NCBI GenBank assembly: GCA_017506865.1
Contig: JAFCMP010000013.1
Location: 1,426,001 to 1,490,000, forward strand
Length of the DNA stretch: 64,000 nucleotides
Direction of reading: 5' to 3'
DNA from: Tribonema minus
Taxonomy: Eukaryota; Sar; Xanthophyceae; Tribonematales; Tribonemataceae
This document shows, piece after piece, positions 1 through 64,000 of this stretch; the stretch's first letter is position 1, and every line of letters begins with the position of its first letter. The notes under the pieces are model-generated. The model saw only the letters and a program-made list of their open reading frames with translations, was not told the DNA's origin and searched no databases. Both the position numbers and the translations under genes were made by a program.

Positions 1-530
1 AATGCTAGCCCACGCACGGGCTCACAAACAAGCAATTTCTGCTGCTGCAGATGCGCCCATACAAGTACGCTGAGGGTGTCCATGCCATGCTTGGTGCGAT
101 GCATCATACCAGGAAAGTGAAGGGCACTGACACAGTATGCGCCCAGGTGCCGACAACACATGGACACAACAACAGACACACAAGCAGCACCAGACATGCA
201 AGAATGCAGTAACGCAGCATCGCCATGCGGCATCGTGGCGGCAAATAAAGCACGTCGATATTAAGTTGCCCACATCTTCCGCCTGCCTTCCAGCCATTGA
301 CGACCCGCGGAACGAGTTCTTTGCCTCTCTGGTACATGGCCACCTTCTGCCTTAGACGCGCATGCGTGCTCCTGGGGTGGGGCCAGTGCTGGCGGCATTG
401 CGCTAGCAGTCAAGACTCGCAGCACGCGTTGCGAAAGCCTGAATGACGTCAGCAGCTGCGCTGCGCTGCTCTCACCACACATAACTTGCTTTGCTGGCTA
501 CCACCTGCAGTGTTTGGGTTGGCGTCTATT
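1..530. other. No recognisable gene
   Basis: Open frames occur on both strands but none resembles a known family, shows a convincing exon structure or has a copy elsewhere in the window. I see nothing functional here. Confidence 0.5.
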
Positions 531-3500
531 TGAGGCAGGGGGCAGGGTTAGGGGTGAGGGTTAAATTTGTGCTGTGCCATATTATATGGCCCATATATAT
601 CTGACATGCATAATTCGCATAAAGATGTAAATGTGGGCCGTACACCGTGCAAAGTCTGCAACGCTTGCGACGAATAGCCTCCATTGTGCAATACAGCGTA
701 TGCCTGCATTGTGTGATGCAGATGAACTTTGCCAATATGACTACTGCGCTGCAGTAACAGCATCACTCAGTGACTATAGTTTGTTTGTGGTGGCAATCGA
801 GTCCGGTTATTCGTTTCTGCGTCAAGCAGGCACCACCGCCGTCTGCAGCAAGAACAATGTTGCAGTCGTGTTTGAGGCAGAGGTCAGTGGTGTTGGATCA
901 GTTTGAGACAACTGCAAGTGAAGTAGCAGGTGCCGCTCCAGCTGCTCACATCCACCTCACAAGATGTGCAGCAATGTTAGTCGTTGAATGAAACTCAGTT
1001 GAGCTTACTGCAGTGGTCGTGGCGCTCATTCACCTTTGACCTGAACTGCAACATGTGAAACAAAATGCATTACAACACCTATCAAGTACGAATTATGTGC
1101 AATTGAAGCACCACTAACAAGCGATATACTATCTATTTCCTGGTGCTCTGCGCTTTTCAGTGTAATTGTGGCTACTCGCGCTTTTGTACTGCCATGTACT
1201 TCGAAGTGTAATTGAGTAAATGAACGAGTCTGTCTTGGTTGGGCGACCTCAGCGCCCAAGGCCCCCACACCGTGGCAAGGTGCAGACCGTTAGCAGGGGA
1301 AACTACACCTACAGACTGGTGCTACTTCAAAAACAAGTACATGCTTTCACAGAGCTTTGCTTTTGCTACTGATCATGTTTTTGAGAAGAGAGTTGATACA
1401 TTGAAGCACTGTAAATAGTAATTCAAAATTTTTCTTTAACAAGAGGCTGGTACCTTTACAAATCATATTAACATAATTTGAATACTTGGAAGTGTATTGA
1501 TGACATGCCTACAACTTTCAGTGCAGTGACATAAGTTTTGAAAAAGCTGACAGCGAGTAGATTTGTGGAAGTCAAGTAGACTTGTGAAAATGTGCAAAAG
1601 CTATACTTCTCAGTGGAACAAGGGATCAGGGCATGTACTGTTTGGAGATTTGAGGATAATTGTTTTGTAAAGATGTACGTTGAGAGCGCTAAAAAACAAT
1701 GAGCACAAAACAGTATTTGGAGTCTATAGGTGAAAAGCATATCAGCGGTATCAGCAACGTGTGCGCCCAGGTGTGGTCGATACAACGCATCTCGGTACCT
1801 GTACGACAGTGTTGTCGATACAACGCATCTCAGTTCCTGTACGACAGTGTCGTACAGTGTCGTACAGATACCGAGATGCATTGTATACAGTGTCGTACAG
1901 GGACCGAGGTGCGTTGTATCGACAACACCTGGGCGCAAAACGTGAAGAAACACATAGTGGGTAGGGGGCATTTGGACATGGCGGGTGGCCCTGGGGGGGC
2001 AGGGGGCGGCGGGTCCCCCTGCCCCCCCAGAAAGGGGCATGCGCGCATACATACATGCCCCCCCGCGACTCAGTACTGTTTTCTGGTCGTGAGCCACCGC
2101 CAGTACTCCAGCATCGGCTTGAGACAGGTCACGGGACTGGTCAAGCACAGGCTGCGCTGCGCAGTGCGTCGGCTGAGAGGACAAGCGGCCGGGCTTAGAG
2201 CCCCACACAGAACCTGCCATGACAGCGTCCGACACTGCAATCGCCGAACCGGGCAACTCATACAACAGAGTCGCCCGGCTCGCCATGTCCGAACGCCTGC
2301 GCAAAACAAGGGTACTCGCACTGCAAGGTCCAACTCGTGCAGTTCAGGGCCAGGCCAGGAGTGTACTCGAGCCGGTGCGCCTGCCTGCTGCACCATGTGG
2401 GCACATATTGTCTACCAAGCCTCTACTCACTGAATAGCTGTCTGACTGCAACTGCCTTGAAGTGCGCATGGCATGCTGAAGCTGCATACGGCAACGGAAC
2501 CACAAGCTACGGCAGCTGCAGAGGCAGCCTCGTGATGCAGCCAGCACATGCGTGACGTAAACAATGCCCGCCACTGACATGACTCAGTGACGCTGCTTAA
2601 TGTGCTGCTGTGACCATTGTCACTAAACGCTGCCTCAAGGTCAATACACCGCGCATGGGCAGCGTAGGGTGACAATGGACACTACATCCCGTGAGCAGAG
2701 CTGCTGCGCTCACATCATGGCCAGCACGGCATGTGCTGCTGTACGTGGCTGCTGGTGCAGCTGCTGCGGCTGGAGGAACGGATGCCACATAACTAGCTGT
2801 TCTAGCTGTCAATGCGCAAGCAGTCTCGTCATTCAAGCTGCTAGGTAAGTTGAAGATCTCGCTCAACCACATGGCTCACCGGCTGCAGCCAGAAGGAGGG
2901 CTCTGGTACTGTCCCTGCCGGGTCTTGAATCCCAGGGCTCACGATGGGACCTCCGAGCTACTCACTTCACTCCGCCGACGCAGGGTCATCGCCCCGCTGA
3001 CACGAGCAAACCCCTGCCTGGAATGCCAGGGATGGTCTGGAGGCAAAACCACGTATGACACGTGCTGATGCCTCAGGGGAGGGCGTCTGAGACTGCGCCT
3101 GCAACCACGCTGCCAGTGGTCGCCGCCCACACCATCACTTCATGCGTGTGCGCCACAGGACATGGCAGGCTGCTTGCAGCGCCCTGCACACGCATTGCTC
3201 TCGCTGCGCGCAGCGAGCAAGCGGGAGGGATCACAAAGGCTCTAGGAAGACAGCCTAGTGTCCTTGTGATCTCCTGGCCGTCCCAGGCGGTGGTGCTGCT
3301 GGTTGTGAGCTGGTGTCACTTTCCTTACGTGCGGCGGTTACATGACTTGCCTTGGTAACTCGCATCCCAGATCTGGGTACGACTCTTTGGGTGCGCACTT
3401 GGACTTGCGTTTACGATTAATCAGCGCCAGAAGATATGTGATGAAACATTGTGAGGCAACGCCGCGCCCTGCAATTCTGGATAGGAACCAAGCCCAGAAA

Positions 3501-5935
3501 CTTATTGGGGCCTTGACACGTGTGCGATCAGCATATGTTGCCCGAGCCCCCACATTTCGCTGGGCCTGATCAACATTTGCAGGGCAGCGCTACGCTGCCC
3601 TACAGATGTTTCATCGCAGGTTTTCTGCGCTGATCTCATCTTGCACCGGTTCACTCCAAGGCGTACATTGGTGAGTCCCTTCCTTGGGAGTTGAAGTTCG
3701 ATTAGATGTGTAACCGCTCAATCTGTAACAAGTGAACCAGCTCACACAAAGCACCACCACCGCCTAGGACGGCCAGGAGACCACAAGGACGCTAGGCTGT
3801 CTTCCTAGAGCCTCCGTGATCCCTCTCGCTTGCCTGCTGCGCGCAGCGAGAGCGATGCGTGTGCAGGGCGCTGCAAAAAGCCTGCCATGTCCTATGGCGC
3901 ACACGCATGAAGTGATGGTGTGTGGGCGGCAACCACTGGCAGCGTGGTTGCAGGGGCAGTCTCAGACGCCCTCCCCTGAGGCATCAGCATGTTCCATACG
4001 TGTTTTTGTTTCCACACCATCCCTGGCATTCCAGGCAGTGGGGTTTGCTCGTGTCAGCGGGGCGATGACCCTGCGTCGGCGGAGTGAGTAGCTCGGAGGT
4101 CCCATTGCGTCTGCTGCAGCGGACGCCCTGGCCTGGGCTCAAAAACCTGCGACCAAGGCTACAGCCACCGCAACTCTGATTGTGAGTTTCAAGGCCCGGC
4201 ACGGACATTACGAGCCCTTCTCTACCTGCAGTACCGGTGAGCCACATCGTTTAACGAGCCTTGTCCTACTTACCTAGCAGCTTGAATGATGAGACTGCTT
4301 ACGCATTGACAGTTAGAAGTTATAAGGCATCTGTCCCTCAAGCAGCAACAGCTGCACCAGCAGCCACGTGCAACAGCACATGCCGTGCTGGCCATGATGT
4401 GAGCGCAGCAGCTCTGCTCACGGGATGTAGTGTCCATTGTCACCCTACGCTGCCCATGCGGGGTGTATTGACCTTGAGGCAGCGTTTCGTGACAATGGTC
4501 AAAGCAGCACATTAAGCAGCGTCACTGAGTCATGTCAGTGGCTGGCATTGTTTACGTCACGCATGTGCTGGCTGCATCACGAGGCTGCCTCTGCAGCTGC
4601 CGTAGCTTGCGGTTCCGTTGCCGTATGCAGCTTCAGCATGCCATGCGCACTTCAAGGCAGTTGCAGTCAGACAGCTATTCAGTGAGTAGAGGCTTGGTAG
4701 ACAATATGTGCCCCCATGGTGCAGCAGGCAGGCGCACCGGCTCGAGTACACTCCTGGCCTGGCGCTGAACTGCACGAGTTGGACCTTGCAGTGCGAGTAC
4801 CCTTGTTTTGCGCAGGCGTTCGGACATGGTGAGCCGGGCGACTCGTTGTATGAGTCGCCCGGTTCAGGAATTGCAGTGTCGGCCGCTGGTGTGGGAGGTT
4901 CTGTGCGGCGCTTCTAGCCCGGGCCACGTGCCCTCTCAGCCGTCGCACTTGCGCAGCGCAGCCTGTGCCATACCAGACCGTGACCTGTCTCGAGGCCGAC
5001 GCTGGAGTACTGACGGTGGCTCGCGACCAGAAAACAGTACTGAGTCGCAGGGGGGCATGTATGCATGCGCGCATGCCCCTTTCTGGGGGGGCAGGGGGAC
5101 CCGCCGCTCCCCGCCCCCCCAGGGCCACCCGCCATGTCCAAATGCCCCCTACCCCTGGAGGTATGCGTAACTACAAGTAGCTGCTGATAGTGCATGTGTA
5201 TTTTGTACCTGTAGACTCCAAATACTTCGAAGTACTTCTTTTTTGGAGTAGCGCCATTCTGTAGGCTAGTGTGTAGTCTCCCCTGCTAATAGTCTGCACC
5301 TTGCCGTGGTGTGGGGGACTTGGGCGCTGAGATTGCCCATCCAAGACAGACCCGCTAATTCACTGCATTGTGCACAGCCTCAGCACATCACTCCAACAAG
5401 CGTAGAGCATCAGCCAACTTCTAACAGCTTACCACTTGATAGTAATGCTAAAATATGTTGAAATCGGTACCTGATAGTATGATCTTGAATATGCAGATGT
5501 TGCACCTCAAGTCAAAGGTGAATGCGCGCCATGACCACCGCAGTGAGCTCAACTGATTCACTTGCAGTGGTCTCAAAAACTGATTCAACACCGCTGACGT
5601 CTGCATCAAACACGACTGCATTGTTGTCCTTGCTGCAGGCGGCGGGGGTGCCTACTTGACGCAGAAAGCAATGACCGAACTCACTTGCCACTGCGACAAA
5701 GCTTCCTGTCAATGAGTGACGCTGTTACTGCAGCGCAGCAGTCATTGTGGCATTGTTGATCTGCATCACACAATGTAGGCATACGCTGCATCATGATTGC
5801 GCCGCCAACTTGTCTGTCTCAGGCGTTGTAGACTTGGTATGGTGCACGGCCCTCGTTCTCATTGCTGCATATATATGTATGGCGCAGCACTAACTTCAAC
5901 CCTTACCCCTAACCCTGCCCCCTGCCCTACTTAGT
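531..5935. repeat. Large imperfect palindrome (long inverted repeat)
   Basis: The sequence from about 531 to 3340 returns as its reverse complement at about 3725-5935. The outer edges match (GGCAGGGTTAGGGGT at 538-552 against its complement near 5907-5925). Inner anchors also match: the segment at 3240-3330 pairs with 3735-3810, and 3418-3455 pairs with 3600-3635, so the symmetry axis is near 3515. The arms differ by many substitutions and by a left-arm-only insertion at about 1345-1955, so this is an old, diverged palindrome and not a simple mirrored assembly artefact. No transposase or other recognisable protein is encoded. It could be a foldback or long-TIR element, or an inverted duplication of intergenic DNA. 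Confidence 0.85.
1345..1955. repeat. Left-arm insertion with nested small palindrome
   Basis: This block has no counterpart in the right arm of the large palindrome. Within it, about 1757-1935 is a palindrome of its own: GCGCCCAGGTGT at the left end mirrors ACACCTGGGCGC at the right end. Internally the words CGATACAACGCATCTC and CTGTACGACAGTGT are repeated in both orientations. It looks like a non-autonomous foldback insertion into one arm. No coding function is inferred, although frames stay open on both strands because of the symmetry. Confidence 0.7.
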
Positions 5936-6780
5936 TGCAACCCTAACGCTGCAGGTGATGCCGGCACCTGCAGCAACAGTGCCTGTTGCAGTATGCTTCT
6001 ACTCCTACATACCGCCACTCCGTCTTGGGAGTGGCTAAGGTTTCACAACAGCCTCAGGCTGCTCGGGTTGCTGTGAGTCTGAAGTAGCCAGCGCAGAGGC
6101 TGAGTGCATGCAGTGAGCGAGAGCAGCGCAGCGCAGATTCAGGCTGACGCGACGCGTGCTGTGAGCCGTGACTGCTAGCGCGGCACCCCACCATGGCCCC
6201 CCAGCCCAGATGCCCATGCTCGCGTCCAAGGCAGAAGCGCCGCGTGGCGCTGCTGCGATGCTTTGTGTCCTGTGCTCCTGTTGTTTTGCCAGCTTGCTGG
6301 CGCCTGTCTGTCGCATTGAGCATGCCAGCGCGCAAGCGGCGCACTTGCGACACCAATTTATGTGCAATGCGGCGCGATGTGCCTGCGCATCTTGCCGGAG
6401 CACAAAGCGTGCGCCACTAGCAGCAGCAATCAGCAGGCGCATCATCACAGCAGTAACAACAGCAAAAGAGACTATACACTCGATGTGTGCACCGCCATTG
6501 CGGCGCGGTCTGACTCTGTCTATCATTGTCGTTATGTGTTGGCGCGCAATCAAAAACGCGCGCAGCAGCAGCGCTCCGAAACTTTGTACAGCGGACGACG
6601 TTGCGTTACAGCGAGGGGAAAGGCACCAGCGTGAACAGCGCAAACGCGAGCAGCACGAGCAGCACCGTGTTTCTCCCCTCGTCAAACTCCGACACCTGTG
6701 CGCGATGGCGGGCAAGAGGGCACGGCGGCGGCGCGCGGGGTCAGCCTTGTCCTGGTCATGATGCGTGCGTGTACTGTTCA
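5936..6780. other. GC-rich stretch with overlapping open frames, no recognised gene
   Basis: Long frames are open on both strands (minus 6035-6781, plus 6168-6761). This is expected in GC-rich DNA. The translations are rich in Arg, Ala, Ser and Cys and show no motif I recognise. No splice-junction echoes mark an exon here. Confidence 0.35.
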
Positions 6781-7605
6781 TTTTAATTCTCGCTCAGGGC
6801 GCGAAAAGCCCAGATGCATCTAACTTGAAGCTTGCTGTGCGGAATCTACATGTCATGTGACAGTCCGAAAGTGTCTCAATGACAACCACTCAAACGCTGC
6901 CGCCACCAAACGGCATATCGGGATCCTCCCCTACGTGCATGTACTTTTTATTAATTCTCGCTCAGGGCGCGTGCATGTACTTCTTATCAAGTCTGCGTGC
7001 ACTTTTTATTTATAAAAACTCTGAGGCGATGGAGTTGTACAGCATCACCTGTGAAGTCCCAACAAAAGATATTTGCCATGGGTACTCGCTACAATCATTG
7101 TGTGGTGGTGAAGGTGCGCACCTGCACCATGGTGCCGCCTTCGTGCAGAGCCAGGCTACCCTCCTCTCACCACCGGCAGCGCCTTGCAGCTGTATGCCGC
7201 GCCATGCACTGAACAAACGAGAATGAACAGCAATGGATTCAGTCCCTGAATACATATTGCATCAATGGCCGGTAATTGCGACGCTCACGACAAAGCAGAC
7301 ACCATGTCATTGAACAGTTTGAGCGTGCTACATGTGTCGCTGCTGCTGCTGCAGTGCTCAGTGCATGAGAGCACATGGTTAGGGTTAGGGCTTAAGATTC
7401 TCGCTGAAAGATATCTAAGCTTGCTGTACGGAATCTACGTTTCGTGTGACAGTCTGACATTGTCTCAACGACAACCACTGTGCATGTACTGAATGTTGTT
7501 CTATCAACACTCAATCGGGAGCCCCAAAAAGCCCGGATGGTAAATGTCTAGCTTGCACCAAAACCTACATGTTTCTTGTGAAAGCTTGCAAGTGTGTCAA
7601 TGAGC
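6781..7605 (-). repeat. Tandem, decaying copies of a retroelement 3' tail
   Basis: The block starting TTAATTCTCGCTCAGGGCGCG recurs at about 6781 and 6951, and in more diverged form at about 7395-7500 and 7520-7605. It is the same sequence that follows the stop codon of the retroelement-like frame at 42131-42703 (tail at 41862-42130). On the minus strand, the segment around 6890-6925 even encodes the same ORF ending (motif MPFGGG). These are therefore solo 3' ends of the element, tandemly duplicated and decaying with distance. Confidence 0.7.
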
Positions 7606-8190
7606 GTTGACGATCACTTCTAAACGACATTGCCATATGGCACCCCCCCCCCCCCCCCATGTGCTTCGTTCACGACAAAGAGCTTGCACAGCAAGCATGG
7701 TGGCGTATTTCAATGCGCAGCGGCATGGACACACGTGCCGAACGATACGGCCACAATCAACATGCACGCCTGCTAAACACATGTGCAGCTTGCAATGCCA
7801 AGCCGGGCAGGGCTGGCACACATGTGCTGCATCATGGCATGACCACAAGGGGCAGACCTAAAAGCCTGCACTTGTGAATGCAGGATGACGTGTTCAGCAT
7901 AGTCAACAGGAGAACATGTTTACGATTGACGCATCTACCAGACACTACAGCACAGTACAGTACAGTACACAGTACAGCATGGCCACCAATGAATACATAC
8001 CTCGTCTACAGTAGTGCCGCCACGTCCTGACCCCTTCGCAAGATGATCACGACAGGATGACCACAATGTACAGACCTACAAACCTACGGTACTTCTGAAT
8101 ACTGGGGAACTTGTGCAGCACCATTGACATGTACCGGACAGCACAGTACAGTTACAGTACAGTACAGTACAGCACCACAGTGTACATACA
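7606..8190. other. Non-coding stretch with C-run and CAGTA microsatellite
   Basis: It contains a run of about 16 C at 7643-7658, short (CAGTA)n arrays near 7950-7980 and 8146-8172, and an echo of the last recognised protease exon at about 7998-8060. The missing C-terminal exon of the minus-strand protease would be expected here or further left, but I could not find it. Confidence 0.45.
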
Positions 8191-8800
8191 TACCTCCTCT
8201 AGTAGCCGGCAGGTCCTGACCCCTTTGAAAGATGATCACCGCCAGGCCCCAGAACAGCTGCAGGCTGTGATTGTTGAAGATGGCGCTGGCCGCCTGCGCA
8301 TGGCGACAACACAAAGTGCGAGACGGAGAGATGCATGTGAGGCAACTGGTCACCTGGTTGGGGGAGTCTGACCAGCGCATGCACATCGATGTACCCAATC
8401 TTATAGTTGCCAGCCTCCTGGCGCACTTGAACCACGGTGTATTGCTACACCGTTTGAGGCACCAGCCGAACGTCGCTCACCACGCACTTATGATGCGCAC
8501 GGCAGCCAAACAGAGTTAAGCGGGATGGGCCCATGTGAGGCAGGTAGGTGGCTACTGTACTTGGATTCTTGGAAAAGTCCGAGCTGTGTCTGTGTGTGTA
8601 CGTTGGCCACGAACAGGATAACCATATGCATTGGTGGCGACGCCCCAAACGCAACAAACAAGACCGAATGCGACGGAGGGGTGCATGTGAGGCAACTGGC
8701 TACCTGTGGTCGGGAAAGTCCAAGCAGAGTTTGCATGTGAAAGGTGGCCTTGAACAGGACAATCATAAACATCAGTAGCGACGCCCTGAAACAAATGATC
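7998..8800 (-). repeat. Echoes flanking protease exon 8194-8293
   Basis: A donor-side copy lies at about 7998-8060. Acceptor-side and upstream-intron copies (ATGTGAGGCAACTGG and neighbouring words) lie at about 8331-8360, 8533-8555, 8610-8700 and 8760-8800. The upstream unit is roughly 130-160 bp. Confidence 0.6.
8194..8293 (-). CDS. EGY-like protease exon near C-terminus
   Basis: It encodes ASAIFNNHSLQLFWGLAVII followed by FQRGQDLPATRG, which aligns with the last transmembrane helix of EGY proteins. It joins in phase 0 to the previous exon and leaves in phase 1, so at least one more exon is expected to the left. Confidence 0.7.
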
Positions 8801-9583
8801 GGTACAGATGAAGACCCCAAATCTTTTGATTCCAAAGGCTGGTCTGATGCGTGCGCACAAGATTACCCTTTTTCGCAGTCGCCAGCACCCTGGCGATGCA
8901 CTGGTACTGCGCTCTAGCCACCAGACGAGCGTCCCTAACCTTACATGGACGAAACCGACACGACTGCTTCGATGACCACATATGATGGCGCGTGCGCACT
9001 GCTCCCAAGGGTGTACTTCGTTGTTGCGGACACCATGTGCACCCGCTTGGCGCCATCGCATGCGCCGTACGCACACGGTCCTTTCCCAGGATGGCAAAAG
9101 GTGTCAGCGCTCTGGCATCACGTGTACACTCGACGAGTATCGTTGGCCGTGGCTGATGACGGAAGACAACCACGGACGCAATTGCGCCATATGGTGACAG
9201 ATGATTCGGCGAGTTGGGATGGGGCTAGAACTGAAGTTTACAAGAGCAAGAGCACAGCATCGAGCCACGCTTGGAGAAATCCTAACCCTAACCCTGACAC
9301 TGTAGCAGCACGAGGTATGACAGGGCAGGCCCCACGCGCATGTAGCAGCAGCAGTAGGCAGGTGTAAGCCGCTGCCGCCTGCCCCCAACAGCTGGCAACC
9401 GCAAAAGTGCCATCGATTGAGGTCACCAGATGGTGCACACACGTTCGCTTCCTAAACAAGTGCACTTACGTCCAAGAAGTGCGTGATGATGGCCGCAGTG
9501 CGCTGCGGGTGCCTAACAATCTCATGCACGCGTTTAAAGGGCAATGGCAACAGTGCGGTGTGGCATCACCAGCACCTGCGTAC

Positions 9584-9757
9584 CTGCAGCAGCAGCGTGA
9601 GCGTGCCCAGCACGGCGGCGGTGCGGCGCCCGAACCCCGCGGCGGCGAGCCGCTCTCCGTCCAGCCGCCCCACCGGCATGAGGTTGAGCGCGTTGACGAT
9701 GACCCCCATGAGACCGATCACGGCCAGGGGGTGCAGGGGGACGGGGGTGGACAGGGC
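9584..9757 (-). CDS. EGY-like protease exon with LDG motif
   Basis: A clean 58-codon exon. It contains HPLAVIGLMGVIVNALNLMP followed by VGRLDGERL. The Asn/Pro and LDG residues belong to the second conserved site of site-2 proteases. An acceptor echo (GGGCCTGCGGCGG, minus-strand acceptor) lies at about 9850-9880. Confidence 0.8.
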
Positions 9758-10315
9758 CTGCGGAGGCGGCGGCGGCCGAGCGGTCAGGACAGCATCAACT
9801 TTGACGGTGAGTCGCCTTTTACCTGTGACTCCCCTGCAGCTTTGTTGCGGGAGTGACAGGGCCTGCGGCGGCGGCGGCGGCGGCGGCGTCGCGGGCGGGG
9901 GGGTCAGGCAGCGCTCAGCGGTGCTCAGGACCCCCTGAACCCCCAACTGAAATGCAAGAGAAAAACTTTGACGCAAAGTCAAAGCAGGCGATGCTGCTCA
10001 CGCTGCTGGTCATGGCGATGCAGCAGGGCCTGAACAGGACGGCGCACAGGCACGCGTTTTTCCTGTGCTGTTCCTCCCTACCCCAGCGTCGAACGAGTTG
10101 CACCGCCTGCGCCATGCCGACTGACGACAGAACGGCCGCTGACAAAAACTCAAGCCAGACATTGGCCGCCCTTGGTGGTGGCAGACTGCATGAATGGTGA
10201 CAGCGAACCCAGCGCGCCTCGCAGCTGTGATCGCAACCGCACTGCTCCGGAGCAGAGCCCTCGAAGCTTTCATCGCACACAGGGTTGATCGCGGTCAACT
10301 TCAATGGTGACGCAC

Positions 10316-10449
10316 CTGCAGCATCGCCTGCGGCAGCGCAATGCTCGTGATCGTCCCGATGGTCGCCGAGCTGTGGAACAGCGCGGCGGGGACGACGGGA
10401 AACGCCGCCAGCGCGTCCGCGGTCGCCCCCCCCGTGAGCAGCAGCCCCC
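10316..10449 (-). CDS. EGY-like protease exon (loop/TM segment)
   Basis: It reads GLLLTGG..LAAFPVVPAALFHSS..LPQAML and has no disruption. Two bases precede the first full codon, so it joins in phase with the corrected upstream exon and ends in phase 0. An acceptor-side echo lies at about 10505-10545. Confidence 0.72.
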
Positions 10450-10802
10450 CTGAATTGAATGAAAGGAATGGATGAAATTCATGAATGAATGAATGCCGCC
10501 ATTGCGTCCACTCCCCTTCCACGCAAGCAGCAGCCCCCCTGGAGTGCATGCAGTTACTGGACTGCATGAATGAATACATGCACCCACGGCAGCAGTCCCC
10601 TAAATCAAGCAAACACGAATGCGCAAGACCGACGAGCAAGTGCATCGAGGTTACAAGCTGCATGAACGCGATGCGCAATGCGAGAGAGACGGCGACAACA
10701 TCCCTGCCCCGCTGAGGTACATTCCAGGCACTGGAGCGCGTGTGCAGCTGGTGATCGGTGGGTGCCGCAACCTCAGAGTATGCTGCAGTGCAACAGGGTT
10801 TT

Positions 10803-11400
10803 AAAAGCTAGTACACACCTCTTAGGGCCCCCAGAGAGACCACGGCACGATGGGCAGTTGACGGAGCAACAGCATGCTGATTCTAGTCTGGCTGAAGTGA
10901 ACTGTCAAAACACTAGCATACTTCTGAGTAGTCTTAGCAGTGACTTTCATTCCATGTTAACGTGTTCCATCTATTCTCAATATTTGTTTCAAGTATACGA
11001 CGAACTTCCCGAGTGCACCTACTAGGGCCCCCAGAGAGACCACTGTAGCAACTGAGAGGTCGATGCAGGGCAACAGGCGATTTGGAACCTAGTACGCACC
11101 TGTTAGGGCCCCCAGAGAATCCACGGCACGTTGAGCAGTTGACATTGCAATGGCATGGTGGTTCTGATATGGCCGAAGTAAAGTATCAGAATGAAACTCA
11201 GAATACACTGCAGTACACCACGCAGTTTGGAAGCTAGTACGCACCTATTGGGGGCCCCAGAGAGACCACGACACGTTGAGCTGTAGACAGCAAAGCAAGC
11301 TTTTTCCTTTTCTGGCTGAAGGCCCTCAGAGAGACCATTTAGAGTACGATACAGCGCAAGTCAGTTTGGAAGCTAGTACGCACCTATTAGGGCCCCCAGA
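10803..11400 (-). repeat. Donor-side echoes of protease exon 11384-11509
   Basis: The words AGTACGCACCT and AGGGCCCCCAGAGAGACC (the end of the exon plus donor on the minus strand) recur at about 10810, 11015, 11095, 11235 and 11320, besides the exon itself. Some copies retain a GT donor. Spacing is 60-210 bp. Confidence 0.8.
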
Positions 11401-11509
11401 GAGACCGCGGCGCCGAGCGCGGGCCCCGCAACGCTGACGTTACGTCAAAAGCTTGCTTGCGATCCCGGGGGAAGGTCATGAATGGCGTGATGGTGCCAAA
11501 GGTGCCGAC
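11384..11509 (-). CDS. EGY-like protease exon with GTFG motif and 1-bp deletion
   Basis: It starts VGTFGTITPFMTFPRDRKQAFDV, matching the segment that follows the first transmembrane helix in EGY proteins. In the starting frame it then hits a stop just before the donor. The expected AGPALGAAVSLGAL is present one frame over. The exon is 126 nt. A length of 127 nt would give exactly the phase required by the next exon, which points to a single missing base. Confidence 0.72.
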
Positions 11510-11904
11510 CTGTCGAGGACAAGGGGTGCGGGGGTGCGGGGGGGGCAGCGGGGAGGGCGATAGTGTCAGCAATGGCATAGACACTCAAGTGTTGCGCTGT
11601 CACTGGCAGCCTACAGTCACGCCGTCAAGCAGAGTGCGGCCGTGCACTGCTAGTGTACTCAGCGTGTACCGCACCGTGATGCGACCGCCGTGCATCGCGC
11701 AGCGTGCTGCGAATCCGCGCGCCGCTGTGTGCTGTGCGCGCGGCGCAGCGGCGCGCGCAGAAGTGCGGGGTAGAACACATCCGACGCATTTGGTCGATCA
11801 GTTGTCGGTCCGCGCACCTCTCCTGAATGCATCCGACACACGCACCAGCCACTAAGAGGGGTCACCGTTCAAACCCTGCTGCCCACGCAAGTACCGCGCC
11901 CCTC

Positions 11905-11996
11905 AACGCACCTGCAGAGAGGGTTGAAGACGGGGGGTACCAGCAGGTTCTTCCTGCCAGACGCGAGCGCCGCCGGCCGGTGCGCGAGCTCATGTA
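11905..11996 (-). repeat. Donor-side echo of HExxH exon
   Basis: A diverged copy of the 3' half of exon 12104-12292. It encodes ELAHRPAALASGRKNLL in one continuous frame and ends at its own GTGCGT donor. It serves as an internal reference for the frame break in the main exon. Confidence 0.75.
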
Positions 11997-12103
11997 CTTC
12001 AACATTGTGAACTTCAACAAATGATACAGCGTCACCACAAAGAGCTCTGCGCGCGCGAAACCGCGATGCTCACACGCCCCCTCCCCCCCCCCCCGAAACG
12101 CAC

Positions 12104-12292
12104 CTGGAGAGAGGGGATGAACACAGGGCGTCCCAGCAGCTTCTTTCTTCTTGCCGGACGCCAGCGCCGCTAGCCGGTGGGCGAGCTCGTGTACGAGCTG
12201 CAGCCCCAGGATGCCGGCGGCGACCGGCAGCGCCTGCGAAGCGACCGAGAGGTCGCCGTCGTTCACCTTGGCAAAGAACTCCGAGTTGAGCG
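12104..12292 (-). CDS. EGY-like protease exon with HExxH motif
   Basis: On the minus strand it reads from a CAG acceptor at 12293-12295 to the donor GT at 12103-12102. The active-site sequence HELAHR lies in a hydrophobic segment (AAGILGLQLV). The frame then runs into GKKKEAAG, whereas the family-like ending LLGRPVFIPSLQ lies in the +1 frame. The echo copy at 11909-11996 keeps one frame through the same place, which shows that the main copy carries a 4-bp length difference. Confidence 0.75.
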
Positions 12293-12359
12293 CTGCGACG
12301 GACAGCGCAAGAGCAGGAAACAGATGCGGTATGCAGCGTATGAGGCACTATGTCCGGGG

Positions 12360-12745
12360 GGACTTGAAAATGTTGACAAACTCCGGGTTGACGCTGAGTG
12401 GCAGCGCAAGAAGAGAGAACAGGTGCGTTGTGTAACGCGTGGGGTATGCTGTCGGGGGGGACTTAAGAGGCAAAAGAACTCCGAGGTGAGCGCTGCACGG
12501 CAGGAGGAAAATGATGCGTTGTGGAGTCTAGCGTGTGAGGCACTTTGCCGGGGGGGACTTGGCCGCAAGGCGAGAGGAGAGGAAAAGAGGTGTTGTGTAG
12601 CGTATGGGGTATTTTGTTGGGGTGAGCTTGGATGCCGGCGGCCACCGGCAGCGCCTGCGAAGCGACCAAGAGGTCGCCGTCGTTCACCTTGGCAAAGAAC
12701 TCCGAGTTGAGCGCTGCGCGGGACAACGCGAGAGCAGGAAAAGAT
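12360..12745 (-). repeat. Acceptor-side echoes of HExxH exon
   Basis: Copies of the exon start (NSEFFAKVNDGDL on the minus strand) occur at about 12365-12410, 12465-12520 and, most complete, 12625-12740. The last runs almost to the HExxH motif before breaking off. All lie upstream of the real acceptor. Confidence 0.78.
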
Positions 12746-13600
12746 GCGCTTGAGTGTGGGTTTCTTGGTGTCAGGGGGATAGATACACAAGTAAGGAAGA
12801 CGCACGGGCGTTCATGTCAAGACGCACCGGCGGCGGTTGATGTCGAGGGCACCACGGCTTCAGGTGCAGGTGTTCAGGTACATCAGACACATGTGTATGC
12901 AATTTAAGTACTACGAATTGCATACTACGTCGAACTTGAAGTGCTGTACAACTCACACGAGCAGCAGGAGGGACGCTAGTTGCAGCAGTTACACCGTATG
13001 CCAACGGGGGCAGCGACAATGTCTAACGGACCAGCTGCGGTGACTTAAATGTATCAGCATGGTAGTACAGAAACAGGTGGCATTCTGCATCTAGATCTGA
13101 GTGGATTTGTCACAGCTGGCGGCGCTGTTGCGTCAAACCACGAACGCATGTGAACGCACCTGCATCACCAATAGCCCCTGTCCTTCTGACAGCTTCACGC
13201 ATGTCGTTGCGTTGCCGCTACCTGTCAATAGGCAGCAGGCACGGCATACGTACGTGGCCGGCATCACGGCTGCAGACCTCTGTTACGCAGCAATGAGCTT
13301 CCCGCACATGTGCAGCAGGCACTGGTGCAGTCACAGCTCACTTACATGGCACCAGTGGTATTGGCACTGCATGATCACAACTGCAACTTCATCAACCAAA
13401 CCGGTATTGCGCTGACACTACCTTGACTGCCGATATTAACCCTACACACAAGCGAGGTCAACGCATGCATACTGTGCTGCAGTGTATCACCTCGTAACTG
13501 CAATGCAGTGCGAGCTGACAAGCAGTACCAGACCTAGCCAAATGCCGTCTGCCACGCATCCGTCTATATGTACAATGATCCAACACCGCTACCGCACAGC
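12746..13600. other. No recognisable gene
   Basis: Intergenic or intronic DNA upstream of the protease exons. The N-terminal protease exons may lie here, but I could not recognise any. Confidence 0.4.
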
Positions 13601-13857
13601 TTCGCCCAGTACAGCAACATCAGCAGCACCAGCAGGCCCACCAGCAGGCCCAGCAGCTTTTACAGCAGAAGCACCAGCAGCAGGCACGACACAAAAAAAA
13701 TACGTAGTGGACAAGCTGCAAGCGCCGATGTGTGTTCACTGCCTGCAAGCGAGCAAGCATGCACGTCCTGTTCGACGCAAGCGCGCGCGCACAAAGGCGG
13801 AGCGCCACTACATTGAACTTGCCAGCACCCGCGCTTGAAACTGCACTCACCAGCATT

Positions 13858-15384
13858 CTAGCCATCCGAGTCTGAGGCATAGGATCCCTGGTCGCTGTCA
13901 TCGTAAAAGTCTGGATCGTCGCTATAAGGGACGTCATCGAGCTCCTCGGGCTCAGGGCACCCGTTGGCACGCGCCCAGTCCGCCACGCGCTGGTGTCCCT
14001 CACGCTCGGCAGACTGTATGGTGTCGCTGTCCCAGGGACACCCATTGGCCCGTGCCCACTGGAGCACGTCGAGACGGCCGCTGCTCGCGGCGTACTTGCA
14101 GGTCTGCTCGTCCCAAGGGCACCCGTTGGCGCGCGCCCACTGCAGCACTCCGAGGTGCCCGCGGTAGGCGGCATCGCTGCACACCGTAGCATTCCATGGG
14201 CAACCGTTGGCACGGGCCCACTGCAGCACGTGCAGGGCCCCCTTGCGCGCAGCGCACGCGCACGTCTCCTCGTCCCAGGGGCAGCCGTTGGCGCGCGCCC
14301 ACTGGAGTACCTCGAGATGCCCGCCGGATGCGCTAGCATAGCACGTGTTTGCCTTGAACGTGCATCCGTTTGCCTTCGCCCATTGCAGCACCTCCAGGTG
14401 CCCCCCCAGCGCAGCATAGCTGCATGTGCCGTCGCCCCATGGGCACTGGTTGGCGCGCGCCCACTGCAGCACTGCGAGGTGGCCGTGGTGCGCGGCGTGC
14501 AGGCACGTGTCGGTGCCCCAGGGGCAGCCGTTGGCGCGCGCCCATTGCAGTATGTCGAGACGGCCGCTGCCGGCAGCATCTCTGCACGTGCGCGAGTCCC
14601 AGGGGCAGCCGTTGGCTCGCAGCCATTGAAGCATGTCGAGACGCCCGTTCCTGACGACGTCTCTGCAGGTTCTCGCGTCCCACGGGCATCCGTTGGCGCG
14701 TGCCCACTGCAGCACGTGCAGATGCGCATTTTTCGCAGCGTTTCTGCACGTCTCCTCTGTCCACGGGCAGCCATGTGCACGAGCCCACTGCAGCACCGCG
14801 AGGTGCCCGCCCTCCGCCGCGTATGAGCATACGTATTCGTTCCACGGGCAGCCGTGTGCTCGCGCCCATTGCAGCACCGCGAGGTGCCCGCCTGCCGCGG
14901 CAGCAATGGGCGTGAGGAAGCCCCAGTTGCAGCCGACCTGGCGCAGCCACTGCAGCACCTCCAGCTGACCGCCCCCAGCAGCGCATTTGCACATCAGCAT
15001 GCCCTCCTCGCCGTTGCCAAAACGCCGAGAGGGACGCTGACGTAGCCACTGCACCATCTGCAGATGACCCCTCTCGATGGCGATGAATGCGTGCCGCGGT
15101 TGCAGCTCTGTCGTGTATGTGCTGCGGAGCAGCAGCAATGCTTGCATATCGCCTCTGCGGATGCATGAGTCCTGCGCCATGGCGGCATCCACGCCGTTCT
15201 GCACCGCCCAGGTGATCAGGCTGGTGCTGCCGACAGCATCCGCCGCCACGGTCTGGTGCCTCCTTGGGGCTGGAACGAGCTCCAACATATCGTGAAAGGC
15301 ATGGCAGGTGCTCCTGGTCATCAGCGACGGAGGCAAGAAGCCCAGTACATGGCGTGCGGCACTAAGGATGGGGTTGTCTGCCAT
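13858..15384 (-). CDS. F-box-like / ankyrin-repeat protein, copy 1
   Basis: An intact single-exon frame of 508 aa. I start it at the Met of MADNPILSAA, because the sister copy aligns only from there. The N-terminus (LGFLPPSLMTRSTCHAFHDM) looks F-box-like. From about residue 100 it is a run of about 30-34-residue ankyrin-type repeats with the consensus GHLxVLQWARANGCPW. The C-terminal tail is acidic and rich in Asp, Ser and Tyr. Proteins with this layout are expanded in algae, oomycetes and giant viruses and are thought to present targets to ubiquitin ligases or act as adaptors. The target here is unknown. It is arranged head-to-head with copy 2. Confidence 0.88.
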   Translation of the reverse strand: MADNPILSAARHVLGFLPPSLMTRSTCHAFHDMLELVPAPRRHQTVAADAVGSTSLITWAVQNGVDAAMAQDSCIRRGDMQALLLLRSTYTTELQPRHAFIAIERGHLQMVQWLRQRPSRRFGNGEEGMLMCKCAAGGGQLEVLQWLRQVGCNWGFLTPIAAAAGGHLAVLQWARAHGCPWNEYVCSYAAEGGHLAVLQWARAHGCPWTEETCRNAAKNAHLHVLQWARANGCPWDARTCRDVVRNGRLDMLQWLRANGCPWDSRTCRDAAGSGRLDILQWARANGCPWGTDTCLHAAHHGHLAVLQWARANQCPWGDGTCSYAALGGHLEVLQWAKANGCTFKANTCYASASGGHLEVLQWARANGCPWDEETCACAARKGALHVLQWARANGCPWNATVCSDAAYRGHLGVLQWARANGCPWDEQTCKYAASSGRLDVLQWARANGCPWDSDTIQSAEREGHQRVADWARANGCPEPEELDDVPYSDDPDFYDDSDQGSYASDSDG

Positions 15385-15664
15385 GTGGATCACTTTTGTG
15401 GGTTCCTTTTCAAGGAGGTTAGCTGGATCTTCCTGAGATTGGTTGCGATGGGGCCCGGCCTTGACTAAAGCCGGATTCGCCGAGCAGGTGCGAAATGACT
15501 ACGACAGAGGTCGCGACGGGGCGGCCAAAGCAACGGCGTGCGGCAACCGGCTGAACGCTCACTCAACTCAACTTCTTCGAACTTCGTCCAAGAACTTCAT
15601 CGTAGAGTTGAAGAAGTCGATGTTCAGATTCAGACCTCTACTGTACCATCACGACACCCCAATC
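15385..15664. promoter_or_regulatory. Shared 280-bp intergenic region between divergent ankyrin genes
   Basis: The two ankyrin genes diverge from this interval, so it must hold both promoters or a bidirectional one. It contains ACTTCTTCGAACTTCG near 15579-15595 and related TTGAAGAAGT words, variants of the dispersed ACTTCAAGT-type word. No TATA box was recognised. The assignment is positional. Confidence 0.4.
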
Positions 15665-17227
15665 ATGGCAGACCACCCCATCCTGAGCGCCGCGCCCCAT
15701 GTCCTGGCCTTCTTGCCTCCATCGCTGATGACCAGGAGCACCTGCCACGCCTTTCACGATGTTTTGGAGCTCGTTCCAGCCCCAAGGAGGCACCAGACAG
15801 TGGCGGCGGATGCTGTCGGCAGCACCAGCCTGATCACGTGGGCGGTGGAGATTGGCATGGACGCCGCTATGGCGCAGGACTCATGCATCCGCACAGGCAA
15901 TATGAAAGCATTGCTACTGCTCCGCAGCACACACGCGACAGAGCTGCTACGGCGGCATGCGTTCATGGCCATCGAAAGGGGTCATCTGCAGCTCATGCAG
16001 TGGCTGCGTCTGCGTCACCCTCGGCGTTTTGGCGATGGCGAAGAGGGCATGTCGATGTGCAAATGCGCTGCAGAGTTCGGGCAGCTGGAGGTGCTGCAGT
16101 GGCTGCGCCGGGTCGGCTGCGACTGGGACGTCCACACGCCCATCGCTGCCGCGGCAGGCGGGCACCTCGCGGTGCTGCAATGGGCGCGAGCACACGGCTG
16201 CCCGTGGGATGCATACGTTTGCTTACACGCGGCAGCAGGCGGGGACCTCGCGATGCTGCAGTGGGCTCGTTCACACGGCTGCCCGTGGACCGAGCAGACG
16301 TGCAGATATGCCGCCAAGAATGGGCACCTGGACGTGCTGCAGTGGGCGCGCGCCAACGGCTGTCCATGGGGCTCGTATACATGCAGAGACACGGCAGGCA
16401 ACGGCCGTCTCGACATACTGCAGTGGCTGCGAGCCAACCACTGCCCCTGGGGCACCGACACGTGCCTGTGGGCCGCGTACTACGGCCACCTCGCGGTGCT
16501 GCAGTGGGCGCGCGCCAACGGGTGCCCATGGAATGCTGGCACATGCAGTCATGCTGCTCGGGGGGGGCACCTGGAGGTGCTCAAGTGGGCGCGCGCCAAC
16601 GGCTGCCCCTGGAACGAGAAGACGTGCTCGTTTGCTGCGCGCAAGGGGGCCCTGCACGTGCTGCAGTGGGCCCGTGCCAACGGGTGCCCATGGAATGCTA
16701 GGGTGTGCAGCAGTGCCGCCAACCGCGGGCATTTCGAGGTGCTCAAGTGGGCGCGCGCGAACGGCTGCCCCTGGGACAAGCTCACGTGCGCATGCGCTGC
16801 GCGCAAGGGGGCCCTGCACATGCTGCAGTGGGCTCGTGCCCATGGGTGCCCATGGTATGCTATGGTGTGCACCTGTGCCGCCCTCCGCGGGCATCTCGAA
16901 ACGCTGTAGTGGGCGCGCGCCAACGGGTGCCCCTGGAACGTACGGACGTGCGCGTGCGCTGCGAGCAGCGGCCATCTCGACGTGCTGCAGTGGGCACGGG
17001 CCAACGGGTGTCCCTGGGACAGCGAGACCATAGAGAATGCTGAGAGTGAGGGACACCTGCGCGTGGCGGAGTGGGCGCGCGCCAACGGGTGCCCTGAGCC
17101 CAAGGGCGATGGGGGTTCTGGTGACGGCATGTACCACTCTAATAGCGATGACTCAGAGCCGGACTTATACGGCGACGACAACAGCAACCAGGATATCTAT
17201 ACAGCGGACTCCGAGTCGGATGGCTAG
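15665..17227 (+). pseudogene. F-box-like / ankyrin-repeat protein, copy 2, with internal TAG
   Basis: The inverted sister of copy 1, starting MADHPILSAAPHVLAFLPP. The reading frame runs 414 codons to a TAG at 16907-16909, then continues in the same frame to a natural TAG at 17225-17227. At 16907 every other repeat has CTGCAGTGG (Leu-Gln-Trp), while here it is CTGTAGTGG, a single C-to-T change. No frameshift occurs anywhere in the 520-codon frame. It is therefore either a very young nonsense pseudogene, a truncated but expressed protein lacking the last two to three repeats and the acidic tail, a readthrough case, or a sequencing error. Confidence 0.85.
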
Positions 17228-17460
17228 GGTGCTGGTGAGTGCAGTTACAAGCGCCGGTGCTGCCGTAGGTTCGATGTAGTGGCGCTTTGCCTCTGTGCGC
17301 GTGCCCTTGCATCGAGCAGGGGCGTGCATGCTCGCTCGCTTGCAGTCTTTGTATGGGCATTGGCGCTTACACCTCATTAAACTCGGAATCTTGTCTGTGT
17401 CGTGCTGCCTGCTGCTGCTGCTTCTGTCAGCAATCGCTACTGCTGCTGATGCTGATGCTG

Positions 17461-18053
17461 TGTGCCAGGCAAAGCTATACTGTGGCAGTCATTTTGGTGA
17501 AGCACGGTGCACGCAGATGGACGCGCACAGCGGACGATGTTTGTCGATCATCATTTGGTCACGTCTGATACTGCTTGTGCAGCTTCATTGCGCTACAATT
17601 ACAATGCACAGAACGGTAGATTGCATCGCTGCATGCCCTGAGCTGCTTGTGTTGAAAGAGAGTCGTTGTGGAGCGTCCCATGGTCATTGGACCCACGATA
17701 AAGTTATTACTGGCACAAAGTGGCCGCAGGTTTTCCTCATCATACCACAATGCGCACTGCAGCACCCAATGAGCAATGCGCTTTCACGTCTGGCACGTTC
17801 AAATCACATAGTTTAATGCCCTGATGGAAGCTCTGGAGAGAGGCGCGCAGGCTGACGACGCTGATGAAAAACGTTTGATTGGCGCGTCATCGAGAAGTAC
17901 ACGCAACACATGTATTCTTATGCAGACAGCACTGATATGATCATGATTGTTCTGTCAGCGAGGTGACACCCTACAGACTAGTCCCACACAATCACAACTT
18001 CAACTTCAACTGCATGTTGATGTTCATGCGTTGACTAAATCTCGTTTGCGGCC
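17461..18053. promoter_or_regulatory. Upstream region of PUS3
   Basis: No gene is recognised. The last 60 bp before the PUS3 start codon contain the repeat TTCAACTTCAACTGC. No TATA element is evident. The promoter is inferred from position only. Confidence 0.35.
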
Positions 18054-21000
18054 ATGGAGCGCTCTGCGGAGCTGCGCCGGCGGCTGTCGGAAAGCAGCGC
18101 GGAGCAGCTCGTCGCTGTTTTGCACCAGCTCATCACATCTGGTGCACTGAACGAGTCAGCCCTGCTGCAAACTCTCACCACAATTTGTGAGCCACAGCAA
18201 GGCAATGGCAATGGCACTGCGGCGCCCGCTAAGCGAGCGAAGCTGGAAAGTGGCTCTAGCATCGTGGCGGTCGCCACCAGCGCGGGACAGCAGCAGGCCA
18301 GCCCAGCGCTCGATCACGCTCGCAAGGTGTGCTGCTAGTCGACTGCAATTTTGTCACTACTCAGCAGCATAGCACCTGAATATGCTGTGGGTCCTTGAAG
18401 CAGCCGTTGAGATTCAGCGTTGCAGACCGGATCTGCACCTTCTGTTGCAGCCAGAAGACAATTTCGATACAAAAACTAAACATTGAAGTTGCGGAGGAGA
18501 AGTTGTGCGGAGTTACCGCATACGATGAAGCATCAAACAATCGGCCTGGCTTGCGCAAAAGGGGAAACGGTGGCTTGTAGACCACGTCTCACTGTTTCCG
18601 TCCCTCACAGTTGAAAGGTATTGTTGTTCAGAGACATGCGTGGTGCTTCATCTGGGTGCAGCACCTACAGTATCGCATGACTTCAACCCGCCCAAAGCCA
18701 AGTTGGCTTTGTAATACAATTGCTGCAGTGCCATGGGCACCTACCTGTAGCTTTTCTTGAGGTCTTGCTCAACGCATATAATTGTTTTGGAGGTGATGAT
18801 CTGCCACTCCTCGAGACACGTCACTGAGGTGTAGTGTCAGCCGCATCAGTTGCGCAAGAAACCAACCGCCCAGACACACTGCATTCCGTATGCCAGCGAA
18901 CCGCTATAACCGCAGCAGCCTGGCTGCGTACGCCGTGCCGCGCCTGTCATGCGCAGCATGCCGCGGTGCAGCCGCACGCTGCAGACGGCGGCGCAGCAGC
19001 AGCGGCGCCTGCGCCGGCAGCAGCAGCGGCGGCGCAGGCAGCAGCGGGCAGTGGCGGCGCCAGGGCCAAGCCAGGGAAGAAGGGCGGCGCCGCTAGCGGC
19101 AAGGGCAAAGGCGGGAAGAAGGCGCTGGGGGGCGCGAATGGGATGGACTGGTCCAAGTACAGGCAGCGGCACATTGCCATAAAGATCATGTACAATGGGG
19201 AGCAGTACAGCGGCCTGGCAACGCAGGTGACGAGCCACAATGTCGTACTTCAAGCATGAAGCATGAGGTGATGTTTTGTCCCTTCTGGAAGTTGATTGCT
19301 TTGTCGCGCACAAATTTGAGCACCAGTTGTACAAGAAGCGGCTACGGAAGCGCAGGGTAGCGGTGTAGACGTTTCACCTGGGCTTTGCAGTATACGAGTG
19401 CACGGCGTAGAGATCAAAAGAAGAATATACAATATCCTGTTCTGTGGTCATCAACTCTGAAGTTCGCAGAATCACCATCTCTTCAAGTCGTACTGCTGTC
19501 AGTGTCAGCACTCAAACGCATACTTCACAGTGGACGAGCAATAGGCGTAGACAGTGGTCATTGTCATGATGCCACTCCTTCGTCTGCGTGCGGTACAGGG
19601 GCGCCCAGCAAGATTATGCGCGTTGTGGCAAGAGCTGCTGCCACATTTGTGTGCAGTGAAGCGCGCTTTCGCACTGCACAGTGTCCACGTCGACTTCTTG
19701 GCGCACTATCAGCAGCTGCTCCTGATGCTACAATGGGCCAAGCGCAAAAAGTCAATCCATGCATCTGCAAGCCCACAACTCAAACAGGATTGTGGTATGC
19801 AATGCCATGCCCTGCTTTCACGCAAATCCTATGCTCAGGGGCTGCGGCCACCCAACTGCAGTGGCAGTTACAAGTCTCACAGTGGCGATTACAGAGTTCT
19901 TCATCAACCTCGCTCAACTGCTTCTACGGCGTTATCCTGGTGCCTGCATCAAGCACTGTCGTCGTGGACAGCAATTACGTGTGGATCGCGTAGAACAGCT
20001 CCTTTCAGATAGTCTTTTGCGATACGCGTCTGCATCGGGAACAGCGTTCTCGCAACACGGCTCGGCAGCACGCAGATGGTGTCCGCTTCCGTCACAGCGT
20101 CACACGGTTGATGCCAGCAGCTATATGCTGACGCGCCTGCTGCTGCCTCATACGCACCCCGTGCATGCGCGCGCAGACGCCGGATGGAGTGCGGCTGTGC
20201 GACGAGAGCGTGGAGCGTCACCTCTTTGAGGCGCTGGAAAAGGTGAAGGGGAGGGCAGCATTTTGGCCTAGGGTCAGAGGGGTTTGAGATAGGTTCACAT
20301 TAGGGGTGGGGTGGAGTTATAGCTGGATGCAGGGTTTGTGTCAAGAGTTTGCTTCCCTCTCCTGGCTTCGGCTACTTCACAAGAGCGTGGAGCGTCACCT
20401 CTTTGAGGCCCTGGAAAAGGTAGGGGCGGCGGTCAGCTCTAGTATCTGTGTCAGAGAGGGATGAGGAAGGGGATAGATTACGGTCAGAGTAAGTATTGTA
20501 GCTCAATGTAGCGTGTGTGTCAAAGTTTGACCCCTTCTCATGGCTTCAGCTGTTTCATGAGAGCGTGGAGCGTCACTTCTTTGAGGCCCTGGACAAGGTG
20601 AGGGGGGGCAGCAGTCAGGCCAAAGGTTTGTGTCAGAGAGGTTTGAGGAAGGGCTCAGGTTAGGGGTATTGACAGTTCCAGGATTTGTGTCAGAGCTAAC
20701 TGGCGGCCCCCCTCCCCCTCCCCTGACTGTAGCTTCAGCTGCTGTGCCTACCTAAGTGCGACCTGCACACAACGATGGGAGTTTTGAGCTTACGCGAGGT
20801 TCGAACCCTGCTCGTGAGCCCATTGAATTGAAGCCTACTTCGTACCTGCAACGCGTGCCCATCCCTGTACGCTGATCGCGTCCCGCCGCAGGCGCTCGCC
20901 GCGCGCGTGTGTCGCGACAGTGCTCAGCGCGCTCACGACTTTGCAGGATGCCCATTGATGTTCGAGCACGTGTGCTGACGTGCTCTGTGCATTGTGCGTC

Positions 21001-22303
21001 TGCTGCTGCGGCTATCAAAGCAAGCGCCTGGACACCAGTTGTTCGACTACATACCGCGTCCGTGCCGTGCAAATGCATCGTCGCCTGCACTGCCCGCCCT
21101 CCGTCGCTGCTGCGCTGCTCAGGGTTAGGGTTCAAGTTGGTGCACCCAGCTGCATGTGCTCCTGACGCAGCAGCATTTTGACGCACCAGCGTGTAACATA
21201 GCTAGCACCACATCATTAGTGCAGTTCGCTTCTTTCTAGCCAGCACCACGTCATTAGTGCGGTTCACTTCTTTCTTGCACTAAACCAGCATGCCTCATAG
21301 CCAGCAACACGGTTTGCCTCTCTTCCGCGGTGCGCAGGTGCGGCTTATCGCGGACAGACCGTCCATGGGCTACTCGCGCTGCGGGCGCACAGACAAGGGT
21401 GTGTCAGCGCTCGGCCAGGTCAGTGCTCTGCTGCCATTCTATGCCTACATGCCTCCCTGCAGTCCAAAGCATACCTAACTGGTCTTTCACCTTGCCGTCC
21501 AACCTAGCATGCCTACCACCCACAGTCCAAACTAGTGTACCAACCTTAATCCAAATCAGCATACCTGAAGTTCAACTCAGTGTGACTTCCTACAAAACCT
21601 TCGTCCAGTTTACCATATGTATTCGCTATCAGCCTAGCATACACTGCGGCGCAACTGGTGTGCGCGCAACAGCCGCGAGCAGCCTATTGCACAGCCAGGT
21701 CAGCGCTCTGCCAGAGTCTGCACCAATGCATGCCTGCCTAAACAGCGGGGTTTGTTGTTTGCGCACGACGCCATGAAGTGTGTGTCAGCGCTCGGGCTTG
21801 TGGCGTACATACCAATTGCGTGCACAGATGGTTTCTGTGCGGTCTTCATGGCGCACGAAGTTAGGGTTAGGGTTATGGTTATGGTGAGGGTCAGGATGAG
21901 AATAAGGAGTAGTGATTCTCACAAGCACCAGTCAGCCTGGCAGCTGCAACGCTTGTGTATGAACTTCCTGATGAAGTTGTGCACTTGCCCGTGTCCTCAC
22001 CTTCGCCTCGTTGCCATCACACTGTACATCTTTATTGTTCTGCGGCATATGAACACCTATTTTGCTGATATTTGCGTGCAGGTTCTGGCACTCAGGGTGC
22101 GATCGGCCTTCCCCGCGGGTAGCGGCCCCCTGCCGGCGCACGCGCAGGACCCCCTGCAAGCTATGGAGGGTGCCAACAGAACCTCAACAGGTGACGCCCC
22201 GCGCACTGGCGCACCCCTTATATCGATCGGGCAGAGTGCAGCGTTAGTTGGGAGTGCAGCTACAGTACAACTGGTGTGTGTGCTACAGGGCGGAGAGAGA
22301 CGC

Positions 22304-22339
<36 letters not shown>

Positions 22340-25300
22340 CCTGCCCTGACAGGTCCTGCCCTGACAGATGATGCTCAGTGCTCAGGCGGGTGGAGTGCTC
22401 AGCGCGCGCGTCGACGCGCGGGCAGGAAACGCGCGGCCGCCCGCAGACGCCACGTGCCTCAGTAGGCACAGCTACAGCTTGCCGCACGACGCCTGACAGG
22501 CTTTGATGTTGCTCAGCTGTGAGCGCACTCCGGCCTGTCACTGCGCAAGCTTAGGCTCAGGTTAGAGTTTACGATTAGTGTTACTGTTAGGGTTAGGTAG
22601 GCACGCACTTTCTTATTCCGCACCCTGCGGGGATGCTTGCGCGAGCCGCTCTCGATTGCAGTCAGCGGTGGAGCGTCTCATGCGCAACATCCCTCGACAT
22701 TGCGCTCTCCGCAAGGACTTACTTCCAGCGGAGATTGGCAGCGTATTCGGTCTGCGTGAGAGCGAGGGCCCTGACTGTAACCGTATCTTGAGGTCTTCTA
22801 GCGCCTCACGGCGGAATGAGCCGCGCACTCTGCCGCACCCCATGATTCTAGTACTGCACAGCTGCGGCGTTGCAGGTTGGGCGTGTTGCATAGGCCAGTT
22901 CCGATTAGGGCTAGGATTGGGGTGAGGGCAGCGCCGCGTGGTGAGCGCTGCTGCATGCGCGCGCGGGTCCGCTGAGCACCCACGTCGCATATCCACATCA
23001 AAATTGCACTTTTCTTTTCGTTTTTTTGTAAACAAGTTTTAGTGTACATTCGTCGGCTGGTATGACAGTGCGTCTCGATGAAGCCTTTGTCGCTGCTACA
23101 TACATTCATTGGCCATTATGACAGCGCGTCTCGCGCATTGTGCTGCGCTGCAGACGGCGCCGGCGTCGCCGATGGTGATGCTCAGGGAAGCAAGAACAAA
23201 GAGAAGGCGCTGGTGGAGCTGGACTTCTGCGGCATGCTGAACCGAGCGCTGCCGCAGGACATCAGGCAAGTAGGGCTAGGGTTAGGGCTGAAATTTAGGG
23301 TTTGGGTTGCGGCATTGCTGAACTGAGCGCTGCTGCAGGACATCAGGCAAGAAGGGTTAGGGTTACGGTCAGGGATGAGTTGTTGGGTTAGGGTTGCAGC
23401 ACTGCTGAATCGAGCGCTGCCATAGGACATGGGTACCAGGGTCAGTTTTAGGTTTACAATTCAAGGTTAGGGTTGCTGAACAGAGCGCTGCCGCAGGACA
23501 TCAGGCAAGTAGGGTTAGTGTTAGGGATTAGATATAGGGCTAAAGTTGCAATAGCTGAATCGAGCGCTGCCGCATGACATCAGGTAAACAGGGTTAGGGT
23601 TAGGGCTGAGATTTAGGGCGAGGGTCACGGCACGCCGGACCAATGCTGCCTCAAGACATCGTGTGGTGGTAGGGATGGGATTAGGGTTCTGCGTGAGCGT
23701 TGTGGCATGCCGCATTGAGTTTGTGGCGCAGTTCCGTAATCAGCACTTTGCTACCTGCTGTTGAAATATGCGACCAACAGCATGCGCGTATCTCTGTGTC
23801 CCTTCGTGCAGTCAAGGGCTTCCGCTGCTAAGTGCTGCTCAGTCACCAGTGCTGCGTAACCCCCCCCCCCCCCCCCCCCCCCCCCCTCCATCCTCACTGG
23901 CAGCGTCCTAGCGTGGGCTCAGTCACCAGTGCTGAGCACCTCCCCGCCCCCCTGTCCATGATCGCTCGCAGCGTCCTATGTAGCGTGGGCTCAGTCAACA
24001 GTGCTGAGCACCCCACCCCACCCTCTCCACCCTTGCTCGCAGGGTCTTAGCGTTGTGTTAAAAGTGCTTCCAGTGCTGCTGCTAAGTGCTGCTTGGGCAC
24101 CAGTGCTCCCCCCCCCCCCCCCCTTTCACACCGGTGACAAGTATACCCCCCCCCCCCCCCCCCTCCGTCTCACCCCTGCAGGGTCCTAGCGTGGGCGCCC
24201 GTGACAGACGAGTTCAGCGCGCGCTTCAGCTGCCGCGAGCGCATATACCGCTACTTCTTCATCCGCAAGAACAGGTGGGCGATCGAGCATACATGTACAT
24301 CTATGTGTGCGTATACCGCTACTTCCGCAAGAATAGGTGGGCAGGCGAGCACGAGCTCATGTATGCATGTGTGCATTGGGTATTGGGACACTGGAGTTGA
24401 AAGTGAATTACTGGGTCGGGGTTAAGCCTGTTGGCCTTTACAGTACCTGCAGCTTCATGTACATACATGTAGCTTCATACAAAAGCATATGCTTAGGTTT
24501 TTAGGCCTTTAGCGTTAAAGTTAGGGTAGTGCATCTACCGCTACTTCTTCGTTCGCAAGAACAGGTGGGCGAGCGAGCACGAGTTCATTTATGCACGTGT
24601 GCGTGGGGATTGAACACTGGAGTTGAAAGCAAATTATTGGGTCAGGGTTATGGACCGTTGGCTTTCCACTCCTGTAATCTTATCAAAGTTCATGCAGCTT
24701 CATGCATAAGTAGGTGTGTCGATTGTCAGGATCTTAGGGTTACAGTCAGGGGTAAGGGTAGAAGTAGGGTTAAGGTATGGTTGTGGACTGGTGGTGGCTA
24801 CCACACGCCTTGTACACAGATCCATCTGAGCAAGAAACAGAAGTCGAGGCTGCCGCCAGCTCTGCCATGTTTGCTGTGGTTCGACTGCTGCGTTGCCCAC
24901 GAAACTTTAGACGCATTGGATACTTCAATACATTTCGAGACTCAAACGCAAGGGCAGAAAGGTGGTACGTAGAGCCGGTGCGCCGTGAATTGCGGGCCCC
25001 TATTTGAAGGGGCGCTCAAATGGCTGCATGTAGCTGCCGCAGGCGTGGCAGTGCTCGTCAGCATGTCTAAAACTTCAAATGTCTTGTATGGAAGTGCGGG
25101 GGTATTTTCTTGGCTCTTTCGCAAGTATATAAACATACGACATGTGCATGTTGCTCGCAGCACGACAGAGCGCGTTTTGCAGCAGCGCGTCTGCACTTGA
25201 GCCGTACATACAAGCACATCGCTTGTCCTGCCCCTCACACACACTGTTGCTCCTGCGTTGCTCGACATTACCACCATCGTTACCATGGGGCCTGGTACCG

Positions 25301-28300
25301 CTGAGTCAGCCATTGGCACCATATGACGTCACGTCACACTCTGGCATGCCACCGATGCAGGGACATAGAGACCAAATCATGCATTGGCACAACTGTGATG
25401 CCACGTCACACTCTGGCGTGCCGCCAATGCAGGGACATAGATACCAAATCATGCATTGGCATATGACGTCACGTTACACCGTGCTGTGCCACCAATGCAG
25501 GGACATAGAGGCGACGAACCGGGCGGCGCGCATGTGCAGGGACAAAGTCTAATTCACGTGTTTTCCAGCCCCTCTCACGCACTGTTGCTCCTGCGTTGCT
25601 TGACATGCCAACATTCTCGCCATGGGGTCAGGTACCGCTGAATCATGCATTGGCACCTCATGACGCCAAGTAACCCTCTGGCGTGCCACTAATGCAGGGA
25701 CATAGCGGCCATGGACCGAGCGGCGCGCATGTTTGTGGGCAAGCACGACTTCCGCAACCTGTGCAAGATGGACACGGGCAACGTCACGTGCTTCACCAGG
25801 TGCGCGAGCAACTGCTTGTCTGCGCATACATGCTGCATCAGTGCAGCACCGCCGGCGAGAGCTGAAACTGCAGAGGTCAAGAGAAACGACACAAAGAAAG
25901 TCTGAGTTACGCGACAGAGCTCGTGCTTAGTGCGCAGAGTGCGCAGTGTTTGTGCCGCCGCGTGCCAAGAACAGGCAAGCGTGCGGGCGACGTCTGCTGC
26001 TTTCAGTTACAGCCACCATGCATCACGGCTCGAACGTTGAACGTTGTCTCGCCCGTCGGCAGGTACCTGTGCCCTGCGGGAGCAGATAGTCTTTCTGCCA
26101 TGCCCTGCCAGGGCATATATGACATTTCTGATGTATGTTTAGCGTCATGATCCCTGAACCACGGCAATGCAATCCTTGTTGTGTACGCCTTGCGCCAGGA
26201 TGCCGCTGTTGGATGACTCACGCCATGCCTGTGCGCTGCTTGAGACGTTGCGGAAGCAGCCCACGTATCTCACCACGCCAGCAATGTTACGCCGGCGCCG
26301 GTTTAGATGATTCAGGCAACGAGGCAGCCTAAATGCCAGCGCCTCCTCGCACATCGCACAAGGACAAACTTCAAGTTTGGTGCTTGAAGTACATGCATGC
26401 GTGCCCTCCGATCCGCCCTTATCACTACTCGCCTTGTTGTCCAATGATGTTTTCAATGTCAGGAACGTTGCAGAAGCATCTGTGGCGCCCGTCAGGGGCG
26501 CAGGCTTCTACCAGCACAAATATCGTTACAGCACTCACAGTGTGCCTTGCTGTTGCTAGACGTACATATACATACACAGTCTCTAAGCCGCTTCTATTTG
26601 GCCACATCGTCGATGCCAGGAACATTGCGGAAGCGTCTGTGGTGCCCGTCGGCGGCGAGGGCTTCTACCAGCTGTGCAAGTACGAGGTCCGGGGGCAGTC
26701 GTTCCTCTGGCACATGGTGAGCAGCCTTTGTCTGAAGTTGTTGTTGTCGTCACCTCTTGTCTCGCTGGCGCACGTGTCATGTACATTCCGGCAGCCAGCA
26801 GTACGTACTTCCATGTATCCAGGATCAGGCAGGGGGGCAAACAATGTCAGGAACATTGCAGAAGCGTCTGTGGTGCCCGTGGGCGGCGAGGGCTTCTACC
26901 AGCTGTGCAAGTACGAGGTCCGGGGCAGTCATTCCTCTGGCACATGGTGAGGAGCCTGTGAAGTGTGTATGAATTATACTTGAAGTTATCCACTCTGCTG
27001 ACGATGATGTGACGCATACACACGAACCTCAAATGAGGTACGTGCACAGTGTATTGCACGCATACATGCTGCAAAGTATGTTTATTTGAAGCTGTCACTC
27101 GTGTCGCACTGACGCGTCGCGCCGGCGCACGCCTCACATAGCAGTCCACAGCGGGAACATGCGCCAGCGGTACATGTGTATTCAGGGTTCAGGTCAGGGG
27201 GCAGTCATTCCCCGGCACACAGTGAGCGATGCACTCTTGATATACATGCTCGACATTCGTACGAGTGTGCCACGCGATGCGGTGCCGTTGATACGTATTG
27301 CCAATGCCGATAACGGCGAAGGCGGGCACTTTCACGCAAGCGTGTGTGCTTGCGATAGGCAGCGGCGTTTAGGTTAAGGTTAGGTAGGGTTAGCAGAGGG
27401 TATGTCCTCGCCACGAGGTTCCTGGCACCGGTAAACAATGACGTACAAACTGATAGCAACAGTGAAGCCCCTCGTGGTGCAGATCCGCTGCTATAACACT
27501 GCTGGCGAAGTCTGCGGATGCTTTACGGGGTCTTCTACTGCGGCATCCTTCAGCAGCAAGATCATCCGGCGATGCCGGCGCGTAGGCAGTGGTATAGTGC
27601 GAGTCTTGCCTCCTCTGTGAGTGTAGGTCGTATGTCCATTGTTCCCATACATACATACCAGGCCTGCATGCTAATGCTGGGGCAAAGGCAGCGATGCGAG
27701 TCTTGCCTCCTCTGTGAGTGTAGGTCGCATGTCAAAGGCAGCGATGCGAGTCTTGCCTCCTCTGTGAGTGTAGGTCGCATGTCCGCCGCTCCCATACATA
27801 CATACCAGGCCTGCATCCTCATCCGAGCGCAGCTCGGCGCGGACGAACGCCGCTCCATTCCAGTGCTCTACGTGTGCGCGGGGCATCACCAGATGATCGT
27901 GCTGCTGAAGGTTGCCGAGATAGAGGAACCCCGTGAAGAATCCGCAGACTTCGCCAGCATCGCTGTATCGCGGCGCGCGCGGCGCAGGTGACAGACGACA
28001 CAGGCGCATGTATAGGGTTGCACGAAAATTTACTTGGCCACACAAATAGGGCGTGTCTGGGGCGTGTTTGGCAACCAGGAATACATCTTGAGCAAACCTC
28101 AACATGATAACATGCTGCGCGAAGGGCGCGTTTGTGGCGCATACGGTGAGTCTGCTCGCTCCAAGCATACAGTCCGCCACAGAAGGGGCACTTGAACTTA
28201 GAATTAAACTTCAAAAGACGCTTTTGTGCAACCCTACACATGTACACAGGCCTGGCCCTGTGTACATCCTGAAGTAAAACCCCAGGAGCGGTTGCAGAGC

Positions 28301-31300
28301 GAGTCCGCTACAGTAGTGCGACGCATGTGCGTTGGGAACGCGTCTGTACATCGGCCATTGTCTTAGATGCTACACAGCAGTGAGTGATGAGTGCGTTGCC
28401 AGCGCATTGGCGCACGACGGGAAGTGACGCTCGCGTGCCGTGACAGATGCGCTTTTCGCAGCGCATTGTTGAAGTGGTATCTGCCGTTGGAGCACCCTGA
28501 AGCACCAGCTGCTGTGGCTGCTGTTTGCGTTGCAGAGTTCCTGTCTACTTCCACCAGGCTCCCACTTTTGAAGTGACAAGTGCTGCGGCTTGAAGTATAT
28601 GAGTTCCGCAGGCATGGACGCGTACGATGCCCTGCCGCAAATCTGCAGCCAGCAAGTGGAGCCCCATCGTGGTGCAGATCCGCTGCTACAACAATGCCGG
28701 CGAAGTCTGCGAAATCTTGCCTGCTTGCAGATGCTCTTAAGCAAGGCTTCCACTGCATTGTTCTCACCATTCCTGTGTCTTCAGAGCTTTTCTCGTGCAC
28801 ACGTGCCATTGCATGCGTGCCGTGAGAACTGGATGCGTGCGTTCGGTCGGACGGCAGACAGCATCAGGCAGCACGCGACACACGTGTACGTACACCCCGG
28901 GTGAACTTTCGCGCTTCTGTGCCCCCGACCGATGCGCTGCGCCGCACACTGCTTTTTCACAACGCTGGCGTGACGCATCTCCTCCGGTGCGCTCGCGCCG
29001 CTCAGATGGCCGTTCTGTACATATTGCGTGCCCTCTCAGGTGTGCTACATAATGGCCGTCCTGTAAATGCCTACATTTAACCCTATACCCCTACATGCTG
29101 CGCCGCCATTGCGCTGTTGTGCCCCTGGCTGGCGCGTTGCACCGTGTTTACGCGCAGGTGCGCTACATGACGGCCGTCCTGTACATGTATACATCACAAT
29201 GGATACATACACGGCGCTGCTATTCTGTTGCCCATAGCTAATGCGCAGTGCTGCCCACCGCTGCTAACGCGCTTCGCGCCCCCTCTCTGGTGCGCTACAT
29301 GACGGCCATCCTGTACACGTATACGAACATGCAAACTGCGCCCTCATTGCGTTGCCATGCCCCTGGTTGATGCGCATCTGCCCCCCCTCTCAGGTGCCGT
29401 CATGTACATGGTTGGCGACGGCGCAGAGGAGCCGGAGGCAGCCGTGCGCCTAAATTCATGCCTGCATACCTGCCGTCATTGCGCTGCCATGCCCCTGGCT
29501 CATGCGCGATTGCACGCGCTTCGCGTCGCCTCAGTTGCCACATGATGTCCGTCCTGTATCTCTATGGATGATCAATGATTCCACTGCGCCCATAGCTAAT
29601 GCGCCGCGCTGCCCACCACTTGCACTTTGCGCCCCCTCTCAGGTGCGCTACATGATGGCCGTTTTGTACATGGTTGGCGACGGTGCAGAGGAGCCGGAGG
29701 CGGCCGCGCGTCTGCTGGACATGTCGCTGTACCCGCAAAAGCCTCACTTCATGATGGTACGCGCGCACCGAACACTGACGGTAGCGCAAATAAACGAAAC
29801 CAAGAGGCCACTACTGCAAAAGCATGACTGCGCATGCTCTGGTGATTCTGTACCCGCAAAAGCCTCACTTCATGATGGTACGGACAAACCGACCACTGCC
29901 GCCAGGGCACGAAATCGAAAGAAGAGGCCACTATAGCGAAGGCATGGTTGCGGATGTGCTGATGGTTTTTGATTGGCAAAAGCTTGACCTCAATGATGGT
30001 ACGGGCACAGAGGAGCCAGCGCAGACCACTGAAATGACCAAGGGCCACTACTGTAGAGGCATTCTTGCGCATGTGCTGATGATTTCATATGTACCGCGGA
30101 AAAGTCCCACTTCATGATGGTGCCGACAGGCCCGGCAGCCGCAGGCACGCAAAAGACGTACTTCCAGTATATACGCCAGGAGCGAACACTGGCCTGAGAG
30201 CAAGGTAGTCAAGTACTGCAGCGCAAGCCCGTTGTCATTGAGGCCCCTTGCAGCCTCTGTCACAGTCCTGAGGTTCCTGCACATGACCTGTTGCGGTCAT
30301 GGCGGAGCACTGGCTGCTTTCTTAGTTCGCCAATACTGTAGTAAGCCACTATTGTGATGTTGAAATTCGACAATGATTTGTTGCGCGTCGTCGCAAGAGC
30401 GCTTCAATAATGGCTGACTGCCGCGTGAACAGTTACCAAGCCGCTTGCTGTGCCGTACTTGGTGCCGTGAAGCGTTGTTGCCAGTCGTCGCATAGATGAT
30501 GATTCAAGAACACTTCAACAATCGCCATCACCGCCCTCGCTGTGCGCTGCCGCGCGCGCGTTCCTGCACGCCGTCAAAAGTGCTTCAAGAGTTACCTGTC
30601 GCCTTGCTGTGACCCACTTGCTGCTGTAAAGACTTGCTGCGCGTACCATCGCAACAGTACTTCAAGAATGATCAACCGCAAAGTGCGTGTACTTCAAGCA
30701 TTGCCACCGCCGCCCTCGCTGTGCGCTGCTGCGCGCTGTGCAGGCCCCCGACGCGCCGCTGGTCCTGCACGACTGCCTGTACGACAGGCTTGACTTCCAG
30801 TGGCAGCCGGAAAATTTGTGGCGGTTGCAGGTACGGAGCTGTTGCTACCGCTGCTTACTCGGACAGCACAATGTCAATGTGCCGCCATTGCATGATAACT
30901 GCGGAAGAAGAGTGGATAAAAATGCACTTCATCGTTGCGCACAATGCATACGAGCGTGCCCGGCCTTGGCGTACTGTGTGTGACCCTCACTTCAGCGGGC
31001 GCCTGAGATTACACAAGACTGTGGTCTGGAACAAGCGTGCTGTACAGTAGTTGGAAGCCCTACTAATACTGTCAACTCACTTGAAAACGCACAATGTCAA
31101 TTTATTGACCTTGTCTGTATACGCGGGAGAATAGCGGACGAAAGGCACGTGCATCGTTGCGCACGGTGTGTGTGAGCACTGCTCAGCGTTGCCATGGGAG
31201 ACTGTGCATAATTCTAGCCCCCGCGGGCGGGCGCCTGAGACTGCACGACGCTCTGTTCTTGAACTAGCGTTCTTTGCCTGAACCTCCTTGCGTGCGTGCA

Positions 31301-34300
31301 CTGTAGATGCGCGAGAGATACGCATAGCACTGACATATTGAATGCGTGGAGTATTCGCGCTCTGCGCGTGATTGTGCAAGGGACGGTAGTTGCGCGCCTG
31401 ACGTACAAAGCGCTGACATGACTTCAAGGCCTGCGGCAATCACGCGCTCTGCACCATCGCCTGTGGCGTTGCTCAGCGCGTGCTTCTCTAACTTCAAGTA
31501 GTGTTGCTGGCAGTGCTCAGCGCGCGTGCCCGCAGACGAGGAGCATATGCGCATTTGTTCTTTCGCGGCAGGGTCAGGGTTACGCTTTCGTTGGGGTTAT
31601 TGCCTGTGGCATTGCTCAGCGTGTGCCTTTCACTTCAAGTTTGCTGGCAGTGCTCCACGCGCGTGCCCGCAGACGATACACATGCGCGCATCCATTCTGC
31701 CAGAGCAGGATAAGGGTGAGGGTTAGGGTTGGGCAGCAGGGCATGCAGGCGAATTTTATAAGTTGCAGTTTGCGGCATCTGACGTCCAGCTCGGTCACCT
31801 CAAGCGCCGTGCGATGCGCTGCGGTTGTGTGCTTCCTCGAAGCTTTCCGTTCATGCGGAAGCCTATGCCTCTGTGCTGTTGTGCCCCGTGACTACGCACG
31901 CACCCCACCATCAAAGAATGTGATTCCAAAGCCTGCGATAATTCTTTGAAGCATACCTTCTGTTGATGACAAAGCATTAAAGATGGGTGGGATGAGGGGA
32001 TGTCAAATGCTGCTGTCCAGACGCAGTTTGCGCTGCGCAGGCGCGTGTAATCAGATTTAACGTTCAAATCGATTGGGCTATGGCTACATCAAATGCTGCT
32101 GCATGCGCCCTCCTGCGGTCGCAGGCGCACAGCAGTGCTCAATGCATCATCTCATGCATGCTACTTCCTAGCGCACAATCTAAGTTGCTGCACAACGCCC
32201 AAGGGACATGCTGCCTGTCTCGCGCGGTCGCAGGCGCACCTGGAGGACCATTGGTCGGTAGTTCTTCTAGAAATGAAGCTGTGCTGAGGCTCGAAACTTG
32301 TCAACTAACTCTTCATGTACAGCAAATGCATTGTGAGCACGGACGCGTCAAGTGTTACGTGCAATGTGTCTCGCGCGGTCGCAGGCGCACCTGGAGGCGC
32401 AGTGGGAGGAGGCAACGCTCAGGGCGGCGCGCCTCATGAACGCCGTCAACTACCTGGCGGACACGCGCGTGCGGCGCCGCGACGTGCACGCGCTGCTCGA
32501 CAGGCGCCTGCGCACTGCGATTGGTAGCAACAACGTGAGTCATGAGTCACGAGTCAAGGTCGCTGCAGGTCTTGCCGGCTCAGCGCATGCATGCATGGTA
32601 GTGTGGTGCTATTTGTGCCGTGAGTCGCAAGTCGTGAGTCATTGCACGTACAGTTGCCGCGACGTGCACGCGCTGCTGGACAGGCGCCTCCGCACCGCAA
32701 CGGGCAGCAACAATGTGAGTCGTGAGTCGCAGTTCATGAATCAATATGACTCGGGAGTCATTGTACGTGCGGCGCCGCGACGTGCATGCGCTACTCGACA
32801 GGCGCCTGCGCACAGCGACGGGCAGCAACAACGTCATGAGTCGCGAGTCAAGGTCGCTGCAGGTATGGTAGTGTGGTGCTAATTGTACCGTGAGTCTCAA
32901 TTCGTGAGTGATTGCGACTCGTGATTGCAACTCGTGAGTCATTGTGCATAAGGCGCCGCGACGTGCGCGCGCTGCACGACAGGCGCCTGCGCACCGCGAT
33001 GGGCAGCGACAACGTGAGTTATGAGTCAAGGTCACTGCAAAGGACTGGCCGGCTCAGCGCACATGGATGGTAGTGTGGTGCTATTTGTGCTGTCAGTCTC
33101 AAGTCGGCAGTCATTGCAACTCGTGAGTCATTGCGCGAGCGGCGCTGCATGTGCCCTTGCGCACCGCGACGGGCAGCATCAATACGATTTGTGACTCACG
33201 ATTCATGAGTCAATGCTGCTGCAAGTCCGGCTGGAGCAGCGTGCGCGAGTGTCATGCGTCGGTTGCCACAATTCAGGCGGCACCAGCTTAGACAACGCCG
33301 TGTTCGGGTCATGCGTTACCGGTGCAGCAGCAAGCCTCATTCCATCAGTCCATGAATGTGGAATTCAGATATTCTGAACGACCTGAGCACTGTCACAGGC
33401 GTTTGCTACGGCCGCCCCGCCTGTAAGGCGATGTACACTGGGAGCATCTGTTCTGCAGTCATGCATGCACGCCTGCGTCCTTTTAATACCTCATGCACTT
33501 GTGCTGTTGGTCATCAGTGCTCAAACCTGGATGCTGTACATGCCCGCCCGCTTCAACATGCTGTTGTCTACAAAAAACGCAACATATCTCTGAAACAGTA
33601 TATTAGGTACTGCACCGTGTGCATCCGTTAATCTGATTGATGCGGGCAGCCTCTTCATAAAACCAGGCAATGCGTATGAGCGCAAGTAACTGCTGATGTG
33701 GAGTCAATGTTTCTTTGCGTGTGCTGTCCCCCCCCCCTCCCCCCACCTGCCAGTTCCACATGAAAGACGGGGCAAAGCTTGCAGCTGCAGAGCTGGAGCG
33801 GCTTGCTAGGGGGGGCGCTGACGATGCGAGCGCGCCTGCAGCGGCAGCAGCAGCCGCAGCAGCAGCAGCGGCGCCAGCAGCGGCGGCGGCAGCGCCAGCA
33901 CCAGCAGCAGCGGCCGCAGCGGCCGCGGCAGCAGCGTCAGCGCCAGTAGCGGCGGCAGCAGCGCCAGTGGCGGCGGAAGAAACGAATTCAGGGGCGGCAG
34001 CGGCTGCCTCGGCAGTAGGCGAGGGCGCTCCCGAGGACAGCATGACGTGGGGGGAGGCGCTGTTGCGCATGAGGTGAGCCAGATGACCTAGGGTTACGGC
34101 TAGGGTTAGGGTAAGGTTAGGGTTATCCTGCATACAGGGCTCCGCCGGAGTGCAGCCGCAGTTGCTTGGTGAGGCCGGTCGGCTGCCGTAGAATTATGCG
34201 GCTAGGCACGCACATGCGCCGCTCTACAGCTGTGGCTCGGCGCCATCGGCGCCACCAGTGTGTGTGTGTGTATGTGTGTGTGTGTGTGTGTGTGTTTGTT

Positions 34301-36468
34301 TGCTGAACCTCACCACTTCCCATGTTTCAACGCCTCACGCCGCAAGCAGCACATGACTGCTGGTTGCTTGCCGCTGCATGCGGTTCCAACACCTCACGTG
34401 GCAACTGGCGCAATGACCGCGTGCTCGCGTTTCCGCGCGCGTGCGCCGCACCTGCGCCTGCGCCACTACACACATACTTGCATGCGTTTGAAATCGTGTG
34501 GTCGTCTCCACCGTGTGGGCTTCAGCCCTCGCTTGCCACTCTGCATTCTGTTCCAGCACCTCCTCTGGCACACTTACTACCGTTTGCTTGCGTCTCTGCA
34601 CGCTCGCCGCATGCTGGCCTGCGTCACAACATACAATGCTTAGGTACATGCATTTTAAACCTCCCTCATGTGTGCAGCACCAGGGCTGCAAGCTTCAGCC
34701 CTTGCTTGCCACTAAGTGCATGCAATTCCAACACCTCCAGCAGCAAATGGCACGCTGACCATTTGCTTGCGTCTCTGCACGCACGCGCATGCCGCACCCG
34801 TGCCTGCGCCACTACATGCATGTGTCTGAAACCTTCTCTGTGTCTCCCTCTCTTGCGCCGCGCCAACGCCATGCCTACGTCACTACATACATAACAAACA
34901 TACTTAGCAGTACATGCACGTGACGCCCTGCTCGCGTTTGCACGCGCGCGCGCGGCAACAGGGCCGTGGGCTTCAGCTGTTTCGGTGCGGAAACATGAGG
35001 CGCTGCGCTGTCGGAGCGCGTCCTAGACACGAGCTACCAGCACTTGTACATACGCACATACCTCCAAGTACATGCGCGTTGACACCTCGCTTGCTTTTTC
35101 ACGTGCGTGCGCGGCAGCAGGGCCGTGGGCTTCAGCCCTTGCATGCCACAGGATGCGGTTCCAACATCTCACGTCGCAACTGGCACGCTGACCGCTAGCT
35201 CACGTCTGCATGCGCACATGCCGCACCCATGCCTTTCTGCGTCACCACACACTCATTTCCACACACATTCTTTCGACACCTCGCTCGCTTTTTCACGCGC
35301 GTGCGCGGCACTAGGGCCGTGGGCTTCAGCCCCGAGCAGCCCGTGAAGAAGCACGTGCCGCTGTCGGAGCGCGTGCTGGACAAGAGCTACGAGGAGAGGG
35401 TCGCGGGAATGAACGCGGGCACGAGCAAGCACGGGCGGCTCGAGAGGCACATGGCGCTGCAGCAGGTAGGCGCTGAGCCGCTGCCACAATGTAACTGCCA
35501 CGGCGTAACTGCCATGGCAGCAGTACCTACCCCCCCCCACACACCACCACTCGGCTGAGACAGGGCCGGGGCGCGCGTGTGCCACTGGACGTACAGTAGG
35601 CCAAGTTGTCCTCTCCGACACCCTTGACTGCAGAACATTCGATGTTTTGATTGGATGGTAGACGGCATGAGCAGTTGCGGAGCGCTGCCGGAGGGGGTGC
35701 CGCGCCTGCGCTGCGCGTCCACGCGTCGTCGCCGCATGGCGTGCTGCGGTTGAACGTTGACGACAGACCAGGAGCGTGCGGTCGCATGTACGACACCACC
35801 GGTTCCCTCACTGCAACGCCCTTGACCGTAGGCGACATTGCTCCGTTGAAGTAAGCATGCGTGGGGTCAGGGTTAGGTATCCCCAACTAACCCCTTACCG
35901 TAAAGAGCACAGGCAGTAGCTGGTTCGGGCAATTGCAGAGGAATGCTGTCTGCTGCTGCGCCGGGGAGCGTTCCATGTGGCGATGCGTTCACAGAAACTT
36001 CGTGAACACTTTGTAAACGCAATCAGCGCTCCAGGTGCCAGGAACGGGTTACAGTCATTGAGGAAGGCTGAGTGCCACGCAGATTACAGCAGCAAAAGCA
36101 GTGAGCGAGCGCAACAGAGAGCGAGAGCAGCAGCGCACCGCCATCATGAGCAGCAGTTGAAACATGGTGTGTCCAGAGACCATTGGCAGTTGTCGCTAGC
36201 GCTTGCAATTCGAAGCTCAAATTAGAGTCGTGCGCATATTATGGGCACAGCGCTGGCATTGTGGATGTGGCAAGCATACATGCTCGCCGATGTCATTTCA
36301 AGTCGAAAGCTGCTTGCCGCCTAAATGAGCCCAAGTCAAGCACGCTGATTACTCATCACTTGCTTCTACTCTTTTGTCTCGGTGTTGTTGCAGCAACTGG
36401 GTGAAGAAGGCGCCAAGAAGTTCTACCAGCTCAAGTTCGCTCAAGGCAGTGTCGCCTCGGACAACTGA
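18054..36468 (+). CDS. tRNA pseudouridine(38/39) synthase PUS3, 15 exons
   Basis: A TruA-family enzyme that isomerises U38/U39 in the tRNA anticodon stem. Exons: 18054-18326, 18957-19226, 20177-20242, 21338-21418, 22082-22169, 23154-23265, 24182-24274, 25698-25799, 26620-26716, 29643-29756, 30744-30830, 32385-32534, 33754-34073, 35315-35465, 36394-36468. All phases join (2079 nt, 692 aa, TGA stop). Recognisable motifs are RHIAIKIMYNGEQYSG, CGRTDKGVSALGQ (catalytic Asp, exon 4), LDFCGMLNRALPQDIRVLAW, FSARFSCRERIYRYFF, GKHDFRNLCKMD, FLWHMVRYMMAVLYMVG and PLVLHDCLYD. The order and wording match the PUS3/DEG1 branch and not PUS1. It is longer than animal PUS3 because of a low-complexity N-terminus and an Ala-rich block in exon 13. 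Intron 6 has a GC donor. The last exon is the least certain. Confidence 0.92.
18957..19226 (+). CDS. PUS3 exon 2: basic/Ala-rich linker and start of TruA fold
   Basis: It begins HAAVQPHAADGG and passes through an Ala-rich and then a Lys/Gly-rich stretch (PGKKGGAASGKGKGGKK). It ends in the conserved first strand of the TruA domain, RHIAIKIMYNGEQYSGLATQ. The basic stretch could aid RNA binding or nuclear import, but that is inference. Phase 0 at both ends. Confidence 0.8.
20204..20603 (+). repeat. PUS3 exon 3 donor-side echoes (3 units, ~179 bp)
   Basis: GAGCGTGGAGCGTCAC plus the rest of the exon end and a GT donor occur at 20204, 20383 and 20561, a very regular 178-179-bp period. The first is the real exon. 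The second and third keep the coding end (HLFEALEK; then HFFEALDK) and donor but have no acceptor of their own. Confidence 0.88.
21200..21290 (+). repeat. Tandem 50-bp duplication before PUS3 exon 4
   Basis: CTAGC[A/C]AGCACCAC-TCATTAGTGC followed by a TTC-rich stretch occurs twice, at about 21202 and 21239, just upstream of the exon 4 acceptor. Confidence 0.55.
21338..21418 (+). CDS. PUS3 exon 4: catalytic aspartate
   Basis: A 27-codon exon ending CGRTDKGVSALGQ. The Asp in RTDKG is the invariant nucleophile of pseudouridine synthases of the TruA family. Diverged donor-side echoes (GTGTCAGCGCTCGG, CCAGGTCAGCGCTCTGCC) lie at about 21700-21720 and 21779-21800. Confidence 0.88.
22306..22337 (+). 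repeat. G homopolymer (~32 nt) in PUS3 intron 5
   Basis: An uninterrupted run of G follows CGCGA at 22301-22305. It is strand-specific (G on the coding strand), could form G-quadruplexes and is a likely place for sequence-length error. Confidence 0.85.
23154..23720 (+). repeat. PUS3 exon 6 donor-side echo array with TTAGGG-like intron starts
   Basis: The exon end GAGCGCTGCCGCAGGACATCAG plus GC or GT donor is repeated about six times after the real exon (about 23318, 23405, 23480, 23555, 23630 and a remnant near 23705), with a period of about 75-85 bp. Each unit is followed by GGGTTAGGG-type sequence. The real donor is AG|GCAAGT. One echo (near 23585) has a GT donor (CAG|GTAAAC) instead. Confidence 0.87.
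23830..24181 (+). repeat. PUS3 exon 7 acceptor-side echoes and C-runs
   Basis: The junction GCAG|CGTCCTAGCGTGGGC recurs at about 23897, 23968 (with a 4-bp insertion) and 24040 upstream of the real acceptor at 24180-24181. GCTCAGTCACCAGTGCTG follows several copies. C-runs (23860-23886 and shorter ones near 24110 and 24147) act as, or mimic, pyrimidine tracts. Confidence 0.82.
24275..24620 (+). repeat. PUS3 exon 7 donor-side echoes (2)
   Basis: TACCGCTACTTC..CGCAAGAA[C/T]AGGTGGGC recurs at about 24311-24342 and 24536-24570. Each keeps the GT donor and the following GAGCGAGCACGAG intron start. The second is nearly identical to the exon. Confidence 0.85.
25350..25697 (+). repeat. PUS3 exon 8 acceptor-side echoes (3-4)
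   Basis: CCAATGCAG|GGACATAGA and variants occur at about 25355, 25427 and 25493, with a shorter remnant near 25533, before the real acceptor at 25695-25697. The period is about 70 bp. Each is preceded by a GCATTGGCA..ACGTCAC word. Confidence 0.85.
26458..27225 (+). repeat. PUS3 exon 9: partial and whole-exon copies
   Basis: An acceptor-side partial copy lies at 26458-26525, the real exon at 26620-26716, an almost complete copy at about 26846-26950, and a donor-side remnant at about 27180-27225. The copy at 26846 lacks one G (GTCCGGGGCAG against GTCCGGGGGCAG), so using it would shift the frame. The 26620 copy is therefore taken as the functional exon. Confidence 0.85.
27455..28740. repeat. 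Three copies of an unknown coding-like module inside PUS3 intron 9
   Basis: A module encoding CY(N/S)xAGEVC..FFTGFLYLGNLQQHDH occurs on the plus strand at about 27470-27595, on the minus strand at about 27840-28005 and, shortened, on the plus strand at 28660-28740. The minus copy is the most protein-like: it runs from an AG near 28000 to a GTATGT donor near 27820. It also has its own donor-side echo (minus GCAGGCCTGGTATG) at about 27655-27670. It may be an exon of an unidentified nested minus-strand gene or of a mobile element. I do not recognise the family. Confidence 0.55.
28015..28234 (+). mobile_element. MITE copy 1 (TA-flanked, GGGTTGCAC termini)
   Basis: A 220-bp element with terminal inverted repeats GGGTTGCAC / GTGCAACCC, directly flanked by TA on both sides as in Tc1/mariner target duplications. 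There is no coding capacity. A second copy in the same orientation lies at 53071-53293 with the same internal words (GGCAACCAGGAA, TTGAGCAAACCTC, GAAGGGCG). Confidence 0.85.
29005..29642 (+). repeat. PUS3 exon 10 acceptor-side echo array (about six)
   Basis: Copies of CTCAG|GTGCGCTACATGA-GGCC and variants occur near 29005, 29036, 29155, 29288, 29393 and 29533 before the real acceptor at 29641-29642. The copy at 29393 extends furthest into the exon (MVGDGAEEPEAAVRL), but its start has lost the VRYM codons. Confidence 0.83.
29757..30130 (+). repeat. PUS3 exon 10 donor-side echoes (3)
   Basis: GTACCCGCAAAAGCCTCAC followed by TTCATGATG|GTAC is exact at about 29849-29882, and diverged at about 29965-30003 and 30090-30122. 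The period is close to 120 bp, with decay increasing away from the exon. Confidence 0.87.
30525..30743 (+). repeat. PUS3 exon 11 acceptor-side echo
   Basis: The intron-end word CCGCCCTCGCTGTGCGCTGC occurs at about 30531-30550 and again just before the real acceptor (30710-30729). Confidence 0.65.
32107..32384 (+). repeat. PUS3 exon 12 acceptor-side echoes (2)
   Basis: CGGTCGCAG|GCGCAC occurs near 32116 and, longer (CTCGCGCGGTCGCAGGCGCA followed by CCTGGAGGA), near 32219, before the real junction at 32381-32385. The nearer copy keeps more exon sequence. Confidence 0.85.
32535..33195 (+). repeat. PUS3 exon 12 donor-side echoes (4)
   Basis: The exon end (RRDVHALLDRRLRTA-GSNN) plus donor is repeated at about 32655-32720, 32771-32835, 32950-33017 and, eroded, 33140-33185. 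Intron starts are rich in GTGAGTCATGAGTC words. One copy has CGTCATGAG in place of the GTGAGT donor. Confidence 0.87.
33835..33990 (+). repeat. GCn/GCAGCn Ala-coding low-complexity tract in PUS3 exon 13
   Basis: An imperfect GCA/GCG/GCC trinucleotide tract encodes about 50 residues that are almost all Ala with some Pro. It lies between the ELERLARGG helix and a conserved-looking EDSMTWGEALLRMR end. It is in frame and inside an exon with good splice sites, so it is probably translated. Confidence 0.75.
34257..34301 (+). repeat. (GT)n microsatellite
   Basis: An almost pure GT run in PUS3 intron 13, following GCCACCA. Confidence 0.9.
34505..35314 (+). repeat. PUS3 exon 14 acceptor-side echo series
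   Basis: The intron-end/exon-start word AG|GGCCGTGGGCTTCAGC recurs near 34964 and 35120, with eroded forms near 34512 and 34683, before the real exon at 35315. Much of the intervening sequence consists of copies of a CTCGCTTGCCACT / TTTGCACGCGCG unit. Confidence 0.78.
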
Positions 36469-38377
36469 CTGCGCGTCGTATTGCGGGCGCGGTGTCACGC
36501 GCTTTGACTTCTTTACGGCATCATATCACAAAGGACGCCAGAATACTACTTTGGCTACCCGCTCACTGTCGAATGCATCGTGCTTTGCACTTCACCAAAT
36601 GTGACGTGCGCAGAGCTTCAAGTTGTGACTGCGCGTCGTCAACTCTACTTAGCGTGAAAGCAGTGCATCGGGTACGTCCGTCTTCAACTGCACGTTGCCT
36701 AAGGGTGTGCTGATGTGCAACACGCGCGCCCAGAGTGTTCCACTGTGCGCTGCGCTGGATACGTAGTGATGCATACTTTAGAAGTATATGCATGTATGCT
36801 GCACAAGTGCACAGCCAGGATGGCAGGTGGTCATGTGCGCGATTGTGTAGCTTGCAACGTGTGCATGTGACGCTGTCATGGAGTACACGCCATTCCATGT
36901 GACAATCAGGCAGTCAATGAAGCAAGATGTCACCTGCACTGGTTGCCATCAATATCCTACTTCGAAGCATCGCATTGTGAACGGCATTCACTGACCAACA
37001 GAGGCGTTGTCATGTGCACACTAGCTGGTCATGCTGCTGTGATGAATCCACAGCTATGTAGAGCTTTCGTTGCTCATCACCGAGTTCAACACCATCGCAA
37101 CTTGTTGGATCAGTACACTCAACGTGAGCATAACTCGCGGGCTCCTCGACGATTTGTCACAATTTCAGAAAAGTTGATGGACCGCTGAGCCACACGCATC
37201 ATTGCACGCATGGAAAGGGTTGCCTGCCATAGCATGATGGAACTTGTAGAGCGTCTGAGGCGCTCCTTCCTGGCCCTGTTGCAACCCCAGCACGGCGGTC
37301 AGCCTGACACGCCCGCACTGGCCAATGGAATGCCAGTTCATCGCTATGGCCTCAGACAAAATTAGCACCAGCAGCACATAGGATGCCATACAGCATCCTG
37401 AAGACGTTGCAGTCAACATCAGGTTAAAGGCTGCTACAAGATGGCCAACACTTCTTCTAGTGGTAGTGTATTCAAGTTGTCACTTCTGCAAGCGTGATTG
37501 CACACAGTGTAATGCCCTGGCTGGCGCCGCATGTGTCAGCAAATTTCGACGCAGCATGGTAGCTGGAGATGCATTGAGGACATGACTGGCTTGCACCATT
37601 TGCACTCAACAACGGTCACCAATGCGTTAATCGCCATTCACGCATGCCAGTCCAGAGCTTAACAGGCAAGTGACACGCACAAAGCAGCAAAGCCTGTACA
37701 GCAGCAGCACATGCAGCAGAACGCAGAAAACGGCATTGCCACGTTTGCTACGAATATGTTGCAATTCATTTACTGTGCGCTGAATGGAGGAATCACTTCA
37801 GGGACGTGGAGACTGCAGCTTGTGCTGTGAATTCACAATACGCAATGGCAGCAGGTCCACAGAATGAGAAGCCTTGTGGAGATTCGACGGTTGCTGGTAC
37901 TCTGGCAGCCGCAACAAGTTACGACACTGCCACATACATACACTGAAGTGCAAAGTACAGCAATGCAAGAGCCTCCTGCTGAGGCGCCACATTAAATTGT
38001 CATCGCACATGCCCTTGAAACCACAGTGGTTTGTTACCCCGATGCCATGAGGGGGGGGCAAGGCGGCGCGCGCGCGGGGGGGGGGGGGGGGGGGGCTCGG
38101 GCAGCCACATGCACAGCAAGGGGGCAATGGGTAGGGGGGGAGGGAGGGGGGGCACTATGAGTACATGTTTGAAGTACGAGAAGTATGCGCTAATGACCAT
38201 CAAATGGAAATGCATGTCAAGTCTAAGACCAGCACCATCTGATATTGTCACATGCAGCACATTCTAGCCAAAAAACAATGCACATGTAGAAGCAAATGCC
38301 ACACCATGGAGTAACAAATCCTCATCGCTACATCAACGCATACAGCAAACTAGCAATTTCACAATATGCGAGCTCAC
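36469..38377. other. Gene-poor interval, no recognised gene
   Basis: AT-richer than the neighbours in parts. There is a G-run of about 17 nt within GC-rich DNA at about 38078-38094. Nothing coding could be supported. Confidence 0.45.
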
Positions 38378-38827
38378 CTGCCGCCCCCGCGGCAGCAGCG
38401 GGGCTGCGTGGCCCAATGCACGCAGCCAAGGTGGGCACGTGAGATGAACCGCATGAGACGCGGCAGTGGCAGTGACGGCAGCACCGGCAATGGAGCTGTA
38501 GCAGTCCAAGCGCACCTGCATTGATGCAGTACCACCTGACAGCACGTGTGCATGCACATGGCTCACGAGCAGCAGGTTAGGGTCAGGGCGAGGCGCTGAC
38601 ATGCTACCAGCAACACACCGCAGGCACTCGTCACAGGTCAAACTGTACTCAAGAACCTGATTGGAGCTCGGGTTGCCAGTACGCCAGCTTGACAGAGCCG
38701 CCGTCCGCAGCCTCGCGATGTGCAGGATCAGCTGTCGCGTTCTCAGTGAAGGCGGATTGGGTTCAGTGAGGATAGAAGCTGCCCGCACGTAATCCCCTGA
38801 CGGAACTCGGTGCGTTCTACAGCTCAT
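38378..38827 (-). CDS. Possible orphan exon of unknown gene
   Basis: A minus-strand frame of 150 codons with protein-like composition (for example RTRQLILHIARLRTAALSSW, VLEYSLTCDECLRCV). It ends at a good GTGAGC donor (38377-38376). No homologous family is recognised, no partner exon was found and the 5' end is arbitrary. Confidence 0.25.
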
Positions 38828-38849
38828 CTCACGTCAGAACCCGCCGTAG

Positions 38850-40310
38850 ATGTGTGAGGCAGGTGACCGAGGTGCCTGCACTACCTGCAGCGCACCTCAG
38901 CACCTGGCCAGCCAAGAGCAAGCCATCCTAGACTCTGGCTTCCGGCACACAGCTCGATCGAACGGGGGGGGTGTTCGACACAGCTTGGGCAGGGGAGCAC
39001 AGCAAACCCAGCACACTCCCAAGCAGCCCAGCACGCTGTCCCAGACGCGGATGCAGGGCGAGGTGCGGGATCTTGATCCCGCTCCCAGGCTCCACCAACA
39101 CGCGGGAAGAGACAAGCCTGAGGTACGCCGGCCAGCCGGCGTGTTCCGACTGCGCAAATGGCGCACACGGCTGCAGCCGATGCGGTCCTCTTGGCGTGCT
39201 CGCCCGCCGTGTGGTGAACGGTGCCGTGAGCCTTCACACCTCTCCAGCGCCTAGCGTCACGCGGGCCTTCAGCTGCCCTCACACGGTCTACGGCCTCGAA
39301 TGTGCAGCAGCTTGCCTCAATACCCAACCGTTTTCGTCCTTCAGGATCTCAGAACTTCAAGTCCTGCATCAACTTGAAGTCTTCGTCAGAACAGCGAAAG
39401 AAAAGAAAGACGGCACGGCGCGCGCGCCGCTGCAGTGCTAGGTATTAGGCTTGACCGCGTTCGTGGCAACGGCTTTCACCTCACCCACCGCATCACCAGC
39501 GCTTTACTAGGCAATACCCTTTTTGCTTTCAATGGGCTGGGCGCGTCATACGGCGGCACCGAGCGTGGATGGAAGTGAAGCGGTGGGACAAGCACTCATC
39601 ACAGCAGTGAAGCAGAAGGGCAAGGTGCTCAGCATGAAATTAGCTCCGCAGCAGACAATGGAGCCAGCCTGTTAAGGCAATCCGCCCTGGGATGGTGTTC
39701 GCGAACATGTTGGAATGGTACGAGCACGTCCCCGGGTGGTGCGGATTGACTCTTGGTAGGCTGGTTGCATTGCCTGCTACCGAGCTTCTCCCATGCTGAC
39801 GACCTTCCCCTTCTGCTTCGCTACCGCGATGCGTGCTTCTGCCACCGCTTCTTCATCGTGGCTCATGCGTGTGATGCGCCCCAGCTTCGTTGCAAAGCTG
39901 GACCTGCAAGGGGTGATTGCCTTGTGTGAGAGCGCTGGTGATGCGGTGCGTGAAATGGAACCTATTGCCACAACCACGGTCAAGCCCAAACAGCTCTGCC
40001 AGCGGCGCGGCGCTGCAGCATCTGTGATTACAGTTCAACAAAAAGCAGCAAGGTAGAACTTTAGGCAGGGTTCGGTGACAACTGGTTAAGTTCTTCATCA
40101 TGAATCATCAGGGCATAGCTGACCAAACATACCCACAAAAGAGAGGAAAGGGATGATCATCACTGCACTGCACCCACTAGTGGCTGTCTACACCAGAGAT
40201 CACGTGCTCGATAAAATTCTACCACAATCCTAGCCATGGTATCGTCCAGACACACAGGGCGTGGACACCCGCATTACCAACGCTTGATTGCCAGGATGAC
40301 CTTCAAATCA
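38850..40310. other. Degenerate inverted fragments, probably retroelement debris
   Basis: A short inverted pair encodes the word AVKQKGKV-SM on the plus strand at about 39610-39650 and on the minus strand at about 39780-39830. The longer plus frame at 38850-39254 is not recognised. I read the interval as decayed mobile-element sequence, but weakly. Confidence 0.3.
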
Positions 40311-40319
40311 GGCCTTCAC

Positions 40320-40960
40320 GCAGCTCCATGATGTTTGAGATCCAGGATGTGAAGTTTGTTTCCCATTGCCATGCGTGGCGAGATGCCTTCTCCGCTCGTG
40401 CGCTGCAGCCACTCCGCTGTTCCGCTGCGTACATCATATCCTTACGGCGGCAGGGCACACCCAAGCGGCAGCCGCAGCACTTGGAGTTTCAAGCCTTCAG
40501 CAAGCGCTGAGAGCTGCAAGACATCATTTATGACGCGCTTCAGAGTGACCTGCACCCTCAGCGCTCAAGTGATGACAACCGCAGCACTTGAAGTTGACGC
40601 ACACCTCCAGAACTTCTGCGCCCATCTGGCACTCACTGCAGCCAACAGGCGGCTGGTGGTCAGCTGAGCCATACCCGGGCATGCAGGATGTTCACGCAGT
40701 GTGAATGCTGATTTATCCGCATTCCTGAGCGGTGAGGGTGCTGGCCTCTCTGCAGAGTGTCATGTATGACGTCTTGCAGCTCCCAGCGCTGAATGAAGGC
40801 CTGAAATTTTTAAGGGCTGCAGCTGCTGCTCCGGTGTGCCCTGCCGCCGTGGGGATGCGATGTGCACAGCGGAGTGACGGAGTGGCTTCACTGCACGAGC
40901 GCGGACTGCATCTCGCCATTCTGGACAATCCTGGCTTTGACATGTGGATGCTATGTTAAA
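40320..40960. repeat. Inverted pair of a ~250-bp coding-like fragment
   Basis: The reverse complement of about 40330-40560 matches about 40740-40950. Both encode L-L-EGLK then a VCPAAVGMRCA-like and HERG-H-like series in the corresponding frame. The symmetry centre is near 40650. It is likely a decayed fragment of a retroelement ORF, inserted or duplicated in inverse orientation. Confidence 0.6.
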
Positions 40961-41861
40961 TAACCGTCCATCAGATTTTGACAAACCATAAGCGGCAAGA
41001 AATCTAAGTGGACAATGATGTCAATTGAATATACTTACTTCCATACTATACTTGAAGTATGCTCAATTGTGTAAAACCAAAACTTTGATATACGGCAAAG
41101 CTTCTTGTGAATATCAAAGCTCCTATAGAATACTCTCATTTTTCAACATTTCATCTACAAGACCACTCTCAGGGATCTTATGGCGTAGCCTTTTGATGTT
41201 CAGCGAGGCAGAATGTGTGCGCACAATGGGATGCGGCACATAGATTGCGCACTGCGCAGGGGCAGTAGTGATGAAAGCGGTCCAAGCGCTGCAAGAGACA
41301 GTAGTGAGCGCATAGCTGCATGTGTATGAGGAGCTTGGGTGCAGCCGATGGCGTACACAAAGTTGTACAGCTGATGTGAATACTGATGAAGTTGTTGCTT
41401 CAGGGTTCATGGAGTGAGTCAGGGCCGATGCGTGCTTCAAAGCTGAGTCACGCACACAAGGCTTGCCAACACATGTGTTGATATGTGCTGACCCTCTGAT
41501 GCTGTCTGTTTGACAGGTTATGACTAAGCAGGTACACATGCTTGTTGAGCTCTCCTGCCATTGTGCTCTTAGGCTGTTTGGAAGCATTCGTTGCAATGAG
41601 CACGCCGCACTCATCAAATTAGTTTGAGGTGTTCTCAAATAGATTTAATGATGGTACGCGCAACTGCTACCAGTTTTTAAAAGTATATGATGTACACAGT
41701 GAACACTTTCCATAATTTCACAATATGAGATGCACAACTGACTTTCTAACTCCCCATGACAGTTGTCGCCACTGGTGCCACACACCGCTGTCCGCTGCAT
41801 CTGACTGACCATGCAACATGTTACATGTGTGAAGTATAAATAAAAAATTAACTATACTTCA

Positions 41862-42130
41862 ACATGTACTTTTTATTAATTCTCGCTCAGGGCGCGAAAA
41901 AGCCCAGTTGATTGGCATCTAGCTCTAAGGAATCTACATGTCGTATGACAGTCTGAAAGTGTCGCAACGACAACCACCCAAACGCCGCCGCCGCCAAATG
42001 GCATCTTGGGGTCAACATGTACTTTTTATTAATTCTCGCTCAGGGCGCGAAAAAGCCCAGATGATTGGCATCTAGCTGTAAGGAATCTACATGTCGTATG
42101 ACGGTCTGAAAGTGTCGCAACGACAACCAC
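41862..42130 (-). repeat. Retroelement 3' tail, tandemly duplicated (~153 bp)
   Basis: ACATGTACTTTTTATTAATT starts at 41862 and again at 42015. On the minus strand each unit begins with the last codons of the ORF (MPFGGG-GV) and carries the tail. Tail copies occur also at 6781-7605. Confidence 0.85.
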
Positions 42131-42703
42131 TCAAACGCCGCCGCCGCCAAATGGCATCTCGGGGTCCTCCCCTACGTCCTCCTCCATGTGCCCCCCCCCC
42201 CTGGATTCTGCCATGTGTGTCATGACACGGCCAGAGTACGCCATGTGGAGCGCTGCCGACAGTGCCGAGCGTAAGCGCGCCAGGGCGATGCCCTTGAGAG
42301 CTTTAGGGCGCGCTCCTCCGGGCACTGACATCCTGCTGGCATACTCCGTCGCCACAGCCTCCAGCAGCTTCCGCCCCTGCTCCCCGATGCTGCCAAATGA
42401 CCCTATTGCCAATGTGGCAAGTTTGTAGCAATTCTGATCATAATGACCAGAATAGTGGGTAGTCTTGGCGGCCTCTTGGTCGCGGCAGCATCGCTCGGGG
42501 TCTGCTGCAGTCTTCGCCGCCCGCGACGCCACCTGTGCCTCGAAGCAGGTAACGTCCACCATGAGCGGTAGGTGGCGTGTCGGGTCGTCGTAGCCGGTCA
42601 CCGGGAAGGCGTCGGCAGGCAGCACGATGTCCATCCTGCGACTCCCCGGCGGCCCGGCGGACCCCAGAAACGGCGTGTAGTCCTCGTCCACCAGTCCCGA
42701 CAT
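42131..42703 (-). mobile_element. C-terminal part of a reverse-transcriptase-type retroelement ORF
   Basis: A 190-codon minus-strand frame ending in TGA. It contains PLMVDVTCFEAQ, KTTHYSGHYDQNCYKLATLA and SIGEQGRKLLEAVATEYA. This layout (DVT..., KxxHY...., then GxxGxxxxxLL..LA) is typical of the C-terminal region that follows the RT domain in retroelement proteins common in algal and oomycete genomes. The RT palm itself is absent, so the copy is 5'-truncated. The family call rests on pattern memory and is moderate. Confidence 0.6.
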
Positions 42704-43093
42704 GTACTATTTGCCTGTCATTCGCTCGCACGTATGAAAGTACTCACACAGAACATGAGTGACATATTTGGAAACTACTGAGCATCGAGGCCCTGCTTGT
42801 GACACACACCTGGCCAAAAGCACGCGAGAGTGGTGTTGCAGTCACTGCAGCCAGCGCATATGTCATGCGGGTGTATCTTCTTCTGGGCCCCTCCCCTTCC
42901 CCCCATTTGGCCCTTTAGGGGGGTATGTAAGAGGGGGAGTCCCAGACAGAGTAAACTTGGAGAAGTTTTTCTACATCAAACTTCAACATCATGATGTCGC
43001 GACTTTTTGGATCTGATCGGAATTCAGCCGCGGCGGCGCTAAAAGCGAGGCAAACAGGTGGCGGTGTTGGCGTTGCATTGGCTGTGAGCAGCC
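42704..43093. promoter_or_regulatory. Upstream region of the ABCG gene
   Basis: Positional promoter/5' UTR of the following gene. No TATA motif was recognised. Confidence 0.35.
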
Positions 43094-46000
43094 ATGTCGG
43101 CTGCAGAGGACGATGGAGCTGAGAGGGGAGACGGAGCCCAGGAGCCGCTCTTGGACGATAAAAATCATGGCACTCTCAAGGTATCCTCTCCTTCATGTGA
43201 TGCTCGTGCACAAGCAGGGCGTTGCATGAGATCATACTGTGCCATAATGTGAATACATACGTCGCACTCTTGTTTTGAGGTATGTTTACTTGTGGAGCTC
43301 TCCGACGATTGTTGAACCAGCAGCAAACCATGTCACGAGCATGAAATGCGCTCTGCCGCAATTCGTACATGCCCTGCAGCCACAGCGCGTCACTGATGGC
43401 ATTGAGATATCCAGGTTCTACGTATATCAATTGTAGTTCGGTTCAAGCTCGAGTGTGTGCTTCAAACGCGCATGTTCAGACCTCCCTGAATCTTACTGGG
43501 AAGTGCTGTGCAGAAGGCAGCCAGCAACTTGCATCTAGAGAGCCCCCACGAGAGGCGGATTGGCAACTGCATGCACAACGCACAGAATACCACCAGCCGC
43601 GCCAAAAGCATTCAGCATCCAACAAATAACATGCGAACCACAACATCAGCAAGCACCAGTGTGGTGTTGCTGCACCAACTGTCACATCACATTCAATGAA
43701 GAGGAGCCAGAACGACAGATTTTGATTGGGCTAGTATGGAAGAAGCTGCCCGGTGTTCAGCAGCTCACTTCCACAGAAGCTTCATCTCGTCTGCTGCTTC
43801 GCCCGCAGTAGCTCGTTTGGATAGCGCCATGGACACCGCCCTGATCTCATGCCTGTGTTTATAGCCTTTATTGTAGCGTCAGTCAATTTTTGTGCATGCA
43901 GCAGCTGTGATGGACTGTTGCTCTTTGTTCTCTTGATGTCAGCCTCTGGCACATTCACCGGCTGCCATGTGCGTCTCACATGCGCAGCAACCTAACCCTA
44001 ACCCTAAGGCGGTGCGCACCGCTCAGCATGAAACCGCCGCAACTGCCTCACAGCAGAGCACTCAGATACATGCAGCGCTCGTAGCCTTGCCCTGGCTCTG
44101 CCCCCAAATGCTGGCCATTAATGGAGTGCGCTGGCGTCTCCGTTGCATGTGAACGCCTTCTGCAGCGCCGCTGAGACGCTCGCTACCAACTTCTTTGCAT
44201 GACGCGTTTCACTCGCCCCCCATAGTGTATGACCACACTCCCTGCAGCGCAGCTTGTGGCGGTGCGCATTGCTCAGCATGAAACCGCCGCAACTGCCTCA
44301 CAGCAGAGCACTCAGATAAATACAATTCTTGGAGTATAATATGATACTGGAAACGATTCAATAGATCGTAGAGCTGCAGGCGACAACTTGTGCTTAGCCG
44401 CAAATGCCTTCCACCAATAACCGTGGTCCCCGCTGCTGCGGCAATTGGCCACGAGCCAAACAGTGCCATCATATCCACAGGAGCCAAAAAGCTATAGAAG
44501 TATATATTAATTTTTAAGAAACGCGTGTCCGACGTGCCGCGCAGGACTCAAAAGATTGCAGAGGCATGGTAAACCGCAAATGCCTTCCACCAATAACCGT
44601 TGTCGCCGCTGCCGCTGCTGCCGGCAATCGGCCACGAGCCAAACAGCGCCATCATATCCGAGGGAGCCAAAAAGCCCTATACATACGATATTTTGAATCA
44701 TTTGCACGTATGTCAATATCCATAAATCACACTCGTGTCACGTGCCGCGCAGGACTCCGGCAAGGACGAGATCATCCTCAAGCTGCTCACGCTGCTCAAG
44801 GCGTACGGCGTGCAGCTGCCGCGCGATGAGGCAGCGCTCAGGGCGGCGCTGGCCGCCATCGCAACGCCAGCGGGCTCCGATGACTCGGATCACTCGATTC
44901 TGCCGCCTGAAGGTATTTACTTCTGAAGTTTGGCTGGCATACCTATCGTAGGGTACAGTTGAGGTCAAGGTTACGATTGGGGTCAAGGTTGCAGTTGGGG
45001 TCACTTGTGCGCTCTGATGACTCCAATCACTCAATAGTGTTGCGTGAAGGTATGTATCAGCTACCATACCTACATACTGTAGGGCGCAGCCGGGCCAGTC
45101 GCGGGCTGCATGATTCCGACCACTTGAAAGTGCCGCCCGAAGGCATGTATTGGAGGGTTTAACGGTTGCTGTACCTACCGTAGGGTGCAAGCGGGATCGC
45201 GCGCGGGCTTCGATGGCTCTAAGCGAGCAATCGTGCCGCCTGAAGGTATTGTCCTGCCAACTAGCCGACAGGCCTTACGCAGTAGGTGCAAGGGCATTGA
45301 ATAGTATAAACTTGAAGTTGCAAGCCTGCTTCCAACAGGCAGCAGCCTGCCAACAACAACAACATCAACGACCCTCATGCGCTCACAGGCAGGCAGCGGG
45401 GTCGATAGGGCAGGGGGACGTCACGCTGCGAGTGTTGGAGCGCTGCCTGAGCGCTTTTTTTGCATCAATATACTTGAACTTGAAGTATGCATATAGCTGG
45501 CACCCGAGCACCTGAACTCATCGTGGCGGCTTCTGTCAGGCGCGCTTCGCACGCTGCGCAAACCCGTTGCAGCCACAGCATATATATTATTGTTTACCAA
45601 CAGTATACGTATTTCAAGCACACGCTTCCAACACTGAAACTGCGCCACAACCTCATGATGCCTGCTCTAGCGTGCGCTTCGCACGCTGCTCAGGCAGGAA
45701 GGTCGCGACGACAGTAGACATATATAGTTATACGTCATTCACATTTTGTATAGATAAATACATTTCTCAAGTACTGTTGGTTTCATCACACCTGAACTCA
45801 GCATGGCGCCATCTGTCACGCGCTCTTTTTTATGCTGTGCAGACAGGAAGGTCGCAACGACTATTAGCCTTCTCAAGGAGGGGAGCGAGTGGTGGAACAC
45901 CATGGGCGGCGATCCGGAGCAGTTCTTCCAGCGGCTGCACGTAAGTTCAACTTCAATAAGCTCAACTTCAAGCGGCCGCTTGCATGTTCAATGCGCAGTT

Positions 46001-49000
46001 CCCCCCTTCAGAGAACGGGTCTGAGCTGTGAATGCAATGCGTAACCTGAGCCAAATCCTACTGTAGCACTGACCGTTGCGGTAAGAGACATTTGCGCGTG
46101 CGTGTCGCACGCTGCCGCTGTTGAGCGGTGTGTATAGACGGAAAGAGTGTAAAGCGGTTTATCGCAGGCAGGGGACCTCTTGCATAGGGAGAAGCGGCTG
46201 GTCGCAGCGTTCACGGGTTATGTACATCAAGATGCATTCACGCAGGGCGCTCTGCTCCGCTGCACCGGATGGCAGAAAAGGAGAGTCACAACTTCTTGAA
46301 GTTTATGCACGTGGAGATGGCAGAAAAGGAGGCACCACACCTTTACAACTTGTTGAAGTTGGTGCACTCCTGCATTCTTGTGGTGCGCTCCTGTGAGCCT
46401 GTTTGCCCCGTCAGCTCCTGCAGACGCGACAGTATGGCCTTGTTCTTCGCCACTTTGGCATACATGTTCCTCTTTTAAGAGTCTTTTTATGAAGCCAGCA
46501 CGAGTGTCAGTAGAAGGTTGACTTCTGAGTGACTCGAAGTATTTCTTCATTCATCATCATGACTTCCCCCCATGTGTTTTCTTGTTCATTCGCGATCTTC
46601 CTCTGGTCATGTATGTCAACCAGTCGGAGCTGACAATGACCCGCAACACGGAGGTGCGCATTAAGGATCTCACCTACCAGGTCGTGAGGCGCGGCGGGAC
46701 CAGCTCGGAGCCCACGGTTGGAGACATGTTCATGAAGGTGCGTGAATTCAGGCACACACATTCATGCACGTGCATGCGTCGATTCGATACACATGCATTG
46801 GGCAGGGTCGACTCACCAGCTCGGAGCACACCGTCGGAGGCGATTTCATGAAGGCGTTTGGGCGCACATGCATGAATAAGGCATGTAGGTGGCATGTTCG
46901 TCAGACAGGCTGTTGAGACCAGCTCGGTGCCTGCCATTGAACGCATGGTGTATGAGGGTCCGTGAGCACACATATTCATGAATGGGCGCATGTAGGGGGG
47001 CGTGTTGACAGGACGTATTCACGGCACCATTTCGGGGACCACAGCCGCAGACGAACTTTGAAAACAGTGCTAGTCACTGACGTTGGCGCGATGCCCCGCA
47101 ACTGTTTTGCGAGTGTGCCAACTGTTGACCTGGTTGCGCTGGGTCTGCTGTGCGCCAATCCATGCAAGCCCCCTCTGGAAGCATGTGCACAACAGCTCAG
47201 GTCATCAGCTGCGCCGATGTTGCAACTTTGTGTACGCATATTGCAGTCCTTGTGCTGCGCACGCTTCCACTCCACAAATAGTTGCGATGGCACCGGTTAC
47301 CTGCGGTGGTCTCGGTGTTTGCCAGTGACCAGCGGCGGTGTATGATGACGATGTCGTGGAGCTGACCCTGATCCTAAGCATCATGTACCATGGCAACGAG
47401 ACATGGGCACACCATAGCAAACATGGCACTGACCATATGGTTTTCACTCGCGCCCTCAGACAGCGCAGATGGTGGTTTCGGTCACCAGCAGCGGTGATGC
47501 TGTGACTACACGTGCGCGCAACAACGCTCAGCAAAACCACCGTAGAACCAGGCGCAACAGCGCTCTAGTTCCTGCCACCATCAGTTGCAAACGTTTTCCC
47601 GTCACCAGCAGCTCTCATATCATTCTTGGCAGGTTGGCAGAGCACTGACGTGCCTGTCGACAGTTATGAACAGTTTCGCTCACCAGAGGTGTTCATCTTG
47701 TTCAGGTTGGCGGATCGCTGATGTGCCTGCCGCCATTTACAAGTAATGTGATGCCGCCAATAGTTACGGTTCTGCTGACCAGCAGCGCTCATCTCATGTT
47801 TTTTACAGGTCGGCGGAGCGCTGATGTGCCTGCCGCTGCTCAACGTGCTCGCGCACGGCCCGAGCAAGCCCGTCACGCGCACCGTCGTGCGCGGCTGCTC
47901 CGGCATCTTCAAGCCCGGCACGCTGACGCTCGTCATCGGTGAGCAGTGCTCCGCATAGTGTTGAAGTTGAAGTTGGTTGTGATGTTTGAAGTTGGTGGGA
48001 GAGTCGCTGCTTGAGGTTCCAGACAGGTGCGCAGGGCATTCTAGAACCAGCACGCTGACGCTGGTCATCGGTGAGCACTGTGCGCAGCTTTGTTGAAGTT
48101 GATGTTTGCCGGGAGAGTCGCTTATTGAAGTTGCAGCTACGCTCTGGCGTCTTCAAGCCCGGCTCTCTGACGCTGGTCATCGGTGAGCAGCGCTCCGCAT
48201 AGTTTTGTTGAAGTTGATGTTTGCTGGGAGAGTCACTTCTTGAAGTTGTGGCTGCTCTGTGACCCGGCACGCCGGCGCTGGTCATCGGTGAGCAGTGCTC
48301 CGCGTGGCAATGCCAAGGCTGCATCGAGGTTACTGGCATCATCACCGCGGTGGCATGCTTCATCTCAGCTGTCGAAGCGTTGCGCATCGCGTGCGCCTTG
48401 CATGTCACAACATCGACATTGCTCTCATCATGAGCTTGCACTCAAAGCGGGGGGGGGTTCACGAGGTATATTTCAAATTGTTCAGTGCCATGGACCACGG
48501 ATCTCTTGCTGGCATGTACGCTCGTCTGAGATCGTAGGCCACCGCAACGTCGGCGAACTCCTGGGCGGGCAATTTGTTGCTTGTTGAGGTGTTTTCTGAT
48601 GTGTGCAGTGCCAATTTCTTGAGGCATGTTCCTGAATTGTCAAGCGCGATGGACCTATTGCAGGCGTCAGTTCAGGGGTAGGGTCAGGATTGGGTTTGGG
48701 GCTAGCATGAGCGTTAACCTTAACAACGGAAGGCACATGCTATCATCTGCTTTATTATCATGCCTGCTTAGCAGTGAGGTTAGGGTTAGGGTTAGGGTTA
48801 GGAGTCGGGAGACCATGCACCGCTGGCAGCTGTGCGGCTTAAAGTTGGGATTACGGTTGGGCGAGACCCATTCCATAGTAACGCTCCTATTCGTTGATGC
48901 ATGCGCCTTTGCCGTGCGCTGCCGCTGGCCCCCCCGGCTGCGGCAAGAGCTCCCTGCGCAAGCTCCTGGCAAAGCACATCAAGAATGACGCTCCTACTTC

Positions 49001-52000
49001 TATTCATCTTCTATTCATAAATGTTTCTTCTATTCACTTTCTATTCATTAATGTATGCGCATTTTTGCTGTGCGCTGGCGCAGGCCCCCCCGGCTGCGGC
49101 AAGAGCTCGCTGCTCAAGCTGCTTGCGGGGCAGATCAAGAAGGACAAGTCGCACAAGATCAGCGGCGACATCCTTTACAACGGGCAGCGCGCTAGCAAGG
49201 CCAAGAATGCGCCGTTCCAGCTGCCCAAGGTGGCGGCCTACGTGCAGCAGGTACGTATGTATGCAGTTTTTGCCCCATAGAATTTGGCGTGATTTTGCCA
49301 GCGAGGCCAAAAACGCGCCGTTGCAGCTGCCCAAGGTCGCGGCCTACGTGCAGCAGGTATGTATGTACTTCAAGTATCAGTTTAATCCTTCCGTTTCATC
49401 TTTTGACAGTTGGTGCTCTGAGGTTGCCGCCTACATGCAGCAAGTACGTTGTATGCACAATTTTTCTCATGAGTCTGTCTTATTGTTTTCTCCTTATCAG
49501 GCGGCTTGCGAGCTCAATGGGCAGCAAGCTGGATGCAGCAATGTGTCAGTGTGAAGGAAGCACTCATGATAATAATCAGTGCTGTTTCTCTACGTCGTGC
49601 AGGAGTGCAAACGGTGACCGCAATGCTTAAATATGTGACACAGCACAAACTGTTGAAGTACCTGACTCCACTGGACTGCCAGAGCTGTGAAACTATCGCT
49701 GACTCAGGGGTCCTATATTCTGCCGTGATGAGTGACGCGTGACGCCAATTTGTGACGGCCATTTTTTTTTTTAATTTACTTCCCATCAGCTTTGGATGTT
49801 ACGTGACATAGGGCGTAATCTTCTTCCTGATCTCCCCCCCCCCCCCACCGCCCCGCCCCTTCAGACGGACAGGCACGTCGCCCTCATGACCGTCCAGGAG
49901 ACCATGGTCTTCGCCGCCTCCATTTCTTTTAACCTTCCATCTGCTTTTCCCCCCCAGCACACAGTATATAGTTCGTAAAATCTAAAAAGTCTACCCTAAC
50001 CCCTCCACCTCCCACCCCCCGCAACCTTCAGACGGACAGGCACGTCGCCCTCATGACCGTCCAGGAGACCATGGTCTTTGCGTTTGACTGCATGGAGGGC
50101 GGCAAGCACGCCGCCGCCATGGCCGGCAGCGAGCCGCTCACGCCCGAGCAGAAGGAGCTGCTGGAGTGGATGGACAAGAAGCACGGCAAGGTGACGCTCG
50201 CCTGTAACTGACAGAATTCATGAATTCATGAAATTGATTCATCCATTAGTAACGCCGCCATGGCCGGCAGCGAGCCGCTCACGCCGGAGCAGAAGGAGCT
50301 GCTGGAGTGGATGGACAAGAAGCACGGCAAGGTGACGCTCGCCTGTAACTGACAGCATTCATGAGTACATTCATCATTAATTAATCCATTTCATGGAATT
50401 CATTTATCCATGAGTGACGCGACGGGTGGACACGACAAGATGACACTCGTTGCGGTGACACTCGCTGCTCACCTGTACCCGACAGAATTCATGAATTTAT
50501 GGATTGATTCATCCACGAGTGACATGGCGGGTGGATTAGCAGCATGACAAGGGGACGCTCTCCTGTAATTGAAAGATGCTATGATTTCATTGGTCCACGA
50601 ATGACGTGGCGGGTGGACAAGCGGCACGACAGGGTGACGTTCGCCCGCAACTGGCAGTATGCATGAATTCAAATGAATTTTCATTCGTCCACGAGTGACA
50701 TGGCAAGTGGACGAGATGACGCTCGCCGAAGACAAGGCACTATCATAGCAGCTCAGGGCTGTCCCTGTCAACCAAGCACTCCACGTATGCGCGCGCGTTC
50801 GCCGCGCGTGCACGCCTGAGCAACGTTCACCGGCGACTGATAAACTGTCAGCTTGCATAGTGATGACTTGCTCTATATGTACCTCATCGTCAGGAAGTGC
50901 TCACCATGTGGCAGAGAGAGTTGTGATAAGATGCAGGCCATTGAGAAGTTCGTGCAGAGCACGGCAGAGCGAGAGCTTATCTGCTTGACGACTGAAATGC
51001 GTTTGCGCGCGCGCGAAGTAATTTAAAGATTATGTTTGCGCAGCGGTGCTCATCAATGGGGGCCTCGCTGAGACATGCCACCCCCATCGGCCCGTCACGC
51101 CGCACGCCAGTTGCTTTTCATGTGGTCGCTCACGCGCGCAGTCGGCGAATGCGATACAGCCCCAAGCTCCTAATTTTAACCCCAGGTTGTCACCTGGCCC
51201 CAGCGCTCATGCGCACAAGCTCTCCCTGCAGCAAATCCCCCCACTCCGTTTTAGCCATTGCGTGGGCAGCGGCAATGCCTTCGGTCGTGCAGTTGCAATG
51301 CCTTGGTCACTGCACAGCTTTGGCGCTCTGCTCTTAGGTTGGGGTTAGGGCTAGGGTGAGGCGCTTCCTCGCCGTCTCCTCCTGGCCGCACACCTAAGGC
51401 ACCTTCTACGACCCTTTGACACTGAAGCTAAGCCTAATCCTAACCCTGACGATATCTCCACTACGTTGCCTGACGGTGGCTGCGTCGCACGACGCGATGA
51501 CGCAGGTGCGGAGCCTGCTGAACGTGCTGGGGCTGGCCAACGCAAAGGACACCATCGTCGGCGACGTGAGTGTCCTCCATCTCCATTAGTATAATTCATG
51601 TGTATCTTATGTGTACGTTGTGTGTACCCCCATGTGTACTTCATACGTATGCTTCTTCACTCGTTCTCGCGGAGGGCGCGGAACAGCCGCGCGTGCAGCT
51701 GCCGCTCATGTTCTGCGACGACGCTGTCATGATGAGATGCTGCACTGGCAGTGACGGTTTTGAATGTGCACAGTGCTCAGTTGCCCTGCTGGTATGTACA
51801 TTCTTTGTGCGCGTCACTTAGATTCGACAACGCCCCTGAAAAAACAGCCCATGTCCACAGCAGGTGACAGTGACAGTGCTCGCTTTCGAGCTTGGTTGCG
51901 GACGCGCCTGAGTCAGGGATAGGGCTAGGGTTAGGGGATAGGAATACTTCGAAGTATGAACTCCAAGCGCGCGCACGTATCAACAGTGCTCGTCGCTGCT

Positions 52001-55000
52001 GCCATGCACTGTACTACTGCTCGCGGCAGGTGCTAACGCGCGGCGTGAGCGGCGGGGAGCGGCGCCGCGTCACCCTAGGTAAGTCGTGACTCTAACTCGC
52101 AGTCACCGAGTTAGTCTCCGAGTGCCATCACTTTACTGCAATTTATATACACCCCCATTGTGTACATTTGATAGCGTGCTCCGCTGCCGCCATGACACAT
52201 GCACCCCGATTATCGCGGGGGGCCCAACTTCAACCATATAGCAACTCCAAACCCCATCTCATGTGGCTACGCCTGCTCAGGCGAAATGCCTGCGCGCAGC
52301 CTGGCCTCGTAACGAATATGAACCTCACGGACGCCTTAGTTTCAACCGTCGGTCACAACCTCAAGTCCCCTCCGGCCTCACGCTTCGCGGTCCTTGGTGC
52401 ACGCCGGCACAGGAGAAATGCTGGCTAGCCAGTCAGGATGCGTAGTACCCAGGTGACCCCCTGACCCTCACTCAAATATCAACCACAAAGTGCAACTTCA
52501 CTGCGCAGACGTGCACGTCACCGTCACTCCATCTTCAACCCCAAACTGCAACTTCATCGCGCAGGCGAGATGCTGGCGGGCAGTCAGGACGTGTACCCAA
52601 CGTGAACCTCACCGTCATTTTAACTGTAACCACAAGTGCAGATTCACCGCGCTTGTGCACGTCACCGTCCCCCTAACTTCAACTGCAAACTACAACTTCA
52701 CCGCGCAGGCGAAATGCTTGCGGGCAGTCAGGACGTCTACCTAATGGACTCCATCTCCAACGGCCTCGACTCCAGCACGACGTACGACATTGTCAGCACC
52801 ATGAAGAAGGCCTCGCGCACATTCGGCGGCACGATTGTGAGTTTTGGCATCTCTATTCCGCGCAGCAGCGTTGTGATAGAGTTGAGGTTAGGTTAGGGTT
52901 AGGCTAACCCCAATGGCCTCGACTTCAGCACGACGTACGACGTTGTCATGAAGAAGGCCTCACGCACGTTGGGCGGCACCATTGCGAGTGCGGCGCGCTG
53001 TGCCATAACCCTAACCCTAACCCTAACCTAACCCTAACCCTAACCCGTTCTCTTTTCTGTGCCATGGATAGGGTGGCACGCAAACGTGTTTAGCCACAAT
53101 ATGAACGGCGTATTTGGGTGTATTTGCCAACCAGGAAATGCGTCTTGAGCAAACCTCTACATGACAACATGATGTGTGAAGGGCGTATTTGTGGGGCATG
53201 CGGTGAGCCTGCTCGATTCTGGGTGTACAGTCCACCACAAAAAGGGGCACTGGAACTCAGAAATAATCTTTAGAATATGCTCTTGTGCAACCCTAGTCAT
53301 AACGAAGGCCTCGCGCACATTCGGCGGCACCATCGTGAGTGCCTTGAAGGTTACCTGTATTTCAAAGCATCTCTTTTTTTTTTTAGCTTGAGGCGTCGAA
53401 CGCCACCCATCTCGGACTGCACGTGCACTTTTAATTTTAAATGGCAGCACGCCTCGCCCCCCCGAAGTCAGGCTGTACCTCAATGCAGGCAAACCCTAGC
53501 AGCCATGCCCTAGTGATGTGATACTTTCTTAATCCATCCGTCATCTGCTACCATGGCGTCCTTGTTTCGTTGTGATATCCGGCACCCCGCCTCAAAAGTA
53601 ACTGTCATTGTAACTGCCATTGTTCAGGTGGTGGCAGTGCTCGCCAATAGGATACCTACCCGCCTCGCCTCACTGTAACTGTCAACTGTAACTGCCGTTC
53701 CTCAGGTGGTGGCGCTGCTGCAGCCGCAGCCCGAGGTGTACGCGCTCTTTGACCAGGTGGTGGTCATGGCTGACGGCGGCCGCATCATCTATCAGGTACG
53801 TAGGTATGGCGCTTCGGGCATGTATGTATGTACATGCCTATAGTGTGAGCGGTTGCATCGCATCAGCTGTCAGATACTGACACCGCATAGCGCCACCGCC
53901 GTGCCCGAGGTGCACAACCAAGCAGCCATGTGTGTCTGTCTTTGCCCCGCTATCAACTTTTTTCTTGAGTTTGCTTGGTTGGGCTCGATGTAAGCTCGAT
54001 GAAGAAAGTAATAGATTTAGCACCATCATCATTGCCAGATAGTAACAGCCAACAAAGAGCAGAGAAAGAAAAGCATCTTGCTGCGGAGAACAAGCCATGA
54101 AGCTGACGCTATCCTTTGTGCACTCTCGCGCGCCTCCCGTCACTACTACACGTGCGCGAAACGCCCCGCTACGCGACATCAGCGGCATAAAAGCTGTCGC
54201 AATTGTGCTCTCGCGTCCTCCTGTTACTACTACGCCCATGTACGCAGGGCGAGCAGAAGCGCATGCTGCCGTACTTTGAGTCCATCGGCAGCCGCTTGCT
54301 CTCCTCACAGTGAGCGCTGCAAGTGGCGCGTTGCCGTCACACGATATCGCGATGCTCTCTTAGACGCGGCGTCAGCGCCATGGAAACTGACGTTGTCATT
54401 TGTGTTTTTGCCCCACCATTATGGAAATGAATCGAAAGATCGTAGAGCACTAGGTGACGAGGTGTGGTTAGCCGTCAAATTAAGTGCCTTCCACCAATAA
54501 TATGTGGCCGCCGCTGCTGCAGCAAGTGGCCACGAGTTAAACAGTGCCACCTGTATTCGTTTTCTTGAGTTTGCTTGGTTGAGCTCGATGGAGCTGACGC
54601 AATCATCTGTGCACTCTCGCTCGCCTCCTGTCACCACTAAACGTGTGCGCAGGGCGAGCAGAAGGGCGTGCTGCCGTACTTTGAGTCCATCGGCTTCAAA
54701 TGCCCGCCGCGCAAGGACGAGGCCGACTTTGTGGTGGAGGTCACCGCGGAGAACGGGACGCTGTATGCAGACCAGGTGAGCGTTGCTGCGGGGGGCAGAG
54801 CGTAGGCATGTATCATGTTCCCATGGTAACAGAACGGGTCGCTGTACGCGGACCAGGTGAGCGCTGCTGCGCGGGCAGAGGGTAGGCATATATCTGTCTT
54901 CGAAGGCATCTTTGTTTCTGAAGGTATGCCTGTGTTGGAGGCCACCGCGGGGAACAGGACGCTGTATGCAGACCAGGTGAGCGTTGCTGCGGGGGGCAGA

Positions 55001-58000
55001 GGGTAGGCATGTATCATGTTCCCATGGTAACAGAACGGGTCGCTGTACGCGGACCAGTTGAGCGCTGCTGCTTGGGCTGAGGGTAGGTAGGCATGTATCG
55101 TGTTCCCACGGTACGCGCAGGTATCGTGTTCCCAAGGTATGCGTGTGGAGGTCACCGCAGAGAACGGGTCGCTGTACGCGGACCAGGTGAGCACCGCTGC
55201 ATGAGCAGAGGGTAGGCATGTATCATGTTCGCAAGGTACACTCTGCGCGGAGAATAGGTCGCTGTACGCGGACCAGGTGAGCGCTGCTGCGCTTGCAGGG
55301 TAGGCATGTATGTCTGTCTCCGAAGGTATCTTTGTCTCTGAAGGTACGCCTGTGATGGAGATGACTGCGGAAATCGGGTCGCTGTACGCAGACCTGGTGA
55401 GCGCTGCTGCGCTTGCAGAGGGTAGGCATGTTTCTCTGTCTCCTAAGGTATTTTTGTCTCCGAAGGCACCCCTGTGTTGGAAGTGGCCGCGGAGAACGGG
55501 TCGCTGTATGCGGATGGAGTGAGAGCGCTGCTGCATGGGCAGAGGGTGGGCATGTAGAAGCAACATGTTCCCAAGGCACACGCAGCGCGGAGCAGGCGTC
55601 GATGTAGGCGAGCGCTGCCGCATGGGCAGAGGATATATAAGCATGTGTCATGTTCCCAAGGTATACGCGGCGGAGGTGACTGCCGAAAAGGGGCTCGCTG
55701 TATTGGTGGTCTGCTGCGCGGGCCACCGGGGTGACGTGAGCAGGCATGAACATGGGTACATAAGGTAGGTAGTCACCAGGGCTAGCGTCTAAAATAAACT
55801 CTTGCGCCACACACATTGCGCCAGCGTGTTGCGCCAGTTGCGCCAGCTGCCCCGGCAAGTGACTCGTGGCGCAACTGGCGATACTCACACACTTACTCAC
55901 GAGTATTACTTATTACTCGCGAGTTTACTCGCGAGTCTTGCCTAGGGTTAGTGCTTTGAACTAGGGCTAGTCAGCCCGTAGCCCTAACCCTAGCCCTCAT
56001 GTAAGCTCTATGGGCCCTAATAGTGACTCTAGAAGCAGAAGCCTTAATAAGAGTTGCGCCAGTTGCGCCATGGCTAAACTTGTTTAGCCAGGGCTCAAAA
56101 CCCAAAGCCAGTTGCGCCAAGGCCGTCTGAGTTTAGACGCTAGCCCTGGTAGTCAGATGCGTGGACCGCAGGCGGGCACATGTGAAACGGTACTCGATCT
56201 GCAATTTCAACCTGGACGCCCCCTGAACGCCCTCCACTTGTTGCGCGCCGGAAAGCGGAGCCGGGCCGCGTGGCAGCGCACACGGCTCAGAACTTTTGAG
56301 GACACACCCACCTACTTTGCTAGAAAAATCCATTCATGTTTTTTTTTTTTTTTTTCAGGAGTATATGTTCTAGATGTTTAGAAATTGTCAGTTTTCAAAA
56401 CTTGTCGGATTTAAATTGTAATATGTGAAAAATCAAGGTGTGTGTTCTATAAGCCATTGCATTCACTACTCGTTTCCGTGACCTTGCGCGCACGCGCAGA
56501 CGGAGGCGGGCTGCCGGGCTGCGCGCCGCCACGCTCCGCTTAGGACAGTGAGGACACCCACCTTCAAGTGTTCACTCAACACCTAAACTTCAACCACTCG
56601 CTTTGACGAACTTCCGCGCATGCGTAGACGGAAGTGGGCCGAGCGCCGCCACGCACCGCTTAGGACAGTGAGGAAAACCCACTTTATCAATCAGTCACTG
56701 CTTGCTTGAACTTCAACTACTCATTTGAGACAAACTTCCGCCACGCATACGCAGACGGAGGCGGGGCGCGTGCTGCCGCGTACGGCGCAGGACTTCGAGG
56801 ACACGTGGCGCGCGAGCGACGGCTACAAGGCCCTCATGCAGGAGCTCGAGACGCCGCCCAACAAAGACCACCAGGTCAGGAGTCATTATGGAACGACCTA
56901 CCTTTCAAGAGCATGTGTTTTTTTTTGTTTTTAGAGGTCAGGGGTCATTATAGAACGATATACCTTTCAAGAACACGTATTTGTTGTTCTTAGAGGCTAC
57001 ATGCAGGAGCTCGAAGCTCCGCCCAACAAAGACCACCAGGTCAGGGGTTGAACGTCAGTCATCATACATCAAAAAAGACCCGGTTGGGGGTGGAACGTCA
57101 GTCAGTATGGACGGTCTACCTTACAAGAGCACGTGCTTATTATTTTTCCAGGCTAACTGCAGGAGCTCGAGACGCTGCGCAACAAAGACCACCAGGTTAG
57201 GGGTTTAACGGCAGTCATTATAGGACGAGATACCTCTCAAGAGCATGCCATGTTGTTTTTCCAGGCTACATGCAGGAGCCCAAGGCGTCGCCCAACAAAG
57301 AGGGGTCGATGTGCGTCAGTATAGGACAGTCTGCCTCGCAAGAGCACGTATTTGTCATTTTTCCAGGCTACAGGGCCCTTGTGCAGGAGCCCGAGTCGCC
57401 GCCCAACAAAGTACACCAACTTCGCGGTTCAATGTCAGCCAGTATACTCAGCCAGTATACAGTCAGCCACTGTACGGCCAAGCATTTCCCTGTAAATAAA
57501 AGACACGTTTCTGCATTGCTTTCAGCAGCTGCGGACGCTGTAGCTGAATAACCGCCAGGGCCGCGAGGGGTCCGCGGTTCGGCTTCAGCCATAGATGGGA
57601 GCAAGTGCCTGAGTGTTGAGTGCGCAGATGCAACTTTTCGGAGCACATCAGCAAGGTACCACCTCAGCAGGTTCAATGCTGAGGCTGAGAATCAGCACCA
57701 TCATTCACCGACACAGACGTCGACAACAACAACGCACAGGTGAAGTTCTTCAACTCGTCGTCAAGCACTGACACTCCACGCCCCCCTCCCCCCCACAGTG
57801 GCGCCCCAACCAGGCGAAGCTGTACGCGGGCACGTGGCTGTACCACTTCAAGGTCTGCGCGGGCAAGCACTTCAGCCTGTTCCAGCGCGACACGGCGTAC
57901 ATCCGCACGCAGCTGCTCACTGCCGCCATGATGAGCCTGGTCATGGGTGCGTATGTATGCGTGTATGCGCATTGCTCAGAGTTAGGGGTAGGGTTAGGCT

Positions 58001-61000
58001 AGGATTATGAGTGGGGCTAGGTCATGAGTATGTAGCCTGTTCCAGCGCGACACGGCGTACATCCGCACGCAGCTGCTCACCGCCACCATGATGAGCCTGG
58101 TCATGGGTACGTATGTACGTGTGTGCTCATCGCTTAGGGTTCAGGGTTAGTGTCAGAATGAAGGCTAGATTAAAGTAAGGGTTTAGGGTTAGGGTCAGGG
58201 TTGGAGTTATTGTTGTGTGCCTCGCAATTAAGTGGAGGGGGAGGCGGGCTCCTCACAGAGCTTCAGCAACGGCGGCGATCATGTACTGCTCTGGCCAGTG
58301 GGTCGTCGAGCGTGACATGACTGCCACCACAGTAGCTCGCTCATCATGTTTGCGCTCAACCCCCCCCCTGTCCGAGGCGATGCTGCCCCATCATGAACTG
58401 CCATTGCGAGGCCATCTTCAAAGGCCGCGTCGTTGGGGCTGAGCTCTCAATAAAGATTTTTTTCCTTTCAAAGTGCTATGATCTACTAGAATCTCGTTCA
58501 AAGGTGTCGTCAACCAACAGTAGATGCTTCTCATTGTTTCACGCTGCGGCAATCGGTTCATGATGCCTGCGATGGTGTATCGCCGGCCGCGAGCTCTGCC
58601 TGATCTCCGCTGCCAGTGTCCATCTTCAACCTGCCTGTGGATGCCATTAACTTCAACTTAACTTCAAGTCATTGCTCCATCTTCGTGTCAGCCCCGAAGG
58701 ATAGGGCCCCCCCATTTGCGCGGGAAGAAGTAGCACCCACTCACGGCAGCGCTCCCCCTCTCACTCATGCGCCGCCGCCCTACGGACCTCGCCCTATAAC
58801 GGGGTTATAGAACGGGGGTATAGAACGGGGGTTAGGGTGGGGGCGGGGGGTATTGCGGAAACTGGGGTTGATGCAGTGGCTGCTGCGGCATCGCCGCAAT
58901 GCTGCTCAGCTGCATAGGAAGTGGGCGCGGTCCATAGGGGGGCGGCGCATGTGTGAGTTGCGGAGCGCTGCCGCGGGTAGGCGCTACTTCTCGATGCGCG
59001 AATGGGGGGCCCCTATCCTTCGGGGGCGGCATAGGCAGAGGCTGCTTGCCGTCCCTCACCAGCCACAAATTCACCCTCGCTATGACATCAGCAACTTTTG
59101 TCGCTTGTGCCACCGCCAATGGGCACTGTACGCGGCCACCCTGGTAATGTAAAACCCACTGAGCAACCCCGTGCTCGACTAGGCCATTCCAGTCCCCCGC
59201 ATCCAAATTACACACCGCAGTGCAGCGATCACAAAGCGACGCGCGCGCCCAGATTACCCAGATGAAAAAGATATTTGCATGAGCGCAGCAGCTTTGCGGG
59301 CCAGGGCCTTCAGAGCTGACTGAATCCTGAGCGTACATTGGTTTGTGCAATCTTCCTATGACATCTCTATTCATTTATAAAAATACCGTGTACCATATGA
59401 TTGTTGGCCGATCAAGCATGAATTCGTTTGCACAACCACTCCATTATAATATATATATATATTGTCGGCGTTGTTGGCTAATAATACCATCTGTGATGGC
59501 GTGTCCCTTGTTCCGTCGCTCGCAGGCTCCATCTTCCTCGACCTCCCTGCATGCCATCAGCTTCTTCAAGTTATCACTTCATCTTCACGCCAGTCCGCAC
59601 TGCAATGCAACAATCATGTGCCAATGATATCCGTGATGGCGTGTCCCTCGCTTCACTGCAGGCTCCATCTTTTGGCTTATACTACTGTCTGTGATCATTC
59701 CCGCCATCACTCTTATACCTGAAAAACTATTGGCTGATAATACCATTCGTGATGGCGTGTCCCTCGCTTTGCTGCAGGCTCCATCTTCTTTGACCTCCCC
59801 GCGGACGCCATCAACTCGAAGTTTGGCATGATGTTCTTCTCGCTGCTCTTCCTCTCACTCAACGGCATGGCCCAGGTGCCGGTGGCCATTGAGAACCGCC
59901 ACGTCTTCTACAAGCAGCACCAGCAGGTATGCGCATCATGTCAACGCCGACACTGCTTGCAGATACATCTGTACCTTGAAGTATGCTATGCTTTGAAAGA
60001 AATTGTCCTGCAAGTGCCGCGTCTACTACAAGCAGCAGCACCAGCAGCTATGCTTGCAGTGGCGACTACCGCTTGCAGGTGTATGCTATCCTTCGACATA
60101 CGTTCGCCATTCCACACGTGTGTAGAATGTTATTGTCACTAAATACGTAGTATGTTCATCTGCAGCCTGAGAATGTCAGCATTCAGAAGCACGCCTCGCG
60201 TGGCGACGGTAAGTACATGTGTATTGCAAAGGCGAGGATGTTGACGACCGCCACGCCTCTACAAGCAGCACCAGCAGGTATACAAAACGGCACCGGGAAC
60301 TACTGCTTGCAGGTGTAGCTTGCAGTGTGATACATGTGCTTTGAAATCCGCCTGCAACCGCCACGTCTTCTACAAGCAGCACCAGCAGGTATGCGCGCAA
60401 TGACGACCCAACGACACGGTTTCTACCCAGCAAGCGCCCGCTGCGCAGGTCTGCGTGCAGGCGCTGCTTGATCATGCTTACCCTGACAACTATACCTGCC
60501 ATGAATCTGATAACGTATGCCCCCCCCACACACACACCGCGGAATACCTGCCCTGAAACTGATACAACCCCCCCCCCCCCCCCCCCCCCCACACCACGAC
60601 AGGGTTTCTGACCCGCGAGCGCGGACGTCGCCGCTCGGGTCTGCTTGTTGCTATTACTGATGCACGCCCTGACTGCATCTCTGCTCTGAAAAGTGATACA
60701 TACCCCCCCCCCCTTCCCCCTCCCAACGGAAGGGGTTCTACCCGGCGAGCGCTGACGTGGCCGCGCAGGTGTGCGTACAGGCGCTGCAGGGCATCGGTGC
60801 GACGACCCTCTTTGCGCCAATACTGACAATACCTGCATTGAAACTGATACATACCCGCCCCCCCCCCCCCCTTCCCCTTTTTTCCTCCCAATGTCAGGGT
60901 TTCTACCCCGCGAGCGCCGACGTTGCCGCGCAGGTCTGCGTGCAGGCGCTGCAGGGCATCGGCGAGACGACGCTCTTCGCGCCGATACTGTACTTCATGG

Positions 61001-63335
61001 TGCACCTCGAGCGCACGGCGCAGAACTTCTTTGTCTTCTACGCGATGATCCTCGTGCTCAACCTCAACATGGCGGCGTACTTCCGCCTCGTCGCGGCGAT
61101 CATGCCCAATTTCAGCATCGCGCAGAGCTTCGCGGGCGTGACGCTCGTGTTCATCGTCCTCTTCTGCGGCTTCCTCGTGCCGGAGCCGGACATTGTCCGT
61201 GAGTGCCCCTGGAAAACTGTACTTGAAGTATTACAGTGTTAAATTCAAACACTTTGTTCAACAAGAAAGGACAGGCGACCCTGGAATATTGTACTCGAAG
61301 TAGAACAAAATGAAAATATCATTATTTTTGTTTTTCTTACCCTCGTAAAATTAAAACATCAATTTATTTGGTCTTCTTGCCCTCGTGTCCATCGTCCTCT
61401 TCTGCGGCTTCCTCGTGCCGGAGCCAGACATTGTCTGTGAGTGCCCCTGGAGATTTGGAAATATTGTACCTTTGAAAACAAGGATGAAAGACGTCCCATT
61501 TGAGTGCTGACTGAAGTCTGTAGCCTAGCCTGCTCCGCAGCCCAGCTCGAACGACCACTCCATCACTGCCGTCCGCCTTTTGCTCCGCCCAGACAACGAT
61601 TCTCTCTTGGGCAAAATTAGTGAACCATTCATGTTGGTATTGTGATGCGCTCTTTTTCTCTCGCATTAACATTGTCGTGCGTTGCGTGCTCACGCTCCTC
61701 CCCACCCCCCCCGTGTGCCCTCTCCCCCTCGGCAGCCGTCTTCATCTGGATCTACTGGATCAACCCCATCTCGTGGGCGTTCCGCACGCTCGTGCTCAAC
61801 GAGTTCCTGTCCCCGTTCTACAAGGACACGTGCTCCGTGGAGGTGCCCGCGGGAGCCGCCTGCCCCCTCTCGTGAGTACTTTGAATTTGTTGCAAGCGTC
61901 ACCTTGACACTGCACCTATATCAAGTTGAAGTACTTGAAACTTATGTTGAACATGCACTGCTCTCGTGAGTGCCTCAACGAGTTTCTGTCCCTGTTCCAC
62001 GAGGACACGTGCTCCGTCGAGGTTCCAGCGGGGACCACGTGCCCTCTCTCGTGAGTACTTTGCGCATGTTGCGAGCGTCACCCGAACACTGAAGAAGTTG
62101 AAGTACTTCGTACTTTGAATTACTGTTGAACATGCACTGCTCTCGAGAGTGCCTGGTGCACGGGATGAGCGTCGCCTCGATGCCCTGCACCCATGTCAAC
62201 TTGTTGAAGTACTTCACAAGTACTGCTGAACATGTACTGCTCTCATGAGTGCCTCGCGCACGCAATGGACCGTCGCATTGATACGTGCACCTGTGTAGAG
62301 TTGTTGGAAGTTGGAAGACTTCAAATTACTGTCGAACATGCACTGCTCTCGTAGGTGCCTCGCGCACGCGATGCGCGCCGCCTTGACGCCCTGCACCCCT
62401 GTAAATTTTGTTGAACTACTTTACAAAGAAGTGTTGAACAATCATTCAAGGCTGTGCTCACTGTCCCAGCGGTGAGCCATGCTTGGGCCCGCTCGCGCGC
62501 ACCTACTGCAGTAGCGTGCGGCTTACCATACAGCTGCCAGACCGAAAGCGTCGGAGAGCGTGCGGCATTTGCAACAGCATAGCAGCGCTCAACGCCTGCA
62601 AAGATGCAGTGCTCAGATGGTCGCCGAGAAGTGCACTCGTGCAAGTATGCGGCGACGAGCATGCTGCGGTGCACCGCACCCCCCGTTGGCGAGGAACCTG
62701 CTTCAGACAGTGACGCACCGCTGCGGCAGCGCTCAAGCGCTGCAAGCTGCAGCAGTTCGCGCGTCGCCAGAGCTCCCGCGCCAGAGGCAGTAGCAGTCTG
62801 GGGGACGCGGCGCAGTGGCTAGGGTTAGGGTCAGCCAACCCCAACCAACTCTTATTCTAATCCTGCTCCCAGCAGCACGTTATCGCCCTCACAACATTCC
62901 TGCGTTGCCTTTCGTTCTGCTGTGCGTTGCTGCTGCGCGCGCTTGCACAGGCTGTCCGACAGCCTGAGGGGCACGTGACGTGCTTAGGGTTGAATCAGCT
63001 AACCCTACGCCTAACCCTAACCCTAACTCTGCTCCCAGCAGCACGCCATTGCCCTCAAGAGAACGAACCAAAAGATCGTAGAGCTCCAGATGACAAGGAG
63101 TGGTTGGCCGCAAGTGCCTTCCGCCAATAACCGTGGTCACCTCATTATACCCCTGCGCTGCCTTTTCTTCTGCTGTGCACTGCTGCTGCTGCGCGCGCGC
63201 GTGCGCAGGCTGTCCGACGCCGTGCTGGGGAGCTACGGCTTCAAGACGGAGAGCGCGTGGATTGTGGGCGGCATCATATTTGTGCTCGGGCTGTGGGTGC
63301 TGACAGTCGCGTCCATCGCCATCACGCTGACCTAC
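43094..63335 (+). CDS. ABCG/PDR-like half-transporter, 18 exons, 3' end open
   Basis: A membrane ATPase with the NBD-then-TMD order of the ABCG family. Exons: 43094-43180, 44753-44912, 45843-45940, 46624-46737, 47809-47938, 49084-49250, 50032-50190, 51506-51565, 52030-52078, 52709-52836, 53706-53795, 54653-54775, 56755-56874, 57799-57946, 59778-59926, 60898-61198, 61736-61871, 63209-63335. All phases join, giving 782 codons without a stop. Walker A is GPPGCGKSS, the Q-loop AYVQQTDRH, the signature GVSGGERRR, Walker B VYLMDS, the D-loop GLDSST and the ABCG-type switch segment LLQPQPEVYALFD. Then come transmembrane helices in exons 14-18 (LLTAAMMSLVMG; MMFFSLLFLSLNG; FFVFYAMILVLNL; GVTLVFIVLFCGF; VGGIIFVLGLWVL) and FYKQ between helices. 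The wording is closest to PDR-like ABCG proteins of oomycetes, algae and plants. The substrate is unknown. It must dimerise to work. A weak candidate final exon starts at 63830 and stays open to the window end. Confidence 0.9.
44011..44320 (+). repeat. ~248-bp spaced direct repeat in ABCG intron 1
   Basis: GCGGTGCGCA[C/T][C/T]GCTCAGCATG followed by AAACCGCCGCAACTGCCTCA occurs at about 44010 and 44258, both inside the first intron. Confidence 0.8.
44345..44495 (+). repeat. Dispersed repeat family, copy A
   Basis: It contains AGATCGTAGAGCTGCAGG, then ATGCCTTCCACCAATAACCG, then GGCCACGAGCCAAACAGTGCC. Further copies lie at about 44565-44680 (5'-truncated), 54419-54550 and 63056-63140 (3'-truncated). 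All are in one orientation and in introns of the same gene. Class unknown (MITE- or SINE-like). On the minus strand a fragment can be translated (TTVIGGRH), which may be residual coding. Confidence 0.75.
44518..44560 (+). repeat. ABCG exon 2 acceptor-side echo
   Basis: GTGCCGCGCAG|GACTC occurs here with an intact AG and again at the real junction (44742-44757), about 204 bp downstream. Confidence 0.75.
44565..44680 (+). repeat. Dispersed repeat family, copy B (truncated)
   Basis: It starts within AACCGCAAATGCCTTCCACC and continues through GGCCACGAGCCAAACAGCGCC. It lacks the AGATCGTAGAGC head found in copy A. Confidence 0.75.
44990..45260 (+). repeat. ABCG exon 2 donor-side echoes (3)
   Basis: Copies of the exon end (GATGACTC..TGCCGCCTGAAG|GTAT) occur at about 45015-45055, 45108-45150 and 45210-45250. 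Each is preceded by a GTAGGG[C/T][A/G]CA word. The middle copy has GC in place of the GT donor. Confidence 0.8.
45530..45842 (+). repeat. ABCG exon 3 acceptor-side echoes
   Basis: GCTTCGCACGCTGC..CAGGCAGGAAGGTCGC followed by GACGA at about 45668-45710 copies the exon 3 junction (CAG|ACAGGAAGGTCGCAACGA). A weaker copy lies near 45540-45572. Confidence 0.7.
46738..46995 (+). repeat. ABCG exon 4 donor-side echoes (2)
   Basis: ACCAGCTCGGAGC-CAC and the ATTTCATGAAGG end recur at about 46816-46860. A more eroded copy (ACCAGCTCGGTGCC) lies at about 46919-46985. The real donor is CATGAAG|GTGCGT. Confidence 0.78.
47630..47808 (+). repeat. ABCG exon 5 acceptor-side echoes (2)
   Basis: CAG|GTTGGC-GA-C-CTGA-GTGCCTG occurs at about 47631 and 47703, before the real junction CAG|GTCGGCGGAGCGCTGATG at 47806. 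The nearer copy is the better match. Confidence 0.82.
47939..48305 (+). repeat. ABCG exon 5 donor-side echoes (3)
   Basis: CACGCTGACGCTGGTCATCG followed by GTGAGCA recurs at about 48052, 48165 (with the longer exon end GGCGTCTTCAAGCCCGG) and 48267. Each is followed by GTTGAAGTTGATGTTTG-type intron sequence. The period is about 105-115 bp. Confidence 0.87.
48776..48806 (+). repeat. Interstitial telomere-like (TTAGGG)n
   Basis: About four perfect tandem TTAGGG units within ABCG intron 5. It is not near a contig end and is on the coding strand as the G-rich strand. Confidence 0.9.
48918..49083 (+). repeat. ABCG exon 6 acceptor-side echo (Walker A copy)
   Basis: GGCCCCCCCGGCTGCGGCAA then GAGCTCC at about 48928 repeats the P-loop coding start. 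Its upstream AG is lost (CCGCTGGCC instead of CGCAGGCC), so it cannot be used as drawn. Confidence 0.82.
49084..49250 (+). CDS. ABCG exon 6: Walker A
   Basis: The exon completes a split Gly codon and reads PPGCGKSSLLKLLAGQI, i.e. the P-loop. It continues to SGDILYNGQ and ends AAYVQQ, the start of the Q-loop, which exon 7 completes with TDRH. Confidence 0.92.
49251..49460 (+). repeat. ABCG exon 6 donor-side echoes (2)
   Basis: GCGAGGCCAAAAACGCGCCG...TACGTGCAGCAG|GTATGT lies at about 49300-49362, and a shorter GAGGTTGCCGCCTACATGCA copy with a GTACGT donor at about 49420-49450. Confidence 0.85.
49862..50031 (+). repeat. ABCG exon 7 acceptor-side echo
   Basis: TTCAG|ACGGACAGGCACGTCGC through GACCATGGTCTT is an almost exact 50-nt copy of the exon start at 49860-49915, then diverges. 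Both it and the real site are preceded by C-rich tracts. Confidence 0.88.
50191..50735 (+). repeat. ABCG exon 7 donor-side echo gradient
   Basis: The first copy (about 50251-50350) is almost identical over 80 exon bases plus donor. Later units at about 50410, 50520, 50600 and 50690 retain only GGTGGACAAG..GGTGACGCTCGCC-like words and the ATTCATGAATTCATG spacer. This is a clear decay with distance. Confidence 0.85.
52030..52078 (+). CDS. ABCG exon 9: ABC signature
   Basis: A 49-nt micro-exon encoding VLTRGVSGGERRRVTLG (the last Gly is split). GVSGGERRR is the PDR-type signature. It is one of the smallest exons and, unlike most others, I saw no clear echoes of it. Confidence 0.9.
52250..52708 (+). 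repeat. ABCG exon 10 acceptor-side echoes (3)
   Basis: Copies of CGCAGGCGAAATGCTTGCGG occur at about 52273 (shortest), 52411 and 52561 (longest, with GGCAGTCAGGACGT). The period is about 145-150 bp before the real junction at 52706-52709. Confidence 0.87.
52709..52836 (+). CDS. ABCG exon 10: Walker B with Glu-to-Ser change
   Basis: It encodes EMLAGSQDVYLMDSISNGLD followed by SSTTYDIVSTMKK. The position after the Walker B Asp is Ser (codon TCC at the DS pair) where active ABC ATPases have Glu (family form LMDEIS or FLDEIS). The rest of the D-loop is normal. Confidence 0.9.
53000..53046 (+). repeat. Interstitial telomere-like (CCCTAA)n
   Basis: About eight CCCTAA-type units (one CCTAA variant) immediately after an exon 10 echo and 24 bp before the MITE. 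The orientation is opposite to the run at 48776. Confidence 0.9.
53071..53293 (+). mobile_element. MITE copy 2 (TA-flanked)
   Basis: A 223-bp relative of 28015-28234 with ends GGGTGGCAC / GTGCAACCC and TA on both sides. Internal words are shared (GCCAACCAGGAA, CTTGAGCAAACCTC, GAAGGGCG). It sits inside ABCG intron 10. Confidence 0.85.
53620..53705 (+). repeat. ABCG exon 11 acceptor-side echo
   Basis: GTTCAG|GTGGTGGC-GTGCT at about 53623-53645 copies the junction TCAG|GTGGTGGCGCTGCT at 53702. The surrounding TAACTGTCA..TAACTGCC words are also duplicated. Confidence 0.75.
54243..54300 (+). repeat. ABCG exon 12 acceptor-side echo
   Basis: GCAG|GGCGAGCAGAAG-GC-TG followed by CTGCCGTACTTTGAGTCCAT repeats the first 45 exon bases, then diverges after CGGC. 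Confidence 0.87.
54419..54550 (+). repeat. Dispersed repeat family, copy C
   Basis: It contains AAAGATCGTAGAGCACTAGG, then GTGCCTTCCACCAATAAT, then GTGGCCACGAGTTAAACAGTG. The most diverged of the longer copies. Confidence 0.75.
54776..55745 (+). repeat. ABCG exon 12 donor-side echo array (about eight)
   Basis: GAACGGGTCGCTGTACGCGG followed by ACCAG|GTGAGCG and variants recurs near 54833, 54953, 55034, 55160, 55251, 55371, 55493 and, eroded, 55590-55690. Units are 80-125 bp and share GCTGCTGCG..GCAGAGGGTAGGCATGTAT intron starts. It is the longest array in the window. Most copies keep the donor. Confidence 0.9.
55780..56150 (+). repeat. GCGCCAGTTGCGCCA-rich segment
   Basis: The word TTGCGCCAG is repeated many times at 55802-55880 and 56050-56125, and the opening phrase GGGCTAGCGTCTAAA near 55779 returns inverted as GTTTAGACGCTAGCCCT near 56132. 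The segment is thus bounded by inverted ends of about 15-20 bp and may be a small insertion. Confidence 0.65.
56150..56754 (+). repeat. ABCG exon 13 acceptor-side echoes (3)
   Basis: CGCAGACGGAGGCGGGC at about 56495 and GCGTAGACGGAAGTGGGC at about 56618 repeat the junction CGCAG|ACGGAGGCGGGGCGCG. An older copy starts near 56166. The CTTAGGACAGTGAGGA-ACCCAC segment behind them is an eroded version of the exon (GCGCAGGACTTCGAGGACAC). Confidence 0.8.
56875..57425 (+). repeat. ABCG exon 13 donor-side echoes (4)
   Basis: GGCTACATGCAGGAGC-CGA followed by CCGCCCAACAAAGACCACCA and GGT recurs at about 56994, 57151, 57263 and 57367. The first two keep CCAG|GT; the last two have lost it. The intron-start word TACCT[T/C]-CAAGAGCA is repeated too. 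Confidence 0.87.
57947..58112 (+). repeat. ABCG exon 14 donor-side echo
   Basis: An almost exact copy (about 70 nt) of the exon end from GCCTGTTCCAGCGCGACACG through GTCATGG|GTACGT at 58036-58112, one base different in the coding part. The unit is about 163 bp. Confidence 0.88.
59470..59777 (+). repeat. ABCG exon 15 acceptor-side echoes (2)
   Basis: GTGATGGCGTGTCCCT..GCAG|GCTCCATCTTC occurs at about 59494-59535 and 59633-59672, before the real one at 59750-59790. The first carries CTCGACCTCCCTGC. Units are about 120-140 bp. Confidence 0.87.
59927..60400 (+). repeat. ABCG exon 15 donor-side echoes (3)
   Basis: CTACAAGCAGCA..CCAGCAG|GTAT copies lie at about 60015-60045 (CTATGC, donor lost), 60255-60282 and 60360-60395. 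The furthest, AACCGCCACGTCTTCTACAA, is the best preserved, an exception to the usual gradient. Confidence 0.83.
60410..60897 (+). repeat. ABCG exon 16 acceptor-side echoes (3) with C-runs
   Basis: GGTTTCTACCC-GC-AGCGCC to GTCTGCGTGCAGGCGCTGC occurs at about 60417, 60601 and 60734. The nearest keeps about 95 exon bases (to TTTGCGCCAATACTG). C-runs at 60568-60590, about 60700 and about 60855 precede copies or the true acceptor. Confidence 0.85.
61199..61445 (+). repeat. ABCG exon 16 donor-side echo
   Basis: TCGTCCTCTTCTGCGGCTTC to GACATTGTC-GTGAGTGCCC at about 61391-61446 is almost exact, 240 bp after the original. Confidence 0.87.
61872..62400 (+). repeat. ABCG exon 17 donor-side echoes
   Basis: A copy from CAACGAGTTTCTGTCCCTGT to TGCCCTCTCTC|GTGAGTACTT lies at about 61976-62058. 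Shorter CTGCTCTCGTGAGTGCCTC-type units lie near 61960, 62137, 62237 and 62341. Each is preceded by GTTGAACATG. Confidence 0.82.
62925..63208 (+). repeat. ABCG exon 18 acceptor-side echo
   Basis: TGCTGCTGCGCGCGCTTGCA followed by CAG|GCTGTCCGAC at about 62927-62960 repeats the junction at 63183-63217, with the intron-end tract included. Confidence 0.8.
63056..63140 (+). repeat. Dispersed repeat family, copy D (truncated)
   Basis: It contains AAAAGATCGTAGAGCTCCAG and GTGCCTTCCGCCAATAACCG, and stops before the GGCCACGAG part. Confidence 0.75.
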
Positions 63336-63720
63336 GTGAGTCTCTCCGCTGCGCGCTTCACTTCTTGAAGAATGACTCCATCGCATGTGCACAAATCCAC
63401 GTTGTCATTCGCTCACTACACTCAAGCTTTCAACTTCTTGAATAAGTATTACTCCATCGCCACCACGCTGACCTACGAGAGGCTCTCCGCCGCGCGCTTC
63501 ATCCCAACTGCTTCTCGAAGTATTACGTCAAGTACTTCAAATGACTACTTGAAGTTTTGAAGTAGCACCTCCAGTGATTAGGGGTCGCGCTGTTTTTGCT
63601 GACGGTCGCGTCCATCGCCATCGCGCTGACTACGTGAGTCTCTCAGCCGCGCGGAGCGGCCGCGCGCTGCATCCCAACTGCTTATTGAAGTGGTACTTCG
63701 AGCGGCTGCGCGCTGCATCC
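63336..63720 (+). repeat. ABCG exon 18 donor-side echoes (2-3)
   Basis: CTCCATCGCCACCACGCTGA followed by CCTACGAGAGGCTCTCCGCC lies at about 63451-63497 (donor changed to GAGAGG). GACGGTCGCGTCCATCGCCA to CTACGTGAGTCTCTC lies at about 63601-63642 with one base missing. Confidence 0.82.
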
Positions 63721-64000
63721 CAACCGCTTATTGCAGTGGTACTTCAAGTACTACTTTTCTTTTTGCAGTAGCACTTGCAGTACACTTCATGTGTTTTTCA
63801 ATAGTTGTGATACTTCCAAGTGTTTGCAGGAGTTCAAGTTGTGTCAACGGCCAGCGCATCGCCACACTCCGCTTGATCGTTCCACATGCCTACAGCTGCA
63901 GCCAGTTCAAAAGCCGCAAGGCTTTGCGCGTTGCCCGTGTATGACACCACTGCACTTGCACCGTCCGCTGACGACGCCATATGAGCTGTCGCTCCTGTTG
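63336..64000 (+). other. Window end: unresolved 3' end of the ABCG gene
   Basis: The last assigned exon ends in phase 0 at 63335. A possible terminal exon begins after TTTGCAG at 63829 (EFKLCQRPAH...). It stays open to the last base, but nothing in it matches the family, so the true last exon may lie beyond the window. Confidence 0.3.

Follow-up and report, generated by a model that had tools for sequence, protein, structure and literature searches.

Where the sequence of introns comes from is debated, and the proposals met so far rest on single events or on transposons. The window analysed here, a stretch of 64,000 nt from Tribonema minus (contig JAFCMP010000013.1, positions 1,426,001 to 1,490,000), raises the question of whether introns can grow from their own exon edges. 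The original prediction held that in three genes exon edges, together with their splice sites, are echoed in the adjoining introns at nearly every border, and it placed all three within positions 18054-63720; the EGY-like gene in fact lies outside that interval. The models used here comprise 34 exons, hand-curated from reading frame, codon bias and GT-AG sites, and thus provide 68 edges and 31 introns:

18828..35465, plus strand, PUS3 gene of 12 exons, with the start of the first exon and the edges of exons 4/5 approximate
PUS3 exons 1-6, plus strand: 18828-19226, 20177-20242, 21338-21418, 22082-22188, 23154-23265, 24182-24274
PUS3 exons 7-12, plus strand: 25698-25799, 26620-26716, 29643-29756, 30744-30830, 32385-32534, 35330-35465
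44753..63335, plus strand, ABCG-type ABC transporter gene of 17 recognised exons, without assigned start or stop codons
ABCG exons 1-9, plus strand: 44753-44912, 45843-45940, 46624-46737, 47809-47938, 49084-49250, 50032-50190, 51506-51565, 52030-52078, 52709-52836
ABCG exons 10-17, plus strand: 53706-53795, 54653-54775, 56755-56874, 57799-57946, 59778-59926, 60898-61198, 61736-61871, 63209-63335
8194..12292, minus strand, EGY-like (Peptidase_M50) gene of 5 recognised exons: 12104-12292, 11385-11510, 10316-10449, 9584-9757, 8194-8293

Joining the 17 ABCG exons yields a single open frame of 753 aa with no stop, the product of which matches Pfam ABC_tran (4.3e-19) and ABC2_membrane (1.2e-44). The PUS3 exons are collinear with PDB 9enb, a tRNA pseudouridine(38/39) synthase (E 8.7e-77, query residues 2-296 of 329, from a query lacking exon 12 and part of exons 4-5), and the exon 4/5 join as given breaks the frame. 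The joined reading of the third gene matches Pfam Peptidase_M50 (2.3e-11), and we take it, by assumption, to merit the label EGY. Rfam and tRNA scans of the window returned 0 matches.

Under a stringent definition of an echo, namely at least 72 % identity over 36 exon and 4 intron nt within the adjoining intron, 30 of the 68 edges (20/34 donors and 10/34 acceptors) possess a copy, compared with none in 204 scans of dinucleotide-shuffled introns. These copies number 51, with one to five per echoed edge, and diverge from their source by 0-28 %, plus indels. A looser scan of the final exon edges extends the count to 38/68 (20 donors and 18 acceptors), with 0 echoes in five shuffled sets. The copying of exon edges is therefore affirmed, whilst its presence at nearly every border was overstated.

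The looser scan also bears on direction, as donor copies were predicted only downstream and acceptor copies only upstream. Donor echoes occur 45 times downstream and never upstream, and acceptor echoes 28 times upstream and once downstream, so that the rule is obeyed in 73/74 pairs and loses its strictness to one counter-example:

26842..26960, plus strand, near-whole, frame-shifted copy of PUS3 exon 8, downstream of it, with a 94-95 % identical stretch

This is the only near-whole exon duplication seen, the other aligned exon runs measuring 25-93 bp; no copy appears to be a tandem exon duplication of the kind that supplies alternative exons, which would carry a complete exon with an open frame and its two splice sites. 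The direction rule is in part a logical necessity, since any donor copy lying upstream of the used donor would count as exon. Donor edges have copies in their own downstream intron in 19/31 cases and in the upstream intron in 0/31; acceptor edges have them in the upstream intron in 9/31 and in the downstream intron in 1/31. For both kinds of edge, other introns of the same gene contained no copy (0/362 each) and neither did the reverse complement (0/62 each), in keeping with the predicted gene orientation. Mid-exon 40-mers are copied in the downstream intron in 3/31 cases (P = 3.9e-5 against the 19/31 donor edges) and in the upstream intron in 1/31. Local repeat pairs are direct rather than inverted by 120 to 1 in the window and by 102 to 11 in arbitrary stretches, with 0 in shuffles, a comparison that is silent on short units because blastn hides short offsets.

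The main echoes are as follows:

20190..20667, plus strand, PUS3 exon 2 donor echo array (+177, +355)
29018..30157, plus strand, PUS3 exon 9 acceptor echoes upstream and donor echoes downstream
32465..33241, plus strand, PUS3 exon 11 donor echo array
48908..49145, plus strand, ABCG exon 5 acceptor edge and its echo 156 bp upstream, 85 % over 82 bp
49191..49367, plus strand, ABCG exon 5 donor edge and its downstream echo (+106), 90 % over 71 bp
50112..50715, plus strand, ABCG exon 6 donor echo array, first copy at +141 with 97 % over 118 bp, others 76-81 %
52275..52744, plus strand, ABCG exon 9 acceptor echo array, upstream
54730..55754, plus strand, ABCG exon 11 donor echo array, period ~201 with 81/120 substructure and seven offsets, between +81 and +743, for pairs that span the donor
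56465..57447, plus strand, ABCG exon 12 echo arrays, acceptor upstream and donor downstream
57874..58156, plus strand, ABCG exon 13 donor echo at +160, 95 % over 91 bp
61142..61451, plus strand, ABCG exon 15 donor echo at +238, 94 % over 72 bp
61795..62440, plus strand, ABCG exon 16 donor echo array (+179)
12631..12714, minus strand, EGY-like exon 1 acceptor echo 421 bp upstream with AG kept, 95 % over 112 bp
10796..11411, minus strand, EGY-like exon 2 donor echo array of 4 copies

The last of these, and a cluster beside PUS3 30744-30830, were considered as intron-interior clusters and rejected as such, each adjoining an exon missed by the codon scan.

With regard to geometry, the nearest copy lies at a median distance of 165 bp (IQR 140-223, n 30), and the full range of 81-462 bp is wider than the 70-210 bp first suggested. 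Aligned runs have a median of 42 bp of exon and 15 bp of intron (n 29), and the exon part of an echo segment spans 25-93 bp, its intron part 0-54 bp with a single case of 110 bp. Amongst 27 chosen pairs, aligned length is close to the offset in 3, less than 0.75 of it in 12 and more than 1.2 times it in 12, these longer pairs representing arrays or alignments that overran. A spacer intervenes between several young echoes and their sources and is absent from some other copies; head-to-tail tandem arrangement appears to fit some copies only. The proposal of tandem duplication across a junction with the outermost pair kept in use survives in its direct duplication, and in the used pairs that give the ABCG frame and the PUS3 structural match, and is doubtful as a general head-to-tail process. 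Echoes are closest to the exon in 18 cases and to another echo in 11. A conveyor order, with the youngest copy nearest the exon, was not borne out (17 pairs for, 11 against, 6 ties). Filler as the cause of the abrupt end of intron-side homology was weakened by the ABCG exon 15 spacer, which, read by eye, seems partly shared with the intron after the echo across a large indel; indels inflate the intron mismatch of 45 % obtained without gaps.

Beyond the window, 13 longer stretches of the genome were taken and genes were read in seven, their exons resting on codon bias; the remainder (L006, L008, L009, L010, L012 and L015) were excluded for coding repeats, low-complexity genes, transposon-like DNA or lack of a recognised gene. 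The pattern is not local, because it recurs in 6/7 of these other genes, with 17 edge copies obeying the direction rule and 0 against it; the absence that would have marked the window as an oddity was thus not encountered. Echo density varies strongly between genes: ABCG, PUS3 and CLN3 are rich in echoes, whereas the CCT gene (L016) is poor in them and contains a single local repeat. Junction-linked repeats make up 13,092 of 34,794 intron bases (38 %) in the window genes, where repeats touching no exon account for 1,463, and 3,491 of 22,186 (16 %) in the seven others, shares too small for local duplication to be the main source of intron length, as had been claimed. Repeats away from recognised exons are seen in excluded stretches (L008 5548-5917 at 98 %, and L015 6806-7221), and non-genic repeat coverage is 7.7 % over 47,300 bp of hand-chosen stretches that include transposon-like DNA and range from 0 to 64 % each. 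An assembly artefact would be conceivable in an assembly of 554 contigs, yet the echoes lie on several contigs, differ from their sources by substitution and indel, and accompany exons that join into intact proteins, which renders this explanation highly improbable.

The distribution of repeat clusters indicates that junctions are over-represented. In the window genes 30/37 clusters touch an exon, these 30 junction-linked components bearing out the prediction of more than 25, whilst in the seven other genes the figure is 9/10 strictly between the first and last recognised exons, or 11/14 with flanks; two of the three exceptions lie outside recognised exons and the third (L016) ends at an approximate exon start. 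One rival reading, possible if doubtful, is that short tandem duplication occurs blindly everywhere at a high rate, with exon hits purged and junction or intron hits left to drift. Junction copies would then stand out because their exon half is conserved and because once-short introns put most duplications across borders. Direct orientation, some exact tandems and the decay of GT and AG at the pace of neighbouring bases agree with this. With purged exons and matched intron lengths, however, 12 simulated sets, run at guessed rates, placed a mean of 0.35 and a maximum of 0.52 of clusters at junctions, so that frequent local duplication alone does not reach the observed shares (binomial for 30/37, 1.2e-8 against 0.35 and 2.4e-4 against 0.52).

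The profile around donors tells a similar story. The proportion of 30-bp windows with an intron copy of at least 80 % climbs from 0.00 at -120..-90 through 0.11 and 0.26 to 0.47 at -30..0; on the intron side it is 0.26 at 0..+30, 0.06 at +30..+60 and again 0.23-0.27 deeper inside. The acceptor-side peak is weak, at 0.22 in the last 30 bp of the intron versus 0.06-0.12 farther in, with the intron side scanned. Junction preferences of 1, 4, 8 and of 1, 20 were tried, and at the donor edge (-30..0) the blind model gives 0.11, whilst a 20-fold junction preference with a 5-fold rate gives 0.46, albeit with a profile that spreads more widely than observed to either side of the donor. Blind duplication fits only if introns were much shorter: without targeting, the simulated junction share is 0.77-0.87 when introns remain short (mean 270-390 bp), and 0.68-1.00 in a simulation lacking indels with introns of 200-530 bp. 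A history of short introns with later growth could therefore mimic junction targeting. Against this, the echo-poor genes (L004 and L016) still have introns of 63-984 bp, and echoes are therefore not needed to lengthen introns.

If a mobile element or filler entered at a staggered break spanning the junction, the echo would be its long target-site duplication. The spacers of several young echoes suit this idea, and members of repeat families at 53063-53295 and 54421-54551 separate echo copies of ABCG exons 9 and 11. Of three pieces searched genome-wide two fall in repeat families, but the third, the ABCG exon 15 spacer (61214-61379), has no second match under a search that skips common words and so does not prove rarity. 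Comparison of the 31 introns with ~170 kb of genome also yields few relatives besides telomere-like or low-complexity matches, and some copies have no spacer at all, making this reading unlikely. Selection for decoy or backup splice sites is more improbable still. GT is retained in 32/45 donor echoes and AG in 25/29 acceptor echoes (one PUS3 edge being provisional), and 62/106 single-difference codons in the exon parts are synonymous, versus 42 % in neutral simulation; GT and AG are, however, kept no better than the exon bases alongside. It is scarcely credible that the echoes reflect intron birth of the Rogers type, in which an AGGT-holding exon piece is tandemly duplicated and donor- and acceptor-side copies form one unit. 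This known mechanism likewise leaves copies inside introns, according to the available portions of PMC3443670 and PMC4974935, but donor and acceptor 120-mers of the same intron exceed the 99 % null in 0/31 introns, a test to which old, decayed births are invisible.

The reading that we favour, with a probability of about one half, is that short direct duplication strikes this genome preferentially at exon-intron junctions, where it is anchored by an agent whose action we infer. It proceeds from features seen directly, namely the copies, their direction, orientation and locality, their excess over the simulated blind model and their occurrence in other genes; the excess itself would be mutational in origin. 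A segment spanning a splice site would be copied nearby in direct orientation, often with extra spacer DNA between the copies, whereupon the inner copy would turn into intron and decay. The outermost donor and acceptor would stay in use because only they keep the reading frame, and repeated rounds would generate arrays. The initiating lesions may be staggered breaks, or nicks in pairs, close to the junctions, for instance at exon borders where RNA-DNA hybrids formed by spliced RNA terminate; fill-in and end joining with filler would then produce the copies. In mammalian cells, fill-in is an established source of small tandem duplications (PMC8355091); that it acts at exon edges here is our hypothesis. 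More tentatively, a mutational process could read gene structure, with the junctions themselves driving duplication, perhaps via exon-limited RNA-DNA hybrids or splicing-coupled breaks, and introns growing continuously from their own exon edges.

With repeat clusters rooted in the adjoining exon edge occupying such shares of intron sequence, echoes offer datable events of intron growth and a signature with which to screen other genomes. Were the junction bias to hold throughout the genome, a mutation process would be linked to splicing or to exon chromatin, and if that process indeed reads gene structure, the exon map would be written into intronic DNA. Caution is warranted in gene finding, as some echoes bear splice sites and coding bias, and the codon scan called several of them coding.

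Related phenomena are known. Paired-nick work in plants has reportedly produced small tandem duplications, the human 6-16 minisatellite resembles the present arrays in its repeated units of exon end plus donor, and human introns have reportedly been derived from tandem arrays (Zhuo 2007). Within the titles and abstracts of the open-licence literature, no account of gene-wide exon-edge echoes was found. Small tandem duplications formed by staggered-break fill-in likewise place a short segment directly beside itself, although no tie to splice junctions was found in the cases described in the available part of that account (PMC8355091). Introners, families of elements dispersed over genes as outlined in the accessible text of PMC9860276, share with echoes a common and repeatable origin of introns, but echoes copy the local edge and are not found in other introns of the gene. 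In the duplications attributed to Hellsten 2011 and to Gao and Lynch 2009 (as PMC3443670 and PMC4974935 relate), a new intron obtains its donor and its acceptor from the duplicated AGGT. They too are local, direct and close to splice sites, but in the echoes described here the donor-side unit bears no relation to the acceptor-side unit of the same intron. A new intron in the potato RdRp gene arose when sequence spanning an intron-exon boundary was tandemly duplicated; as far as the available part of PMC4974935 relates, this was one event in one gene with an intron gained, whereas here many copies, at donors and acceptors alike, are distributed over several genes with no intron gain seen.

Copies of exon edges together with their splice sites (echoes) occur in the adjoining introns of three genes in the window, the exons of which were curated by hand and display strong codon bias (GC3 0.87 over 991 codons):

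44753-63335, plus strand: ABCG-type transporter with Pfam support, 17 exons joining into an open frame of 753 aa
18828-35465, plus strand: PUS3, 12 exons, matching PDB tRNA pseudouridine(38/39) synthase (E 8.7e-77)
8194-12292, minus strand: EGY-like M50 peptidase

The original prediction set all three within 18054-63720, which is correct for ABCG and PUS3; the EGY-like gene lies outside that interval. In PUS3 the frame is lost between exons 4 and 5 as drawn, so one of the edges at that junction is misplaced. By eye, the exon 5 donor at 23266 may begin a GC-AG intron (AG|GCAAGT), and at least one echo also has AGGCAAG. Exon 2 of the EGY-like gene (11385-11510) contains an apparent internal frame break, reflecting a sequencing error, a tiny intron or a decayed exon.

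Self-comparison of the window yields 135 pairs of direct repeats (98 with an offset below 500 bp) and 23 inverted pairs. A stringent 40-nt edge probe (36 exon and 4 intron nt; copies accepted at ≥72 % identity) detected 51 copies, which belong to 20 donors and 10 acceptors out of 34 each, with none in 204 scans of shuffled introns. A looser scan, which returned no echoes from five sets of shuffled introns, bears out the predicted rule of direction, as donor echoes lie downstream in 45/45 pairs and acceptor echoes upstream in 28/29. Inverted exon edges (0/62 donor, 0/62 acceptor) and exon edges sought in other introns of their own gene (0/362 for each) gave no matches, and mid-exon probes match less often (3/31 and 1/31).

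The nearest copy starts 81-462 bp away (median 165), and aligned runs, taking one copy per junction (n=29), cover 25-93 bp of exon (median 42) and 0-110 bp of intron (median 15). Plain tandem echoes are seen at ABCG exon 6 (141 bp), ABCG exon 13 (160 bp) and in a CLN3 gene elsewhere in the genome (175 bp); others are parted from their source by spacers. Three intronic pieces were searched genome-wide, of which one gave no second place and two fall in repeat families (at least 40 places each). These two families and other repeats in the window are:

53063-53295 and 28007-28256: short high-copy repeat of SINE-like length (our own label), best 40 of 241 candidates scored
54421-54551, 63062-63141 and 44348-44692, also in another stretch (L004): second short repeat family, ~130 bp, best 40 of 1,465 candidates scored
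13858-15498 (minus) and 15437-16909 (plus): divergent repeat-protein pair, 27-residue units (LQWARANGCPW), 81-bp period
42131-42706 (minus): transposon-like coding piece IVLPADAFPVTGYDDPTRHLPL..., the same piece recurring in stretches L009 (3171-3296) and L015 (622-891)

At 27461-28718, 64-bp direct repeats (87 %) bracket a 1.1-kb stretch containing the SINE-like repeat, an arrangement suggestive of an insertion that left a long target duplication. In the region 1500-5200, perhaps a mobile element, one reading frame recurs in inverted copies, and diverged direct repeats extend across several hundred bases. In the introns of the three genes TTAGGG favours the gene strand over its complement (39 vs 13, p 4e-4), unevenly by intron (13 toward the gene strand, 5 opposite, 1 tied). 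Across five whole loci (L004, L007, L011, L013, L014) with hand-assigned strands, telomere-like TTAGGG-type hexamers stand at 42:15, L007 alone supplying 25 of the 42.

With regard to their fate, donor echoes retain GT in 32/45 cases and acceptor echoes AG in 25/29, no better than the adjoining exon bases, which argues for decay and not upkeep of splice sites. Exon-echo differences number 31, 25 and 76 by codon position over 1,371 nt, and 62/106 single-difference codons are synonymous vs 42 % in neutral simulation (0/300 runs that high); the junction-wise bootstrap of the third-position share (0.475-0.676) barely excludes the neutral mean of 0.458. Echo-echo differences in nine arrays lean the same way (30/260, 34/260, 69/260). 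This excess may stem from copies having arisen between alleles that had already diverged, from synonymous sites changing faster in exons, or from a coding role in the past.

The assembly comprises 158,181,000 bases in 554 contigs, and 12 stretches from arbitrary places on other contigs (100 kb) contain 102 local direct repeat pairs, a share of them coding or low-complexity repeats, vs 11 inverted pairs (shuffles 0). Seven readable genes were examined, six from these stretches and one CCT gene chosen by family; edge copies obey the direction rule in 17 cases and break it in none. The pattern thus extends beyond the window, with at least one exon-touching cluster in 6/7 genes and exon contact in 9/10 clusters lying strictly between first and last recognised exons. 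CLN3 (L011) is echo-rich; the CCT gene has one repeat, ending at an approximate exon start and scored as interior. A protein-level family search of the genome found a short partial match beside the full exon match for three TCP1-family and two kinesin exons, all five on the expected side in tables read by hand; these give no echo rate, as the lists of that search are lower bounds, the counts skip neighbouring matches overlapping by less than ~20 profile positions and short echoes fall under the search cut-off. Separately, stretch L008 repeats ubiquitin-like coding units inside 2 kb (6050-7870, identity 90-94 %).

We give roughly even odds (0.5) to exon-intron junctions being hot spots of short direct duplication. 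When overlapping repeats in the window genes are merged, 30 of 37 components touch an exon, and these hold 13,092 of 14,555 intronic repeat bases. Duplication blind to gene structure, simulated with substitutions, indels at the measured 0.16 per substitution, deletions and real intron lengths, brings a mean share of 0.35 of clusters into contact with exons (max 0.52 in 12 sets), or 0.36 (max 0.47) when introns grow by insertion; a 4-fold junction preference raises this to 0.57 and 8-fold to 0.68. Blind duplication reaches 0.77-0.87 with short introns (mean 270-390 bp), and 0.68-1.00 without indels in introns of 200-530 bp. The donor copy profile peaks at about -60 to +30, with 0.47 at the edge against 0.11 for blind duplication, and climbs again within the intron; the acceptor peak is weaker (0.22). 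A 20-fold preference with a higher rate gives 0.46 at the donor, but with a profile wider than the data on both sides. Junction bias is likely but not proven: the case is built on under 50 clusters, on a null obtained by simulation and on exons of which some are placed approximately.

As to how junction hot spots might arise, staggered breaks followed by fill-in and end-joining would leave short direct copies, a route that fits the direct orientation, closeness and spacers; in mammalian cells it has been shown to generate small tandem duplications (PMC8355091). As a conjecture, such breaks could be set at exon borders by exon-confined RNA-DNA hybrids that spliced RNA forms.

Among the titles and abstracts listed in searches of the open-licence literature, no account was found of gene-wide donor and acceptor echoes without intron gain. 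Tandem duplication is counted among intron-gain mechanisms in a review (PMC3443670), and in a potato gene duplication over one intron-exon border gave a new intron (PMC4974935). That case concerns a single border and a new intron, whereas the echoes described here are gene-wide, involve both donors and acceptors, and come without intron gain.
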